Positions 1 to 64,000 of a stretch of 64,000 nucleotides of DNA are shown here, in pieces. Position 1 is the stretch's first letter. Every line of letters starts with the position of its first letter. Origin of the DNA: an uncultured Clostridia bacterium (GTDB taxonomy: Bacteria > Bacillota > Clostridia > UBA1381). Under the pieces are notes generated by a model that had not been told where the DNA came from, did not search any database, and worked only from the letters and a program-made list of their open reading frames with translations. The stretch lies in NCBI GenBank assembly GCA_947626135.1, contig CANQQZ010000010.1:1-64000 (forward strand), read 5' to 3'. The position numbers were made by a program, and so were the translations under genes.

Positions 1-44
1 TCAAGGCGTGGCTTGTATTCTGAGCCCCTATGGGGCGATTATTG

Positions 45-82
45 AAAAACCCCCGGCTTTGCCGGGGGATGTTTATTATTTT
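45..82. terminator. Rho-independent terminator of an upstream gene
   Basis: An 8-bp G+C-rich stem (bases 50-57 with 61-68) and a 3-base loop are followed by a T-rich run on the plus strand and preceded by five A residues, so it could work in both directions. It most likely ends a gene lying to the left of the window. Confidence 0.8.
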
Positions 83-111
83 TGTGTTTATCTTGACTTT
101 CGTTCTTTGTA

Positions 112-140
112 TTTACAAATGCTCGCAAGTATGTTATACT
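112..140 (+). promoter_or_regulatory. Sigma-A promoter of the stalk-domain serine hydrolase
   Basis: TTTACA (112-117) and TATACT (135-140) are separated by exactly 17 bases. The start codon of the next gene is 22 bases downstream of the -10, and its ribosome site GGGAGG (150-155) lies between. Confidence 0.75.
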
Positions 141-162
141 TAAGCGGACGGGAGGGCAAGGT

Positions 163-1485
163 ATGAAATTTTTAAAATTTGCGGCAGCAGCCTTAGCGAT
201 ACTGCCGATATGTATGTCAGCTCGTGCGGCTCGGGATATGGTCGGCATATATGTATCAGATAAGCTTTTGGACGAACAGGGCATTATTGAGAACGATACG
301 ACCCTTGTGCCTATACGGATTATAAATGACGCGCTGGGGCTCGGGACGGAATGGAACGGGGAGCGGCAGTGCGTCACAATAGATTTCGGAGGCGGCAAGC
401 TGTGCGATATGTACATAGGCGGGCGTTACGCGTATATAGTCGATAACGGTGAATGGCGCGAATGTGAACTTACGGCCGAGCCGGTAATAGAAAACATCGG
501 CGGCGGGGACAGGACTGTTGTGCCAGTTAGATTTATATCGGAAGAAATGGGTATGGATGTAATATGGGAGGACGTTAACAGGACTGTATATATTAACAGC
601 GGCGCGGCGCATGACGAGTATGTGTCGAGCGGGCAGCGCACAGCGGATTTGTACAATTCCCGCGCACCTTACGCGCTTATGAGCAAGGACGGCGCAGACG
701 AGTATGTTCTGTGGAGCGATATAGACAGCCGCTGGCACGACAGCTGGACGCTGAAAAACTATACGCTCGGACTTGACGGACTGTCATCGCAGATTGATGA
801 GTATATATCAAACAAAAGCGGCAGCTGGGGCGTGTATATTAAGAATCTAACGAACGGGGAGTTTATGGTGTTAAATGACGGTCGGTATGCGAGCGCCAGC
901 GTGATAAAGCTGTTTGTTATGGCAGGCACATATAATGAGATTGCCGCGGGATGCATGTCAAAAACCGCCGAGGTTGACGAGTTTCTTACGCATATGATAA
1001 CGGAAAGTGACAATTATTCAGCGAACAGGCTTGTGTACCTTATGGGACAGGGAAATTATGAGCGGGGATTTAACGCAGAGAATGCGCACACCAACAGCAT
1101 AGGCGCGCTTAACACGCAGCATAAATCACTGTTCATCGGTTACGGCGATTATGTGTCCTACGGACAAAATCTTGTTTCGCCGGTCGACTGCGGAATACTG
1201 CTCGAAAAAATATACAACGGCGAGCTTGTTTCACGGGACGCGAGCGCGGAAATGCTTTCGCTTCTGAAGCGTCAGCAGCGGCGCTGGAAAATTCCATATC
1301 CGCTGCCGGGCGGCGTGGTTACGGCAAATAAAACGGGAGAGACGAGCACGGTTGAAAGCGATACGGCTATCGTGTATTCGCCGTCATGCGATTATGTAAT
1401 ATGCGTGCTGACAAATAATGCGCCTGACGGCGTTGCGGGAATACGGCGCATATCAAAAATGACATACGATTATTTTAATCCGTAA
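163..1485 (+). CDS. Secreted stalk-domain (copper amine oxidase N-like) serine hydrolase, class A beta-lactamase fold
   Basis: The 440-residue protein starts with a signal peptide (about 1-23, ending SARA). Residues 28-145 form a double stalk unit of the copper-amine-oxidase N-terminal type, a wall-associated beta domain common in Clostridia, recognisable by TLVPIRII and TVVPVRFISEEMG. Residues about 205-435 are a class A beta-lactamase-like domain. The three active-site motifs are present: S246-V-I-K249 (SxxK), S282-D-N284 and K390-T-G392. I could not place a clear omega-loop glutamate, so a penicillin-binding or peptidase-like hydrolase acting on peptidoglycan is as likely as a true beta-lactamase. 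The ATG at 163 follows GGGAGG by 7 bases. It is a single-gene unit with its own promoter and terminator. Fold and export are well supported; substrate is unknown. Confidence 0.85.
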   Translation: MKFLKFAAAALAILPICMSARAARDMVGIYVSDKLLDEQGIIENDTTLVPIRIINDALGLGTEWNGERQCVTIDFGGGKLCDMYIGGRYAYIVDNGEWRECELTAEPVIENIGGGDRTVVPVRFISEEMGMDVIWEDVNRTVYINSGAAHDEYVSSGQRTADLYNSRAPYALMSKDGADEYVLWSDIDSRWHDSWTLKNYTLGLDGLSSQIDEYISNKSGSWGVYIKNLTNGEFMVLNDGRYASASVIKLFVMAGTYNEIAAGCMSKTAEVDEFLTHMITESDNYSANRLVYLMGQGNYERGFNAENAHTNSIGALNTQHKSLFIGYGDYVSYGQNLVSPVDCGILLEKIYNGELVSRDASAEMLSLLKRQQRRWKIPYPLPGGVVTANKTGETSTVESDTAIVYSPSCDYVICVLTNNAPDGVAGIRRISKMTYDYFNP

Positions 1486-1518
1486 CGCGTAAAGGCACAC
1501 GTCCGATAAATTGTAAAA

Positions 1519-1563
1519 CGGCAGCGCCGATAGCTTACGCATACGGCGCCGCCGCTTTTTTTT
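1519..1563 (+). terminator. Rho-independent terminator of the serine hydrolase gene
   Basis: Bases 1519-1529 pair with 1544-1554, with one mismatch in 11 bp, and eight T residues follow (1556-1563). Confidence 0.85.
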
Positions 1564-1617
1564 ACAAAAGAGTTTTCTTTCTAACTATTATATAGCTTAT
1601 AATTACAGCCTGTCGTT

Positions 1618-1824
1618 TTACGCTGCGCCGTGCTTGGGCACCTTGTCCTTAAACAGAAGATTTATGCACCAAAGTCCCGCCAATCCGACGATTACGAAAA
1701 TAATTCGCGACAGCGCCGAAAGCTGACCGCCGAACATCGCGCCGACAAGGTCAAAGCCGAACAGTCCTATCAGCAGCCAGTTGATCGCGCCGATTATTGT
1801 TATTATCAAAGCCGTGTTGTTCAT
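1618..1824 (-). CDS. DUF378 family small membrane protein (YuzA-like)
   Basis: This 68-residue protein has two predicted membrane helices (about residues 5-28 and 37-58). It carries the family signature GAINWLLIGLFGFDLV at the N-terminus and a second helix with GLAGLW. The length is normal for DUF378. No biochemical role is established for the family. The ATG is preceded by AAGGAG at a good distance. The gene points towards the upstream hydrolase and has no partner in an operon. Confidence 0.85.
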   Translation of the reverse strand: MNNTALIITIIGAINWLLIGLFGFDLVGAMFGGQLSALSRIIFVIVGLAGLWCINLLFKDKVPKHGAA

Positions 1825-1956
1825 ATTATCACTCCTTTTAACGCGTTATTGCATTTTAGCTTTTGCGTATTTAGTTTTTTACGCGGAGCGGCGGTTTAAA
1901 CAGGTAATATTTGCCAAATTTGAAAATATATTTGTACAAAGAGATTCGGCGGTGAT

Positions 1957-2388
1957 ATGATGGGGAGAAAGGGTATGCTGTATATTGTGACGGCGGTCAT
2001 GATTCTTGTTATGGCGGCGGCGTTTATCGCCTTCGGGGAGGAATCGGCGGACGAGATAAACGCGGAATTCCTCAGAAGCTACGGCTGGGAGGTAAAGCGG
2101 AAAAATATCGAATCGGCGCGGGTGAATATTCCGGAGCCGTTTGATTTGGTATACGAGAATTACAATAAGCTGCAGCTGGAGGCGGGTCTGGATCTGCGTC
2201 CGTATGCGGGGAAAAAAGCGGTAAGATATACTTACGAGGTGATAAATTTTCCCTATGACGAACCGAAAAATGTTCGGGCGAACGTGCTGTGCGTCGCAAA
2301 CGAGCCCGTTGCGGGAGACATTATGACCACGGCTGCCGACGGGTTTATGGCGGGTCTGGACTTCCTGGAAAAGGAAGGAGCGGTTTGA
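1957..2388 (+). CDS. DUF4830 domain-containing exported or membrane-tethered protein
   Basis: The 143-residue protein has one N-terminal hydrophobic segment (about residues 5-26) that could be a signal peptide or anchor. The conserved pattern of DUF4830 follows: FLRSYGWEV, IPEPFDLVYENYN, QLEAGLDL, YTYEVINFP, VRANVL and DGFMAGL. The function of the family is unknown. Two adjacent ATG codons (1957 and 1960) could start it. The upstream GGCGGTGAT matches the ribosome-site consensus only partly. A terminator follows, so it is probably a single-gene unit. Confidence 0.75.
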   Translation: MMGRKGMLYIVTAVMILVMAAAFIAFGEESADEINAEFLRSYGWEVKRKNIESARVNIPEPFDLVYENYNKLQLEAGLDLRPYAGKKAVRYTYEVINFPYDEPKNVRANVLCVANEPVAGDIMTTAADGFMAGLDFLEKEGAV

Positions 2389-2404
2389 GGATGCTTCCCC
2401 GGCG

Positions 2405-2430
2405 AAAAACGGCGCAATAAGCCGTTTTTA
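2405..2430 (+). terminator. Rho-independent terminator after the DUF4830 gene
   Basis: AAAAACGGC and GCCGTTTTT face each other around a 7-base loop, ending in a T run. Confidence 0.75.
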
Positions 2431-2460
2431 ACAATAATTCTTCCAAATGACAGAAAATAA

Positions 2461-2489
2461 TTGACATTTAATGTAAATAGTATTATAAT
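2461..2489 (+). promoter_or_regulatory. Consensus sigma-A promoter of gdhA
   Basis: TTGACA (2461-2466), a 17-base spacer and TATAAT (2484-2489) match the sigma-A consensus at all twelve positions, consistent with strong expression of gdhA. The leader to the start codon is about 85-90 bases and shows no riboswitch that I recognise. Confidence 0.9.
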
Positions 2490-2582
2490 ACTATTGATTT
2501 CCGGCGGCGGGGTTGCGCTGTCCGCGGCTTTGGCGGTTCGGATCGATGTTATATTTTTATCAGATTAGAGGAGGAATTGTAA

Positions 2583-3929
<1,347 letters not shown>

Positions 3930-3950
3930 TGCGATAAATAGTTGATATAT

Positions 3951-3982
3951 AAAAACGGCGCAGCTTTGGCTGTGCCGTTTTT
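3951..3982. terminator. Bidirectional terminator between gdhA and fba
   Basis: The stem AAAAACGGCGCAGC / GCTGTGCCGTTTTT around a 4-base loop has A and T tracts on both sides, so it can stop both converging genes. Confidence 0.85.
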
Positions 3983-4030
3983 ATGTTCGCCGAAAAAAGG
4001 AGCGCCTATACGGGTGCTCCTTTGAACCTG

Positions 4031-4894
4031 TTACGCTTTATTGACAGAGCCGAACAGCTCCATTTTTTCTTTAACGATTACCTTGATTGCCTCCGCGCCG
4101 GGAGCGAGAAGCTTTCTCGGGTCAAAGCCCTTGCCCTCCAGATCCTTGCCGGCTTCGATGTATTTTCTGGTTGCCTCCTGGAAATAGAGCTGACATTCGG
4201 TATTTACGTTTATCTTTGCCACGCCCAGAGAAATCGCTTTTTTAATCATATCCTCCGGTATTCCCGTTCCTCCGTGGAGGACAAGCGGGAGATCGCCTAT
4301 AAGCGCCTTTGTTTTAGCAAGAGCATCGAAATCGAGTCCCTTCCAGTTTGCGGGATATTTGCCGTGAATGTTACCTATGCCCGCTGCGAGGAAGTCAACG
4401 CCGAGATCCGCAATCATCTTGCATTCGTTGGGGTCTGCGATTTCGCCGGCGCCTATAACTCCGTCCTCCTCGCCGCCGATTGAGCCGACCTCTGCTTCTA
4501 TGGACAATCCCATAGCATGGCTTACCTTTACGAGCTCCTTCGTTTTTTCGATGTTTTCGTCAATAGGGAAGTGCGAGCCGTCGAACATTATTGACGAGAA
4601 GCCCGCTTTTATACACTTATAGCAGCCCTCGTAGGTGCCGTGATCGAGGTGGAGCGCGACGGGAACGGTTATGTTGAGCTCCTCCATCATCGCCTTGACC
4701 ATCGCGGCGACCGTTTTAAATCCGGTCATGTACTTTCCGGCGCCCTCGGATACGCCGAGGATTACGGGAGAATTATTCTCCTGCGCCGTCTGAAGAACCG
4801 ACCTGGTCCATTCAAGATTGTTGATGTTGAACTGACCGACCGCGTATTTTCCAGCGACAGCCTTTTTCAGCATTTCAGTTGCAGATACTAACAT
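4031..4894 (-). CDS. fba: Class II fructose-1,6-bisphosphate aldolase
   Basis: This zinc-dependent glycolytic and gluconeogenic enzyme splits fructose-1,6-bisphosphate into dihydroxyacetone phosphate and glyceraldehyde-3-phosphate. The 287-residue length fits the bacterial Fba type. Key residues are visible: LHLDHG with catalytic Asp84 and zinc ligand His85, EAEVGSIGGEED, His177 in NIHGKY, His207 in LHGGTG, and the phosphate-binding KINVNTE. The start is set by AGGAGG close upstream. It is the last gene of a leftward run (glycosylase, zinc ribbon, aldolase). The 47-base gap before it has no good promoter, so it may be co-transcribed. It could also be a tagatose-bisphosphate aldolase, but the context and motifs favour Fba. 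Confidence 0.95.
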   Translation of the reverse strand: MLVSATEMLKKAVAGKYAVGQFNINNLEWTRSVLQTAQENNSPVILGVSEGAGKYMTGFKTVAAMVKAMMEELNITVPVALHLDHGTYEGCYKCIKAGFSSIMFDGSHFPIDENIEKTKELVKVSHAMGLSIEAEVGSIGGEEDGVIGAGEIADPNECKMIADLGVDFLAAGIGNIHGKYPANWKGLDFDALAKTKALIGDLPLVLHGGTGIPEDMIKKAISLGVAKINVNTECQLYFQEATRKYIEAGKDLEGKGFDPRKLLAPGAEAIKVIVKEKMELFGSVNKA

Positions 4895-4941
4895 GATAAA
4901 TTTCCTCCTACATTTTTATATTTAAATAAAAAATATTTACT

Positions 4942-5547
4942 TTAATTACCGATCACAATTGCCTCCGCATTCAGCAGCATCGCAAGATTGTGTTCGTTTG
5001 TTTCTATTACGCGCACACGCTCGCACCTGTCGCATACGAGCACCAGACAGCTGTTTATAAGCTGAACGGATATGCTTTCCGAGCCGCATACGCATGATAT
5101 TTTGCCGTTGTCGCGCAGCTCGTGAACACAGTCGAGAATTTCATAAAGCATTTCCGATTCGGCTGAATTGTCGTCGTAATCGGGAAGAATATCAGCGTAT
5201 TCGACCGTGTGCTCGGCTACAGCTGCGTCAACGTCCTTTTCCTCGCCGAGAAATATTATGTCTATACCGGAAACGGGACATTTGTACGTCAGCAGGCGCT
5301 TGTTCCAAAATTTTACGGGCGCGGCGGTAAAGGAATGAGCGTCGCCGCAGATGGGGCATTCAACCGTTATTTTGTATTTTTCGTTTTTTAACGCTATCCT
5401 TGCGCACTCCTCGCGGCAGCCCGTCGTGGAACAGAGGAGAGGGGCTTTGACGCGTCCGGAAAAATCAAACGCGCTTATTTTCTTTTTTGTCAGATTTGAG
5501 CAGAACGGGCATATATATGCCGCCGTTCGTTCATATTTAACTATCAT
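4942..5547 (-). CDS. Unrecognised CXXC-rich zinc-ribbon protein
   Basis: The frame is open further upstream, but the ATG at 5547 is the sensible start: TAGGAG lies just before it, and it avoids overlap with the glycosylase, leaving a 10-base gap. The 201-residue product has several paired-cysteine knuckles: ICPFC near the N-terminus, CPICGD, CVCGS and CDRC. This suggests two or three zinc-binding ribbons. The middle part is acidic. There is no signal peptide or membrane segment. I do not recognise a named family. Its tight spacing with the DNA glycosylase suggests co-transcription, which is weak evidence for a nucleic-acid-related role. Confidence 0.75.
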   Translation of the reverse strand: MIVKYERTAAYICPFCSNLTKKKISAFDFSGRVKAPLLCSTTGCREECARIALKNEKYKITVECPICGDAHSFTAAPVKFWNKRLLTYKCPVSGIDIIFLGEEKDVDAAVAEHTVEYADILPDYDDNSAESEMLYEILDCVHELRDNGKISCVCGSESISVQLINSCLVLVCDRCERVRVIETNEHNLAMLLNAEAIVIGN

Positions 5548-5557
5548 AAGCAGTCTC

Positions 5558-6436
5558 CTAATCCGTTCCGATTTTGTTTTCGCGCGCGTAAAAGAATAAA
5601 TATTGCTGCGCGTATCCGCCAAGCTCAGCGCCGAATTTTTCCTCGGCGAACCTGCTGATTTTTTCAATCGGCTGCTTTTCGCCGCCGAAATAGCAGTATT
5701 CCATTATCCGCTTTATCCATACGTCTACCGGGAACGCGTCCGTCCTATGCAGCCCGAACAGCAGTATGCAGTCCGCCACCTTGTTACCTATGCCCGAAAC
5801 GGTCATAAGAGCCTTCTTTGCTTCGGCGGTGGTCATGGCGTTCAGAGCGTCCTCGCTCAGAACGCCGTCCGCGAATTTTTTCGCGGCATCGATTATGTAT
5901 TTATCGCGGAATCCCGCCCGTATAACATCCAAATCCCCGCGCTCAAGACATGACAGCCGTTTGGCTGAGGGGAAGGAACGGTATATTTTCCCGCGGTATA
6001 CGATTTCGTCTCCGTAAGCGCAGCACAGTCTTTCGATTATGCCCTTTATGCGCGGAATATTATTTGACGCGGATATGATAAATGATACGACGGTTTCCCA
6101 TAAATCCTGGTTAAGTATGCGTATTCCTCCGCCGTAGCCGGCGGCGAGACGCATTATATCGTCGCGCGAGAGCCGCGCTTTTACGGCGCCGTAATCCGTG
6201 CCGAGGTCAAAATAATTGTACCATATATCACGGAAATCACGTTCGGATACATCGCGCAGGGTAATTTCGTTGCCGTTTTGGGATATGGTGAGCGCGCGTC
6301 CCGCGGCAACGCCCGTATATTCGTTATCCCCGGTTCTGTTCCAGCGGAAGCATTGACCGCAGTCGAATATATGTGCCGTATCAAAATCGCGGACATTGCG
6401 TATTATTATGTCTGAATTTTTTGAGGTTATTTCCAT
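5558..6436 (-). CDS. ogg: 8-oxoguanine DNA glycosylase/AP lyase, OGG1 type
   Basis: The enzyme removes oxidised guanine from DNA. The 292-residue protein has the OGG1-type N-terminal beta domain with FDCGQCFRW (25-32), the SASNNIPRI motif (about 122-130), and the helix-hairpin-helix VSGIGNKVADC with catalytic Lys219. These are followed by FPVDVW with Asp238. This arrangement matches the bacterial OGG enzymes known from clostridia rather than MutM. The start ATG at 6436 has no ribosome site at a useful distance. A TATAAT element sits only 9 bases upstream, so the mRNA is probably leaderless (see findings). It is the first gene of the leftward run with the zinc-ribbon protein and fba. Confidence 0.9.
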   Translation of the reverse strand: MEITSKNSDIIIRNVRDFDTAHIFDCGQCFRWNRTGDNEYTGVAAGRALTISQNGNEITLRDVSERDFRDIWYNYFDLGTDYGAVKARLSRDDIMRLAAGYGGGIRILNQDLWETVVSFIISASNNIPRIKGIIERLCCAYGDEIVYRGKIYRSFPSAKRLSCLERGDLDVIRAGFRDKYIIDAAKKFADGVLSEDALNAMTTAEAKKALMTVSGIGNKVADCILLFGLHRTDAFPVDVWIKRIMEYCYFGGEKQPIEKISRFAEEKFGAELGGYAQQYLFFYARENKIGTD

Positions 6437-6445
6437 AATATATTA

Positions 6446-6474
6446 ATTATACCACATTTTCCTCCGGTTCGCAA
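6446..6474 (-). promoter_or_regulatory. Promoter of the ogg run
   Basis: On the minus strand TTGCGA (6469-6474), a 17-base spacer and TATAAT (6446-6451) form a good sigma-A promoter. The expected transcription start lies 2-4 bases before the ATG. Confidence 0.75.
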
Positions 6475-6495
6475 CAAAAAAATCAACTATTTTTA

Positions 6496-6524
6496 TGGAC
6501 TAAAACTGTTTTTTATGGTATAAT
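6496..6524 (+). promoter_or_regulatory. Promoter of the M18 aminopeptidase gene
   Basis: TGGACT (6496-6501), 17 bases, then TATAAT (6519-6524). It is divergent from the ogg promoter, about 20 bases away. Confidence 0.65.
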
Positions 6525-6567
6525 TATCAGCATATCGCAGATATACATCGGTGAGGGAGGTTTTTTT

Positions 6568-7971
6568 ATGACGGACAAAGAGCAATATGAGGCGCTTTCG
6601 TATAAGCGCAAAAATGTATACGAGACATTGACGGAGGATGAGCGTTCACAAATGAACGCGCTGTGCGGCGATTACCGTGATTTCCTGAACAGAGCGAAAA
6701 CAGAGCGCGAATGCGTGGAGCTGTCGGTAAAGCTGGCGGAGGAAGCGGGCTTCAGACCGCTTGAAGAAGCGGCGGAGCTTAAGGCGGGGGATAAAGTGTA
6801 CATATTAAACCGCGGAAAGAATATAATGCTCGCGGTAATAGGCACGGAGGATATAGAAAACGGAATAAACCTGTGCGGCGCGCATATTGATTCGCCGAGG
6901 CTTGATTTGAAACAAAATCCGATTTACGAGAGCTGCGGGATGGCGCTTCTCAAGACGCATTATTACGGCGGGATAAAGAAATACCAGTGGACGGCGATAC
7001 CTCTTGCGCTGCACGGCGTAGTGTTCACGCGCGGCGGCGAGCGGATCACGCTTAATATAGGCGAGGGTGAGGACGACCCCGTGTTTACGATAACGGATTT
7101 GCTGCCGCATCTTGCGAAGGATCAGATGTCAAAGCGCATGACCGACGGTGTGGAGGCTGAGAGCCTGAACGTGCTGTTCGCGGGAGAGCCGTTAAACGCG
7201 GATGTTTCAGACAAGGTGAAATTCGCCGTTTTGAAGCTGCTGAACGAGAGATACGGGTTAAAGGAGATTGATTTTCAGAACGCGGAAATTGAAATCGTTC
7301 CGGCGTTTAAGGCAAAAAACGTCGGTATAGACGAGAGCTTTATAGGCGCTTACGGTCAGGATGACCGCGTGTGCGCGTATACGACGCTGCGCGGAATATT
7401 GGACGCGGAGCAGCCGAAGAAAACGGCTGCCGCGCTGCTTGTCGATAAAGAGGAAATAGGCTCGTGCGGCAACACGGGGATGTTAAGCGCGTTTTTCGCC
7501 ATGACAATGGCGGAGATAATAGAAAAAATCAAGGGCTCGTGTTCCGTGACGGCGTATAACAGGGTCATAAGAAATTCCGCGTGTCTGTCGTCGGATGTAA
7601 GCGCGGCGGTCGACCCGAATTACGAGAGCGCTTTTGAGAGGAACAATTCCACGTTTGCGGGCTGCGGAATGTGCGTAATGAAATATACCGGCGCGCGCGG
7701 GAAATCCGGCTCATCGGACGCGGGCGCGGAATTTATGTACGAGGTTGAAAAAATTATGGATGACAATGGCGTCGTATGGCAGTCCGGGGAGCTGGGAAAG
7801 GTTGACCAGGGCGGCGGCGGCACGATCGCGCAGTACGTTGCGAATTTAAATATGGAGGTCGTGGACTGCGGCGTACCGGTGCTGTCCATGCATGCTCCGT
7901 TCGAGGTTACGGCAAAAACCGATGTTTATATGGCGTACCGCGCGTATAAGGCATTTTATAAGGACAGATAA
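6568..7971 (+). CDS. apeA: M18 family aminopeptidase (aspartyl/aminopeptidase I type)
   Basis: This is a predicted cytoplasmic, dinuclear zinc aminopeptidase that trims N-terminal residues from peptides. The 467-residue length fits the bacterial M18 enzymes. Metal-site and catalytic motifs are visible: CGAHIDSPRLD (His106, Asp108), GQDDR (Asp265/266), VDKEEIGSCGNTG (Glu295/296) and, near the C-terminus, a His in SMHAPFE. YYGGIKKYQW is another family hallmark. AGGGAGG precedes the ATG by 7 bases. It has its own promoter, divergent from the DNA glycosylase. There is no clear terminator before the sigma-factor gene about 100 bases on, so some read-through is possible. The symbol follows the family; substrate preference cannot be read from the sequence. 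Confidence 0.93.
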   Translation: MTDKEQYEALSYKRKNVYETLTEDERSQMNALCGDYRDFLNRAKTERECVELSVKLAEEAGFRPLEEAAELKAGDKVYILNRGKNIMLAVIGTEDIENGINLCGAHIDSPRLDLKQNPIYESCGMALLKTHYYGGIKKYQWTAIPLALHGVVFTRGGERITLNIGEGEDDPVFTITDLLPHLAKDQMSKRMTDGVEAESLNVLFAGEPLNADVSDKVKFAVLKLLNERYGLKEIDFQNAEIEIVPAFKAKNVGIDESFIGAYGQDDRVCAYTTLRGILDAEQPKKTAAALLVDKEEIGSCGNTGMLSAFFAMTMAEIIEKIKGSCSVTAYNRVIRNSACLSSDVSAAVDPNYESAFERNNSTFAGCGMCVMKYTGARGKSGSSDAGAEFMYEVEKIMDDNGVVWQSGELGKVDQGGGGTIAQYVANLNMEVVDCGVPVLSMHAPFEVTAKTDVYMAYRAYKAFYKDR

Positions 7972-8071
7972 ATTTCCTCCAACATTTCAGCTTATTCGTG
8001 CGTTATATATATGAACGCGCAAACGGGTCGAAATTTACCCCGGCGCATTGACGGACGGGACGGTGATATGT

Positions 8072-8536
8072 ATGACGGTAGGCGAGCTGTATGAGGAGTT
8101 TTTCGACGGGCTTGTTTCGTGGTGCGCCGCTATGTGCGGCGGCGAAACGGCGGCGGAGGATATGGTTCAGGAGGCTTTTGCGCGCGCGCTGACCAAATCC
8201 GAAACGATTGAAAAGCTTCATCCCATGCAGGCCCGCGCGTGGCTGTATACAACGATAAAAAACATATACCTCGACCGTGCGCGCCGCCGTGCGTTTGAGA
8301 GCGTTTCGGACGAAATACCCGACATCGCCGCGGATGAAGACGATTATGACGATGCGGAAACGGACGAGCTTATAAACGCACTGCCGTACCCGGACGGGTC
8401 AATGTTCCGTATGCGGTACCTCGAGGGCTACAGCTCGAAGGAAATCGGCGAAATATTTAATATGCCGTCCGGCACGGTGCGGTCAAGACTCAGTGAAACG
8501 CGAAGAAAATTGCGTAAAATGCTGAAGGAGGAATAA
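8072..8536 (+). CDS. ECF-type RNA polymerase sigma factor (sigma-70 family)
   Basis: The frame is open back to a TTG at 8048, but the ATG at 8072, with GGTGAT just upstream, gives a normal 154-residue protein. Region 2 is present: EDMVQEAFARALT, then ARAWLYTTIKNIYLDRARRR, the -10-binding helix and the lysine/arginine patch. Region 4 has the helix-turn-helix YSSKEIGEIFNMPSGTVRSRL. The acidic linker between the regions (DEDDYDDAETDE) is typical of ECF factors. The next gene begins 3 bases after the stop, with its ribosome site inside the 3' end of this gene, so the two are translationally linked. That partner is not a recognisable membrane anti-sigma factor. The target promoters are unknown. 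Confidence 0.88.
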   Translation: MTVGELYEEFFDGLVSWCAAMCGGETAAEDMVQEAFARALTKSETIEKLHPMQARAWLYTTIKNIYLDRARRRAFESVSDEIPDIAADEDDYDDAETDELINALPYPDGSMFRMRYLEGYSSKEIGEIFNMPSGTVRSRLSETRRKLRKMLKEE

Positions 8537-8538
8537 TC

Positions 8539-9732
8539 ATGGGAAAGAAAAGGCTGGAAATAAACTGCGCCAAATGCGATGCGAGGAATATTAACGAGGA
8601 ATCATATGCGGGGTATGATGCAATTGAAATCAACGCGGCAATAATGCTTATCGACGACCGCAGCCGAGCGGTGTTAAGCCGTCTGGGCGCGGAAATTAAT
8701 GCGGCGAAAACGCTGTCGACAAAGGACGACGTGCCGGTTGTCGAGATAAGCGGACCTCATAAAATAACAGCTTCGGCGCTGCCGAAAAAGGGTACGGTCC
8801 TCACCGTAAACGGCGGTGTGGAGATTGAAAAGGGCGCGAACAGGGCGGTCGAAGCGTACTCGTACATCGATGTAAACGGCAATCTGGAGTGCCCCGAAAG
8901 CATTGTAAGCTCGCTTGCCAACGTAAATGTAAACGGCTGCATAGGCACGTACCCCGACGACTATATAAAGCTCCATTCAAAGCTTGCGATCGACGATATG
9001 TTTATCGCCCGCGCCGCGCAAAACGGCAAATATTACGTCGGCGGTACGGTCAGTCTCACTGACAGAGCGGTTGATGCTTCGAGGCTTATCGAAAAAAATG
9101 TCAAATTCAAGACAAAGCGGTTTATCACGCATGAGGACAGAGTTGATGAATGCCTTGAGATGTTCGGCTTTGATACGGAAATTATCCCCGCGCCGTCCGA
9201 CTGCGCGATTGTGGGCGGCAGCGCGAAGTTAAATCCGGATCTCATAGACGAGTACGGAGCAAGGCTGTTTGTTTTCGGCAATCTCGACGCGCGGGGCAAT
9301 ATCGCGGACGCGCTGCCGCGGCTCGAAAAGCTTGTCGTTACGGGGAAAATCACCGCGACGCGCAAAAATGCCGCCGCGATAAGAGACCTGGGCGCGAAAT
9401 ACAAAAAGCTTGAGATCGTAAAGGAAATGACATTCACAAATACCGGATGCGTCCGCGTGACAAATGAAATGCTCTGCGCGCCGGACGGCGTCACCGTGCA
9501 GAATTGCGGAGTTTTGACTATTGACCCCGACGTCAGCGCGGAGGACATAAAAAATCTGCTCGAGGGCGTAAATGTAAGACATATCGTTTGCTCTAAGGCG
9601 CAGGCTGCCGCGGTGCGGAGCGTATGCAAAAACGTCGGCGCGGTTATGACGCCGGAGGAATATGAGGAATGCAAAAATGCAAAGAATGACAACAGCATTG
9701 TTGAAATTAACACGGCGGAATACGTGATGTAA
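8539..9732 (+). CDS. Unrecognised soluble partner of the sigma factor
   Basis: The 397-residue protein has no signal peptide and no membrane helix. AAGGAGG lies just upstream of its ATG, inside the end of the sigma-factor gene. The N-terminus has a CAKC pair. The middle is a series of short beta-strand-like steps with Val/Asn/Gly turns (VNGGVEI, VNGNLEC, VNVNGC, VTGKIT, VGGSAKL), which could suggest a polymerising beta-helix of the bactofilin kind. That comparison is only a visual impression. I cannot assign a family. Its coupling to the sigma factor suggests it regulates the factor or responds with it. A strong bidirectional terminator follows, so the two genes form a closed operon. Confidence 0.8.
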   Translation: MGKKRLEINCAKCDARNINEESYAGYDAIEINAAIMLIDDRSRAVLSRLGAEINAAKTLSTKDDVPVVEISGPHKITASALPKKGTVLTVNGGVEIEKGANRAVEAYSYIDVNGNLECPESIVSSLANVNVNGCIGTYPDDYIKLHSKLAIDDMFIARAAQNGKYYVGGTVSLTDRAVDASRLIEKNVKFKTKRFITHEDRVDECLEMFGFDTEIIPAPSDCAIVGGSAKLNPDLIDEYGARLFVFGNLDARGNIADALPRLEKLVVTGKITATRKNAAAIRDLGAKYKKLEIVKEMTFTNTGCVRVTNEMLCAPDGVTVQNCGVLTIDPDVSAEDIKNLLEGVNVRHIVCSKAQAAAVRSVCKNVGAVMTPEEYEECKNAKNDNSIVEINTAEYVM

Positions 9733-9746
9733 TAAAATTACGGAAT

Positions 9747-9791
9747 AAAAAGGCGGACGGTCCGGGATAATTCGCGGACCGTCCGCTTTTA
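9747..9791. terminator. Bidirectional terminator between the sigma operon and spoVT
   Basis: A perfect 12-bp stem (9753-9764 with 9775-9786) and a 10-base loop are flanked by AAAA and TTTT. Confidence 0.9.
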
Positions 9792-9820
9792 AGGATTCTC
9801 TTAAATCCGGAGAAATAAAT

Positions 9821-10357
9821 TCAGCCCTCCATGTGCTTGCCGAGAAAGCCCGCCGCGCTTTCGGCGAGCTTGTTTTCCACCTCTGACGGATGCTCGCCGT
9901 CGTGCATGATGAACAGAACAGAGCCTATGGTATCGCCCTCGGAAATAATCGGCACGACTACGCCCGCGCTGTATTTGTCGCTTACCTCGGATACGGAAAC
10001 GGGTCTGCTGTTTTCCGATGTTACAGTGAGCTTTTCGTTCATTATATTTTCAAGCTCGTGGCTGACCGGCTTTTCGATAAGCTCCTTTTTCGGCACTCCC
10101 GAAACGGCGATTATGTTGTCGCGGTCCGTGATTACGGCGCCGTGACCGCTTGCCTTTGCGAGAGTTTCGGCATAATCGGAGGCGAAATCCCCAAGCTCGC
10201 CTATGGGAGAATATTTTTTGAATATTACCTCGCCATCGTTATTTACGAATATTTCAAGCGGATCCCCCTCGCGGATACGGAGCGTCCTTCGAAGCTCCTT
10301 CGGTATAACCACTCGTCCCAAATCGTCTATCCTTCTTACAATTCCAGTTGCTTTCAT
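9821..10357 (-). CDS. spoVT: Stage V sporulation protein T
   Basis: SpoVT is a DNA-binding regulator of late forespore gene expression in Bacillus and clostridia. The 178-residue protein has the N-terminal AbrB-type swapped-hairpin domain (MKATGIVRRIDDLGRVVIPKE, then RIREGDPLEIF; residues 1-50). It also has the C-terminal GAF-like domain (about 60-178), ending in the family pattern VESKLAE-like / AAGFLGKHME. Length and order are normal. GGGAGGTAAT precedes the ATG. The 160-base region upstream is very A+T-rich and I could not define a convincing sigma-G promoter in it. The gene is good evidence that the organism forms endospores. Confidence 0.95.
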   Translation of the reverse strand: MKATGIVRRIDDLGRVVIPKELRRTLRIREGDPLEIFVNNDGEVIFKKYSPIGELGDFASDYAETLAKASGHGAVITDRDNIIAVSGVPKKELIEKPVSHELENIMNEKLTVTSENSRPVSVSEVSDKYSAGVVVPIISEGDTIGSVLFIMHDGEHPSEVENKLAESAAGFLGKHMEG

Positions 10358-10500
10358 TGCAAATTACCTCCCGAATTAATAATAATATTATTATTATTTA
10401 AAAATTGCTTTTTAAAATCGCTGAATTTATTATTAATTCTTTACCGTGGTATTATTCAAAAACTTACATATTTTTCGGTACTGGAAATAATTTCATTTAT

Positions 10501-10537
10501 AAATAAAATTCCCCGGGTAATTAATTATTTCCGGGGA
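10501..10537 (-). terminator. Terminator of the exonuclease gene
   Basis: CCCCGG (10511-10516) pairs with CCGGGG (10531-10536), with a T-rich tract following on the minus strand. The promoter-distal arm is outside the gene; the other arm overlaps its last codons. Confidence 0.55.
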
Positions 10538-11138
10538 GTTTGCGTGATTTTCTTTTGTTCTTTCTGCATTTTATATGGCAGCCTTCAAATACGCGCCCTA
10601 TTTCCATGTCAAAGCATTCCTCTATGTCCTCGATCGTGAACAGACTGTAATCCTCTAAAATGCGCAGCATAACGCGCGCGCATGCGTAAGCGTCGTCATA
10701 TGCCTGATGATGGTGAAATTTGATCCCGAGCGCATCGCAAAGGTTATTGAGCTTGTGCGACCGAAGCTCCGGATATGCCTTCTGCGACAGCTTTACGGTG
10801 CACAGATAGTTGAATTCGGGATATGGTATGCCGAACATATCGAGCGTGGCGCATAGCGCCACCACATCGAAGCTTGCGTTATGCGCAATCACGGTCTTTC
10901 CGGCTATGTAAGGCTTTATTTCATGCCAATACCTGTCAAAGGTGGGCATGTGCTCAACCATTTCCGGACGTATGCCGTGTATTTTTATGTTGTACGGGTT
11001 AAACTCAAAGGGCTCGGGATGTATGTAAATCCCTTTTCTTTCGGTTATCCGATTGTTTTCGACAACGCATATACCCATGCTGCATAGGCTTGTGAAGCTG
11101 GACGTCGCCGTTTCAAAATCTATAGCTACAAAATCCAT
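10521..11138 (-). CDS. DEDDh 3'-5' exonuclease, DnaQ/PolC epsilon-like
   Basis: The 205-residue protein carries all three exonuclease motifs: DFET (Asp7, Glu9), HNASFD (Asp91) and H144-QAYD-D149. It therefore belongs to the DEDDh group. It is a single-domain protein, so it is a stand-alone exonuclease of the DNA polymerase III epsilon type and not PolC. The C-terminal tail is basic (KCRKNKRKSRK) and may bind nucleic acid. GAGGTAAT precedes the ATG. It has its own near-consensus promoter and a terminator. The substrate (DNA repair, proofreading or RNA) is not determined by the sequence. Confidence 0.88.
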   Translation of the reverse strand: MDFVAIDFETATSSFTSLCSMGICVVENNRITERKGIYIHPEPFEFNPYNIKIHGIRPEMVEHMPTFDRYWHEIKPYIAGKTVIAHNASFDVVALCATLDMFGIPYPEFNYLCTVKLSQKAYPELRSHKLNNLCDALGIKFHHHQAYDDAYACARVMLRILEDYSLFTIEDIEECFDMEIGRVFEGCHIKCRKNKRKSRKLPGNN

Positions 11139-11157
11139 TATAAATTACCTCATCGCT

Positions 11158-11186
11158 ATTATACTACTTTTTTCGAGGCTTGTAAA
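11158..11186 (-). promoter_or_regulatory. Promoter of the exonuclease gene
   Basis: On the minus strand TTTACA (11181-11186), a 17-base spacer and TATAAT (11158-11163). Confidence 0.75.
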
Positions 11187-11260
11187 GCTAAAATTGCGGA
11201 GCGGGATTTTGCGCTGTAATATGCGGCGGACAAACGCCGACCGGCTATGCAAACCGATAT

Positions 11261-11289
11261 TTGACGTTTGCGGATTTTTCTGATATAAT
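11261..11289 (+). promoter_or_regulatory. Promoter of the mtnN-luxS operon
   Basis: TTGACG (11261-11266), 17 bases and TATAAT (11284-11289): eleven of twelve consensus bases. I see no SAM or SAH riboswitch in the short leader. Confidence 0.85.
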
Positions 11290-11309
11290 AAGGAAAAAAG
11301 GAGGATGCT

Positions 11310-12011
11310 ATGAGAATAGGAATTATAGGCGCTATGGATATGGAAACGGCGTCGTTGAGGGATATGATGGACAGCGCGCGGGTTCGCACGATAAGCTCCG
11401 TGAGCTTTTTTTCCGGAATGATACGGGGAGCCGAGGTCGTTACGGCGACTGCGGGCGTGGGAAAGGTAAACGCGGCTGTAGCCGCGCAGACTATGATTTT
11501 GGAGTACAAGCCGGATTATGTTGTAAATATAGGCGTAGCGGGAGGCTTGCACAGCGGCTTTCACATAGGAGATATAGCTGTAGCTCAGGCTGTTGTTGAG
11601 CACGATATGGATACGACAGCCGTAGGCGACCCGGCGGGTTTTATTTCCGGTCTTAATACTGTTTTTATAAAATGCGACAGGCGGCTGTCGGGTATTATGG
11701 CTGACGCTGCGCGCCGGCGCGGGATAAATACGATATCCGGAGTTATCGCTTCGGGCGACAGATTTATCGCGGATGATGAGTCAAGGCGGAAAATCATCCG
11801 TGATTTCGGCGCGATCGCCGCGGAAATGGAGGGCGCCGCCGTGGGGCATGTATGCGCTATGAACGGCGTGGGCTTCGGCGTAATGCGCGCGATATCCGAC
11901 GGCGCTGACGGCGGCGCGCATATGGATTATCCGACCTTCGCGAAAGCGGCGGCGGAAAATTCCGTAAAAATCGCGGCGGATATTATAGAACAGCTGCAAA
12001 GGAGTGAATGA
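11310..12011 (+). CDS. mtnN: 5'-methylthioadenosine/S-adenosylhomocysteine nucleosidase
   Basis: The enzyme cleaves adenine from methylthioadenosine and S-adenosylhomocysteine and produces the substrate of LuxS, encoded next. The 233-residue length is normal. Signatures are GIIGAMDMET with catalytic Glu12, TAGVGKVNAA, NIGVAGGL, the purine-binding AAEMEGAA, and the catalytic Asp in ISDGAD. GGAGG precedes the ATG by about 5 bases. It is the first gene of a tight three-gene operon; luxS starts one base after its stop. There is a run of alternate reading frames but no sign of frameshift. Confidence 0.96.
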   Translation: MRIGIIGAMDMETASLRDMMDSARVRTISSVSFFSGMIRGAEVVTATAGVGKVNAAVAAQTMILEYKPDYVVNIGVAGGLHSGFHIGDIAVAQAVVEHDMDTTAVGDPAGFISGLNTVFIKCDRRLSGIMADAARRRGINTISGVIASGDRFIADDESRRKIIRDFGAIAAEMEGAAVGHVCAMNGVGFGVMRAISDGADGGAHMDYPTFAKAAAENSVKIAADIIEQLQRSE

Positions 12012-12012
12012 T

Positions 12013-12483
12013 ATGGAAAAAATAAAGAGCTTTACCGTTGACCATACAAAGCTTGAGCGCGGCATATATATATCGCGTATTAACGGCGATATAATAACAT
12101 ATGATTTGCGGATGCGCAAACCGAACAGCGGCGCGCTTCTCAATAACGCAGAGATACACAGCACAGAGCACATTTTGGCGACATTGCTCAGAAACGGAGC
12201 AATCAGGGACGACGTTATCTACTTCGGACCTATGGGCTGCCAGACGGGCTTTTATCTGCTTGTCCGCGATTCGGTACCGCCTGAAAGAGTGCTTGGGGAG
12301 GTCAAAAAAGCACTGGCGGACGCCTCAGAGTACAGCGGAGAAATGCCGGGCGCATCGGAAAAGGAATGCGGCAATTATATCAATCTCAGCGTTGAGAGCG
12401 CGGCGGCGGTGTGCGCGGAATATCTTGGCGCGCTGCGGTCAGTGAACGGTATCATAGATTATGACGCGGTGAATGCGCTGTGA
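12013..12483 (+). CDS. luxS: S-ribosylhomocysteine lyase (AI-2 synthesis)
   Basis: LuxS converts S-ribosylhomocysteine to homocysteine plus DPD, the precursor of autoinducer-2. From the ATG at 12013 the protein has 156 residues. This start has GGAG (12001-12004) at a good distance; the in-frame GTG at 12004 overlaps that site and is unlikely. The metal site is complete: H49-STE-H53 and Cys119, with catalytic Cys76 in PMGCQTG. The gene follows mtnN directly and overlaps the next gene by four bases, so detoxification of SAH is the likely main role; quorum sensing is possible but not shown. Confidence 0.96.
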   Translation: MEKIKSFTVDHTKLERGIYISRINGDIITYDLRMRKPNSGALLNNAEIHSTEHILATLLRNGAIRDDVIYFGPMGCQTGFYLLVRDSVPPERVLGEVKKALADASEYSGEMPGASEKECGNYINLSVESAAAVCAEYLGALRSVNGIIDYDAVNAL

Positions 12484-13211
12484 GTACGGGATTTTTTTTA
12501 AAGCCCAATTTGCCGGACAGACCGGCTAAGGGCGTTATAATAGACTGCCGCGCAGGAGAGGAAGCCGTGGAAAAGCTGCGCGGACTCGGCGTCGAGCCTG
12601 TTCCGTCGTTTCATTCGGAAAAGCTTGCCGAGGCGGTTTGCACGCATCCGGATATGACGATCCTTCATTTGGGAGGAGACGAGTTTATATGCGCTCCGGA
12701 TGCGGCGGATTACTACGAAAACGTGCTTCATCCTGCGAGGATAAAGAGGGGAAAGGCTGAGCAGGGACTGATGTATCCGGAGGATATACCGTATAATATT
12801 GCGCTCTTGGGTGAGTTAGCTTTTCTTAACGAAAAGACGGCGCAGGCGGAAATCGAGCACGGGAGGAAAACGGTTCATGTACGTCAGGGATATGTCAAAT
12901 GCAACGTTTGCGTTATAACGGAAAACGCGGTTATTACATCCGATACGGGTATTTGGCGGGCAGCGCGGGAAAACGGCGTGGACGCTCTGCTTATATCCGC
13001 GGGGCATATTGAGCTTCCGGGGATGAATTACGGATTCATCGGCGGCGCGGCGGGATTGATAGCGCCGGACACGCTGGCGGTGAACGGAGATATATCTACG
13101 CATCCGGACGCTGATAAAATAACGGCGTTTTGCGCGCGGCACGGTGTGAAAATAACAGCCCTTAGACAAGGAGCGCTTATTGATATAGGCTCGATACTGC
13201 CGATTTTTTGA
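12480..13211 (+). CDS. DUF6873-type protein of unknown function (possible guanidino-modifying-enzyme fold)
   Basis: The 243-residue soluble protein starts at a GTG that overlaps the luxS stop by 4 bases, so it is translationally coupled. I recognise the general pattern of a clostridial family annotated as a GME-fold protein (DUF6873): KPNLPDRP near the start, VRQGYVKCNVCVI, TSDTGIWRAA, and FIGGAAGLI with ALRQGALIDIGS near the end. The pentein-like repeat of short beta-alpha units fits that fold. No catalytic Cys/His set can be assigned with confidence. The operon context suggests a link to methyl-cycle or homocysteine metabolism, which is inference only. No clear terminator follows. Confidence 0.7.
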   Translation: MSTGFFLKPNLPDRPAKGVIIDCRAGEEAVEKLRGLGVEPVPSFHSEKLAEAVCTHPDMTILHLGGDEFICAPDAADYYENVLHPARIKRGKAEQGLMYPEDIPYNIALLGELAFLNEKTAQAEIEHGRKTVHVRQGYVKCNVCVITENAVITSDTGIWRAARENGVDALLISAGHIELPGMNYGFIGGAAGLIAPDTLAVNGDISTHPDADKITAFCARHGVKITALRQGALIDIGSILPIF

Positions 13212-13357
13212 CGAGAGACGGAGGATAAAGCCAGCGGCTGAAATTCCGCTGCCGGAAGGGCGCGTAAAAAACCGAAAGAGGGATCTTTTATCATGCTTAA
13301 AGGCGTGATGACAGCGGGAGATGAAGCGCATCCGGACGGGATTAGCCCTTCGGATGC

Positions 13358-13394
13358 AAAAAACGAACCGCGCGGACAAATGTTCGCGCGGTTC
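13358..13394 (-). terminator. Terminator of ssrA
   Basis: A perfect 10-bp stem (13365-13374 with 13385-13394) is followed on the minus strand by a run of six T. It lies 7 bases beyond the CCA end of the tmRNA. Confidence 0.85.
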
Positions 13395-13400
13395 GCGGTC

Positions 13401-13753
13401 TGGTGGAGCTGGGGAGAGTCGAACTCCCGTCCGAAAACAAGTCCGTCCAAGCTTCTCCGGGTGCAGGTTATGCATAAGCTTCCCGCGGATTATCTCCACA
13501 ACCAAAGTAAAAGCCGCGGTAGATCCGTGAGTCCTGACGCGGATACGGACCGTCTCCGCGTTCATGTTCACCACATAATATGATACCGAAGCTCCGCGCG
13601 GTGGTCAGGCGCGGAGGCGGTAAGGCTGCGATTAGGCAGCGTAAGCTAAATCGTTATTGTTAGCGTTTATATTTAAGTCGGATAGTTTAAAGTGTTGTCC
13701 GGCACTACCCGCTGCTTGGATATCATTATCCTCGTCGAAACCTTTACAGCCCC
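13401..13753 (-). ncRNA. ssrA: tmRNA (transfer-messenger RNA)
   Basis: The RNA rescues stalled ribosomes together with SmpB, encoded 48 kb away. On the minus strand the 5' end reads GGGGCTGTAAAGGTTTCGAC (from 13753) and the 3' end reads GTTCGACTCTCCCCAGCTCC followed by ACCA (to 13401). The GGGGCT and AGCTCC ends pair as the acceptor stem, and the T-loop sequence GTTCGACTC is intact. Length is about 353 bases, normal for a one-piece tmRNA. The tag frame lies at 13664-13632. It has its own promoter and terminator. The plus-strand reading frames over this stretch are artefacts. Confidence 0.95.
13632..13664 (-). other. tmRNA tag-peptide reading frame
   Basis: Starting at a GCT resume codon the frame encodes ANNNDLAYAA followed by TAA. 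This ten-residue tag with the AYAA end fits the Firmicute pattern recognised by ClpXP-type proteases. The exact resume codon is inferred from tag length. Confidence 0.8.
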
Positions 13754-13770
13754 GTATAATGACAGCCTTT

Positions 13771-13799
13771 AGTATAACATAATTATTCACGGATTTCAA
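13771..13799 (-). promoter_or_regulatory. Promoter of ssrA
   Basis: On the minus strand TTGAAA (13794-13799), 17 bases and TATACT (13771-13776). The expected start lies about 10 bases upstream of the mature 5' end, consistent with RNase P processing. The smpB promoter has the same two hexamers and spacing. Confidence 0.8.
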
Positions 13800-13936
13800 G
13801 TGATTTATAACACATACGCTGGTTTTATTTTTTTGTCCTGTTTTTGTTTTTTCAGACGCTCTTTTTCTCTCATGAGCTTCATATTGCGCCGGCATGGCTT
13901 TATAAATATCGGATATGACGAAAATATATAGTAAAA

Positions 13937-14001
13937 ATGCCAAAATTACCCTAAAATCATTACGCATTTTTGTTGACAAATAACATTATTTGGTATATAA
14001 T
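13937..14001 (+). promoter_or_regulatory. Promoter and putative operator of giant gene 1
   Basis: TTGACA (13973-13978), 17 bases and TATAAT (13996-14001) form a perfect promoter. Its spacer holds the dyad AAATAA-CA-TTATTT (13978-13991). A half-site TTTGGTAT (13989-13996) runs into the -10, and an inverted half-site ATGCCAAA (13937-13944) lies 52 bp upstream. The same layout is found before gene 2. Binding by a regulator is inference. Confidence 0.75.
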
Positions 14002-14048
14002 AGTATATAATTATAATATTTTGCATAATCGAAGAGGATGTGGTATAT

Positions 14049-17000
14049 ATGCACAAGATAGGTATAAGAAAAGCGGCAGCCTTGTTTGCAGCGTTTTCAA
14101 TGCTTCTGAGCAGTTTCCCCTCGGCTGCGGGAGAAGAGAATGCGCCCGCGGCACAGGATGCGTCAGGCGACACTTCAACCTCCATTACATACGGTCCGGG
14201 ATTGTACTCTCTTAACGAGGACGGAACATTAAGCGCCGTGGACGACGGGGAGAAGGTAGAGCCTCGTCTGGACATGGATCTGACAAATATAGTTCCGGTA
14301 CCGAAATATACGGAGGATGCCGACGGCTCCGAATTTATTAGTCTTGAGGAGTATACGAGGGAGCAGGAGAAGCTGCCGTCGTATAACGAGCAGCAGGGTA
14401 TAATGCCGGCTGCGGCTTTGTCAGGCGGAGCGGGAAGAACGTCTTTGGGAACAAATATTGCGAGTACGGCGTATACCGGCTCTGTAACCAAAAACGGATA
14501 TTATTATCTTGGCGCGAGCGGAACAAATCAGGCGAACACATTCTTCTTCAACGGTGTCAATATAAATTGTACGGGAAATTATGACTGCGCCTTGCAGGTC
14601 TATTCGAGCGGAAACGCTTTCGTGGAATTTCTCGGGGCGTGCTATATAACGAAAACCGGATATACAGGTTCGGCTGCGTCGGCGATAAAGTCCACGGGCG
14701 GAACGGTTATTATAGATATTAACGAAAGTCTCACGATCAATGTTACGGGAGCGGAAACGAATTACGCCGTTTATAAAACCGCGGGCAACTGTACGCTTAA
14801 GATCATGTCGGCGGGCAGCTGGCTCCAGACGAACAATATAAAATGCTACGGCTTAAACGCGTTCTACGATCCCAATATAACATATATAACCATTACTCCG
14901 AAAAAGGAATATACCGACGCCGATAAGATTGACGGAAATATTATACTGCCGGTCGGAAGCAGCATTGATTTCACAGGAGTCATAACCTCCGGAATGGGTG
15001 ACAGATATACGCTGTGGGGCAACGACGGTATTACGTATAAGGTTACAAGGACCGATCGGGCGAGCGTAACGAGCAGCGGCTTTGACGGAACGGTTACGGG
15101 TCTGGCTCCGGGCGTGGTAAATGTAACAAGCGTTGCGAACGCTCAGGATCCCGACAGCACTGTAGACGGCAACAGCATAGGTCTTGTGGTCGGTCAGGCG
15201 GTCGCGCCGCGTAACATGTCGGCCACAAGGGTTGACAAATCCACAATTAAGCTTCAGTGGAGCGACGCGTTCGTTGATTACGGCGATAACAACTCCGAGG
15301 TTGTTACCGGTTACGAAATTTATTACTCGAAGGAGCATATCACCGACGAAAACATAGATGATCCCGAGGCCGTAACAAAGATTGAGGTTGAATCCTCGGC
15401 GCTGAGCGGCGAGCATACGTTTTCGGATTTGGAACCCGGTGAGTTTTACTATTTCAGAATAAAAACAAAATCCCGTATTTTCGGAATAAGCGATTTGTCG
15501 GAGGAAGCATACGCGCATTTGTACATAGACCCGACAGCGCCTACGGATGTAAAGGCGGCAAGAGTCAGCGATACAGCGATTGATGTGTCGTGGAGCGGCG
15601 CGGGCGGAACAAATATAATAGGCTACAGAGTTTATTACAATGTCGGAGAGATGCCCGACGCGGACAGCGTGTATAAAGAGATTTTCACAAAGGAGGAATA
15701 TGACCGGCTTCATCCGGCAAGCCCATCGCCCACGCAGGCTGCCCCGTCGCCCGAGCCTTCGGACGCACCGGAGGTAATGTTTGCCGATGACTACTGGGAG
15801 ACAGGCGAGGGAAAATTAACGATAGAGGATTCATCGATCGTTCCCCAGCGCGACTATTATATTAAGGTAGAAACAATAACGCGTCCCATACCGGAGCAGG
15901 AGGAGATGCTTCTTTACAGCGGTCTTTCGGATGCATATGCGTCGGTGTATATGTACAAGTCGCCCGAGGCGCCCGAGATACTTACGGCGGAGAGAGTGGA
16001 CGATACTACGGCTCATCTGAAATGGGAGGGCGCCGCCGGAGACGAGATTTACGGATACCGTCTGTACTATTACAAGGATTCGAATCTGGTCATTCCGTTT
16101 GACAGCACGCTGGCGTTTTTTGATAATGCCGCCGCGCAGGGGCGGACGGCTCCCGAGCCGAACGGGATCTCGCAGATAGCTTTAGAGGAGGATATGCCGG
16201 AGGATTCTGTTTTCAATATTAATGAAGATCCGAGCATTTTATTTGAGGTCCCCAAAATTCAGAAGGATCCGGAGATGGAAAAGCTTAATTACAACAGCAA
16301 AAACCAGGATTTAACGGAGGTTGACGGATCGGAATTTATAAATATAGCGTCTTATGAGGGCGCGTATGATCCCGGGGACGGAAACACAGCCTATTCCGAG
16401 CCTGAGCCGCAGTCGGGCGACGTTGCTATGGACGGAGACGGCAAGCTTACGCATAATCTTCCCACCAATACATACGCCACGGCGTATACCGGATCATGGG
16501 TGTCAACGCATAATAATTATATGAAGCTTACCACCGCGGGCAACTATTATTTCAACGGCGTCAACATAACCGGCGACGGCGGCGATTATTATGGAACGAT
16601 ACTTTTCAGCAACAAGGGTACGGCGAATCTGTATTTTTACGGAAACAATGTTATCAGCCGCGCGGAGTCGGATTTGGAAAAGGCGTCCGCGATTTATGTG
16701 AACAGCGGCGGAACGGTTAATATTTATAACTACGGAGTCCTGACGCTGAACACGTCCGGCAATTACGCTATTTATGATAACGACGGCACAGTGAATTTGC
16801 TTGCCAACAGGATAACGACCGATAAGAGCTATTACGGGCAGATAAATGATAAATCGGCGGCACCGCCGAGCGCGCCTACGAGCATAAGCGCCAAAAAAAC
16901 AGGCGCGACCTCGGCTTTGGTGGAATGGAAAAACGGCGATGGCGGCTCGTATAATATTTACGGATATCGTATTTATTACAGCAGCTCGGGAGAGCCCACG

Positions 17001-20000
17001 ACAGATTCAGAATACGTGTCGGTGAAAATGCTTGAGCATAAGGACGGAAGCTGCACGGTCGAGGGACTTACACCGCAGAAAACATATAATTTTAAAATAG
17101 TTACCGTGACCACAGCCGCGTCGAGCCCGATTTCGACGGCAATGGGAACCGCATCCTTAGACGTTACGGCAGGCGCTCCGCAGACAGTCAAGGCATCAAA
17201 GGAGAATGCGACCTCCGCCAGAGTTGAGTGGAGCGGCGCTCAGCTTGCGGAAAATGACGGACGGATAACCGGATACAGGATATATTATGATAAAAATGTG
17301 CCGACGGATGAATCGGATTATATTGAGGTAAAATCAAATAACGAAACGAGCGGCAGCGCCGTAGTGAAGGATTTGGAAACAAGCACCGTTTATTATTTCA
17401 AGGTCATGACCATATCCATGTACGCGGATTCGGAGATATCCGAGCAGTACGACAGCGCGGATCTGACAGTTCATATCGCGCCGCCGTCTGTTATCGAGGC
17501 TACGCGCGAGGATTCGGCTATACGAGTTGACTGGAGAAATCCCGAGCTGGAGGAGGGAGTAATAACAAAATACAGAGTTTATTACTCAGCCGGCTCCGAG
17601 CCTACGGAATCATCAGATTATGTTGATGTTGAAACAAGCTCCGGTACAGCTATGGCTGTTATCGAAAATCTGAGCAAGGCAAAATATTATATAAAGATAC
17701 AGGTATTTTCAACATATATAACAAGCGGCTTGTCGAAATCGGATATGGTTGACCTGTCTATAGACGTTTTGGCGCCGAAGATTATCACGGCTGTGAGGGA
17801 GGATGAAAACTCCGCGTCGCTGTCGTGGAGCGGCGCGTCCGCAGGCGGGGGCAATATCAGCTCATATCTGATATATTATGATACTGAAATCCCCACCCAG
17901 GATTCGCCGAGCATAACGGTTCCCGCGAACGGAGAAACGGGCGGAACGACTATCGTAAGCGGAACCGGCGGACAGATCAACTATTACAGAATAGCAACGG
18001 TGGCGGACAACGGCACAAGCTCGCTGTCGTCCGTATACGCGAGCGCGTTCCTGTTTAAGGGTACGAGTATAGCTCCGGGCAGTACAATAGATATGAAGGA
18101 CGGAAACGTTTACCGCCTGGATGAGGACGGTGAATATACCGTGTCCGGAGGAGAGTTCAGCGACGCGGCAATACAGGTTGCGGACGGAGTTGAAGCCGTG
18201 CTGAACATTAACGGAGATTTGACCGTTGACAACAGCGCGAGCAGCGATTATGAACAGTCGCCCGTTTCAATCGGCGGAAATGCGAAGCTGACGATAAATA
18301 TTAACGGAAATGTGAATTTTTACGGCTCCCCCGCGGGAAGCGGAAGCACAAACACCGTAAACGGAACAGGCGGCACGGGAGGCTTTGCCGGAGTCGAGGT
18401 TCCGAGAAGCGCGTCTCTGATCATAGCCGGAGCCGGTGATTTCAAGGCATACGGCGGCGATGCCGGTGACGGCGGAAATTCAATAAGAAATAATGATATC
18501 GGCGGAGCAGGCGGCGGCGGAGCCGGCGCGGGCATCGGCGGAAACGGCGGTAATGGCGGCGCTGCGAACACGCCGGAGGTTGTTTCAACGGCTGAAAACG
18601 GCAGCGACGGCGGCGACTGCGGCTATGTACACATTGTCGGAGCGGTTAACGTCTATGCCTATGGCGGCAGCGGCGGCAGCGGCGGTTATATGATAAACGG
18701 TGACGCGGGCGGCGGCGGCGGTTATCCGGCAGCGGGTATCGGCGGCGGCGGAGCCGGCGGCGGCGGAGCGACTACGACTAACGGCGGCGGCGGCTTCTCC
18801 GGCGGCACGGGAGAATATGAAACAGTTCCCGGTAAAGGCTTTTCATCAATGACGGACGGCACGGGCGATTCAAATGTACTCGCGGGAAGCGGATATTTCT
18901 CGGGCGGCAATATAGGCGGTCTGGGACAGAACGGAGCCGGAACCGGCGGAGCGGGCGGCAAAGGCGGAACGGTTTTTGCGGATACAAGCATAGGAAAAAT
19001 AAACGCATATAACGGAAACTATATCACGTCTCTGGACAGCGGCGCTAACGGAAACGGCTGGGGCGAAAATCCGACGCCGATTTACGCGCAGCTCGGCTAT
19101 AATATAAGCACTGTAAGGAGCGCGGGTCTTCCGGAGGCAGAGGGAAGAACAGCCGAGGCCCTTATAACGGAGCTTGGCGGATACGCGCCGGTTGAGTATA
19201 CATACAATAATATAGTAGGAATAGGCTCGGGAGCAGGTTATACGGAAGCGGACAACGGAGTTTACGCGCCGTATGTGTTCAATCCCAATTTCAGAACATT
19301 CGGCGAGCAGGATATGACAGAGCTTGAGAGCATGAATTTGTGGCATTTCCGCGCGCAGACGAGCTCCAAGAACGGCTTGAGCGTTGTTTCTGAGGCGGAG
19401 GCAAGCGCGTATCTGTTTGTTATGCCGTATCCTCCCACGGAAATTGCCTCGGAATGGGAAACCCCGACTGCCGTGCGGCTTACCTGGAGCGGCGCGCGCG
19501 GCGCGGGTATAGACAGATATTATATATACTATACCACGGATCCCACGGAGCGTGTGGAGCGCTGGAACATTTCAAATGAGGTAGGCGTTGAGTCGGGCGG
19601 GTCGAAGCCGTCCGAGGTACCGGCGGATGATATTTTCGCGGGAGATACGTTCATAATATTATACAATCCCGATCCGGCGCAGCAGTATAAGCTTCTTGAC
19701 GATCTCGGACACGATGTCAGGGGTCAGATATGGAAGAGTGCGGATGGCTCGGATATGCTTGTATTCGATGGTATAGAACCGAATACGGGATACAGGCTTG
19801 TCACGAGATATGCCGAAACGGATGAAGGTATACCGTCCGGGCATACAGACGGTGTCAGCATTATAACGCGGCAGGAAATCATTCCTCCGGCTCCCGTTGA
19901 GCCCGAGGAGACAGAGGAGCCCGGCGAGCCGTCGGCAGCCGAAGAACCGGAGGAACCCGATCATATAGATTACGTTTTGAACGGAACTCCGGACGCGGTT

Positions 20001-23000
20001 GAAATGAGCGCCGCGGCGGTTTACGATACGGCTGTGGAAATCTATCCGGCATATTACGGAAGCGAATATCAGCTTTTGACGGAAGCGGGAGACGCGGTTG
20101 TCCAGAGCGGCTCGGACGGCGTTGGTCTTTACGTGGACTCCTGGGTAAGACCCGACGGAGAAAACAGGGTTGAATTCACAGGCTTGTCACCGGAAACGAC
20201 GTATAAGCTTGTGACGAGATACAGAGCAATGGGCGGCAGAGCAGCTTCCGCGGATTCCGGGTCAATAACGCTTATAACATTGGCTGAGGGAGAGGGCGTT
20301 CGACCCGAGCCGGAGGAGCCGGAACCTGACGACTCAATATCTGTAGAGCCGGTCAGGATCGACTCTGAGAGCGGAGAGGCGATAGTGCGCGGGCTTGTTT
20401 CGAACGAGACATATTACTTTAAGATCGCGTCGGGAAGCGTGTACCAGGATAAGAGCGAGCCGTCGGAGGTCACGGCGCATACATATCTGTTCGCGATGCC
20501 GGACGCTCCGGTTGTGGATAAGGTCGTGCCGGGCAACGGTAAGCTGACAATCCATCATATCAGGACGGCTGACAGCCACGGCAGTCCGATACAGTACTAT
20601 AATATAAAGGTTTACAGGGATAAGGCCTGCGAACAGCTTGAGACAACATTCCAAGTCGACGCGAATTCCGGCGACGATTTGAAGCTTGACGATGTGGAGA
20701 TCCCGAATCTCACAAACGGAACGGAATACACCGTGTTTGTCACGGCTGTAAACGGCGCGGGAGAAAGCAAGCCGTCGAATACGTTAAGCGTAATTGCCGG
20801 TTCGCCGTGCGCCCCCGACCCGTTCAGAGTACATTCGGGAGAAAATCGTCTGCTGAACGTAAAATACGGCGCGTCGGAGGATAACGGATTCCCGGTAACG
20901 CATTATAACATTTACGTGGACGGGGAGTTCTACACAACGAACGAAACGCTCACATATGAGTTCGAAGGCAAGTACTACGGAGATTTGCATACCTTTGAGG
21001 TAAGCGGAGTAAACCAGTGGGGCGAGGGACCGAAGACGGAGGCTGTTTCGAGAAGCATCGGCGCACCGAGCACCGCTATGGTCAATAATATAGTATATTA
21101 CAGCGACGGCTCCGATTACGAACCCGATTCAACCGACCCGACCGGTATAGACGTAAGCTGGGATCCGGCTAACGGCAACGGAGAGGTTATACAAAGATAC
21201 ACGCTTTACCTTTCGGAAAAGGGAGAGGATAACGAGGTCGCCTTTGAGGTCGATGTTGACCCGAGCACAAAGCTTATCGACACAAATGTACATATTCCCG
21301 CATTTGTGATGCAGGGCGACAAAAAAGTTACTTACCTTAAATACGGACAGGAATATAATATAGAAATAGAGGCGGAAAGCATCGCCGGCATAGGCTCCCG
21401 GTCGGAGCCGTACTACTTCACCTACGGAGCGCCTTCCGCGCCGATAATAACAATGGCGCACGGAGCCGATGAAATCATAACGACGATGTTCATTTCCACG
21501 GAGGGCAACGGAGCGGACGTATTGTATTTCAATATATACGTTGACGGCGAGCTGTACGCGGAGCATGTCGAGGCGCCGCCTGTGGTAGTTGAGAAGCTGG
21601 CGAACGGAGTTGAATACACCATCGAGGCGACAGCTGTAAACCGTTTCGGGGAAAGCTCGAAATCGAAGCCTGTGAAAGCGACCCCGGGCAGACAGCCTTC
21701 GGAGCCGCGTAATGTGCAGGCAACCGCCATTTCCGGAACCGAGGTGGCGCTTTCATGGGAGCCGCCCATAAACAGCGGAGGATATGATATATTATCATAT
21801 TATGTCGCGGGATATATTGCAAACAAGGAGCAGGATGAAACTAATCAGGACGACTCAAAATATATAACCTGCGATATCCGTATCAACGATGACAATACAG
21901 CCGTCATAAGCGGTCTTGAAAACGGAACGACTTATGAATTTGAAGTGTTTGCCGTAACGGAAAGCAATACGGGTTATGTCGGATTGTCCAACGAGGTTAC
22001 GACGTTTGCCACACCCGAACCGCCGGTTATCACAAAGGCGATATCTACGGCGGAGCGCGTTGCCAATCCGCCGGTAACGGTATGGTGGGATCCGCCGGTG
22101 GGCGATGATTCGGTAGAGTCATACAATGTCTATCTGTATGAGGCGGCGACCGACTCGTACAGCAAGATCAACGACAGACCTATCACGGATACGGCGTATA
22201 CCTTCACTCATGAGCGCATGACAAGGCGCAACACATACGAAATTGCCGTAACGGCGGTTAATTCCGTCGGCGAGAGCAATAAATCGGAGCGGGTGTCGAT
22301 TCTTATGGGCGCGCCGTATGCGCCGGAGAATCCGGCGGTTACGACGGATAATACAACGGCGTATCTGACATGGCAGATGCCGGATATGGATACCTGCTAT
22401 GTCGAGGGCTACAGAGTATATCTTGACGAGGATCTGACGCGCGCGAAGGTCAGGATAGACGATCCTTCGGAAATGGAATGCGCGCTTCGCGGCTTGCAGA
22501 CGGGCAAAGCATATACGGCGTATATAAAATCCTTTAACGATGTGGGCTCGAGCCCGTTCTCGGAGCCGGTCAAGTTCACTGTCGGCGCGGCTCAGCCTCC
22601 GCAGATAACAAACGTTAAAGCGGGATACGAGCTTGCCGTTCTGAACTGGACGCAGCCCGAAGAGAAAGAAAGTATCACGGATTACATCATATATGCCGAG
22701 TGCGGCGGGGTCAAGAAAAAGGTCGACAGCGGAGACATAGCGCGCAATGAAGACAATACTCAGGCTACAATCACAAACCTTGAGGGAGGAAAACGCTATA
22801 CCTTTACAATAACCTCAGAGTGTAAGATATATACCGGCGACGGCGATAACTATATTACGGCTGAAAGCGTAGAGAGCGGCGGCGTTTCCGCTACACCGTG
22901 GACCAAGCCCGATGCTCCCGCGATAGATAAGTACAGCGTTATTGCCGGGGACGGAGAATTCAGCTTCTCCTTTGACAAGCCCGAGACCTACGGATTGGAT

Positions 23001-26000
23001 ATTTCCAAATATGAGGTTTACGTGGACGGAGTGAAGACGGAAAATTGTTCTATAGGAGACGGAACGGTTGAGGTTCACGGCGTGACCAACGGATTTACCG
23101 GGGATAATCACTACGGGCACAGATTCTATATGCTTGCATATACGAAGTCGCCGGAGGAGGACCCGGCTGAGTATGTGAGCGACACGCCTCCGGAAGAGGA
23201 ATGGGTTGAAGTCACCACGGGACTTCCGCAGAAAGCGGTGATAGACGGCGTATCTCCGGGCGATGAGGAGATAACGATAAGCTACAGTGTGCCGAATGAA
23301 TCGAAAATCGATATAACCGGATATGAAATAGTATATTCGGCAAACGGCGTTGAAAACACAATAACCGCGAGCTCCAAAACCGAAACGCTTACCGGTCTTG
23401 AAAACGGCGTACAGTACACTATCAAGGTGAGAGGAAAGAGCGCGTGGGGAGACGGTCCGTACAGCGATGAAATTACGGCGTCGCCCGGCACGGCTGCCGC
23501 GCCTGAGATCACAACGGCGCGCAGCGGCGATTCGAGCGCGTATCTGGAATGGAGCGTTCCGGATTCTCCTTTGAGCGATATATATAAGTATAATATTTAT
23601 ATCGACGGCGAGCTGGCATACGAGTCAAACAAAACATCCATGACCATCGCCAACCTCGTGAACGGCACATCGTACAGCTTTACGGTTGCCGCTGTGAACG
23701 AATACGGCGCGGGAACAAAATCAAAGCCGGTTACGGTCACGCCGGGCAAGGTGCCGGGTGTGATTGAAAGAGCCGACTTGACGGCGCTGAGCGATACGGA
23801 GGTTGAGATTGAATGGCTCGAGCCGCTCGATAAGGGCGGACACGATGTGAGCGGATATATTGTGACGGGAAAAGGCATTCCGGCTGAAAATATAGACGTT
23901 GACTCAAAGAAGAGAACCGCGAAGGTTACCGGACTTACGCCGGGAACATGGTACAGCTTTGAAATAACCGCCGAAAACGAAACCGGCAGAGGCGAAACGT
24001 ATTATACCGATTCCGTGCGGACAATGATAGAGCCCGGAGCACCGATTATAGAAAAGCTGTCGTCGGTTAACGATACTATAACCGTTCGCTGGCTGCCCCC
24101 GGAGGACGAGGGCGGCACACCGGTGCTCGGCTATAATGTTTATGTAAACGGTAAAAAGATTAACAAGGAAATGCTCGACGGACCGGAATATACGATCGAG
24201 TCCGGCGACGGACTGGAGATAAGCTCGGGCAGCGAATACGCGGTTACAGTGAGCGCGGTCAACAAGATAGGCGAGGGCGTTCAGTCAAGCGAAATGTATA
24301 TTACGGCGGTGGGATATCTCGCGCCTACAGTGCCGGGTAAGCCCAGAGACGTTCAGGCGATTCCGGGCGACAGCAGGGTTACGGTCGAGTGGGTAAACCC
24401 CGCATACGACGGTAACGATGACATCACGGAATACTACGTATACGCCGGAACCTCCGAGGATGTAATAGCGTTCCGCGGCAAGACAGACGGAGCGACATAT
24501 ACGTTTACGGTACCTAATCTGAATAACGGCACACCGTATGTGTTTGCTGTAAGAGCCAAAAACAGCAAGGGAGAAAGCGAGTTCAGCGATTACGTATGGG
24601 CGTCTCCCGGAAAGCTGAATATACCGCAGGCTCCCTCAGGTCTGGCATACTTTAACGATACGGCAATGGAAAACATGACCGTAACGTGGAATGCCGTTCA
24701 GGGTGATGATATAATATACAGAGTTTATGTGAACGGCGAATATATCGAAACCTCAGATACGCAGTATACAATGCCGGTCGGCGGAGGAAAGAAGTACAGC
24801 ATTCAGGTCAGCGCGGTCAACAGCGTGGGAGAAGCGGTAAGCCAGTACATTTATGCCTGCAATGATCTGAACGTGCTTGACGGCGACGGACAGCTTACGC
24901 GTCTGGACGCAAACTATGACGGCGAGCTCGACGATAAGATCATATATTCCGCGCCTTACGCGCCGGAAAATGTAAGATACGAATACGATATCAATTCGGA
25001 TGAGATCCAGATATATTGGACCGCCCCGTTTGACGGAAACAATCCGATTACGGGCTACAGTATATTTGTAAACGGCGAGGAGTTCACGACGATTGGCGTA
25101 GACGGAAACGGTATGCCGACCAATCCCGGCGACAAGCTTGTTTATGAGAACGGAACGTATATTTATACGCATACCGTCACTCACGAGACGCCGTATTCGG
25201 TACAAATTGCGGGCGTCAACGGCTACGGAACGGGCGACAAGTCGAAGGCGATCCTAGTATATGTCGAGATACTTGATTATCCCAGCGGCGTTACGGCGAA
25301 GCGGGAGAATCCGGACACAGAGCCGGAGGATATAACGGTCGAATGGCGTATACCGGATGAAACGGATGATCTGGAGGGCTTCGCGGTCTACATCAACGGA
25401 GTGGAGCACATATTATACGAAATATCCGACAGCCATGCGGACGGATATTCATATGACCCCGCGACGCGCAGATGTACCTATCATTATACTCAGGCGGAGC
25501 CGGAAAGCGATTACATATTCCGCGTTGCGGCGGTGCATCATGACATGACAAAGAGCCGCGTGTCGAACGCCGCGAGAGTGTATACCGATTTGGAAAGCCC
25601 TGATGCGCCGCAGTGGGCGGAGGAGCCCATTACGGAAGCGGACGGCGGCAGCATAAAGCTTCGGTGGATTGCTCCGGAGAGCGATATAACGCATTATCTG
25701 CTCTATGTAAACGGAGAACAGGAGGCTCGGATAGACGCAGCCGATACAGAATATACGTTCACGCCGGAGGCGGGCAGATATTATATATTCAGAGTATCTG
25801 CCGTAAACGGCACAGCTGAGAGCGAAAAATCCGACAGGCTCGATTACAGCACGATTGATGCGGAAGAGACAGCGCCGGACGCGCCGCTTAAGCCGAGAGA
25901 TTTGGACGTCAGATTTGTGTATTCCGAATCCGGAGACGGCAGCATCGCGCCGCAGGATAATATGATTATCACATGGAAGGCGGCGGGGCATGACGACTCT

Positions 26001-27392
26001 TATCCCGATGCGGACGGATATCAGATATATATCAACGGTTCGGCTGTTCCCGGTGTAGTAATCAATGCCGGAGACGGTCAGATGAACGAGGTCGGAGATA
26101 TAGTATATACGTACACGTATACAGCGGAGGAAGCGGAGGAATACGGCATATACGTAAAAGCGTTTGCCTTGCGGGATGAGGAACGGGTTTTCGGACCCAA
26201 GTCCGATACGGTGTTTGTCACCGCGCCGACGGTAGCTCTTGAGGTTCCGTCGATCACGGGTGTGTATAATGCCGAAAGCGGAACGATCACGCTCGGCTGG
26301 AACGAGATCCCGAACGCGGAATATTACTATCTGTATGTGAACGGGAGCATCCTAATGGGAAGCAACGGCGCCGCGTCAAAGCTTTACGGAACGAGTTATA
26401 CTATGGATGCCGAGCCGAACCACGATTACGCGTTTAATGTAATGGCGGCGCGCGGAGCGGGCGATATCAGAAGCGGAAAGTCGAAGACATGCTTCATTTC
26501 AACATACGATGATTCCGGAGTTCCGTCCGAGGCGGCGGGAGCACCGAGAATTGTCAGGAGCGTGTCCGACTATTCGTCCAAGGTGACAATCTACTGGACG
26601 GCTCCCGAGGAAAACGCCGATAATATCTTCGGTTATTATGTGATCCGCGCGGGAGAGCAGCTGGACGACGTTATGATTTCCGCTGCTGAAAAGACGGCTT
26701 ACGGCGAGTATAAATATACCTTTACCGACATACCCGAGGATAAGGCTGTGCCTGTGGCTGTAGTGGCATTCGAAAGGTATAACGGTCAGGACTTCATAGG
26801 CAACTACTCAAATATATGGAATATTAAGCTTGAGCTTAATATAAGCGAGGATTTCGGCAATGATAACCCGAGCGTGTTCGATTCGGTTTCGCGAAAGGAT
26901 GCCGACGGAGACGGACTGGTAGATGAGATCGGCGCTACGGCTACGCTTACCGGCGTTATCGACGCGGGAGGAGCTATAGCCACAATAACGGTTAAGGATA
27001 GATTCGGCAGCAGGCTTGCGTCGGTTATCGCCAGAAGTAACTTCCGCATAGATGTTCCGCTGAGCACCGATTCAACGGAACGGTATATGCTGGAGGTCAC
27101 GAGAGATAATTACACCTCCTACGTGATAAGCGATATGGACCTCAACGACAGTGATACGCGCGCGATCTACTTTGACAACCTGACTATTTACGCCGGAGAT
27201 GTTAATGCGGACGATTACATAGGTCTTGATGATTTGTCGATAGTTAATTCCAATTACGGCGATCAGGGAGCGCAGGGCGACGTTAACGCGGACGGACGCG
27301 TAAATGTAGACGATTTGTCCTATGTCAACATGAATTACGGAAAACGAAGCGTAAAGCAGACATTGAGCGAATATAAGGCGTCAAAAAATTAA
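14049..27392 (+). CDS. Giant gene 1: secreted fibronectin-III array with beta-helix and glycine-rich modules and C-terminal dockerin
   Basis: The ATG at 14049 is preferred over a GTG at 14040: the spacing from GAAGAGG equals that of the paralogue gene 2. The 4447-residue product starts with a signal peptide (about 1-27). Then come a beta-helix-like module (about 138-275), a bacterial Ig-like stretch and three FN3 domains. A second copy of the beta-helix module (about 811-935) and four more FN3 domains follow. Next are a glycine-rich module (about 1338-1690), one FN3 interrupted by two unnamed repeats, and an array of 21 FN3 domains (about 2150-4250). An X-like module and a dockerin (about 4384-4434) end the protein. 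About 29 FN3 units can be counted by their AP...W...Y.VY pattern. The dockerin loops DVNADDYIGLDD and DVNADGRVNVDD have complete calcium ligands. There is no LPXTG, SLH or enzyme domain. It is a single-gene transcription unit. It probably attaches to the surface through a cohesin from genes 3-6. Confidence 0.85.
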   Translation: MHKIGIRKAAALFAAFSMLLSSFPSAAGEENAPAAQDASGDTSTSITYGPGLYSLNEDGTLSAVDDGEKVEPRLDMDLTNIVPVPKYTEDADGSEFISLEEYTREQEKLPSYNEQQGIMPAAALSGGAGRTSLGTNIASTAYTGSVTKNGYYYLGASGTNQANTFFFNGVNINCTGNYDCALQVYSSGNAFVEFLGACYITKTGYTGSAASAIKSTGGTVIIDINESLTINVTGAETNYAVYKTAGNCTLKIMSAGSWLQTNNIKCYGLNAFYDPNITYITITPKKEYTDADKIDGNIILPVGSSIDFTGVITSGMGDRYTLWGNDGITYKVTRTDRASVTSSGFDGTVTGLAPGVVNVTSVANAQDPDSTVDGNSIGLVVGQAVAPRNMSATRVDKSTIKLQWSDAFVDYGDNNSEVVTGYEIYYSKEHITDENIDDPEAVTKIEVESSALSGEHTFSDLEPGEFYYFRIKTKSRIFGISDLSEEAYAHLYIDPTAPTDVKAARVSDTAIDVSWSGAGGTNIIGYRVYYNVGEMPDADSVYKEIFTKEEYDRLHPASPSPTQAAPSPEPSDAPEVMFADDYWETGEGKLTIEDSSIVPQRDYYIKVETITRPIPEQEEMLLYSGLSDAYASVYMYKSPEAPEILTAERVDDTTAHLKWEGAAGDEIYGYRLYYYKDSNLVIPFDSTLAFFDNAAAQGRTAPEPNGISQIALEEDMPEDSVFNINEDPSILFEVPKIQKDPEMEKLNYNSKNQDLTEVDGSEFINIASYEGAYDPGDGNTAYSEPEPQSGDVAMDGDGKLTHNLPTNTYATAYTGSWVSTHNNYMKLTTAGNYYFNGVNITGDGGDYYGTILFSNKGTANLYFYGNNVISRAESDLEKASAIYVNSGGTVNIYNYGVLTLNTSGNYAIYDNDGTVNLLANRITTDKSYYGQINDKSAAPPSAPTSISAKKTGATSALVEWKNGDGGSYNIYGYRIYYSSSGEPTTDSEYVSVKMLEHKDGSCTVEGLTPQKTYNFKIVTVTTAASSPISTAMGTASLDVTAGAPQTVKASKENATSARVEWSGAQLAENDGRITGYRIYYDKNVPTDESDYIEVKSNNETSGSAVVKDLETSTVYYFKVMTISMYADSEISEQYDSADLTVHIAPPSVIEATREDSAIRVDWRNPELEEGVITKYRVYYSAGSEPTESSDYVDVETSSGTAMAVIENLSKAKYYIKIQVFSTYITSGLSKSDMVDLSIDVLAPKIITAVREDENSASLSWSGASAGGGNISSYLIYYDTEIPTQDSPSITVPANGETGGTTIVSGTGGQINYYRIATVADNGTSSLSSVYASAFLFKGTSIAPGSTIDMKDGNVYRLDEDGEYTVSGGEFSDAAIQVADGVEAVLNINGDLTVDNSASSDYEQSPVSIGGNAKLTININGNVNFYGSPAGSGSTNTVNGTGGTGGFAGVEVPRSASLIIAGAGDFKAYGGDAGDGGNSIRNNDIGGAGGGGAGAGIGGNGGNGGAANTPEVVSTAENGSDGGDCGYVHIVGAVNVYAYGGSGGSGGYMINGDAGGGGGYPAAGIGGGGAGGGGATTTNGGGGFSGGTGEYETVPGKGFSSMTDGTGDSNVLAGSGYFSGGNIGGLGQNGAGTGGAGGKGGTVFADTSIGKINAYNGNYITSLDSGANGNGWGENPTPIYAQLGYNISTVRSAGLPEAEGRTAEALITELGGYAPVEYTYNNIVGIGSGAGYTEADNGVYAPYVFNPNFRTFGEQDMTELESMNLWHFRAQTSSKNGLSVVSEAEASAYLFVMPYPPTEIASEWETPTAVRLTWSGARGAGIDRYYIYYTTDPTERVERWNISNEVGVESGGSKPSEVPADDIFAGDTFIILYNPDPAQQYKLLDDLGHDVRGQIWKSADGSDMLVFDGIEPNTGYRLVTRYAETDEGIPSGHTDGVSIITRQEIIPPAPVEPEETEEPGEPSAAEEPEEPDHIDYVLNGTPDAVEMSAAAVYDTAVEIYPAYYGSEYQLLTEAGDAVVQSGSDGVGLYVDSWVRPDGENRVEFTGLSPETTYKLVTRYRAMGGRAASADSGSITLITLAEGEGVRPEPEEPEPDDSISVEPVRIDSESGEAIVRGLVSNETYYFKIASGSVYQDKSEPSEVTAHTYLFAMPDAPVVDKVVPGNGKLTIHHIRTADSHGSPIQYYNIKVYRDKACEQLETTFQVDANSGDDLKLDDVEIPNLTNGTEYTVFVTAVNGAGESKPSNTLSVIAGSPCAPDPFRVHSGENRLLNVKYGASEDNGFPVTHYNIYVDGEFYTTNETLTYEFEGKYYGDLHTFEVSGVNQWGEGPKTEAVSRSIGAPSTAMVNNIVYYSDGSDYEPDSTDPTGIDVSWDPANGNGEVIQRYTLYLSEKGEDNEVAFEVDVDPSTKLIDTNVHIPAFVMQGDKKVTYLKYGQEYNIEIEAESIAGIGSRSEPYYFTYGAPSAPIITMAHGADEIITTMFISTEGNGADVLYFNIYVDGELYAEHVEAPPVVVEKLANGVEYTIEATAVNRFGESSKSKPVKATPGRQPSEPRNVQATAISGTEVALSWEPPINSGGYDILSYYVAGYIANKEQDETNQDDSKYITCDIRINDDNTAVISGLENGTTYEFEVFAVTESNTGYVGLSNEVTTFATPEPPVITKAISTAERVANPPVTVWWDPPVGDDSVESYNVYLYEAATDSYSKINDRPITDTAYTFTHERMTRRNTYEIAVTAVNSVGESNKSERVSILMGAPYAPENPAVTTDNTTAYLTWQMPDMDTCYVEGYRVYLDEDLTRAKVRIDDPSEMECALRGLQTGKAYTAYIKSFNDVGSSPFSEPVKFTVGAAQPPQITNVKAGYELAVLNWTQPEEKESITDYIIYAECGGVKKKVDSGDIARNEDNTQATITNLEGGKRYTFTITSECKIYTGDGDNYITAESVESGGVSATPWTKPDAPAIDKYSVIAGDGEFSFSFDKPETYGLDISKYEVYVDGVKTENCSIGDGTVEVHGVTNGFTGDNHYGHRFYMLAYTKSPEEDPAEYVSDTPPEEEWVEVTTGLPQKAVIDGVSPGDEEITISYSVPNESKIDITGYEIVYSANGVENTITASSKTETLTGLENGVQYTIKVRGKSAWGDGPYSDEITASPGTAAAPEITTARSGDSSAYLEWSVPDSPLSDIYKYNIYIDGELAYESNKTSMTIANLVNGTSYSFTVAAVNEYGAGTKSKPVTVTPGKVPGVIERADLTALSDTEVEIEWLEPLDKGGHDVSGYIVTGKGIPAENIDVDSKKRTAKVTGLTPGTWYSFEITAENETGRGETYYTDSVRTMIEPGAPIIEKLSSVNDTITVRWLPPEDEGGTPVLGYNVYVNGKKINKEMLDGPEYTIESGDGLEISSGSEYAVTVSAVNKIGEGVQSSEMYITAVGYLAPTVPGKPRDVQAIPGDSRVTVEWVNPAYDGNDDITEYYVYAGTSEDVIAFRGKTDGATYTFTVPNLNNGTPYVFAVRAKNSKGESEFSDYVWASPGKLNIPQAPSGLAYFNDTAMENMTVTWNAVQGDDIIYRVYVNGEYIETSDTQYTMPVGGGKKYSIQVSAVNSVGEAVSQYIYACNDLNVLDGDGQLTRLDANYDGELDDKIIYSAPYAPENVRYEYDINSDEIQIYWTAPFDGNNPITGYSIFVNGEEFTTIGVDGNGMPTNPGDKLVYENGTYIYTHTVTHETPYSVQIAGVNGYGTGDKSKAILVYVEILDYPSGVTAKRENPDTEPEDITVEWRIPDETDDLEGFAVYINGVEHILYEISDSHADGYSYDPATRRCTYHYTQAEPESDYIFRVAAVHHDMTKSRVSNAARVYTDLESPDAPQWAEEPITEADGGSIKLRWIAPESDITHYLLYVNGEQEARIDAADTEYTFTPEAGRYYIFRVSAVNGTAESEKSDRLDYSTIDAEETAPDAPLKPRDLDVRFVYSESGDGSIAPQDNMIITWKAAGHDDSYPDADGYQIYINGSAVPGVVINAGDGQMNEVGDIVYTYTYTAEEAEEYGIYVKAFALRDEERVFGPKSDTVFVTAPTVALEVPSITGVYNAESGTITLGWNEIPNAEYYYLYVNGSILMGSNGAASKLYGTSYTMDAEPNHDYAFNVMAARGAGDIRSGKSKTCFISTYDDSGVPSEAAGAPRIVRSVSDYSSKVTIYWTAPEENADNIFGYYVIRAGEQLDDVMISAAEKTAYGEYKYTFTDIPEDKAVPVAVVAFERYNGQDFIGNYSNIWNIKLELNISEDFGNDNPSVFDSVSRKDADGDGLVDEIGATATLTGVIDAGGAIATITVKDRFGSRLASVIARSNFRIDVPLSTDSTERYMLEVTRDNYTSYVISDMDLNDSDTRAIYFDNLTIYAGDVNADDYIGLDDLSIVNSNYGDQGAQGDVNADGRVNVDDLSYVNMNYGKRSVKQTLSEYKASKN
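14460..14870 (+). other. Beta-helix-like module, first copy (gene 1)
   Basis: Repeating short strands (FFFNGVNINCTG, ALQVYSSGNAFVEF, AIKSTGGTVIIDI) look like a carbohydrate-binding right-handed beta-helix of the Cthe_2159 kind. The second copy is at 16480-16850. Assignment is by eye. Confidence 0.5.
18060..19120 (+). other. Glycine-rich module of gene 1
   Basis: A strand-rich lead (LNINGDLTV, LTININGNV) passes into a stretch dominated by GGxGG and GGN, with landmarks GYPAAGIGGGG and GGFSGGTGE. It closes with PIYAQLGYN. The same order of landmarks occurs in gene 2. The DNA is correspondingly GGC-repetitive. Confidence 0.8.
27195..27350 (+). other. Dockerin domain of gene 1
   Basis: Two EF-hand-like loops with D1, N3, D5 and D12 ligands, each followed by a helix ending NYG (LSIVNSNYG and LSYVNMNYG). 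Confidence 0.85.
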
Positions 27393-27398
27393 TAATAC

Positions 27399-27430
27399 AA
27401 AAATGCGGATTATTTAATCCGCATTTTTTG
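27399..27430 (+). terminator. Terminator of giant gene 1
   Basis: AAAAATGCGGATT pairs with AATCCGCATTTTTT, ending in a T run. Confidence 0.85.
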
Positions 27431-27502
27431 TGCATTGATTTCCTGCTGGAAATAACGAAAAAATGTCATATAAATTAAATAAAACACTGTTTTTTAGTAC
27501 AA

Positions 27503-27569
27503 ATATACCAAATTATATGACAGTTTTGCATATATTTATGTTGACAAATATCAATATTTGGTATATAAT
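27503..27569 (+). promoter_or_regulatory. Promoter and putative operator of giant gene 2
   Basis: TTGACA (27541-27546), 17 bases and TATAAT (27564-27569). The spacer dyad AAATAT-CA-ATATTT spans 27546-27559. ATATACCAAAT (27503-27513) and ATTTGGTATAT (27556-27566) are perfect 11-bp inverted copies, 52 bp apart from CC to GG. The arrangement is superimposable on that of gene 1. Confidence 0.8.
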
Positions 27570-27638
27570 ACATTATATACTATATAATGATATAATTGTC
27601 ACTAAAATAGATAGAATTAACGAGAGGTGTGGTGTAAT

Positions 27639-30600
27639 ATGATAAACGATAAAAAAATCATCAGCCGGCTAAAGGGCGTCATAAGAAGCGGACGGCGCCT
27701 TATTGTTATGTTTGTCGCAATATGCATATTATCCGCATTTATACCCGCGAGGTTAATTAATACAGCACATGCGGCGACTATAATTACACCTTCGACGGGC
27801 GGCTCATACACGATCAGCAAGAGCGGCGAGTATGACCTTTCAAACGCGAGCGTGACAAATTATACGATTGCGGTTGCCACGGGCGTTACAGCCACACTTA
27901 ACGTACCCGGAACAACTACCATAAATAACAGCGGCGGAGTATATCAGCGTTCGCCGATATCGCTTGCGGGAACGGCTAACCTTACGATAAATCTTCAAAG
28001 CACCGCGTCGAGGCTTAATGTTTACGGCTCTCCCGGAGCCGCGGGCGTGAACAGCAACACAAACGCAAACCCCGGCGGATACGCGGGAATAAACGTCACT
28101 AACAGCGCGACCCTTTCGGTAAGGGGCAAGGGCTCTCTTTACGCATACGGCGGCGATGCCGGAGACGTTAACCATTATTCAAATCTGCCCGGCAATCAGT
28201 CGCCCCAGGGCGGCGGCGGCGGCGGCGCCGGAATCGGCGGAAACGGCGGAAGCGGAGCCAGAGCCGCGAGAACCGTCAGCAGGGGCTATGCCGGCGGCGC
28301 GGGAAATACCGCCGGAACGATTATGATACTTGATACCGTTAAAGTTTACGCATACGGAGGAGGCGGCGGCAGAGGTGCTTATGCATACGGCGGCAGCGAT
28401 TCGGGAGCTTCGAGCGGCGGCGGATACCCCGCTGCCGGAATCGGAGGAGGCGGCGGAGGAGGCGGCTGCGGCGGAACGCAGAGTAACGGAAACGGCGGAG
28501 GAGGCGGCGGCGGTTTCTCCGGCGGCAGCGGCGAGTCAGGACGTCTGTTCGGTGAAAACGGAAACGGCGTAGCAAAAGACAGATGCGCGATGCCCGGCGG
28601 CGGCGGTTATTACTCAAACAGTGATCTGGGTAGCATAAACGGTCTTACCAGAGGCTCTCTCGGCGGAGGCGGAGGCGGCTCGGGTACAACATACAAGGGC
28701 GGCGACGGCGGAAACGGCGGAAACGGCGGAACAGTCGTCCGCGCTCAGTCCGCGACTCTTGACGCGCATAACGGAAGTTATATAACAACGAGCGCGAGCT
28801 CGGCTCAGGGATACGGAAATAATTCCGCTCCCATTTACGGTCAGCTCGGATATAACACGGCCAATGTCAGAGCGAAATACGGCAACAGCACCCGCGTTAC
28901 GCTAACTCCGAGAACGGACGACGCCATGCTCAAGGAGCTTGAGAGCAAGGGCGTAGTCGCTACGATAAAGAGAACAAATCGCACCGGAGTAGGTACCGGT
29001 GCGGGATTTAACGAGTCGTCAAACGGCACGTATTACGAAACGCCCAACGCCCCCGGAAACGTAAAAGCGGAGTATGTTTCGGGCAGCGAAGAAAAAGGCG
29101 TGCGCGTAAAGGTTACATGGGAAAAGCCTGAAATTACGGAAACAAGACCGGTGGGCGGATACAATATTTATGTTGACGGAGTTTTGCAGGGATCGGTAAA
29201 GGGTTCCGATACTCTTACAGCGACGGTTGACGGCGCGGGCTGGATTGACGCGAGCGTTGTCGAGGTAAGAGGCTATTATTCCGCGTGGGAAGGCACCGAG
29301 GGCGGCAAGTACAATTTCATATACGAGGCGCCGCCGGTTATTATCGGTACGCGCACGAGCAATACGTCGTTCAACGTGCACTGGTCCGGTCCGAACGAGG
29401 TCTCCTCAAAGGTTATTACAGGTTATACAATTTACTATAAGGTCGGGGATTACGACGGTCCGGAGCTTGTTCCCACCGAAAATGACTACGATGTTAAGGA
29501 GGTTATCTCCGACAGAAATATTTCGGGCGATTATGAGTTTACGAATGTCGAGTCGGAGAAGCTGTATTATATAAGAATGGTAACGCACTTCCGTGACGGC
29601 ACCAAGAGCGAGCTGTCAACGAAGATTGAAGTTACGGATGTGTATATAGCGCCGCTGGCGCCGGATTTCAAGGTCACATGGGTTGATAACCATACTGTGG
29701 ATCTGGAATGGTCGGGCGCTCAGGGCACGGGTCTTACGGATTACTGCGTTTATTATAAGATAGGCTCGGAGCCGAACGTCAGCGACCATACCAACGGTTA
29801 TAACGGCTCGGTTGTTGTGCCGGGCGATCAGAACACCCTGCGCATAAGCGATTTGAGGGAGGAGGAAACGTATTACTTTGTTATTGAAACGCGAACCGCC
29901 AAATACGGTACCGATGTTTCGCCGGCAAAGAGTGTGTTCCTGTACGTAATGCCGGAAAAAATCGAAATCTACGATGTGCGCAGAACCGACGATACACATG
30001 CCGAGGTAAGCTGGAGCGGCGTCCGCGGAAGCGGAATTGTAAGCTATACGATTTACTACTCCGACGACCCGAACGACATGACAAAATATTCGTATACATA
30101 TGAGTGCACGGATAAGCGCGGTTCTACATTGGTAGACAATCTCACAACGGATGGCTTCTGGTATTTCCAGATAATTTCCAATACCGAGCAGCTCGGCTCG
30201 AGTCCGCAGTCAGATGTGAAGAGGATTTATTCCTATAATGCTCCGCAGCCGCCGGCTAACGTGACCGCGAAATGGAAATCCACGACCTCAGCCGAGGTGA
30301 GCTGGAGCGATGCGAGCGGAACGGATATCATAGGCTACAGAGTATATTATGATTACGTGACGTCAGATTTTGGAAAGGATGAGGCGTATATCTATCCGCC
30401 GGTTAAGACAAAGGAGCCCTCGGAGGACGGAGAAGAGGAATCGGAGGGAGACGCTTCGGGAGGCGGAGACGAAGAGAGCGAAGAGGGTGATGAGCCCGAG
30501 GAGCTCCCTGAGGTCATATACGTTCCCGCGGGAGAGACGAGCGGAAGCATTGTTATAGAAGATATTCCCAACTCCATTCCGAGAAGAACATATTATTTCA

Positions 30601-33600
30601 GAGTGGAAACGGTAACGGAGCCGTATAATGTCACGGAGGATAACGAAGAGGAAAAGCTGAGGCTTTACAGCGATTTGTCCGACGCATACGGAGAGGTGCT
30701 GCTGTATGACAAGCCGTCGCAGCCGATTCTTGACACTGTTTATGCCGCAGACGGCAGGGCGCGTGTCAGCAAGTCGGTTGTAGAGGATGACGGCGATAAC
30801 GATATAATCTCATATCATGTTTACGCGGTCAGCGATTCGGATGAAAGCGTAAAGGAATCGGTATGGGATGTTGACGGCGACACGACGCTTGTTGACTATC
30901 TGTTCGCGGAGGATCTCACAAACGGCGAGGGTTATACAATCACAGTTACGGCTGAAAATGCGGCGGGCGAAAGCGTTCCGTCCGAGCCGCAGTGGATAAG
31001 AGCCGGAGTTCCGACCACGCCGGAGAACTTCAAGATAGAAACAGGCGAGCAAAGGGCGATAATTGCCCAGTATGATGCGTCTGACGGAAACGGTTATCCT
31101 GTTCTGGGATATCATATATTCCTGAACGGGAACACGGATTATACAAATCCGGACGGAACCACGCTGGAGCTGAGATATACGGCTTACGGTCAGTACAGCG
31201 GCGATAAGGTAAGCGTGCAGGTTTCGGCGTACAATATGTGGGGCGACAGTCCCATGACGCCGCTGCTTTCGAGAATCGCCGGCGCGCCTACAACTACATA
31301 TATTGATAAGATTACCTATTACGGCGGCGAGGAAAGCAAGGATGATTACGGCGGCAAGACAGGCGTTGACCTTTCGTGGCCCAAATCCAAGGATAACGGT
31401 TACAGGGTAAGATACTACACGATTTATCTGACCGATATGGAAACGGGTGAGGTTAAGGAGTACACCGCTAAGGAGATAGGCGAGGATGAAGAGGTAATCG
31501 GACGGCTTAATATTCCGAGCGAGGACCTTGTCCGCGGACGAAAATACAGCGTGTCGGTAGAGCCGGTCAACCTGGCGGGTCTGGGACAGCGCTCCGAGGA
31601 ACGGGAGTTCGTTTTCGGAGTTCCGCAGCCTCCCGAAATTACTCAGCTTGACGTTGACACAGCGGAGCTTACAGTTCACTTCAACTATCCGAACGATAAC
31701 GGCAAGCCGATTACGGAATATCGTATTTATCTCAACGGCGAGGCGAGATATATAATCAAGGATAACCTTGAGTCGGTATCGCCGTATTTGATGGATTTGC
31801 TTATAAACGGCAGAGAGTACCGTGTGCAGGTTTCGGCTGTTAACGCGGACGGTGAAAGCGAGCTTTCCGACGTATGGGTAGGCATCCCGGGCGACAGACC
31901 GAACGTGCCGAGAAACTTCACGGCGACGGCTGTTTCCGATACGGATGTGAAGCTCACATGGGAGGAGCCGGCATATACCGGAGGAATAGGAATCGAGTAT
32001 TACCATATTAAAGCCTATCATATCGTGGATGGAGATGACGGCTTGCCGCAGTATGAGCCGATAGAGCTCAGCGAGCCTGCCGAAGCGTCTCCGAATCCCG
32101 AGCCCACCGGCGCTCCCGAAAGCGAGGATGCCGGCGCGGAAGATTCGATTTATATAAAAACGGTCGACGGAGAAACGCTTGAGTATATCATAGGCGGTCT
32201 TAACAAGGGTGATAAATATAAATTTGAGATATGCGCTGAAAACAGAGCAGGTATAAGCGCATATGTTTCGGCGGATAATATCGCCACGCTCGTTGAGCCG
32301 CAGCCGCCGGTTATAACAAAGGCGTATTCCGACGCGGGCAGCGCCGCGATTCTTCCCATTAATATAGAGTGGGAGGAGCCGGAGGATAAAGGCGGAACGG
32401 AGCTTGACGGATATGATATTTATCTGGTAAACGACTCCGGAAGCGGCGATAGATACATAAAGCTCAATAAGGATTTTGTGACGGGAACGAGCACGAGATT
32501 TACAAACTCCAACCTTGTCAGAGGCAATAACTACAAAATCGTTATGAGATCGCATAACGTTGTGGGCTACAGCGGCTATTCCGAACCCGCGGTCCTCAAC
32601 ATGGGAATACCTCCCGCGCCGGTGAACGTGAGAGTGATTTCCCAGGACGGAAATCTGTATGTAACATGGGAAATGGACGATTTGGAGAACAATATCGTTA
32701 CGGGTTATCGCGTTTATGTTGATAACACGAGCGTTGCGTCGGCGGTGATATCGGGAAGCACGAATATGTCGGCGCTGCTGACCAACCTTGAGCCCAAACA
32801 GAAATACACGATTTACGTCAGGGCGATAAATAATATCGGCAGCGGATTGCTGTCGGAGCCTGTGACGATCACGCTCGGCGCACCGAGCCGTCCGCTTGCG
32901 GCAAAGGCTGTCGGCAAGCACGAAAGCATTGAATTCAGCTGGAACCTGCCCGAGAGAGATAACGGATACGAGATAGAAAGCTATCATGTGTATGTCGATA
33001 ACAAATACGATGAGCTTATACCGAACAGGACGCTTGACGCTTCGCAGATGTCAACCGTAATTGACGGACTTACGGGCGGAGTTGAGTATACATTGTCCGT
33101 GACGGCGATAAACGAGGCGGGAGAAAGCATACAAAGCGATCCGGTAACGGCTGTTCCGTGGACGGAGCCGCCGATACCCGAGATAATAACCGATACGATA
33201 AAGGCGGCGGATACGTCGTTTGAGTTCAGCTTCGCGGATATAAAGTCAAATCTGAAGCTGGTAAGGTACGAGATATATCTTGACGATACACTGCTGGAAA
33301 GCTCCTCACCGGAGGGCGGAGCATACGCTGTTATAAAACCGGACGGCGACGGACACTACAAGGCTTCCGTATATAACGTAAGTCCGGGCAAAAAGCCGGG
33401 AAAGGATTACGGACATACATTCTATGTCAAGGCGGTGGTCGAGAATCCGGAGGATGCGGATAATCCGTTAGTCAGCGAGGTCCCGCCTGAGGATTCAAAG
33501 GGCAAGGTGACCACCGGCATACCGGAGGCGCCGGTTATAACGCTTGTAGAGCCTCATAACAGCGGAGTTCATCTCACATATTACGTGCCCAATGAGGCGA

Positions 33601-36600
33601 GCGTAGGCGTGGACTATTATGAAGTGCTCTATGATGCGCGGACGCACAGATATAATTCAAATGATATAACAATAACCGGACTTAATAATAAAACGAACTA
33701 TTCGTTTGCGGTGCGCGCGGTCAATGCCGCGGGCGCGGGTCCGTACAGCCAGACCGTGTACGCGTGTCCGGGCACGGCATCGGCGCCGGTGCTGACAGCT
33801 CAGGCGGGAGATAAGTCTGCTGTTCTCAGCTGGACGCTGGATGTGGCGTCGGATATTCCGCTGCCGAATAAATATTATATTTACCGCGACGGCGAGTTCA
33901 TCATGGAGAGCGACAGAACGCCCACCACGGTAACAAACCTTGAGAACGGACGGGAATATACATTTGAGGTTTCGGCTATAAACCGTAACGGAGAGGGTCA
34001 GAGATCCAACAAGGCATCCGCGGTGCCGAGAGACGGCGCGGGTCCGGTCACTAACGTAAAGGGCAAGGCGCTCAGCTCATCGCAGATACTTCTTACATGG
34101 GATGAGCCTGAATACGACGGCGGCAGCGCAATTACCGGCTATCGCGTAAGCGGCAAGGGCACCATAGAGACAGGCGGCGTAGAGGAAAAGCAGTCTGTGA
34201 TAAGCGGTCTGGAGCAGGGCAAGTATTATAAATTTACGATTTATGCCAGAACGGAGTTCGGTCTCGGTGAGGCGTACATAACAGATGACATAAGAACAAT
34301 GACTCTGCCCGGCGCGCCGATAATAAACAGGATATATTCGGCTGACACGACTATAGACGTTAAATGGAACGAGCCCGCCGATACGGGCGAGGATACCATA
34401 ATAGGCTATAACGTATATCTTGACGGAAGCGATACGCCCGTGAACGACGAGCTGATTACGGATTTGGAGTATGTAATTCCAAAGAGCGCGGGTCTTGAGG
34501 AAGGAATCGAGTATAAGGTTTCCATATCCGCGGTGAACAGCGTCGGCGAGGGTCCAAAGTCGAACGCCGTATATACCGACGTGGTCGGTATGGTAGAGAA
34601 AACGGCGCCTACGGCTCCGATTAACGTTAAAGCCGTTCCGAAGAACGCTTCGGCGGATATTTCATGGACCAGACCCGTTTCCGACGGAAACAGTCCCATT
34701 GACAGGTACCTGGTATACGTGGGAAAGACGCCGGGAGAAATGACCATAAGAGCGACGGTAAGCAGCGACACGCTGAAAACGACAGTTGGAAATCTGCTAA
34801 ATAATGTTACCTATTACGTGGGAATAGTGGCGGTGAACGGCGCTCTGGACGATAACGACGGTCAGAGCCCGATGAGCGAGCTTGTAACGTTTATGCCGTA
34901 TAAATACGCGGTTCCCAGCATTCCCACAAATCTCAAGTATGAGATGAACGCCGACGGAACTGTTATGACCGTGGACTGGACGGCGTCCTCGGGCGAAGGC
35001 GAGATATATTATAAGGTATACGTAAACGGCAGGCTGTATGAAACGATAAAGGACGGAACACTGCAAATAAAGGTTCCCGTCGAGGATGGCGTAAAGTACA
35101 GCGTACAGATCATTGCCGGCAATGAAACCGGCGAGGCGGCAAGCTCGTATATTTACGCGTATAACGATTTGAACATACGCGGAGAGGACGGCGTGCTGAA
35201 TCTGACGGACGCCAACTATGACGGCATACTTGATAACCAGCCGGTTTATTATAAACCGGGCGCGGTAGAGGAATTCACAAAGGAAAGAGATGAAAAAACG
35301 CTCAAGCTGCGCTGGAAGCGCGTGGAGGCGGCTGACGGAGAATATACGGTTGATAAATACAATTTATATGTTGATACGACCGAGGAAAAGGTTACAAGCT
35401 TTGACGTGGATCCCGGGACGGGCGAGCCGTTATCTGAAGGGCTGACGCTGACGGAGGACGGATATTACGAGACGCAGATAACCATTGATTACGGCGTGAT
35501 CTATACCATGCAGGTATCCGCGCAGAATCAGTACGGCGAAGGTCCCAAGTCGGTGAGCCTGCTCGAGTATGTGGAGGTCGAGCAGAATCCGACGCATCTT
35601 ACGGCAGACCAGGACGACGCGGAAATGACGCACATTACGCTTACATGGGAGCCGCCGAAGGAGGCGGAGCCGGTTGCCTATATGGTATACATCAACGGAG
35701 ACGAGTTTATAGCCTCGGAGGCGTCCGGATCATACGCGGCGCGCAGAAAGCCCGTATATCAATACACGGTGAACGAGGAAGGCAAGTGCGTAATGGATTA
35801 CGAGGGCACACTCGATAAGGAATATATATTCCGAGTAAGCGCCGTATACGGCGACAATCACGAGAGCGTGTGCACCAACGCAGCTTATGCGTCAACGGCT
35901 CTGACCGTGCCGACCGCGCCGTTGGATCTGAAATGCACCGATAAGAGCGTAAACGAGGAAGAGAACACGGCTGATATTACCCTTGAATGGGAAAAGCCGG
36001 CGGACGGCGACTTCACGCATTACATACTTTACGTCAACGGCGAGCCGGAGGAAAGTGAGATCGGCTCGGAGCTGAACCAATTTACATACCACGGCGAGGC
36101 GAACATGTTCTATGAGTTCCGCATCTCGGCGGTGAACGAAACGGCGGAGGGTCCGAAGTCAAACGTGACGGGCGTGAGTACGATCGTGGAGCATCCCGAG
36201 GAAATAGAGGTCAACGCGCCGAAGGCGCCTCAGAATGTGCAGCTTTCGCTCAATGATGACGAGTCGGAGCTTACAATCACATGGGACGCATCCGAAAGCG
36301 ACAGCGTTACGCTTCCGGCGGACGGCTACAATGTGTATATCAACGGTGAAAAGGTAAATGAAGAGCTTATCAAACCCGACGAAGACGGCGTTTTGAGCTA
36401 TAAATATGCGGCGGAGCCGGATTCGGTTTACAGTGTGCAGATCCAGGGCGTTGCCGTTCAGGGCGGCGAAGCCCCCGAACCCGCCAAAGAAATCCCGGGC
36501 GCCAAGTCGGAACCGAAGGAGATCACGACGAAATCGAAGGAGCTTCCAGTTCTTCCGGCGCCGCTGAATTTGACGGGCAGCGTGGGAGACGCGCTGGAGA

Positions 36601-37733
36601 TAAGCCTGCATTGGGACGGAGTAGACGGAGCGACATCGTATAATCTTTACGTTTACAGCAGCTTTGAGGAAAAGATTATAACCGACATCGGCGATCCGTC
36701 ATACTCGTTTACCGGCACGCCGGACACCGACTATTTATTCAGGGTAACGGCGGTTTATACGGACGGCGACGCGTCGACCGAGAGCAATAAGTCGAACAGG
36801 CTTGAGCTTACCACCTATGTCGAGGATCCGGGTGCAATACCCGCTCCGGCGGGCGCGCCGACAATAGTAAAGAGCCGCTCTGACGGAATGTCGAAGGTGA
36901 ACATCTATTGGAAGGCTCCCGAAGAGGACGCGGACGGAATTGTGGGCTATTATGTTTACAAAAACAATGCCTATGAGCGCGATGACGACGATGAGGCGAT
37001 CATAGTTCCCGCATCATCCGCGGGAAGCGGCGGCTTATACGTATATACGTTTGAGAACGTGCCGGAGGGTACTGTCATACCGACGAAGGTTGTGGCTGTA
37101 AAGAGATACAATAATCAATATATTATGGGAAGCGATTCCAATATATGGAATATAAAGCTGGAGCTTAACATTTCCGAAAAGTGGCCCCCGGAGGGCGACG
37201 GCGGAGAAGCAAGTAATCCAAGAGACGACGACGGTGACGGAAACGCGGACGAAATAGGTTCCACAATAAAGCTTGTCGGCTCGCTCAAAGCCGGAGCGCA
37301 CGGAACCGGCTATATCACGATATACGACGAGTTTGACGAAATCGTGAAAAAGCAGGAAATTTCCGGAGATTTCGAGGTCTATGTCGATGATATAGGCGAA
37401 ATGCAGAACTACAGGCTGGAATTTTCGAAGAAAAACTACGCGGGTTACACGATAACCGACTTCCCGCTCAATCATACGATGAGCACAATTGAGCTGTGGA
37501 CCATACCGCTCATTGCGGGCGACGTCAGCGGGGATGGACGGATCAATATTGATGATCTGTCGTTGGTGAATAAGGATTACGGCACATCCGGAGATCCGGA
37601 CGGCGCTCTGGAGGGAGATATAACCGGCGACGGAGTAGTCGCGCTCGATGATTTGTCGAACGTTAATATGAATTACGGCAAGAGCGCAGTATCCGTTACA
37701 TGGCAGGAGCATCAGTCTTCCATCAGTGATTAA
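27639..37733 (+). CDS. Giant gene 2: secreted glycine-rich/fibronectin-III protein with C-terminal dockerin, paralogue of gene 1
   Basis: The ATG at 27639 is chosen by comparison with gene 1; a GTG at 27627 is the alternative. The 3364-residue protein has a long signal peptide with a basic start (KKIISRLKGVIRSGRR) and cleavage after AHA. It then has a glycine-rich module (about 48-407), some 26 FN3 domains (about 469-3160), an X-like module with LEFSKKNYAGYTITDF, and a dockerin (about 3295-3349). The dockerin loops are DVSGDGRINIDD and DITGDGVVALDD. The last 21 FN3 domains match those of gene 1 one for one and in order. An acidic linker (about 920-950) interrupts FN3-5. There is no enzyme or wall anchor. 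It has its own promoter and no true terminator, so it may be the first gene of an operon reaching gene 7. Confidence 0.85.
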   Translation: MINDKKIISRLKGVIRSGRRLIVMFVAICILSAFIPARLINTAHAATIITPSTGGSYTISKSGEYDLSNASVTNYTIAVATGVTATLNVPGTTTINNSGGVYQRSPISLAGTANLTINLQSTASRLNVYGSPGAAGVNSNTNANPGGYAGINVTNSATLSVRGKGSLYAYGGDAGDVNHYSNLPGNQSPQGGGGGGAGIGGNGGSGARAARTVSRGYAGGAGNTAGTIMILDTVKVYAYGGGGGRGAYAYGGSDSGASSGGGYPAAGIGGGGGGGGCGGTQSNGNGGGGGGGFSGGSGESGRLFGENGNGVAKDRCAMPGGGGYYSNSDLGSINGLTRGSLGGGGGGSGTTYKGGDGGNGGNGGTVVRAQSATLDAHNGSYITTSASSAQGYGNNSAPIYGQLGYNTANVRAKYGNSTRVTLTPRTDDAMLKELESKGVVATIKRTNRTGVGTGAGFNESSNGTYYETPNAPGNVKAEYVSGSEEKGVRVKVTWEKPEITETRPVGGYNIYVDGVLQGSVKGSDTLTATVDGAGWIDASVVEVRGYYSAWEGTEGGKYNFIYEAPPVIIGTRTSNTSFNVHWSGPNEVSSKVITGYTIYYKVGDYDGPELVPTENDYDVKEVISDRNISGDYEFTNVESEKLYYIRMVTHFRDGTKSELSTKIEVTDVYIAPLAPDFKVTWVDNHTVDLEWSGAQGTGLTDYCVYYKIGSEPNVSDHTNGYNGSVVVPGDQNTLRISDLREEETYYFVIETRTAKYGTDVSPAKSVFLYVMPEKIEIYDVRRTDDTHAEVSWSGVRGSGIVSYTIYYSDDPNDMTKYSYTYECTDKRGSTLVDNLTTDGFWYFQIISNTEQLGSSPQSDVKRIYSYNAPQPPANVTAKWKSTTSAEVSWSDASGTDIIGYRVYYDYVTSDFGKDEAYIYPPVKTKEPSEDGEEESEGDASGGGDEESEEGDEPEELPEVIYVPAGETSGSIVIEDIPNSIPRRTYYFRVETVTEPYNVTEDNEEEKLRLYSDLSDAYGEVLLYDKPSQPILDTVYAADGRARVSKSVVEDDGDNDIISYHVYAVSDSDESVKESVWDVDGDTTLVDYLFAEDLTNGEGYTITVTAENAAGESVPSEPQWIRAGVPTTPENFKIETGEQRAIIAQYDASDGNGYPVLGYHIFLNGNTDYTNPDGTTLELRYTAYGQYSGDKVSVQVSAYNMWGDSPMTPLLSRIAGAPTTTYIDKITYYGGEESKDDYGGKTGVDLSWPKSKDNGYRVRYYTIYLTDMETGEVKEYTAKEIGEDEEVIGRLNIPSEDLVRGRKYSVSVEPVNLAGLGQRSEEREFVFGVPQPPEITQLDVDTAELTVHFNYPNDNGKPITEYRIYLNGEARYIIKDNLESVSPYLMDLLINGREYRVQVSAVNADGESELSDVWVGIPGDRPNVPRNFTATAVSDTDVKLTWEEPAYTGGIGIEYYHIKAYHIVDGDDGLPQYEPIELSEPAEASPNPEPTGAPESEDAGAEDSIYIKTVDGETLEYIIGGLNKGDKYKFEICAENRAGISAYVSADNIATLVEPQPPVITKAYSDAGSAAILPINIEWEEPEDKGGTELDGYDIYLVNDSGSGDRYIKLNKDFVTGTSTRFTNSNLVRGNNYKIVMRSHNVVGYSGYSEPAVLNMGIPPAPVNVRVISQDGNLYVTWEMDDLENNIVTGYRVYVDNTSVASAVISGSTNMSALLTNLEPKQKYTIYVRAINNIGSGLLSEPVTITLGAPSRPLAAKAVGKHESIEFSWNLPERDNGYEIESYHVYVDNKYDELIPNRTLDASQMSTVIDGLTGGVEYTLSVTAINEAGESIQSDPVTAVPWTEPPIPEIITDTIKAADTSFEFSFADIKSNLKLVRYEIYLDDTLLESSSPEGGAYAVIKPDGDGHYKASVYNVSPGKKPGKDYGHTFYVKAVVENPEDADNPLVSEVPPEDSKGKVTTGIPEAPVITLVEPHNSGVHLTYYVPNEASVGVDYYEVLYDARTHRYNSNDITITGLNNKTNYSFAVRAVNAAGAGPYSQTVYACPGTASAPVLTAQAGDKSAVLSWTLDVASDIPLPNKYYIYRDGEFIMESDRTPTTVTNLENGREYTFEVSAINRNGEGQRSNKASAVPRDGAGPVTNVKGKALSSSQILLTWDEPEYDGGSAITGYRVSGKGTIETGGVEEKQSVISGLEQGKYYKFTIYARTEFGLGEAYITDDIRTMTLPGAPIINRIYSADTTIDVKWNEPADTGEDTIIGYNVYLDGSDTPVNDELITDLEYVIPKSAGLEEGIEYKVSISAVNSVGEGPKSNAVYTDVVGMVEKTAPTAPINVKAVPKNASADISWTRPVSDGNSPIDRYLVYVGKTPGEMTIRATVSSDTLKTTVGNLLNNVTYYVGIVAVNGALDDNDGQSPMSELVTFMPYKYAVPSIPTNLKYEMNADGTVMTVDWTASSGEGEIYYKVYVNGRLYETIKDGTLQIKVPVEDGVKYSVQIIAGNETGEAASSYIYAYNDLNIRGEDGVLNLTDANYDGILDNQPVYYKPGAVEEFTKERDEKTLKLRWKRVEAADGEYTVDKYNLYVDTTEEKVTSFDVDPGTGEPLSEGLTLTEDGYYETQITIDYGVIYTMQVSAQNQYGEGPKSVSLLEYVEVEQNPTHLTADQDDAEMTHITLTWEPPKEAEPVAYMVYINGDEFIASEASGSYAARRKPVYQYTVNEEGKCVMDYEGTLDKEYIFRVSAVYGDNHESVCTNAAYASTALTVPTAPLDLKCTDKSVNEEENTADITLEWEKPADGDFTHYILYVNGEPEESEIGSELNQFTYHGEANMFYEFRISAVNETAEGPKSNVTGVSTIVEHPEEIEVNAPKAPQNVQLSLNDDESELTITWDASESDSVTLPADGYNVYINGEKVNEELIKPDEDGVLSYKYAAEPDSVYSVQIQGVAVQGGEAPEPAKEIPGAKSEPKEITTKSKELPVLPAPLNLTGSVGDALEISLHWDGVDGATSYNLYVYSSFEEKIITDIGDPSYSFTGTPDTDYLFRVTAVYTDGDASTESNKSNRLELTTYVEDPGAIPAPAGAPTIVKSRSDGMSKVNIYWKAPEEDADGIVGYYVYKNNAYERDDDDEAIIVPASSAGSGGLYVYTFENVPEGTVIPTKVVAVKRYNNQYIMGSDSNIWNIKLELNISEKWPPEGDGGEASNPRDDDGDGNADEIGSTIKLVGSLKAGAHGTGYITIYDEFDEIVKKQEISGDFEVYVDDIGEMQNYRLEFSKKNYAGYTITDFPLNHTMSTIELWTIPLIAGDVSGDGRINIDDLSLVNKDYGTSGDPDGALEGDITGDGVVALDDLSNVNMNYGKSAVSVTWQEHQSSISD
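27780..28860 (+). other. Glycine-rich module of gene 2
   Basis: Same landmarks as in gene 1: LNVYGSPG, LYAYGGDAGD, GGYPAAGIGGGGGGGG, GGFSGGSGE and PIYGQLGYN. Here it is at the mature N-terminus. Confidence 0.8.
37521..37685 (+). other. Dockerin domain of gene 2
   Basis: Two complete calcium loops; the helices end NKDYG and NMNYG. Loop positions 10-11 are hydrophobic-Asp in both halves, as in gene 1. Confidence 0.85.
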
Positions 37734-37744
37734 AGGGTATTAAA

Positions 37745-37776
37745 TATCACGGCTGATTTAAGGGTCAGCCGTGATA
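37745..37776 (+). other. Intergenic hairpin between genes 2 and 3, without U-tract
   Basis: A perfect 12-bp stem (TATCACGGCTGA with TCAGCCGTGATA) and an 8-base loop are followed by CAAATTAATTT, not a T run. It is more likely an attenuator, processing site or mRNA-stability element than a full terminator. Confidence 0.6.
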
Positions 37777-37804
37777 CAAATTAATTTATACAGGAGGGAC
37801 TAAG

Positions 37805-40800
37805 ATGAAAAAGCGTACTATGAAAAGGTGCATATCCATGCTCATAAGCATTTGTATGTGCTTTTCCTTGCTGCCGGGACTTATAGCTTCCGCGGATATT
37901 AAGGCGCCCGCCACGACCTCTAAGGAGGATCTGCAAGCGGTGCTGCCTAACGGCGGACATGTGCTTCAGTACAGCACCTTCAGCGACGGCGGTAACAACT
38001 ATGTGAAAATCGATGTGGGGGTATTTAATGTAAAAGAGGTACAGACCTACATTTTAAAGCTGAAGTATGACCCGGAAGTAGTCACTCCGGTTATATATAA
38101 CGCGAGCAATACAGGGCAAAACGGAACCCCGGTCGCGCAGGGAACATCCTCCTCGTCGGGCATTACGCTCAAAAGCTTTTTTGATAACGCATCCATAAGT
38201 CCGGTCGCGCTTCAGTCCGGGACGGTTACAAGCGACGAGGACGTTAAGAAGCTCAGATGGAACCAGACCGGCTCGACAAGCTCTTATCAGCCGCTTAACG
38301 CTCCGTTCCAGTTTGCGGCGGGTACAATGGTCAGTACGGCTATGGTTGACGACAAGAGCTACGGTACGGTTTCCGTTGAAATGACAACTCAGGACGATAC
38401 GGCGATGCAGGGGATTTTGGAAGCCGGACATTATAAAGATGGTTTTATTGTTCAGGAGCATCCCACGCATCTTACATTTGCGCAGGATGAATGCGTGAAT
38501 ATGTACACGCTCTATTTTAAGAAAACAGAAGGAAAAACAGTCGATAACAAGACTATAACCATATGGTCGGACGACAAAAACACGGAAGCGCCGTCCGGCT
38601 CGGCACTGAAAAAATATTATCAAGGCTCAAGTCCGGAGTTTGTCAGCTCGGATGCTGCAATAGTAAGCTTCCCCGGCGAGGACGTCGAATATGACACGAC
38701 GATAAAGGTTCAGGACACCGTTGGAAGCGCAATACAGGGCGCGAGCGTGGAGCTTCGGACCACAAACGAGGATAGTTATATAGGTACATACACCTCCAAT
38801 ACAGCCGGCGTGCTTACAAGCGGCAGCAATAATTATATTCCGCTTAAAGCCGGCAGCTATAAATATAAGGCAACCGCGGTGAACTTCCTTGAAGCGAACG
38901 GAACTATTCAGGTGACGGGCGACGGCAGCATACTGACAATAACGATGCAGTACGCGAGCACGGCGAAATATGACGTGCCGGTTACGGTAACAGACGCCGA
39001 TACCGGAGCGCCGGTAGCCGGAGCGACGGTAAAGCTGAATGGCGTGGCGTTTGAAGCGCTGACGGATCCGGCAGGAAAGGCGACGGGAACGTCATCGGCG
39101 GGAACGTTCAGCCTTGAAGTAAGCAAGGAGGGATATCAGACGCTCAGCGACGGGTCTGTTTCCATTGTCGCGAGCGCGGATTACAAGACCGCCACGATAA
39201 CCGGCAATAATGTATCAATCGTACCCACGCGTACAGATGTTACAATCAGCACGCCGCAGGATAAAGAGGATCACGACCCGATACTTCTTTCAAACGTTGT
39301 TATAACAAAGGTAAGCGGCGGAGTAACGCAAGCATGGGGCGGAAGTTCAGACTCTGAGAATCATACATATTCCCAGGAGGATGTCAGCGCGGGAAGCTAT
39401 ACATTCCATCTTCCGCGCGGAACCTCGGAGGGGAATATGGTTTACAAGATAATAGCGTCCGCGACGGGCTATGAGAGCTCAGACCCGTATTATATGACGA
39501 TAGACCAGGCGGGAAATATATCATATTTCTCGGACGAGGGGCTTCATTCCCCGATAGGACGTTTGCAGCTTGAGCTTGTGCCGTATTCGGAGCCGCTTTA
39601 TTCGGTTATTGTATATGAGCCTACGACCGATCCCGAGCTTAACGAGGACACGGTTAAGGTAGACGTATATTTGAGAAACATAAAGGCATTCTACGGCACA
39701 TTCGGCATAAAATACGATTCCAAGATTATGCACTTGGAAGGCTTTGAGTATGACGACGCCGTGAAGTCGCAGATTAAGGATTTTAAACCGTGGGAGGAGC
39801 CTGATGTAGCCGGACAGGAGGTAATCGCGGGACTTCAGAACCCCGTAGTGGGAACGGATTATCATGCGTTCACATGGGGAAGCACCGGCGATAACGCCGG
39901 AGAGCCGTTTGATACGCTCGGCAAGAACGTGAAGATAGGCACGTACACATTCAAGGGTGAAAAGGGCAAGGAGCTCAAGGATGAAATCAACAGGTCAACA
40001 TTCACGGTTATTGAATATGATAAGACCGCTAACGGCGCGCTGGCAATAAACCATTTCGGCGGTGCGAGCGAGGCGAGCGAGTTCCTTAAATGCTACTGGA
40101 GATATACCGACAATGAAAATGGTACTACCGAGGACCCGGAGGAGGAGCTTGCGGACGGACGTCTGCATCATACGCTCGCAACAAGCGGCGGCTTCTATCA
40201 GGCGTATGCAAGCGAGGTATATGTTGACGGACAGGTAACTCCGGCGACAGGAAACAAGCTTTACGACGTAAAGACGGATATACATTATGATTTCCCGATA
40301 AAGAGTATTGCGCGTCTGCAGTTTGACGTGCGAAACGAAAAATCGGATTGGGTTGAAGGAGCTCAGATCTATATTTACCGCGAAAGCGATTTCCATACGG
40401 ACGGAGCGCATAAGAGCACGCTTAATCCGGGAGCCCTGCCGATATTTACGCTTACGACCGACAGCCTGGGCGAAGCGTACAGACTTATAGAATCAAGCGT
40501 AACGACAAAGTACGGCTACAGAATCGTAAGAAACGGCTACTGGGATTATCCCTCCGAAACGGTCGGAAACACAGCGCTGGGCGATTTGAAGGTGGTAAGC
40601 GTACTGAACGATACGATAACATCGGAGAGCGTAACGCTTCAAAGTAAAACGTACCATGACGTAGTTCTCAAGATGAGCGGCACGGACGGACACGATGAGG
40701 AGGCGGAAAAATACGCCGTTAATCTTGGCGCGGACAGAGCGTATAACGGCACGGATTACGTATTTAATATACGTCCGAAGCCCGGATACCAGTTCAACCG

Positions 40801-42430
40801 TCCCGCGCAGCTGACCTTCTCGATAGATGGCGTAGAGGGAACTCATACAGCCACGTTCGACACGGAGAAGAACGCATATGTCATAAAGGGAACGGATATT
40901 ACGGGACTGAGCGACAGTATGACCGAGCCGGACGAATACGGATTCCGCGCCGGCGATCTTACCATAACGCTTGCGTTCAGTGATTCCACCGGCAGCGCGG
41001 ATATAAATCCGTCGCCTGCGGATAAGACATATACGGTCACGGCGACCGCGGGAACAAACGGAAAGGTTGACTATTCCACGGAAACAGACGGCGATAAAAC
41101 GGCGTCCGGCAATGCAGATAAGATGAGCGCCACGGGTCCGGACAGCATTAACGTATCCGGCATCAAGAGCGGCGAGCACAGCGGAAAATTTACGTTTACA
41201 GCCGATGACGGATATCTCATAGATAAGGTTTACATTAACGGTTCGGAGGCGGCAGGCTACAGAGACCTCAGATCGTTCAGCTATCAGTTCACGGATATTG
41301 ACTCCGACCGTAATATAACGGTTACATTCGGTCTGGACGGAGGAAACGGACACAGCATAGATTCGGAGGACACGCTTCTGACGGTCGTAGTGGGAGACAG
41401 GGGATCGCTTACTATAAGCTCGCCCTCGACTATCCAGGGTACCATTCCGTCGAATACCAGCCGCACATATCTTATCCAGAATGCCGGAGACGCTACGACG
41501 GTAATGTACGGAACACAGGCTGACCAAGGCTATGTAAAGGATAAATATTATTTCAACGGAGTTGAATGGGGAACTGAAGCCATTACCGTTCCCAAGGGAA
41601 AGCACAGCGTTCTCATGGTAAGCTTCAAGCTTAGCAGCGGTCCGTCGTTTACGGTGTTTGTAAACGCCTTCGTTGAGTCGGGTCAGGGAGACATTGTGCC
41701 TCCGGGTATAACGTCATACAGCATAGGCACATGTCCGCGCTATGATCTGACAGCCGATAACGATCTTGTTGTAGGCGGTATAACAGTTGACGGCGTTATG
41801 CAGGATTTGACGGGAAATATTAAGAGTTATCAGCATAGAATGGATCCGCTGACAAAAAATACCGATTTGGGAGCGATATTCTCCGAGGTCGGATACAAGG
41901 TTACAGGAAAAATCGATCTCGCCGAGGGCAAATCAACGCTTACGAGCGGCGCGCAGGTCGATCCGCCGAATACCGGCGCGGTCGTGTCATTTGTACGCGA
42001 AAGCGACGGCTACAGAGCGCCGTCGATAACGACGACAAACACAGCGCGCAAGATCGAGTTTGAGACCGAGCTTCCGATAGGCTCGTGGACCGTCACGGTA
42101 AGCAAGGACGGATATCTGGATTATATTATCACCGAATTTGAGGTGACCGCGAAGGAAGATGGGCAGGCGAACGAAATCAGCCCGGGCACGCTTTACATTA
42201 CGCCGCTTATAGGCGACGCGTCGCATGACAAGTCGTATGTCACGCTTGAGGACGTGGGACTTATCGCGAACGGTCTTATGACGGGATCGAGCCCCGCAAG
42301 CAAGGTCAGAGCAAACGTAAACGATGATTTGGTAACAAATGTTGACGATATGTATTTTGCAAAGCGCAATTACGGAGCTAAGGCGACAAAGATTACCCAT
42401 GCGGCGTTTATGGCATTGGCGGTTGAATAG
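37805..42430 (+). CDS. Gene 3: secreted connector with two cohesin-like modules and a C-terminal dockerin
   Basis: The 1541-residue product has a signal peptide (about 1-30). The first cohesin-like module (about 49-296) carries VKIDVGVFNV and LKLKYDPEVV. Carboxypeptidase-regulatory/CnaB-like beta domains follow (about 296-592). The second cohesin-like module (about 596-829) carries VKVDVYLRNI, FGIKYDSKIM, HAFTWGSTG and IGTYTFK. Further beta domains include a divergent InlB-B repeat (about 1075-1186). The end is an X-like module with VTVSKDGYLDYIITEF and a dockerin (about 1470-1529). Its first loop is DASHDKSYVTLE and its second begins with Asn instead of Asp (NVNDDLVTNVDD). AGGAGGG lies 6 bases before the ATG. 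Carrying both binding partners suits a chain-forming or adaptor role. The cohesin calls rest on pattern and need structural confirmation. Confidence 0.75.
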   Translation: MKKRTMKRCISMLISICMCFSLLPGLIASADIKAPATTSKEDLQAVLPNGGHVLQYSTFSDGGNNYVKIDVGVFNVKEVQTYILKLKYDPEVVTPVIYNASNTGQNGTPVAQGTSSSSGITLKSFFDNASISPVALQSGTVTSDEDVKKLRWNQTGSTSSYQPLNAPFQFAAGTMVSTAMVDDKSYGTVSVEMTTQDDTAMQGILEAGHYKDGFIVQEHPTHLTFAQDECVNMYTLYFKKTEGKTVDNKTITIWSDDKNTEAPSGSALKKYYQGSSPEFVSSDAAIVSFPGEDVEYDTTIKVQDTVGSAIQGASVELRTTNEDSYIGTYTSNTAGVLTSGSNNYIPLKAGSYKYKATAVNFLEANGTIQVTGDGSILTITMQYASTAKYDVPVTVTDADTGAPVAGATVKLNGVAFEALTDPAGKATGTSSAGTFSLEVSKEGYQTLSDGSVSIVASADYKTATITGNNVSIVPTRTDVTISTPQDKEDHDPILLSNVVITKVSGGVTQAWGGSSDSENHTYSQEDVSAGSYTFHLPRGTSEGNMVYKIIASATGYESSDPYYMTIDQAGNISYFSDEGLHSPIGRLQLELVPYSEPLYSVIVYEPTTDPELNEDTVKVDVYLRNIKAFYGTFGIKYDSKIMHLEGFEYDDAVKSQIKDFKPWEEPDVAGQEVIAGLQNPVVGTDYHAFTWGSTGDNAGEPFDTLGKNVKIGTYTFKGEKGKELKDEINRSTFTVIEYDKTANGALAINHFGGASEASEFLKCYWRYTDNENGTTEDPEEELADGRLHHTLATSGGFYQAYASEVYVDGQVTPATGNKLYDVKTDIHYDFPIKSIARLQFDVRNEKSDWVEGAQIYIYRESDFHTDGAHKSTLNPGALPIFTLTTDSLGEAYRLIESSVTTKYGYRIVRNGYWDYPSETVGNTALGDLKVVSVLNDTITSESVTLQSKTYHDVVLKMSGTDGHDEEAEKYAVNLGADRAYNGTDYVFNIRPKPGYQFNRPAQLTFSIDGVEGTHTATFDTEKNAYVIKGTDITGLSDSMTEPDEYGFRAGDLTITLAFSDSTGSADINPSPADKTYTVTATAGTNGKVDYSTETDGDKTASGNADKMSATGPDSINVSGIKSGEHSGKFTFTADDGYLIDKVYINGSEAAGYRDLRSFSYQFTDIDSDRNITVTFGLDGGNGHSIDSEDTLLTVVVGDRGSLTISSPSTIQGTIPSNTSRTYLIQNAGDATTVMYGTQADQGYVKDKYYFNGVEWGTEAITVPKGKHSVLMVSFKLSSGPSFTVFVNAFVESGQGDIVPPGITSYSIGTCPRYDLTADNDLVVGGITVDGVMQDLTGNIKSYQHRMDPLTKNTDLGAIFSEVGYKVTGKIDLAEGKSTLTSGAQVDPPNTGAVVSFVRESDGYRAPSITTTNTARKIEFETELPIGSWTVTVSKDGYLDYIITEFEVTAKEDGQANEISPGTLYITPLIGDASHDKSYVTLEDVGLIANGLMTGSSPASKVRANVNDDLVTNVDDMYFAKRNYGAKATKITHAAFMALAVE

Positions 42431-42445
42431 GTTTGGACTTAAAAA

Positions 42446-42472
42446 TCCGGAGCGCCGTTGCGGCGCTCCGGA
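42446..42472 (+). other. Intergenic hairpin between genes 3 and 4, without U-tract
   Basis: A perfect 12-bp G+C-rich stem with a 3-base loop lies directly in front of the ribosome site of gene 4. On the plus strand no T run follows, so gene 4 is probably read through. Confidence 0.65.
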
Positions 42473-42484
42473 ACTGAAAGGGGA

Positions 42485-45193
42485 ATGGACTTGAAACTGT
42501 ATGAGAAATTAATCGCGTTAGCCGCGGTGTTTTCAATGCTTTTGGGCATATGCCCCGCTGTCCGGGCGGCGTCGGAGACAGGTTACTTCATAGAGGGAAC
42601 GTATAACGAATCCGACAACACCCTTGACGTGGATATATACCTACAGAATGTTGATGCTGTTGTGGGAAGGCTGGCGCTGAGCTTTGACCCGTTCAAGCTC
42701 CGGCTTCGGGACGCGGAAAGCCTGAGCACGGCGATTAAGCCGACAGGCGTGGCGTCGATCACAAACGAGGGTCTTGAGAATTCTCAGCTTATATCTCAGA
42801 ATGACGGCTACGTTATGTTCGCGTGGTATGCGTCGAGTACGCACATAAACGCGACGAGGCGAAGCATGAAAATAGCTACCGTATCGTTTGACCTTATGGA
42901 TATCGGTACGAAAAGCTTTGACTGGGATACTATCGGACTGCGTTATGTGGACAGCACAATGCTTGATAAATGGACATGCGGCGCGTATATCCGTTCGGCG
43001 GATTACAGCGTTTATACAAGCAACTCCGCGAATGACGATTATTTATGTAATTTCAGTGCGAGTTACCCCAATTCCGACCGTGAACCGGATGACGCGTACA
43101 ACGTAAATGTTTCGATCGTTGATTCCGCGGGCAGACCCGTTCAGGCGGATTTACAAATAAAGAACAGAACTGTCAGCGTTTCCGCGCAGGGTACGGCATC
43201 GGTGAGACTTGCCGAGGGAACATACGCTTACCGTGCGTCGAGAGCGGGATACGAAACGACGCAGGGAATGATATCCGTCAAGGGCGGAGACACTGACGTT
43301 ATTATAATTTTAGGCGATTACGGCTCAATGGTGCAGAGCGCAAAGGATGCGCTGAACATAATATACGCGGCGGGCGACAGCGCGGATAGCGTGACGCAGC
43401 CGCTCGGGCTGCCCACATCGGGTATGAACGGCACCACGATCACATGGTCGTCGGGCAATACGGGAATCGTGTCCGAAACAGGGCTTGTAACGCGCCCCGC
43501 CAGGACTACGCAGGTTACGCTCACTGCTGTTATATCCAAAGCGAATGTCAGCGACACGAAGGAATTTACCGTGACGGTGCTTTCGCGGGAGGCGGCGCAG
43601 AAGTCGAACAGCGAGACGGTTTTGAAGGACTATGAATCGCTGTCTATAGGATACGCGCCGGGCGACAGCGCGGAAAGCGTAACGAGCGAGCTTACATTAA
43701 GAACGGCGGGACAGTACGGCTCAACAATAACATGGGAGTCGGATAATCCCAGCGTCGTAAGCCCGAACGGTGAAGTAACGCGCGTTGCGGGCGACGTCGA
43801 GGTCAGGCTTACGGCTTCGATTTCCGTATATAATGTTTCAATGACAAAGGAATTCACGGTGACGGTCAAGGCGCGCGACAATAACGCGATGAGCGACGCG
43901 CAGGCGGTGTCGCTGGTATACGACGCGCTCGAGATAGGCTACGCCGTCAATGACAGCGCCGGGAGCGTGACGCAGGCGGTAACGCTGCCGGTCAACGGCG
44001 CGAACGGTGTCACGATATCGTGGAGCTCAAGCAATCCCGACGTGATAACGAATTACGGCGCCGTAGTGAGGCAGGCGCGGAATGCGCAAATAGTGCTGAC
44101 CGCTTCGATATCGCGCGGCAGCGAAACGAGAACAAAGCAATTTACATTGAACGTCATCGCGCGCGACAGGGTGAACATCACCGATTCGCAGGCGGTTCAG
44201 GAGGACATCAACGCGCTTGAGATAGGCTATTCGAGCGGCGACAGCGCCCAATCCGTTACGGGGAATGTGACGCTGGCATCATCGGGCGCGAACGGGACGG
44301 CAATCACATGGTCGTCGGATAATCCGGCTGCCGTATCATCATCGGGCGCGGTTACGCGTCCCGCGTCCACGACAAATGTGACGCTTACGGCAACGGTCAC
44401 GAGAGGAGCCGTATCGGTAACAAAGATATTTAACCTGACCGTAATAGGCGTATCCGATACGCCCGTGACGGTTACCTCGCCCACGCCCGCAGCCTCTCCC
44501 AATGTAGGAGGCGGCGGAAGCGGTGGCGGCGGCGGTGGCGGCGGCGGAGGCGGTGGAGCGCCGTACTCGCCGGCAACACAGGCGCCGGAAGCGAGCCGGC
44601 AGCCGACAGAAACGCAGGCGCCGGGCAACGCGGCAGCCACGCCGGTATTCAACGATCTGGGCACGGTTCCGTGGGCAGCCGACGCGATTAACCGCCTCGC
44701 GTCGCTCGGCATAATAAAGGGCACGAGCGAAACCACATTTTCACCGTCAAGCAACATAATCCGCGGCGACTTCGTAATACTGATAATGCGCGCGCTGGAT
44801 TTGGACGGCGAAATAACCGAAACCTTCGGCGACGTGCCGCCGGACGCGTATTATTACGAGCAGGTATCGCAGGCGAAAACGCTCGGCATAATAGACGGCG
44901 TAGGCGACAACCTGTTCAATCCGACGGGCAGCATAACGCGGCAGGATATGATGGTAATGACCGCGCGGGCGCTGAACCGCCTGGGCATACTTGACGAATC
45001 GGCTTCGGCTGACATAAGCGGCTACGCCGACTTTGGCGAAATTGCCGATTACGCTGCCGGCAGCGTATCGGAGCTTGTATCATACGGGCTGATCGCCGGC
45101 AACACCGATAACGAGCTGTGTCCGCGCGACAACACGACGCGCGCGGAGGCGGCGGTATTCCTGAACAGGGTATACGATTTGTACACGCGTTAA
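42485..45193 (+). CDS. Gene 4: SLH-anchored protein with cohesin-like module (putative wall anchor of the scaffold)
   Basis: The start may be the ATG at 42485, or the TTG at 42491, which has the better distance from AAAGGGG. The 902-residue protein has a signal peptide and a cohesin-like module (about 32-192: LDVDIYLQNV, LALSFDPFKL, YVMFAWYAS, IATVSFDL). A CnaB-like unit and four tandem Ig-like repeats of the atrophied bacterial type (about 279-655, each with GxxDSAxSVT and ITWSSxNP) follow. Then come a polyglycine and Pro/Thr linker and three SLH domains (about 722-902). SLH domains bind pyruvylated wall polymers, so the protein presents its cohesin-like head at the cell surface. It is the only protein in the locus with both cohesin-like and SLH parts. 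Gene 5 begins 15 bases later. Confidence 0.8.
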   Translation: MDLKLYEKLIALAAVFSMLLGICPAVRAASETGYFIEGTYNESDNTLDVDIYLQNVDAVVGRLALSFDPFKLRLRDAESLSTAIKPTGVASITNEGLENSQLISQNDGYVMFAWYASSTHINATRRSMKIATVSFDLMDIGTKSFDWDTIGLRYVDSTMLDKWTCGAYIRSADYSVYTSNSANDDYLCNFSASYPNSDREPDDAYNVNVSIVDSAGRPVQADLQIKNRTVSVSAQGTASVRLAEGTYAYRASRAGYETTQGMISVKGGDTDVIIILGDYGSMVQSAKDALNIIYAAGDSADSVTQPLGLPTSGMNGTTITWSSGNTGIVSETGLVTRPARTTQVTLTAVISKANVSDTKEFTVTVLSREAAQKSNSETVLKDYESLSIGYAPGDSAESVTSELTLRTAGQYGSTITWESDNPSVVSPNGEVTRVAGDVEVRLTASISVYNVSMTKEFTVTVKARDNNAMSDAQAVSLVYDALEIGYAVNDSAGSVTQAVTLPVNGANGVTISWSSSNPDVITNYGAVVRQARNAQIVLTASISRGSETRTKQFTLNVIARDRVNITDSQAVQEDINALEIGYSSGDSAQSVTGNVTLASSGANGTAITWSSDNPAAVSSSGAVTRPASTTNVTLTATVTRGAVSVTKIFNLTVIGVSDTPVTVTSPTPAASPNVGGGGSGGGGGGGGGGGGAPYSPATQAPEASRQPTETQAPGNAAATPVFNDLGTVPWAADAINRLASLGIIKGTSETTFSPSSNIIRGDFVILIMRALDLDGEITETFGDVPPDAYYYEQVSQAKTLGIIDGVGDNLFNPTGSITRQDMMVMTARALNRLGILDESASADISGYADFGEIADYAAGSVSELVSYGLIAGNTDNELCPRDNTTRAEAAVFLNRVYDLYTR
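43320..44450 (+). repeat. Four tandem Ig-like repeats in gene 4
   Basis: Units of about 90 residues share the order Y..GDSA.SVT...L...G..G..ITW.S.NP.V....G.V.R......LTA.IS.......F...V. The DNA copies are clearly diverged, so they are not recent duplications. Confidence 0.85.
44523..44547 (+). repeat. 25-bp GGC-rich direct repeat, copy in gene 4
   Basis: The polyglycine linker of gene 4 contains a 25-bp stretch identical to one in the linker of gene 7 (60977-61001). Both precede wall-anchor regions. In-frame slippage would only change linker length. Confidence 0.75.
44650..45190 (+). other. Three SLH domains of gene 4
   Basis: LASLGIIKGTSETTFSPSSNIIRGDF, in two halves LASLGIIKG and FSPSSNIIRGDF, is followed by AKTLGIIDG...FNPTGSITRQD and VSYGLIAGN...PRDNTTRAEAAV. 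The order and spacing are typical of SLH triplets. Confidence 0.9.
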
Positions 45194-45208
45194 AGGAGGT
45201 GGAGCAAC

Positions 45209-46456
45209 GTGACTAAGGGAAGCAGACTTAAAGCCGCGGCGATCGCCGCTGTCATGGCAATAACTGCCGCGTCTCCGGCTGTGCTTGCCGAATATATCGC
45301 GCCGTACTACCTTCTTGAAGGCAGCTATGACGAATCGGCGAGGGAATACACGCTGGATATCAAGCTGTACACGGACACGGTAATAGACGCGGGAAGCTTC
45401 GGCTTAAAATTCGGGGAAGAGATAAAGGACAAGACAAAAACCTTTGATTTCGACCCGAGCGAGGTTTCCATGACGTTCGGATACGACGAAAACGGAGTAG
45501 TCTGGGACGAATATTTTGACGCGGAGGACATAACCGACCAGCTTGCGTTCACATGGACGTCAAACGACGTATTCGGCAGCCTCCCGCGCTCCGACACGGC
45601 ATACGTAATGCATTTGGGAACGATAAAGATCGAGGACGTGGACTACAGCCAAATGTTCACGAATTCATTCACGGTACTCGACTGGAACGAAACGGCTATG
45701 GCGTCGTCGGGCTATATCAACAGCGAGATATGGCGCGAGGGCACCGCGGAGGAACGCGCGAAGGGCATAAAAGGCTACTACCAGGGGCAAAAGCATGTCA
45801 CGACGGACGAATCCGAGACATGGGGCTGGGTGGACATAGGTCTGTACGTCGAGGACGACAGCCTTCCGCCGCCGCCGCTGCCGGAGGAATTCACGCTGAA
45901 CTGCTCGGTAGAGGGCTATAATCCCACCATTCCGTTTATCATACGTCTGTACGGCGAAACGGCGGACATAGGCACGGACGAGCCGTTATACACGTTTTCC
46001 TCAGCCGACTATCCCGAGGCGGTTTCGCACACGAGCAAAGGCTGGTGTACATGGAGCGCGGAGCTCGGCGGGATAGCCGTTTCAGACAAATACAAGGTAG
46101 TCGTGAGCAAAACCTCGCATCTGACCTACCCGGTCATCGACCTTGACCCGACGGGACTGACGGACGCGCACAACGCGAGTATGGATCTGGGAAGCATAAA
46201 GCTCATATGCGGCGACGTGTACGCGGATGAGATAATAGACATATTTGATCGGTTCGAGCTGACGCGGTGCATGCTGAGCCCGCACGGAGTGGGCGCGGAC
46301 AGCGTACAGCGCGCGGACCTGGACGGCGACGGACTGATAAGCTTTGTTGATTTAAACAGCATATTATATTCCAACTTCGGAAAAAGCTACAGCGGCACAA
46401 ATGACGAAGCGGCGGAAGCTGCCGCGGAAACTCATATGGGAGGTGGTAGTACGTGA
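45209..46456 (+). CDS. Gene 5: short cohesin-like/dockerin adaptor
   Basis: The GTG at 45209 follows AAAGGAGGTGG. The 415-residue product has a signal peptide ending VLA and a cohesin-like module (about 28-170: YTLDIKLYTD, FGLKFGEEI, LAFTWTSNDVF, LGTIKIEDV). An X-like module follows (about 228-334) with VVVSKTSHLTYPVIDL. The dockerin is at about 336-395. Its first loop, DVYADEIIDIFD, has Tyr at ligand position 3 and may bind calcium weakly. The second loop, DLDGDGLISFVD, is complete and its helix ends SNFG. It is the smallest protein in the locus with both partners, so it could link a dockerin-bearing giant to a cohesin anchor. Gene 6 overlaps its stop by four bases. Confidence 0.75.
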   Translation: MTKGSRLKAAAIAAVMAITAASPAVLAEYIAPYYLLEGSYDESAREYTLDIKLYTDTVIDAGSFGLKFGEEIKDKTKTFDFDPSEVSMTFGYDENGVVWDEYFDAEDITDQLAFTWTSNDVFGSLPRSDTAYVMHLGTIKIEDVDYSQMFTNSFTVLDWNETAMASSGYINSEIWREGTAEERAKGIKGYYQGQKHVTTDESETWGWVDIGLYVEDDSLPPPPLPEEFTLNCSVEGYNPTIPFIIRLYGETADIGTDEPLYTFSSADYPEAVSHTSKGWCTWSAELGGIAVSDKYKVVVSKTSHLTYPVIDLDPTGLTDAHNASMDLGSIKLICGDVYADEIIDIFDRFELTRCMLSPHGVGADSVQRADLDGDGLISFVDLNSILYSNFGKSYSGTNDEAAEAAAETHMGGGST

Positions 46457-48372
46457 TAAGGAGGATAATGGGAATTGTATTATCGGCGGCGCTTCTGACG
46501 GGGCTGTTTCCCGCGCGGTTCGCGCTCGCCGATGATGAGGACTTAGCGAGTGACACGATAATCACCGCGCAATGCAAGCGTATCAAGGACGACGACACGT
46601 ATTTCGAGATAAGCCTTGACGTAAACAAGCAGGACCCGGAGATACACGGCGTAACGATGGCGCTCCAATACGATCCGACGCTGCTGCTGCCGGTGACATG
46701 GAGCGGCGCGGACATAGACATGACGCATGCGTCGTCACTGGCGCAGGCGCCGACGCTGCCGACGCTGACGCATCAGAAATGGCTGTCGAAGCTGGCGAAA
46801 ACGTATGACGATACGGGTTCGCGCCAGAATTACCTGCTTTTGAGCACGGAATACGACAGCAGCAACGACTCGGTAAACGCGAAGCGCGACACCGGACAAA
46901 CGCTGATAGTCCGCTTCAAATACGCTTCCGATACGGCTAAGCAATACATAATTGACAACTGGAACGACGACTGGCGCTCAAACAATATTATCACGATAGC
47001 GCCGGACGATGTGGCGCAGAACGCCTATCTGAAATATCCGGTGTCGGTGTATTATGCCGACGGAACGATGAAGGCTTATGCGCAGACGCCGCCCGCCGAG
47101 CTCGACAGCAGCGAACAGCTTGCCGCGGCCGATTTTGACGTAAAGCTCACGGAGGGCGAGAGCGCCCAAAGCGAAGGCGGACTTACGCTGAACGATGTTT
47201 CAGCCGTTCTGTTCTTCGACTGGGACGACGCTTTCATGGGCGCGATAACGCTTGCAAGGGGCGAGGACGGCAGGGAAACCATAAACGATTTCGTGAACGC
47301 GACCTTTGTCCACCCGGCGCTGCGCGCGAACACAAGCTATGAAAGCAAGGCGCGCGCGGATAATTATCGCGGCGAATATCCCTACAACGAGCCGGACAAA
47401 GGCGGCGGGGGCGATCCCGTGTCGGACGGCGCGCTGTATCCGCTGACGAATAAGCTTGACTATGTTTTCTATGGGAAGACCGTGGACGGCGTTTATCCGT
47501 ATGTGAGCGGCTGGAAAAAGGTAGACCCGAACACCATGTCGGACGACTGGACGGCGCTGAGCGCGGGCGAGGAGCCCGGCGCGGGCGAGGCATGCGATTT
47601 TTCGCAGATCAATGACAGCGTGATTTACGTTAAAGCCTACTACACTCCCGGAGACGGATTGAATCATACGAATACGACGGCGACAAACGGCAGTCTAAAC
47701 GTTTATTATACCTTTACAGAATCCACCGTTAAGAGCTTGGATAAGGCGACCGCTAAAGCAGGCACATATGCAATCTCTTATAAATATATGAGAATAAACC
47801 AGTATGGCTTCGGCGTTACGAAAGTTAAAGAGCCTGCGGTGCGAATGTATATGACACCGGATGCATCATCCTCAACTATCTTAATGAAAGTCAATGTGGA
47901 AAATGCCGATACTATAGATGTTGAGTTAACGCCTACAAAGGGCATACAATCCGTTGATTATCAGCTTGTTAATACCGATGGATATGATATATTGGGTGCT
48001 CAGACTATAAGTGATGTTGGACAATCTCAGGCTGAAGGTATGGGCGGATTTATTACCGAGGGAACATGGAATAAATTCGCGGATGCTCTTATGAAAAACG
48101 CTAACGGAGATACATCCGAATGGACAAAAATAGACTATATTGCGGCTAACGACGCCAATATAAGAGCTGACGAGGACGGCGGCACATTTGCTACATCAAA
48201 GAAGTTTACCACTCCGAAAAAAACGCTGGCTAACTGCGGAACAGCCGCGGTTCAGGCGGGGTATGAAACAGTTACTTATTATCAGGTGCAGTATTACTTG
48301 TTAAACAGCACTCTGTTGGATCCCGCTCAGGCGGAAAGTCAATGTAAAGCATTATATTCTTGGTGTCGGTAA
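46453..48372 (+). CDS. Gene 6: secreted cohesin-like protein without anchor or dockerin
   Basis: The GTG at 46453 overlaps the stop of gene 5; GGGAGG lies 9 bases upstream. The 639-residue product has a signal peptide ending ALA and an N-terminal cohesin-like module (about 31-203: YFEISLDVNK, MALQYDPTLL, LIVRFKYAS). The remaining two thirds are not recognisable. The last 60 residues hold three cysteines (LANCG, SQCKALYSWC), unusual for this locus. From about base 47,640 the coding sequence becomes distinctly A+T-rich. There is neither dockerin nor SLH, so how it is held at the surface is unclear. It may be a soluble competitor, or its C-terminus may have been replaced by recombination. Confidence 0.65.
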   Translation: MIRRIMGIVLSAALLTGLFPARFALADDEDLASDTIITAQCKRIKDDDTYFEISLDVNKQDPEIHGVTMALQYDPTLLLPVTWSGADIDMTHASSLAQAPTLPTLTHQKWLSKLAKTYDDTGSRQNYLLLSTEYDSSNDSVNAKRDTGQTLIVRFKYASDTAKQYIIDNWNDDWRSNNIITIAPDDVAQNAYLKYPVSVYYADGTMKAYAQTPPAELDSSEQLAAADFDVKLTEGESAQSEGGLTLNDVSAVLFFDWDDAFMGAITLARGEDGRETINDFVNATFVHPALRANTSYESKARADNYRGEYPYNEPDKGGGGDPVSDGALYPLTNKLDYVFYGKTVDGVYPYVSGWKKVDPNTMSDDWTALSAGEEPGAGEACDFSQINDSVIYVKAYYTPGDGLNHTNTTATNGSLNVYYTFTESTVKSLDKATAKAGTYAISYKYMRINQYGFGVTKVKEPAVRMYMTPDASSSTILMKVNVENADTIDVELTPTKGIQSVDYQLVNTDGYDILGAQTISDVGQSQAEGMGGFITEGTWNKFADALMKNANGDTSEWTKIDYIAANDANIRADEDGGTFATSKKFTTPKKTLANCGTAAVQAGYETVTYYQVQYYLLNSTLLDPAQAESQCKALYSWCR

Positions 48373-48420
48373 GGCGCCGTTTATATAGATTAATCCTTAA
48401 AAAGGGGGATATTACAGGCA

Positions 48421-51400
48421 ATGAAAATAAGACATTTAAAGAAGCGGCTTTGGTCTATGCTTCTGGCATTATCCATGTTGCTCTCGGTTATGCCGAACGG
48501 CTTTGCGGCGGAGATAACATCGGATAACAATCAGGTGCCGATTAAAAGTATTGCGATAAAGCACACGGCAGGAGTTATTACCGGTATTGATATAACCGTG
48601 GATCCTGCCATACATGCTTCGGCAAGCGCAATTATAGATTATGTTATTTTTACTAATTATTCACATGATGGTGGTTCCGTTGATTATGATTCAGAGACAT
48701 TGAGCGGTGAGATTTCTGACCTTCCAAATGGTGAGTATCTGAGCGAAACGATTAACGATGACACACTGTATATGCCGGCTGTTTATGGATATGCAGTGGT
48801 AAATAATGAAAATCTCGGAATTATTAATATACCGATTAACGGTAGCGCTTATGATGGAGATTTTTCAAAAAGCAAGATTGAGGAATTGGCTGCAGATCTT
48901 GAAAGTGGATTCGAATTAGATAGCGCTGCTCAGGATCAGACGCCGATAAAGATATTTTTATGGAGTGAAGTCGCGGGTAATAAGGATGCGAATCGCTATG
49001 AGCATGAGTTTACGCTTGATCCGAGCAACAATACCGACTTGACGGATCCGGAGAGCTCAGTAAGCCCGACCGATCAGGAAATCACCGCCGGAGCGCTCAC
49101 TCTTACGCCTCCCGCGGTAGGAGGAACTCCGCAATCACAGCCGGGCGATGTAACCGTAAGCTCGTCAACCCCGTCGGACAGCTTTGACGTCAGCGGGATT
49201 ACGTGGAGCGGTGATTTGACGTCGGGAGGCAAATTCGACGCTGACACGGCGTATACTGTCGAGCTTACGCTTAAACCGCGATCGGGATATAAGTTCCCTG
49301 ACGACCCTGTAGAGGGGTCATATACGATCAACGGTCAGGCGGTAACTACGGATATCACAAAAAATACGGACGGTACCATTACGGTCAAGTATACGTTCAC
49401 TAATACCGATAAGCTTGCTGTAACCGGTATTGCGTCAGCCTCAGATGATAGTTTGAACAGATCATACGAGGACGGCGGCTCATTTGACTATACGGGCGGC
49501 AAGGTAACCGTTACGTATAACAACGGCGAGACCGAGGATGTTGACTTGAAGAGCAATACCCGCGGCTTGTCGGTAGTTTACGGAAGCGGAAAATCTGAGC
49601 TTGCCGACGGTATCGAGCTCCATTCGGGCGTTTTTCCGGCGGGCGAGAACTTGTTCTATCATTATGACGCGTCCGAGGATCAGAAAGACGGTATTAATCA
49701 ATCGAGCGGAACATTGGATTCAGCCACGTTAGGCGATCTGACGGTTGCGGCAGCCGAGAAAATTACTGAGGTATCGGCGACGTTTGAATTCCCTGCTGCC
49801 GGAGGAACTCCCGCGCAGACGGCTGAGGTAACCTCAGGAAGCCCGTCGGATTATACAATAACCGATATTTCATGGGAGGAATCGCCTGCGGAGGGTCTCG
49901 AAAGCTTCTCTGATTTCAGCGGTCCGACATTTGGTTACAATAAGAAATATAAGGCTGTCGTTACGTTTACAAAGGCGGGATCAAAGTCGTTTGATACACC
50001 AAATGTAACCGCTACGGCGAAAAAGAAGGACGAAGAAACTACAACTAAGGTTGATAATGTTGATGATGCGTCAGAAAGCGAGGTTATAGCGGAGTTCATC
50101 TTTGACCCGACTGCGAAGAAGCAGATTAGCGGGGGAAATGTAACCGTAACGGCTCCCGAGGCGGGCGGTACGCCTAACACAAGCGGCACCGACACCAGCG
50201 ATGATTTCAACATAAAGAGCGTTGAGTGGTCGAAGGCTGACGACAGTCCCGTAGACGGCAATTTCGGATATGGCGAGCAGTATAAGGTAAAGGTTACAAT
50301 AGAGCCGACCGCTGACTGCGAATTCCCGGCGGAGCCGGACAAGTCGCAGTATAAGGTTAACGGCGTGGAGCCGGACAAGGTTACGCGCGATAGCGACGGC
50401 AATTGCGTGTTGGAATATACCTTCCCCGCAACGGCGGGTTTGGATGAGATTTCGTCCGTTGATGTTGCGGGCGTAACCGTTCCCGAGGCGGGCGCGACGG
50501 CTACCACAGCCGGCATTACTGTGTCCACGCCTAACGTAACGCTCACGTCGGACAGCGACAGCCCGAAATGGACTACGGACGGCGCTGATCCGTTCACCGA
50601 TCAGTTTGAAGCGGGAAAGAAATATACGCTTTCCGTTAAGATAACGCCTGACGCGGGTCATAAGTTCGCTGAGACCGGCATGACCGGAAGAGTAAACAGC
50701 ACCTATCCGGCAACGGTTGTTGTAGACCCCGGTGGCATGAGCGCTACCGTTACGTGGGAATATACCGTTGCTGCGCTTGAAATCACGGCGGTCGACGTGT
50801 CGATAACCGACCCGAAGCCGGAGGATGATATCCCCACGAGTGCGTGGATGGACTTTGACGCTATAGTGACCGGTCTTTCGGTAACGCCTGACTCTCAGGC
50901 GAAAATTACGTCCGTTACATACAACGAGGGCGATAAGGATTCGGTAATTCCGGCGTCGGGCAAATTCAAGGAAAACACGCAGTATACGATTACCGTTGTG
51001 CTTACAGCCGAGGAAAATTACGCCTTTACTGAGACGCACGAGAGCGATTATAAGATAAACGGTGCAGCTCCGTCAGACTTGCAGACAAGTCCCGACGGCA
51101 AAACCCTTACGCTGAAATATACATTTACAACGGACAAAGACGAGATAACCGGCGTAACCGTAAACGGCTCGCCGAAGCTCGGTCCCTATGCCGCCGAAAC
51201 GGATAATTTTGACGACAGCGGCATTACAAGCGTTGAGGTTACTTATAAATATAAGGGAAAAGAAACAATAGAACCGGCGCAGTTTGAGGACAAGGGCATT
51301 AAATTTTCCTATGGCAGCGGTCATACGGAGCTTCCCGAACCTCTGACTACGGATCAGAACGGACAAGAGGTTTATGTCACAGTCGATGACGGAACCCATA

Positions 51401-54400
51401 CCGCGGCGCACAGCGATTCGCTGGGCGAGCTTGACGTGCGCAATAAATATACGGTCACGTTCTATGACACAACCGGCTCGGGCAGTCCGCTCGGCACGGC
51501 TGAAGTGTTTGACGGAGATCATATTACAGACTCGGGTAAGCTCAACGAAATAAGAGGCTGGGGAGACACCGCGGCAACGTCGGCGGGAGATAAATACTTC
51601 GACCATTGGGAGGTTGTCGGCGGTTCGTTGATGAGCGGTAATTATGACCCCGTATCAACTCCCGTGACGGAAACAGTATCTGTCAAGGCGGTCGTTCAGG
51701 AGGACGCTGTGCAGTCAATTGAACATGCAGGCTCGCTTACAAAGGACACCTACGCGGAGCACGCGTCATTTGACCCGGCCGGCATTACGGCTACGCTGCA
51801 TCATGTTTACAGCAGCAATGATGAGACGGGCATATTGCCGGCGCAGTGGAGCGATAAGCATATAAAGGTTGTATATGCCGATTCGGGCAGCGGCGTTGAC
51901 GCGAGCGCATGCACTGATTTGCCGTCATCGCTTACGAAGGACTTAAACGGCAAATATTTGTACCTTATGTATGATGACGGAAGCGGACCGAAGCTTATCA
52001 CATCAACACCGTTTGCACAGCTTCACATAGAAACAGAATATAAAGTGATACTGCATTATCTCGGCAGCGATAACAGCGATAAGCAGGCTGAGATCCCCGC
52101 GCTTATGACGGGCGATAATGTGCAGGAAGCTCAGGTTACGGAAAAGGTAACCGATATAAACAGTTTAGCGACCGGAAAATGGGAATATAGAAGCGGTGAT
52201 GTTGTTACATTCCCGATTACCATAGCGACGAGCGATGTTGAGATCTGGGCGCAGACGAAGCTCCCGGCGCCCGGAAACGTCAGCGCGGCAAAGGTCGAGT
52301 GGAGCGGCTCCGGCTCGGAGGACGACAAGAAGGGCGGAATCAAGGTCAAATTCGATCAGGTTTCCGACGCCAATGAATATGCGATTGAGATAAAGAAGGA
52401 CGGAAGAACCGTTAAGACGGTTACCGTCAGCGCCTCCGACTATTCGTCGGACGGCACGCTTATCGGCGCGGACGAAACCGTCTTCACGCCCGGCAGCGGC
52501 TATACGGTCGAGGTTGTCGCGAAGCCGGCGGCGGGTTCGCATAAGGTGGATTCCGACCCGGGCACATCGTCAAGCGTTGACGCGGGTAAAATGTACCCGA
52601 CCCCGCCGACAACCGCTACAGGAAAGTATTACAACGGCATTACGCGCGGCGATTTGACGTTTAATACAAGTCAAAACGTAACATGGACGATCGTTTCGCC
52701 GGAAACGCTCGTACACGTGTCTGACACGAACTCCAGATACGCGGTAAGCACAGCCGGTAACGATATGTATCTTGCGGTTTCGGGATCGAACGAGGTGACC
52801 GTTACCGTTACAAAGGGCGATGTTGAAATAACGAAGCCGCCGACAGTTAACGGAAGCGAACACCGCGTAGGCGACGAGGTTACGCTTGAGACGTCCGGCG
52901 CCGAGGCTCAGGATTCTCATGAAAAAGCAAGCGACTTTGTTGTTGAGGGAACATGGTCGGTGACGAGCGGAAACCCGCTTACAGCTGAGGACTCAAATTC
53001 AGTCGGCTATACGTTCCACCCAACAAACAGCAATGACTATAATGACGCTACAGGCACATTGACAGTAGATGATGTTATTATGGTCTATACCGTTACGCTT
53101 AAATTGAATAAGAACGGATCCGATGAGGAGGATTATCAGGTTCTTAAAATCGACAAGAACGATTATGTAACCACACCTAAATATTCATATAAGGGCGATC
53201 CCGATTTGACGACCAATCCGGGATATAGGTTCCTGGGCTGGTACGAGAGTAGAAGCGGCGGCTCGCCGGTTGATCTTTCAAGCAAGACGATAACATCAGA
53301 ACTTACGCTTTACGCTCATTGGGAGAGCGCGCAATATACTGTCCAGTTTAAAAAGAACGACGGCACAGAGGATTTCTACGATGATTATAAGAAGGAAAAT
53401 CTGAACTACGGCAGTACGATAACCGAGCCCACAGAACCTTCGCGCGTGGGCTATGATTTCGGCGGCTGGTATAAGGATTCGAGCTGCTCGGAGGGTGAGA
53501 AATGGGTATTTAATGGCGAAGGCGATGCGTCCAAGGTACAAGATAATGTCACCCTTTATGCAAAATGGACGGTTCATAAGCATAAGGTTACGTATCATTA
53601 CACGAATGATTCGGGCGATCAAACCGCGGAGCATGCCAAAGTTCCTTACGGCACAAAGCTTGACGGCGACAACGCGCCGCCCGATAACAGTACAATAGGC
53701 ACCCGCTACGGATATACGCATGAAAACAAGTGGTACACCGGCACCGATTACAGAAATGAGTGGGATTTTGGTACCATGACGACGCCGGATAGTGATTTGG
53801 ATTTATATCTCCAATGGAACCCGGTGGACGTGACGGTCAAGTTCATGTACAACTATGACGGCGCGCCGAGCGACGGCGTGTTTAAAACCGTCACTGTTTC
53901 ATTCGGTCAGAACGGTCAGGAGATCGGTAGATTACTGAGTAATGAGCAGCCTACACGTCAGGACTGGAATTTTACAGGATGGTATCGGGAGCCGGGATGT
54001 GAAAATCATTATCTTTTCACATCGGCTACAACAGTAAATTCTACTGATGACATTAATATCTATGCGGGCTGGGAGCGTATAAAGTATCGGGTTACGTTCT
54101 ACTATAACCGGTCGCTTGAGGACAGTGATACAGCATCATTTGAAATTAATTCCGGAGATACAATATCGGCGGATAATATAACGAATTTGCATTTGGATAC
54201 GACCGGCGTGAACGGAGACGTTTTCAAGGGCTGGGCGAAGCTTACAGAGGGAGTTCCGGACACGGATCACCTTGTTACCGATGCGTCGGAGCTTGTCGGA
54301 ACGACCGTGCGTGAAAACCTGAATTATCAGGCTCAGTGGGAAAAGCGTCAGATAACCGTTCGCTGGCTCAAAAATGACGGCAGCGGCGACGCGTTCCAGA

Positions 54401-57400
54401 CCGGACCGGTGAAGAATTACGGCGATAATGTATATGGGAGTGACTTCACATCGAATAATAATACGCGTGAACACTATACATTTAAGAACTGGACGTTAGA
54501 CCAACCCGGAAACAGAGTATTAAGCGGCGATGTTAGGGTTGAAACAGAAGAAGAGTATTTCGATATCTACGCGCAGTGGACGCCGAAGAAGTACACGGTT
54601 CATTTCAAAATGAACAACGGCACGAATGATGATTACACCACGCAGGAGGTTGATTACGGCGCTCTTGCATCGTCTCCCTCCGGTACGCCCGAGCGCGCAG
54701 GCTATACCTTTACCGGTTGGTATAAGGAGCCGGAGTGCAGCACTAAATGGACGTTTGAGACCGACGCCGTAACGGACGTTGACGAGACAAACGGCTTGTC
54801 GATTTACGCAGGCTGGCGCGCGGAGCCCAAGGCGGAGGATATGTCGCTCAGCGTTTCTCCGAGCAATGCCGTTCCGGCGTTTACCGACGCCACGCTGACC
54901 GCATCGTACAGCGCGACAGCGGGATATTCGGGCGTTACGTTCAAGTGGTACAAGAACGGCTCTCCGATTACGGATGACGACAAGTATGACCTTACCGACA
55001 ACACGCTTACAATCAAGAACTTCCTAAGCTCCTATGAGGGCACGTATAAAGCGGTGCTCTGCGTGGGCGAACACGAGTATGATACCGTGTATAAGGAAGC
55101 GGTTCTTACGATACAAAAGGCTACGACCAGTATCGGCGGCACGGGCCGTAATCTTTCGATCGAGTATACCGGCTTAGATATAAAATGGAGTGATGTTATA
55201 ACCAATCCCGGGCTTATTGACGAGTCAACGGGCACTATCACCGTTTCGGACGGCGCGCCGCCGGCGAAGGGTAACTACAACAACACTGACGGACTTCGGT
55301 ATAGGATTACAAGGCGCGGTTCGAGCGCGGTCGTTACGCCGAAGGACGCGGGAGAATATACGCTGACCGTCTCGCTCGGCGAGGACGCGAACGGCAACTA
55401 TGAAAAGCCCGCTGACCAGGTGTATAACTTCACGATTACGCCGAAGGAGCTTACGGTCACGCCGAACGCGTTTACAAAGGAGTACGACGGCAATAACAAT
55501 CTGCCGCGGCAGACGCTTTCAAAAGACAGCGGTCTTACCGGCTTCATCGGCGATGACGGCACGGGAATAACCGCTGTGCTGACCGGTACGTATAACAGCA
55601 AAAACGCCGGAACATACGGCAGCGGACAGGTGAGTGTCACGGGAACGCTTAATTATCCCGCCGAAACGTCGGCGAGAAATTATAAGCTGCCCGATACGAT
55701 TACCGCCGCGGAGGGCAATGCGATTACCAAAAAGACGCTGACCTTTACAGCGGCAAATACGTCTATTTCGAGAAAGGTAGGCTCCGCGGCGATAGATTTG
55801 TCTGCAATCGGCACTATCACGTTCAGAACGCCTGTCGAACCAATCACCAAGGTATCGTCGGCGCTTTCCTCGGGTAACGGATATTTGCTTAGCTTTGAAA
55901 AGACATCGGGAACTTTGGAGCTTGCGAACCCGGGTGGACCCATGACACTGATGCCGAGCACGGCGGAAACAAACATATATAAGGCGACGATCGCCCTTAC
56001 CGGCGACGCGGCGACAAATTATAATCTTACGTCCTCGGAATATACTGTTACGGTAAATATTTCCGATAACGCGGTTTATAACCTCAGCGTTGCGACGGAT
56101 ATCGACACGTCGGGCGTAAACGTTATATCGCCGTATGTAAAGGAAACATATCATAACGGCGGAAGCGCGGAATCAGAACCTCATTCCGTAACGGCGGCGA
56201 GCGGAAACGCGGCGATAAAAATCACGCCCGAAACAGGCTTTGAGGCTGACAGGGCGGAGTTTAAAGACGGCGCGACGGGCATAGGCACTCTCGGAGCCGT
56301 TCAGGATGCCGCAGGCGAAAAATCGGTTCAGTATACTGCTCCGGGCAGTCTGCCGGAAAATGATACCGATGTGCCGATAGTGGTTTACTTTAAACCGATA
56401 CCGGTAGAGCTTACGGGCAGAAATATTAATTCGGGCGCCGGCGAGGATGATGTATATGTTAATGATACAAAGGAGTATAATTTTGAATCGGCAACCGGCG
56501 GCAGCGGAAGCTATAAATACAGCATAGCGGAGACGACAAACTGCAACGCAAGTATTGACGAGACAAATCCGACCAAGCTCAGTATTACGCCTACTAAGAA
56601 GGCGGAGGCGACCGTAAAGGTGCGCGTCGAGGATACCGGCAACGGCACGTATGCCGAGGCGACATATACGCTCGCCGCAGACAAAATACTAAAGGCTACG
56701 CTTACGCTGAAGCTCACGGATGTGAACGAAACATACACGGGAAGAGCATATCCGATATTGATCGACCATGAGAGTACAACAGTCGATGAGAGCAAGATAA
56801 AATATTCGTATGAGAGAACCGCGGACGGCACAGGTGCCGGAAGCGGAAGCTGGTGGGAGGACGGCGTATCTTATCCGACGTCAGATCCGCCAATCAACGC
56901 CGGAACATATTCGGTCACGGCGACAGTTGAGGGAACGGACGAATACAAGGAGGTAACGGCGACAGGAACGGTTACGATTAGCCGTGACACGCTCAGAGCC
57001 CCATTCCCGGGTACACCCGACGTTTACGAGGGCACGGAGTTAAAAACCGTGACCGTGCCCGGCACTGCGACAGGCACACACAGCAGAGAAGTCGTAAACG
57101 GAACATATGCGGTCGAATCTGTCGCTGAAGGCACCGTCAAGGCGGGATTGAATGAAAATATTAACTATACGTTCATTCCGACAAGCGATAAGGATAAGAA
57201 CAATTATGAAAACGTTTCAGCCACGAACGGAAGCTTTACCGGAAAAGCGAAGAATTCAGCGGATATTTACATAACGCTTAATAATTCGACGGCGACATAC
57301 GGCGACGGCGAGACGCAGATCAGGAACAATTCGCAGAATGCTGCGCTGCAATCCTCCGCTCCGACGGCGGCGGCAGGCGGAACATGGTCGTATAAATATT

Positions 57401-60400
57401 ACGGCAGATCCCTCGACGGCACGTATTCCAAGGCGGCGGAGGCCGCGGACGATGTAATACCGTCCAAGGCGGGCAGCTATTACGTGGTTGTAACATATGA
57501 GAATACTATGTACAGAGGCACAAAGACTGCCACGCTCACGATTAATCCGAAGCAGATTACCGTTACATGGCCGGAGTTTGTCGGACAGGGCAAGGTGTTT
57601 GATAACACGCCCGACGCGGCAATCAGTACGGAGCTTCCCGCAAACACTCCGACATTCTCGGGCTTTGTGGGAGGCGATGAGGCGCTTGTAACGCCGGCTA
57701 TCAAAGCCTCGTATCAGTGGACGAAAAATCATAGCCCGTATGTTCACACTGACGCGGAGGAGATAACGGGAACGCTCAGCTTTGATACGGATTACGCGGT
57801 CGACCAGACGTACAAAAACTATGTAATACCTCCGGCGTCGGCTACAAAAATCGTTACTCAGCCGCCGACCGTCAGGATCACGGCGAGACCCCTGACCGCG
57901 AACACGCTGCCGGAGGTTGTAAAGGATTACGACGGTACGACCAGGATGCCCGCGGGCTATAGTCTTATGGCATCGTACTTCACCAATTACGTTGAGACCG
58001 CCGTTCCGACAATCGGACTTGGAAGCACAGCGTTTGAGGATAAGAACGCGGGCGAAGGAAAAACGATCAACTGGGCGCCGACGGTGATAGGTCCATACAG
58101 CAAGGATTATGTGATAGACCTAATTACAAAGTCGGGCACGATAAATCGTAAGAAGATAGCATTTTCGGTAGATTCGCCTCTTGCCGTCAGCACGAGCCCC
58201 GGTATGACGGGAGCGGAGCCGGGAACAACGGTTGACCTTAAGGACGCCGGACGTTATTTCCAAACGCTCGCGGAGGGCGAGACGCTGGAGGAGGGCGTTG
58301 ATTATACGCTCGTATACGCGCTGACCAGCTCTGGCACTACGAAAATCGAACTCGCGTCGGACGGTCACACGACCACACCGACAGACACGGAGGGCGACGC
58401 GGAATTTTCCGCGACAGTGACGCTTACTACGGATAAGGCGAAGAACTATCAGTTTAATTCGACCAGCGCAACATATCAAAGCGAGGATATAGCGGCAGGT
58501 CATATAACCGTTACGGCAAGCAATACGGTACATCGTGACGTAAATATTTATGACGGCGCCGACGCATCCGCGGCAGATATAACGGGCGGCACAAAGGCTG
58601 TCGAGTTCGGCAGCGGCGCGTTTACAATCAGCGCGGCTCCCACGCTCGGCGAGGATAAACCCGTCTGGAGCTATGCGACAGCTGTCGACAACGACGTCGC
58701 CGATATTACGGATAACGGCGACGGAACCGTTACGATTACGCCGAATAAGCTCGGAAGTGTGGTTCTGAAGGCGTCCGTAAGCCAGACGCCGGAATACAGT
58801 ATGGCGTCCGCTACCGTTACAATCAGCGTGACGAAAAATACGGTGACCGTGGTGATGAACCCCGAAACAGCCGTATATGACGGCACAAACAAGAAGCCCA
58901 ATATAACCGTTACCGGCAAGAACGCCGACGGCTCGGCATATACCCTTGTGGAGGGCGATGATTATACCGTTACCTTCTATATAGGCGACCCGAGCGACGG
59001 CGGCGTGGAAGCGGGCAGCGAGATTATAGATGTGGGCGAGTATTACGCGGTTATCAATATAACAAACGATAATTATAAGCTCGACGACGACGCTGACGCT
59101 CTCATATTCACAATTACATCCGCGCAGCTCGAGGTGGGAGATATCACCGGCGACGCGGTTTACAAGGAAACTCTGACAGCGGGCGGCGTAACGGCTCCGG
59201 ATGTTGATCCGTCCGCGGACGCTCCGACATATACATATCAGTGGTACGTGTCCGATACCGAAGAGGGTCCCGGAACGCCCATTGACGGCGCTACGGAGGC
59301 ATCGCTTGAACTCAGCGAGGATCTGGTAGGCAAATATGTTTATGTTGAGGTTACAGGCACGGATAACTATGAAGGACAGACCGCCAAGAGCAACAGCGTT
59401 AAGGTAGAGAAAATAGAGCTTGAGGGCAGCGCCGATATCACCTACGACGGTAAGGACAGCGGCGAGGAAGCCGTAAGAGGCACTGTGCTCACAGCCGACA
59501 CGTCAGGCATTGAGGAGGCTTACGGGGACGAAATCGATCCGGATAAGTTTACCTATGAATGGTACGTGAGAGGCGACGACGGCACGCCGCAGAAGGTTGG
59601 CGACGGAAAAACGTATACCGTTACTGACGATACGGCAGGAAAGTCGGTTTACGCTGTCGCGGTTTACAGCGACAACGGCTATGAGGGCAGCTTCCAGACG
59701 GATGATGTGGTAACAGGCAAATTCGCTCTTGAGGCTGAAAGCGAGCTGAGCGCGGAGCGCGTAGTCGGATATGACGCGTTCGATATCACAACGGATATTA
59801 CGAATAAATCCAATAAGCCGGTAATGCTTCAGGCTAAGGCGGTTGAAAAGGGCGCGCAGCTTGAAAGCGCGGCGTCCACGGTATTCACGGTATCTCTTAG
59901 CAGCGCTGACGCGGTTGCCGCCGACGGTACCGTAACGCTTACCGTTACGCCGGTGACCGGACTTGATATCGGAACGTACACCGCCACGGTATACGTATAC
60001 GATTCGGCGTATATCGGCGTTGACGCGGTGAAGATGATTAATGTGACGTTTGAGGTAACTCCGCTTGTAAAGCATGTTAAGTTCCTCGATAAGGACGGCA
60101 ACGTTATCGCCGGCAGCGAGCAGGATATTGAAGCGGGTCAGTCCGCGACTGTTCCCACTCCGCCGGAGGTAGAGCATTATCACTTCGTGAAGTGGACGGA
60201 TGAGGACGGAAACGAGCTTTCGGCTTCCGATTTCGGGAATGTTCAGAAGGATATAACGGCTAAGGCGGTTTACGAGATAAACATGTACACCGTTACATTC
60301 CTTGACAAGGATGGCAATGAAATCAGGAAGGATACCGTGGAGGCTCTTACTCAGATCGTTCCGCCTTCTCCCGGAACGGTTGAGAATTATACGTTTGTCG

Positions 60401-62097
60401 GCTGGGCTGACGAGAATAACGATATAGTTCCGGAAACGGCATTCGCGTCCGTTACAAAGGATATGACGCTCAAGGCGGTATTTGAACGCGAAGCGTATAA
60501 TATAATCAATGATACAAATGACGCGCACGGCACGGCTCAGGTTCAGTCCAAAGCCGCTCCCAATACGACGGTTACCATTACGGCGCAGCCCGCAAGCGGT
60601 GATTACGAGGTTGATAAATATACCGTTACCACAGCATCGGGCGACAGCGTTCAGGTAACGCCTAACGGCAATACGGCAACGTTTACGATGCCTGAGAGCG
60701 ACGTTACCGTGCGGGTAACATTTAAGGAAAGGACATATACGGTTACAGTTAACGCGGGCTCCGGCGGTCAGGTTTCGGCAAGCAAGACGACGGATATAAA
60801 GAAGGGTGAAATCATCACAATCACGGCGACAGCAAACGCCGGATACAGATTGGGAACCATTACAGTTAAGGATGCGGCAGGCAACGATATCGAGCTTACC
60901 GCGGATAATACCTTTGAAATGCCCGCAAGCAACGTTACGGTTACAGTCACATTCGCATCCACCGGCGGCAGCAGCAGTGGCGGCGGCGGTGGCGGCGGCG
61001 GTGGCGGCGGCGGAAACGCCCTGACCATCAGATATGAGGAAGCCGACGGCAAGGCGGGAGCAAGCGTATCAAAGCTTGAGGCTCCCGCGGGAAGCGAGCC
61101 GGTTGACCTTATAGCCGTATTCACCAGCAAGCCTAAAAATGATAAGGTCATCTGGTCGTCGAGTAATGAGAAGGTTGCGACAGTCGATCAGAACGGAATA
61201 GTTTCGTTCATAAGCGAGGGCACAGCCGTTATTACGGCTGTAGCCGAGACAAGCAAGCTGCTTAAGGATACCGTTACGGTTACAGTAACGCAATCCGAGG
61301 CTTCGCCGTCGCCGAGCACCAGCCCGGCGCCCGGCGCGTCGCCCGGTCCGGACGACAGCAGCCCCGCAGGGACGGACATTCCTATCGAGCAGAACGGACC
61401 GCAGCTTATCACAAAGGAGATGCTCAATCCGTATATAATCGGTTATGAGGACAATGTTTTCGGACCGGAGCTGCCGATAAGCCGCGAGGAGGTTGCCACC
61501 ATTTTCGCGAGACTTATAGCAAACAGCGTATATATGGATAAGTCGTATGACACATCGTTCCCCGATGTGACCGATGCGGAATGGAGTAAGGATTATGTCG
61601 GTTATCTTGAAGGCTTCGATGTTATCAAAGGCTATGAGGACGGTTCATTCCGTCCGAAGGACCATATTACCAGAGCGGAAATGGCGGTTATGATGGCAAG
61701 AGCCGAGGGATATGATATATCCGGATATATGTCGCCCGACGCGCTTGTGTTCCCCGATGTGGAAGAGGGCTACGGAACATGGGCGGTTAAGGCTATTAAG
61801 GCTCTGACGGACGCCGGAATCATGGAGGGTTATACTGACGGCACATTCAGACCCGACCGTCCCATAACCAGAGCCGAGACAGTCGCGACCATAAACCGCG
61901 TTCTCGCGGATATGGAGATCGATTCAGCGGAGGTTCTTCCGTCAGACGTAACCGATGCGCATTGGGCGTATGACGATATCGTATTTGCAATGAATCACAG
62001 AATTTTAAAGGATGCGGCGGCGGATCCGAGCCAATTCCTTGATTCGGAGCAGTTTGACGAGAATATCATCAGAACGACCGAGACTGTGGACGACTGA
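48421..62097 (+). CDS. Gene 7: giant SLH-anchored repeat protein (adhesin-like)
   Basis: The 4558-residue protein begins with a signal peptide (about 1-30) and an A+T-rich unique region. Beta-sandwich repeats marked by GGTP and GY.F come next (about 220-1280, with three bacterial Ig-like domains among them). An FN3-like domain follows, then about seven Listeria-Bacteroides (InlB-B) repeats (about 1557-2137), recognised by Y.F.GWY and LYA.W. YDG/MBG-type repeats fill about 2230-3570. Two Ig-like domains, two more InlB-like units, two divergent InlB-B repeats and a polyglycine linker follow. A Big_2 domain (IWSSSNEKVATVDQNG), a Ser/Pro linker and three SLH domains (about 4327-4558) end it. It is anchored to the wall and likely mediates adhesion or fills the surface layer. 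No cohesin, dockerin or enzyme is visible. GGGGG lies 13 bases before the ATG. A bidirectional terminator follows. Confidence 0.8.
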   Translation: MKIRHLKKRLWSMLLALSMLLSVMPNGFAAEITSDNNQVPIKSIAIKHTAGVITGIDITVDPAIHASASAIIDYVIFTNYSHDGGSVDYDSETLSGEISDLPNGEYLSETINDDTLYMPAVYGYAVVNNENLGIINIPINGSAYDGDFSKSKIEELAADLESGFELDSAAQDQTPIKIFLWSEVAGNKDANRYEHEFTLDPSNNTDLTDPESSVSPTDQEITAGALTLTPPAVGGTPQSQPGDVTVSSSTPSDSFDVSGITWSGDLTSGGKFDADTAYTVELTLKPRSGYKFPDDPVEGSYTINGQAVTTDITKNTDGTITVKYTFTNTDKLAVTGIASASDDSLNRSYEDGGSFDYTGGKVTVTYNNGETEDVDLKSNTRGLSVVYGSGKSELADGIELHSGVFPAGENLFYHYDASEDQKDGINQSSGTLDSATLGDLTVAAAEKITEVSATFEFPAAGGTPAQTAEVTSGSPSDYTITDISWEESPAEGLESFSDFSGPTFGYNKKYKAVVTFTKAGSKSFDTPNVTATAKKKDEETTTKVDNVDDASESEVIAEFIFDPTAKKQISGGNVTVTAPEAGGTPNTSGTDTSDDFNIKSVEWSKADDSPVDGNFGYGEQYKVKVTIEPTADCEFPAEPDKSQYKVNGVEPDKVTRDSDGNCVLEYTFPATAGLDEISSVDVAGVTVPEAGATATTAGITVSTPNVTLTSDSDSPKWTTDGADPFTDQFEAGKKYTLSVKITPDAGHKFAETGMTGRVNSTYPATVVVDPGGMSATVTWEYTVAALEITAVDVSITDPKPEDDIPTSAWMDFDAIVTGLSVTPDSQAKITSVTYNEGDKDSVIPASGKFKENTQYTITVVLTAEENYAFTETHESDYKINGAAPSDLQTSPDGKTLTLKYTFTTDKDEITGVTVNGSPKLGPYAAETDNFDDSGITSVEVTYKYKGKETIEPAQFEDKGIKFSYGSGHTELPEPLTTDQNGQEVYVTVDDGTHTAAHSDSLGELDVRNKYTVTFYDTTGSGSPLGTAEVFDGDHITDSGKLNEIRGWGDTAATSAGDKYFDHWEVVGGSLMSGNYDPVSTPVTETVSVKAVVQEDAVQSIEHAGSLTKDTYAEHASFDPAGITATLHHVYSSNDETGILPAQWSDKHIKVVYADSGSGVDASACTDLPSSLTKDLNGKYLYLMYDDGSGPKLITSTPFAQLHIETEYKVILHYLGSDNSDKQAEIPALMTGDNVQEAQVTEKVTDINSLATGKWEYRSGDVVTFPITIATSDVEIWAQTKLPAPGNVSAAKVEWSGSGSEDDKKGGIKVKFDQVSDANEYAIEIKKDGRTVKTVTVSASDYSSDGTLIGADETVFTPGSGYTVEVVAKPAAGSHKVDSDPGTSSSVDAGKMYPTPPTTATGKYYNGITRGDLTFNTSQNVTWTIVSPETLVHVSDTNSRYAVSTAGNDMYLAVSGSNEVTVTVTKGDVEITKPPTVNGSEHRVGDEVTLETSGAEAQDSHEKASDFVVEGTWSVTSGNPLTAEDSNSVGYTFHPTNSNDYNDATGTLTVDDVIMVYTVTLKLNKNGSDEEDYQVLKIDKNDYVTTPKYSYKGDPDLTTNPGYRFLGWYESRSGGSPVDLSSKTITSELTLYAHWESAQYTVQFKKNDGTEDFYDDYKKENLNYGSTITEPTEPSRVGYDFGGWYKDSSCSEGEKWVFNGEGDASKVQDNVTLYAKWTVHKHKVTYHYTNDSGDQTAEHAKVPYGTKLDGDNAPPDNSTIGTRYGYTHENKWYTGTDYRNEWDFGTMTTPDSDLDLYLQWNPVDVTVKFMYNYDGAPSDGVFKTVTVSFGQNGQEIGRLLSNEQPTRQDWNFTGWYREPGCENHYLFTSATTVNSTDDINIYAGWERIKYRVTFYYNRSLEDSDTASFEINSGDTISADNITNLHLDTTGVNGDVFKGWAKLTEGVPDTDHLVTDASELVGTTVRENLNYQAQWEKRQITVRWLKNDGSGDAFQTGPVKNYGDNVYGSDFTSNNNTREHYTFKNWTLDQPGNRVLSGDVRVETEEEYFDIYAQWTPKKYTVHFKMNNGTNDDYTTQEVDYGALASSPSGTPERAGYTFTGWYKEPECSTKWTFETDAVTDVDETNGLSIYAGWRAEPKAEDMSLSVSPSNAVPAFTDATLTASYSATAGYSGVTFKWYKNGSPITDDDKYDLTDNTLTIKNFLSSYEGTYKAVLCVGEHEYDTVYKEAVLTIQKATTSIGGTGRNLSIEYTGLDIKWSDVITNPGLIDESTGTITVSDGAPPAKGNYNNTDGLRYRITRRGSSAVVTPKDAGEYTLTVSLGEDANGNYEKPADQVYNFTITPKELTVTPNAFTKEYDGNNNLPRQTLSKDSGLTGFIGDDGTGITAVLTGTYNSKNAGTYGSGQVSVTGTLNYPAETSARNYKLPDTITAAEGNAITKKTLTFTAANTSISRKVGSAAIDLSAIGTITFRTPVEPITKVSSALSSGNGYLLSFEKTSGTLELANPGGPMTLMPSTAETNIYKATIALTGDAATNYNLTSSEYTVTVNISDNAVYNLSVATDIDTSGVNVISPYVKETYHNGGSAESEPHSVTAASGNAAIKITPETGFEADRAEFKDGATGIGTLGAVQDAAGEKSVQYTAPGSLPENDTDVPIVVYFKPIPVELTGRNINSGAGEDDVYVNDTKEYNFESATGGSGSYKYSIAETTNCNASIDETNPTKLSITPTKKAEATVKVRVEDTGNGTYAEATYTLAADKILKATLTLKLTDVNETYTGRAYPILIDHESTTVDESKIKYSYERTADGTGAGSGSWWEDGVSYPTSDPPINAGTYSVTATVEGTDEYKEVTATGTVTISRDTLRAPFPGTPDVYEGTELKTVTVPGTATGTHSREVVNGTYAVESVAEGTVKAGLNENINYTFIPTSDKDKNNYENVSATNGSFTGKAKNSADIYITLNNSTATYGDGETQIRNNSQNAALQSSAPTAAAGGTWSYKYYGRSLDGTYSKAAEAADDVIPSKAGSYYVVVTYENTMYRGTKTATLTINPKQITVTWPEFVGQGKVFDNTPDAAISTELPANTPTFSGFVGGDEALVTPAIKASYQWTKNHSPYVHTDAEEITGTLSFDTDYAVDQTYKNYVIPPASATKIVTQPPTVRITARPLTANTLPEVVKDYDGTTRMPAGYSLMASYFTNYVETAVPTIGLGSTAFEDKNAGEGKTINWAPTVIGPYSKDYVIDLITKSGTINRKKIAFSVDSPLAVSTSPGMTGAEPGTTVDLKDAGRYFQTLAEGETLEEGVDYTLVYALTSSGTTKIELASDGHTTTPTDTEGDAEFSATVTLTTDKAKNYQFNSTSATYQSEDIAAGHITVTASNTVHRDVNIYDGADASAADITGGTKAVEFGSGAFTISAAPTLGEDKPVWSYATAVDNDVADITDNGDGTVTITPNKLGSVVLKASVSQTPEYSMASATVTISVTKNTVTVVMNPETAVYDGTNKKPNITVTGKNADGSAYTLVEGDDYTVTFYIGDPSDGGVEAGSEIIDVGEYYAVINITNDNYKLDDDADALIFTITSAQLEVGDITGDAVYKETLTAGGVTAPDVDPSADAPTYTYQWYVSDTEEGPGTPIDGATEASLELSEDLVGKYVYVEVTGTDNYEGQTAKSNSVKVEKIELEGSADITYDGKDSGEEAVRGTVLTADTSGIEEAYGDEIDPDKFTYEWYVRGDDGTPQKVGDGKTYTVTDDTAGKSVYAVAVYSDNGYEGSFQTDDVVTGKFALEAESELSAERVVGYDAFDITTDITNKSNKPVMLQAKAVEKGAQLESAASTVFTVSLSSADAVAADGTVTLTVTPVTGLDIGTYTATVYVYDSAYIGVDAVKMINVTFEVTPLVKHVKFLDKDGNVIAGSEQDIEAGQSATVPTPPEVEHYHFVKWTDEDGNELSASDFGNVQKDITAKAVYEINMYTVTFLDKDGNEIRKDTVEALTQIVPPSPGTVENYTFVGWADENNDIVPETAFASVTKDMTLKAVFEREAYNIINDTNDAHGTAQVQSKAAPNTTVTITAQPASGDYEVDKYTVTTASGDSVQVTPNGNTATFTMPESDVTVRVTFKERTYTVTVNAGSGGQVSASKTTDIKKGEIITITATANAGYRLGTITVKDAAGNDIELTADNTFEMPASNVTVTVTFASTGGSSSGGGGGGGGGGGGNALTIRYEEADGKAGASVSKLEAPAGSEPVDLIAVFTSKPKNDKVIWSSSNEKVATVDQNGIVSFISEGTAVITAVAETSKLLKDTVTVTVTQSEASPSPSTSPAPGASPGPDDSSPAGTDIPIEQNGPQLITKEMLNPYIIGYEDNVFGPELPISREEVATIFARLIANSVYMDKSYDTSFPDVTDAEWSKDYVGYLEGFDVIKGYEDGSFRPKDHITRAEMAVMMARAEGYDISGYMSPDALVFPDVEEGYGTWAVKAIKALTDAGIMEGYTDGTFRPDRPITRAETVATINRVLADMEIDSAEVLPSDVTDAHWAYDDIVFAMNHRILKDAAADPSQFLDSEQFDENIIRTTETVDD
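53090..54830 (+). repeat. InlB-B (Listeria-Bacteroides) repeat array in gene 7
   Basis: About seven units of 70-85 residues with the pattern YTVTF..NDG......YG......P.R.GY.F.GWY......Y.I.AYW-like ending. Examples are RVGYDFGGWYKD and RAGYTFTGWYKE. Confidence 0.85.
60977..61001 (+). repeat. 25-bp GGC-rich direct repeat, copy in gene 7
   Basis: Same 25 bases as at 44523-44547, in the same direction, inside the polyglycine linker. Confidence 0.75.
61400..62095 (+). other. SLH domains of gene 7
   Basis: Motifs YIIGYEDNVFGPELPISREE, LEGFDVIKGYEDGSFRPKD and DAGIMEGYTDGTFRPDRP, followed by a C-terminal tail. The first unit looks shortened. Confidence 0.85.
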
Positions 62098-62125
62098 TAT
62101 CAAAAGCGATAATAATTAAACAATC

Positions 62126-62163
62126 AAAAAGACTGACATCAAACGATGTCAGTCTTTGCTTTT
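62126..62163. terminator. Bidirectional terminator between gene 7 and smpB
   Basis: A perfect stem AAAGACTGACATC / GATGTCAGTCTTT around a 4-base loop has A and T tracts on both sides. It serves both converging genes. Confidence 0.9.
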
Positions 62164-62191
62164 GGTATGAATTGATTTGCGCGTGATCTGT

Positions 62192-62659
62192 TTAATAATT
62201 GCGCGCTTTGATCGCCCGCTCCGCGTCCCGCTTTGCGTCGCGCTTTGCTATATCCTCGCGCTTGTCATAGAGCTTTTTGCCCTTGCATAGCCCGAGAGAA
62301 ATTTTTACGAGGGAGCCCTTCATATATACGGAAAGAGGTATAAGCGAATACCCCTGCAATTTGATTTGTCCTATAAGTTTTCTTATTTCTGATTTATGCA
62401 TAAGCAGTCTGCGCGCTCTTAACGGATCGCGGTTAAAAATATTCCCGTGGTCGTATGGGCTTATGTTCATTTGCTTGAGAATTACCTCGCCGTTGTCTAT
62501 GGAAGCGTAGGCGTCCGATATGTTTACTCTGCCCTGACGTATGGATTTTACCTCGGTCCCCAGGAGCTCAATGCCCGTTTCGTAGGTTTCTATAATAAAA
62601 TATTCATATCTTGCTTTCTTGTTTTGCGCTATTGTTTTTACGCCGCGCTTGTCAGCCAA
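62192..62659 (-). CDS. smpB: SsrA-binding protein SmpB
   Basis: SmpB binds tmRNA and delivers it to stalled ribosomes; ssrA lies at the other end of the giant-gene block. Motifs are [40 protein letters not shown] and the basic C-terminal tail [19 protein letters not shown]. The TTG at 62659 has AAAGGAAG at the right distance and gives 155 residues; a GTG at 62668 is the alternative but sits almost on the ribosome site. It is a single gene with its own promoter and a shared terminator. Confidence 0.95.
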
Positions 62660-62705
62660 AATTGCCACTTCCTTTCAAATGTGTTTTACGCATTCTACCC
62701 GACTA

Positions 62706-62734
62706 AGTATAACATAGTTTTTAACATTTTTCAA
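62706..62734 (-). promoter_or_regulatory. Promoter of smpB
   Basis: On the minus strand TTGAAA (62729-62734), 17 bases and TATACT (62706-62711), preceded by TATGT. Hexamers, spacing and the TATGT before the -10 are the same as in the ssrA promoter. Confidence 0.8.
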
Positions 62735-62814
62735 TAAATAAATACTAATTTCACGAAATTTACGCGTCCGGAAAAAAACGACGCTTCAAACCGCCTTTTT
62801 TGCGAAATAAACTA

Positions 62815-62843
62815 TTGACAAACATCGAAATATAATGGATAAT
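62815..62843 (+). promoter_or_regulatory. Promoter of carB
   Basis: TTGACA (62815-62820), 17 bases and GATAAT (62838-62843). I see no PyrR-type attenuator in the 40-base leader. Confidence 0.7.
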
Positions 62844-62884
62844 AATGTTATATTAAGGCAAAATAATGAAAGGAAACATAATTT

Positions 62885-64000
62885 ATGAAAAAAAGAGACG
62901 ACATACACAAGGTTCTTATAATCGGTTCCGGTCCCATAATTATAGGACAGGCATGCGAATTTGATTATTCCGGAACACAGGCATGTAAGGCTCTTCGCAA
63001 GCTTGGCTATGAAATTGTTCTTGTAAACTCAAATCCCGCAACCATTATGACGGATCCGGAAACGGCGGATGTAACGTATATCGAGCCGTTAAACGCCGAA
63101 AGGCTTACTCAGATAATAGAAAAGGAGCGCCCCGACGCGCTGCTGCCTAACCTTGGCGGACAGTCGGGACTGAATTTGTGCTCGGAGCTTGCAAATTCCG
63201 GAGTGCTGGACAAGTACGGCGTTAAGGTAATAGGCGTTCAGGTCGACGCAATTGACCGCGGCGAGGACAGAATTGAATTTAAGAAAACCATGAACAGCCT
63301 CGGTATAGAAATGGCGCGCAGCGAGGTCGCATACTCCGTTGACGAAGCGCTCGCTATCGCGGACAAGCTCGGATATCCGGTAGTGCTGCGCCCCGCGTAC
63401 ACTATGGGCGGCGCTGGCGGCGGTCTCGTTTACAACACGGAGGAGCTCAAAACGGTATGCGCGAGAGGCTTGCAGGCGAGCCTTGTCGGACAGGTTCTCG
63501 TTGAGGAATCCGTTCTGGGCTGGGAGGAGCTGGAACTGGAGGTCGTAAGAGATTCCAAAAACAACATGATCACCGTTTGCTTTATCGAGAATATCGACCC
63601 CTTGGGCGTTCACACGGGCGATTCGTTCTGCTCCGCGCCGATGCTTACCATTCCCGAGGACGTGCAAAAGGAATTACAGCGTCAGGCGTATAAAATTGTT
63701 GAAGCGATAGAGGTTATCGGCGGAACGAATGTGCAGTTCGCGAGAAATCCGGAGGACGGGCGAATTATAGTAATTGAAATCAATCCGCGCACCTCGCGCT
63801 CGTCGGCGCTCGCGTCGAAGGCGACTGGCTTTCCGATAGCGCTCGTTTCGGCTATGCTCGCGGCGGGACTTGATTTGTCCGATATAGAATGCGGCAAGTA
63901 CGGTACGCTTGACAAATATTATCCCGACGGCGACTACGTTGTTATAAAGTTTGCGCGCTGGGCTTTTGAGAAGTTCAAGGGCTCCGAGGATAAGCTCGGC
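62885..64000 (+). CDS. carB: Carbamoyl-phosphate synthase large subunit (5' part, cut by window end)
   Basis: Only the first 372 codons are in the window; the frame is open to the last base. The large subunit makes carbamoyl phosphate for pyrimidine and arginine synthesis. Visible are the start KVLIIGSGPIIIGQACEFDY, the SNPATIMTD loop, PNLGGQSGLNL, the ATP-grasp glycine loop YTMGGAGGG, GWEELELEV, and the metal-binding EINPRTSRSSALASKATG. These cover most of the first ATP-grasp (carboxyphosphate) domain. The ATG at 62885 follows GAAAGGAAA. carA is not upstream, so either it lies downstream or elsewhere. Confidence 0.95.
   Translation, partial: MKKRDDIHKVLIIGSGPIIIGQACEFDYSGTQACKALRKLGYEIVLVNSNPATIMTDPETADVTYIEPLNAERLTQIIEKERPDALLPNLGGQSGLNLCSELANSGVLDKYGVKVIGVQVDAIDRGEDRIEFKKTMNSLGIEMARSEVAYSVDEALAIADKLGYPVVLRPAYTMGGAGGGLVYNTEELKTVCARGLQASLVGQVLVEESVLGWEELELEVVRDSKNNMITVCFIENIDPLGVHTGDSFCSAPMLTIPEDVQKELQRQAYKIVEAIEVIGGTNVQFARNPEDGRIIVIEINPRTSRSSALASKATGFPIALVSAMLAAGLDLSDIECGKYGTLDKYYPDGDYVVIKFARWAFEKFKGSEDKLG

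Follow-up and report, generated by a model that had tools for sequence, protein, structure and literature searches.

Cellulosomes are classically anchored by X-dockerins and by cohesins carried on SLH proteins. The closest described system to the locus reported here is the anchoring arm of Acetivibrio (Clostridium) thermocellum, which comprises the X-dockerin of CipA and the type II cohesins of SdbA/ScaC on SLH proteins. Enzyme-free use of cohesins and dockerins is known from ANME archaea, and modules resembling cohesins and dockerins are common outside cellulosomes, for the most part with no demonstrated binding (PMC9012536). Among the huge proteins (>5000 aa) encoded by giant genes of bacteria, Dockerin_1 is one of the frequent domains, mainly in Planctomycetota (PMC11573180). 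A literature search, from which subscription papers and preprints were excluded, found no published description of a locus such as the one presented in this study.

The locus is situated in a window of 64,000 nt (i.e. the whole stretch of DNA that was analysed) belonging to a 2.33-Mb draft assembly that is 84% complete. Seven long, co-directional ORFs occupy positions 14040-62097 of the + strand, on which all of the features described below lie unless otherwise stated. The gaps between them, from gene 1 to gene 7, are 234, 71, 27, 15, -4 and 48 nt, and each of the seven proteins has an N-terminus resembling a signal peptide. Together they amount to 15,882 aa, in agreement with the original prediction, made from the DNA sequence, of seven adjacent co-directional genes for about 15,900 residues of secreted protein. 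The interpretation favoured here, with a probability of about 0.65, is that the locus encodes an SLH-anchored cohesin/X-dockerin surface scaffold that displays giant, apparently non-enzymatic and probably adhesive repeat proteins.

Gene 1 (14040..27392, with an alternative ATG start at 14049) encodes a secreted fibronectin-III (fn3) giant of 4450 aa with 21 fn3 stretches identified by Pfam, and gene 2 (27627..37733), its paralogue (35% identity over 2.4 kaa), encodes an fn3 giant of 3368 aa; both proteins end in an X-dockerin. A PDB search with the N-terminal part of the gene 2 protein returned nothing relevant. The 1541-aa product of gene 3 (37805..42430) is scaffold-like, with a cohesin-like module A, CarboxypepD_reg repeats, a cohesin module B and an X-dockerin. 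Gene 4 (42458..45193; 911 aa) encodes an anchor with a cohesin, four aBig_2 domains and three SLH repeats, and gene 5 (45209..46456; 415 aa) a connector consisting of a cohesin and an X-dockerin. Gene 6 (46453..48372; 639 aa), which overlaps gene 5 by 4 nt, combines an N-terminal cohesin with a C-terminal region common to a phage protein. Gene 7 (48421..62097) encodes a 4558-aa giant of the Flg_new/YDG/Ig type with three C-terminal SLH repeats, the C-terminus of which resembles that of a syntenic 4960-aa protein in the relative G017; no cohesin or dockerin, and hence no joint to the other proteins of the locus, was detected in it. The SLH anchors predicted for genes 4 and 7 were recovered by Pfam with 107.5 bits (44648..45190) and 116 bits (61552..62011), respectively, at a cut-off of 20.8 bits. 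The giants had been described as fibronectin-III proteins, which is correct for genes 1 and 2 but not for gene 7. All three (4450, 3368 and 4558 aa) fall short of the >5000-aa threshold for huge proteins.

The C-termini of genes 1 (26892..27389), 2 (37221..37730), 3 (41885..42427) and 5 (45896..46453) were aligned with those of five relatives to give an X-dockerin profile. The aligned sequences consist of an X-like module followed by two calcium loops, with invariant calcium-site Asp; the first loop of the gene 3 dockerin is degenerate. The four window copies score 141, 160, 156 and 208 bits, respectively, with this profile. In the PDB, the profile matched the X-dockerin of CipA (2b59_B, E 1.9e-16) across both the X module and the dockerin, and the next matches were 3kcp, 5g5d, 4wi0 and 4u3s. 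Gene 2 by itself matched the dockerin 2y3n_B (E 3.3e-5). Pfam Dockerin_1 was below its cut-off or missing in all four of these proteins. Judged by profile similarity, the four C-termini are X-dockerins of the scaffoldin (type II, CipA) type, so that the dockerin ends originally proposed for these genes can be refined to X-dockerin dyads. When the whole draft genome was scanned, the strong matches were the four window copies alone, accompanied by one weak match to an LRR protein. Also encoded outside the locus is an LRR (BspA-type) protein (L011:5047-10221, on contig C8 of the same assembly, G000) in which two Pfam cohesins flank a dockerin, a set complete in itself.

Since Pfam by itself misses the window cohesins and under-scores the dockerins, tests of both family and fold were needed; no cohesin module of the window matched the Pfam cohesin family on its own. 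For the N-terminal module of gene 6 (46543..47157), the assignment comes from the fold of a predicted structure. The AlphaFold model, built from six input sequences, has a mean pLDDT of 45.6, with a better N-terminal part. For this model, Foldseek ranks two cohesins highest in the PDB, 1tyj (E 6.9e-5) and 4dh2 (E 7.9e-4), and type II cohesins lead the VIA list, with a Z of up to 8.3 (3fnk) over 142 residues, a value close to the background level flagged by VIA. A type II-like cohesin fold at the gene 6 N-terminus is thus supported by a model of low pLDDT.

The modules of gene 3 (module B, 39593..40237, cohesin family A4/A5), gene 4 (42566..43084) and gene 5 (45290..45862) were assigned largely by family membership. 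An HMM constructed from the three had 11 matches in the relative G064, and three of the 16 aligned members of their family (A5) match PF00963, the best with E 7.5e-6. With the predicted structure of the gene 4 module (mean pLDDT 50.9), cohesins rank first in Foldseek, but with E 0.04, and CBM3 folds score like cohesins in VIA; searches of the PDB using the gene 4 N-terminus (phmmer) and the cohesin-family profiles A5, A12 and A13 gave nothing relevant. On account of the low pLDDT, the E value of 0.04 and the likeness to CBM3, these three modules are taken as cohesins mainly by family and weakly by fold. Module A of gene 3 (37937..38656) is cohesin-like by eye alone, and hhalign comparisons with cohesin profiles gave E values of 0.019 and 0.29, with low probability. 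A profile-profile comparison of the gene 6 type with the gene 3B/4/5 type revealed no significant link, and the locus cohesins appear to fall into two subfamilies. The prediction of cohesin-like modules in genes 3 (twice), 4, 5 and 6 thus gains support from fold for gene 6 and from family for 3B, 4 and 5, while module A stays no more than a candidate. The N-terminal modules did not prove to be unrelated to cohesins, four of the five being supported.

Enzymes appear to be absent from the locus as far as the domain scans extended. Pfam (E 0.1) found no catalytic domain and no CBM in any of the seven proteins, and NCBIfam found no catalytic domain in genes 3-7, the N-terminal 2000 aa of gene 1 or the N-terminal 1000 aa of gene 2. 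A weak Pfam match of gene 3 to a viral protease (14.5 bits) was far under the cut-off. The lack of a hidden catalytic domain, on which the original prediction depended, is thereby upheld by Pfam for all seven proteins and by NCBIfam for parts of them.

Gene 1 is preceded by a perfect sigma-70 promoter (13973..14001; TTGACA-17-TATAAT) whose spacer contains the inverted repeat CAAATAA-CA-TTATTTG, and a second perfect sigma-70 promoter, with the spacer palindrome CAAATAT-CA-ATATTTG, is located before gene 2 (27541..27569). The two are near-identical, and their 29-nt form occurs nowhere else in the 2.33-Mb assembly, with up to three mismatches allowed. The 7-nt inverted repeats in the spacers are perfect and the two differences between the copies are paired, as would be expected of a candidate operator. 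Terminator-like hairpins were found between genes 1 and 2 (27399..27428; 13 pairs, reported by the scan on the - strand) and after gene 7 (62128..62157), closing the operon of genes 2-7. Because of these near-identical, unique promoters and the hairpins following genes 1 and 7, gene 1 and genes 2-7 look, at the sequence level, like two units under one control. In the window as a whole there are three perfect sigma-70 promoters, compared with 0.01 expected; the third (2461-2489) lies before a glutamate dehydrogenase-like gene.

Seven of 70 family genomes contain gene 6; 25 genomes from elsewhere in the order all lack it. A strong X-dockerin of the gene 5 type occurs in the same seven of 70; the profile was built without G017, while the other six of these genomes contributed to it. 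In the six relatives (G017, G009, G023, G069, G072 and G064) the gene order is giant, gene 5-like, gene 6, Flg_new/SLH-type giant, the flanking giants having been scored where the contig reaches, and genes 5 and 6 overlap or touch in most of the six. The G064 assembly contains, on several contigs, several copies of a cassette in which a gene 3-like gene (with a dockerin end), a gene 4-like gene (with SLH) and a gene 5-like gene follow one another; since that assembly is fragmented and 8% contaminated, these copies may derive from a second organism. Conserved synteny, which had been suggested as a check on the prediction, was accordingly observed, the gene 3-4-5 cassette and the gene 5-6-7 block both recurring in related Clostridia. 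The relatives found by sequence are metagenomic Clostridia, including those from rabbit ('Lapin') and goat duodenum samples. Four congeners, one of them 99% complete, lack the locus, which is therefore accessory.

In the congener G004 (L105-L109), a dockerin of another conserved type, YDLNRDGxIDSKDIAMVLVSWG, forms the end of many secreted proteins. In G063 (L113, 7055-13074) and G008 (L114, 4416-10486), a gene for a 1.6-kaa protein with an internal X-dockerin lies beside one for a protein of 374-383 aa. This smaller partner looks like a cohesin with SLH, and the pair is possibly a minimal form of the system.

Upstream of the gene 5-6-7 block, three of the relatives encode giants far larger than those of the window, as intact ORFs with no ambiguous bases: 29,377 aa in G017 (C4:18128-106261), 33,033 aa in G072 (C6:4474-103575) and 33,065 aa in G069 (C42, minus strand). 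All exceed the >5000-aa threshold for huge proteins, and chance alone would place 2,129 stops in the G017 ORF. The G072 and G069 giants are 93% identical from end to end, with a dN/dS of 0.21 over 33,002 codons, indicating purifying selection; the G017 giant aligns with about 38-44% identity, in near-collinear pieces. RCC1 repeats were identified in the G072 giant by Pfam and in all three by motif. The approximately 19,500 residues of the G072 giant that were scanned contain RCC1 propellers and cadherin-like domains, and no enzyme. The X-dockerin profile matches the end of the G017 giant (E 1.3e-7) and a truncated giant in G009 (E 2e-8), and those of G072 and G069 have a dockerin-like end by eye only. 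Because the corresponding position in these relatives is taken by RCC1/cadherin-like giants, the cargo is not restricted to fibronectin-III proteins. A search for an RCC1 giant elsewhere in the window's genome gave no match, but control queries were equally silent. In another genus, a 13,450-aa open frame with a dockerin-like end was noted (L115, on contig C208 of G008).

Other explanations for these data must be considered. The locus might supply just the scaffold of a conventional complex for degrading plant fibre, with enzymes encoded elsewhere plugging their dockerins into genes 3-6. Such a complex would employ the classic anchoring parts found here, assembly completeness is 84%, the same genome encodes a rhamnogalacturonan lyase (PL11; L014:4742-9259, on contig C17) with a C-terminal Pfam cohesin, and G004, as mentioned above, possesses many proteins with another dockerin type. 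That lyase, however, has no detected dockerin, the X-dockerin profile detects in the draft genome only the four strong window copies and the one weak LRR protein, and the other Pfam dockerins of the genome sit on LRR or small proteins. With neither a CBM nor an enzyme detected in the locus, a fibre-degrading role is considered improbable. It might also be argued that the joints are unused, the modules being structural spacers or vestiges in seven proteins that function separately, as adhesins or wall proteins. The frequency of such modules outside cellulosomes, mostly without demonstrated binding (PMC9012536), is in keeping with that suggestion, as are the degenerate first loop of the gene 3 dockerin and the lack of a joint in gene 7. 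Nevertheless, no calcium-binding position varies among the X-dockerins that were aligned, cohesin genes and their matching dockerin genes are found side by side and reappear as a set, and the unique promoter is shared, all of which argue that unused joints are unlikely.

The C-terminal region of gene 6 (47116..48369) raises a further possibility. Over residues from about 222 to 639 of the protein, it shares 31% identity with a protein encoded by a phage (L058:5514-6908), whose gene has a large virion-like gene on one side and an endolysin gene on the other, on a phage contig of G064. This region could be a carbohydrate- or wall-binding part shared with phage, and the assembly mainly a wall coat or a phage decoy. 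The identity to a protein adjoining an endolysin is consistent with such a role, but the link derives from one phage contig, gene 6 had no match in viral contigs, and the phage homologue had none in viral contigs or phage records; a coat or decoy as the main function would be surprising. The phage contig (L058, G064 C543; 3366-18924) encodes a portal, a 2535-aa protein, an endolysin and two proteins that have segments in common with the C-terminal region of gene 6.

The anchored surface scaffold proposed here would be assembled as follows. Gene 4 would be held in the wall through its SLH repeats and present one cohesin. Genes 5 and 3, in which one or more cohesins precede a terminal X-dockerin and which can for that reason act as links, would form the chain, and genes 1 and 2 would be hooked to it by the C-terminal X-dockerin, their sole joint. 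In this way, the fibronectin-III repeats and the glycine-rich N-terminal regions, 370-490 kDa in size, would face outward. The simplest chain suggested by the architecture would run from gene 4 through genes 5 and 3 to gene 1 or 2. The locus provides four X-dockerins and four to five cohesins, one of which would be fixed to the wall via gene 4. Another type II-like cohesin, fused to the phage-shared region of about 400 residues, would come from gene 6, and gene 7 would be a second SLH-anchored giant, perhaps an independent one of the wall. For a gut bacterium, such a structure would probably serve in attachment or as a surface coat.

A broader proposal, to which roughly even odds are given, is that this family of gut Clostridia possesses a dedicated, enzyme-free cohesin/X-dockerin system for mounting interchangeable giants, be they fn3 fibres or RCC1-propeller chains of 29,000-33,000 residues. 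If so, the giants of the relatives would rank with the largest proteins held on a cell via a defined plug-and-socket joint, and cellulosome joints would serve as a general surface-display kit for giants, with its own regulation and a cargo that varies among relatives. The system also lends itself to asking why some bacteria maintain proteins this long, with tens of thousands of residues: the giant gene keeps the same neighbours, its product ends in a dockerin-like sequence from which the attachment site can be predicted, and it is under purifying selection. The single modules are small enough for expression and testing.

In comparison with known systems, the locus shares with the A. thermocellum anchoring arm the X-dockerin dyad, a type II-like cohesin and a cohesin anchor on an SLH protein. 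It differs from the cellulosome of that species in having no cellulases and no CBM, in its cohesins, which are single rather than arrayed, and in its cargo of giant repeat proteins. Because enzymes and CBM are missing, the locus is not a cellulosome, while it would work like the type II anchoring arm of one. The gene and module content originally noted is thus confirmed with the corrections given above, and its reading as an enzyme-free scaffold for fibronectin-III giants is supported in part. The description of it as a different use of the same parts was right, although such use has a precedent in the ANME archaea (PMC9012536). Those archaea and Archaeoglobus (2xdh) likewise have cohesins and dockerins without cellulose degradation, partly with S-layer links; here, by contrast, there is a single co-regulated locus and a recurring cassette, with SLH anchors and a cargo of 3-33 thousand residues. 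The huge proteins surveyed previously (PMC11573180) are similar in being very large, secreted repeat proteins, whereas those reported here come from Clostridia and have their dockerin end encoded beside its presumed cohesin partners.
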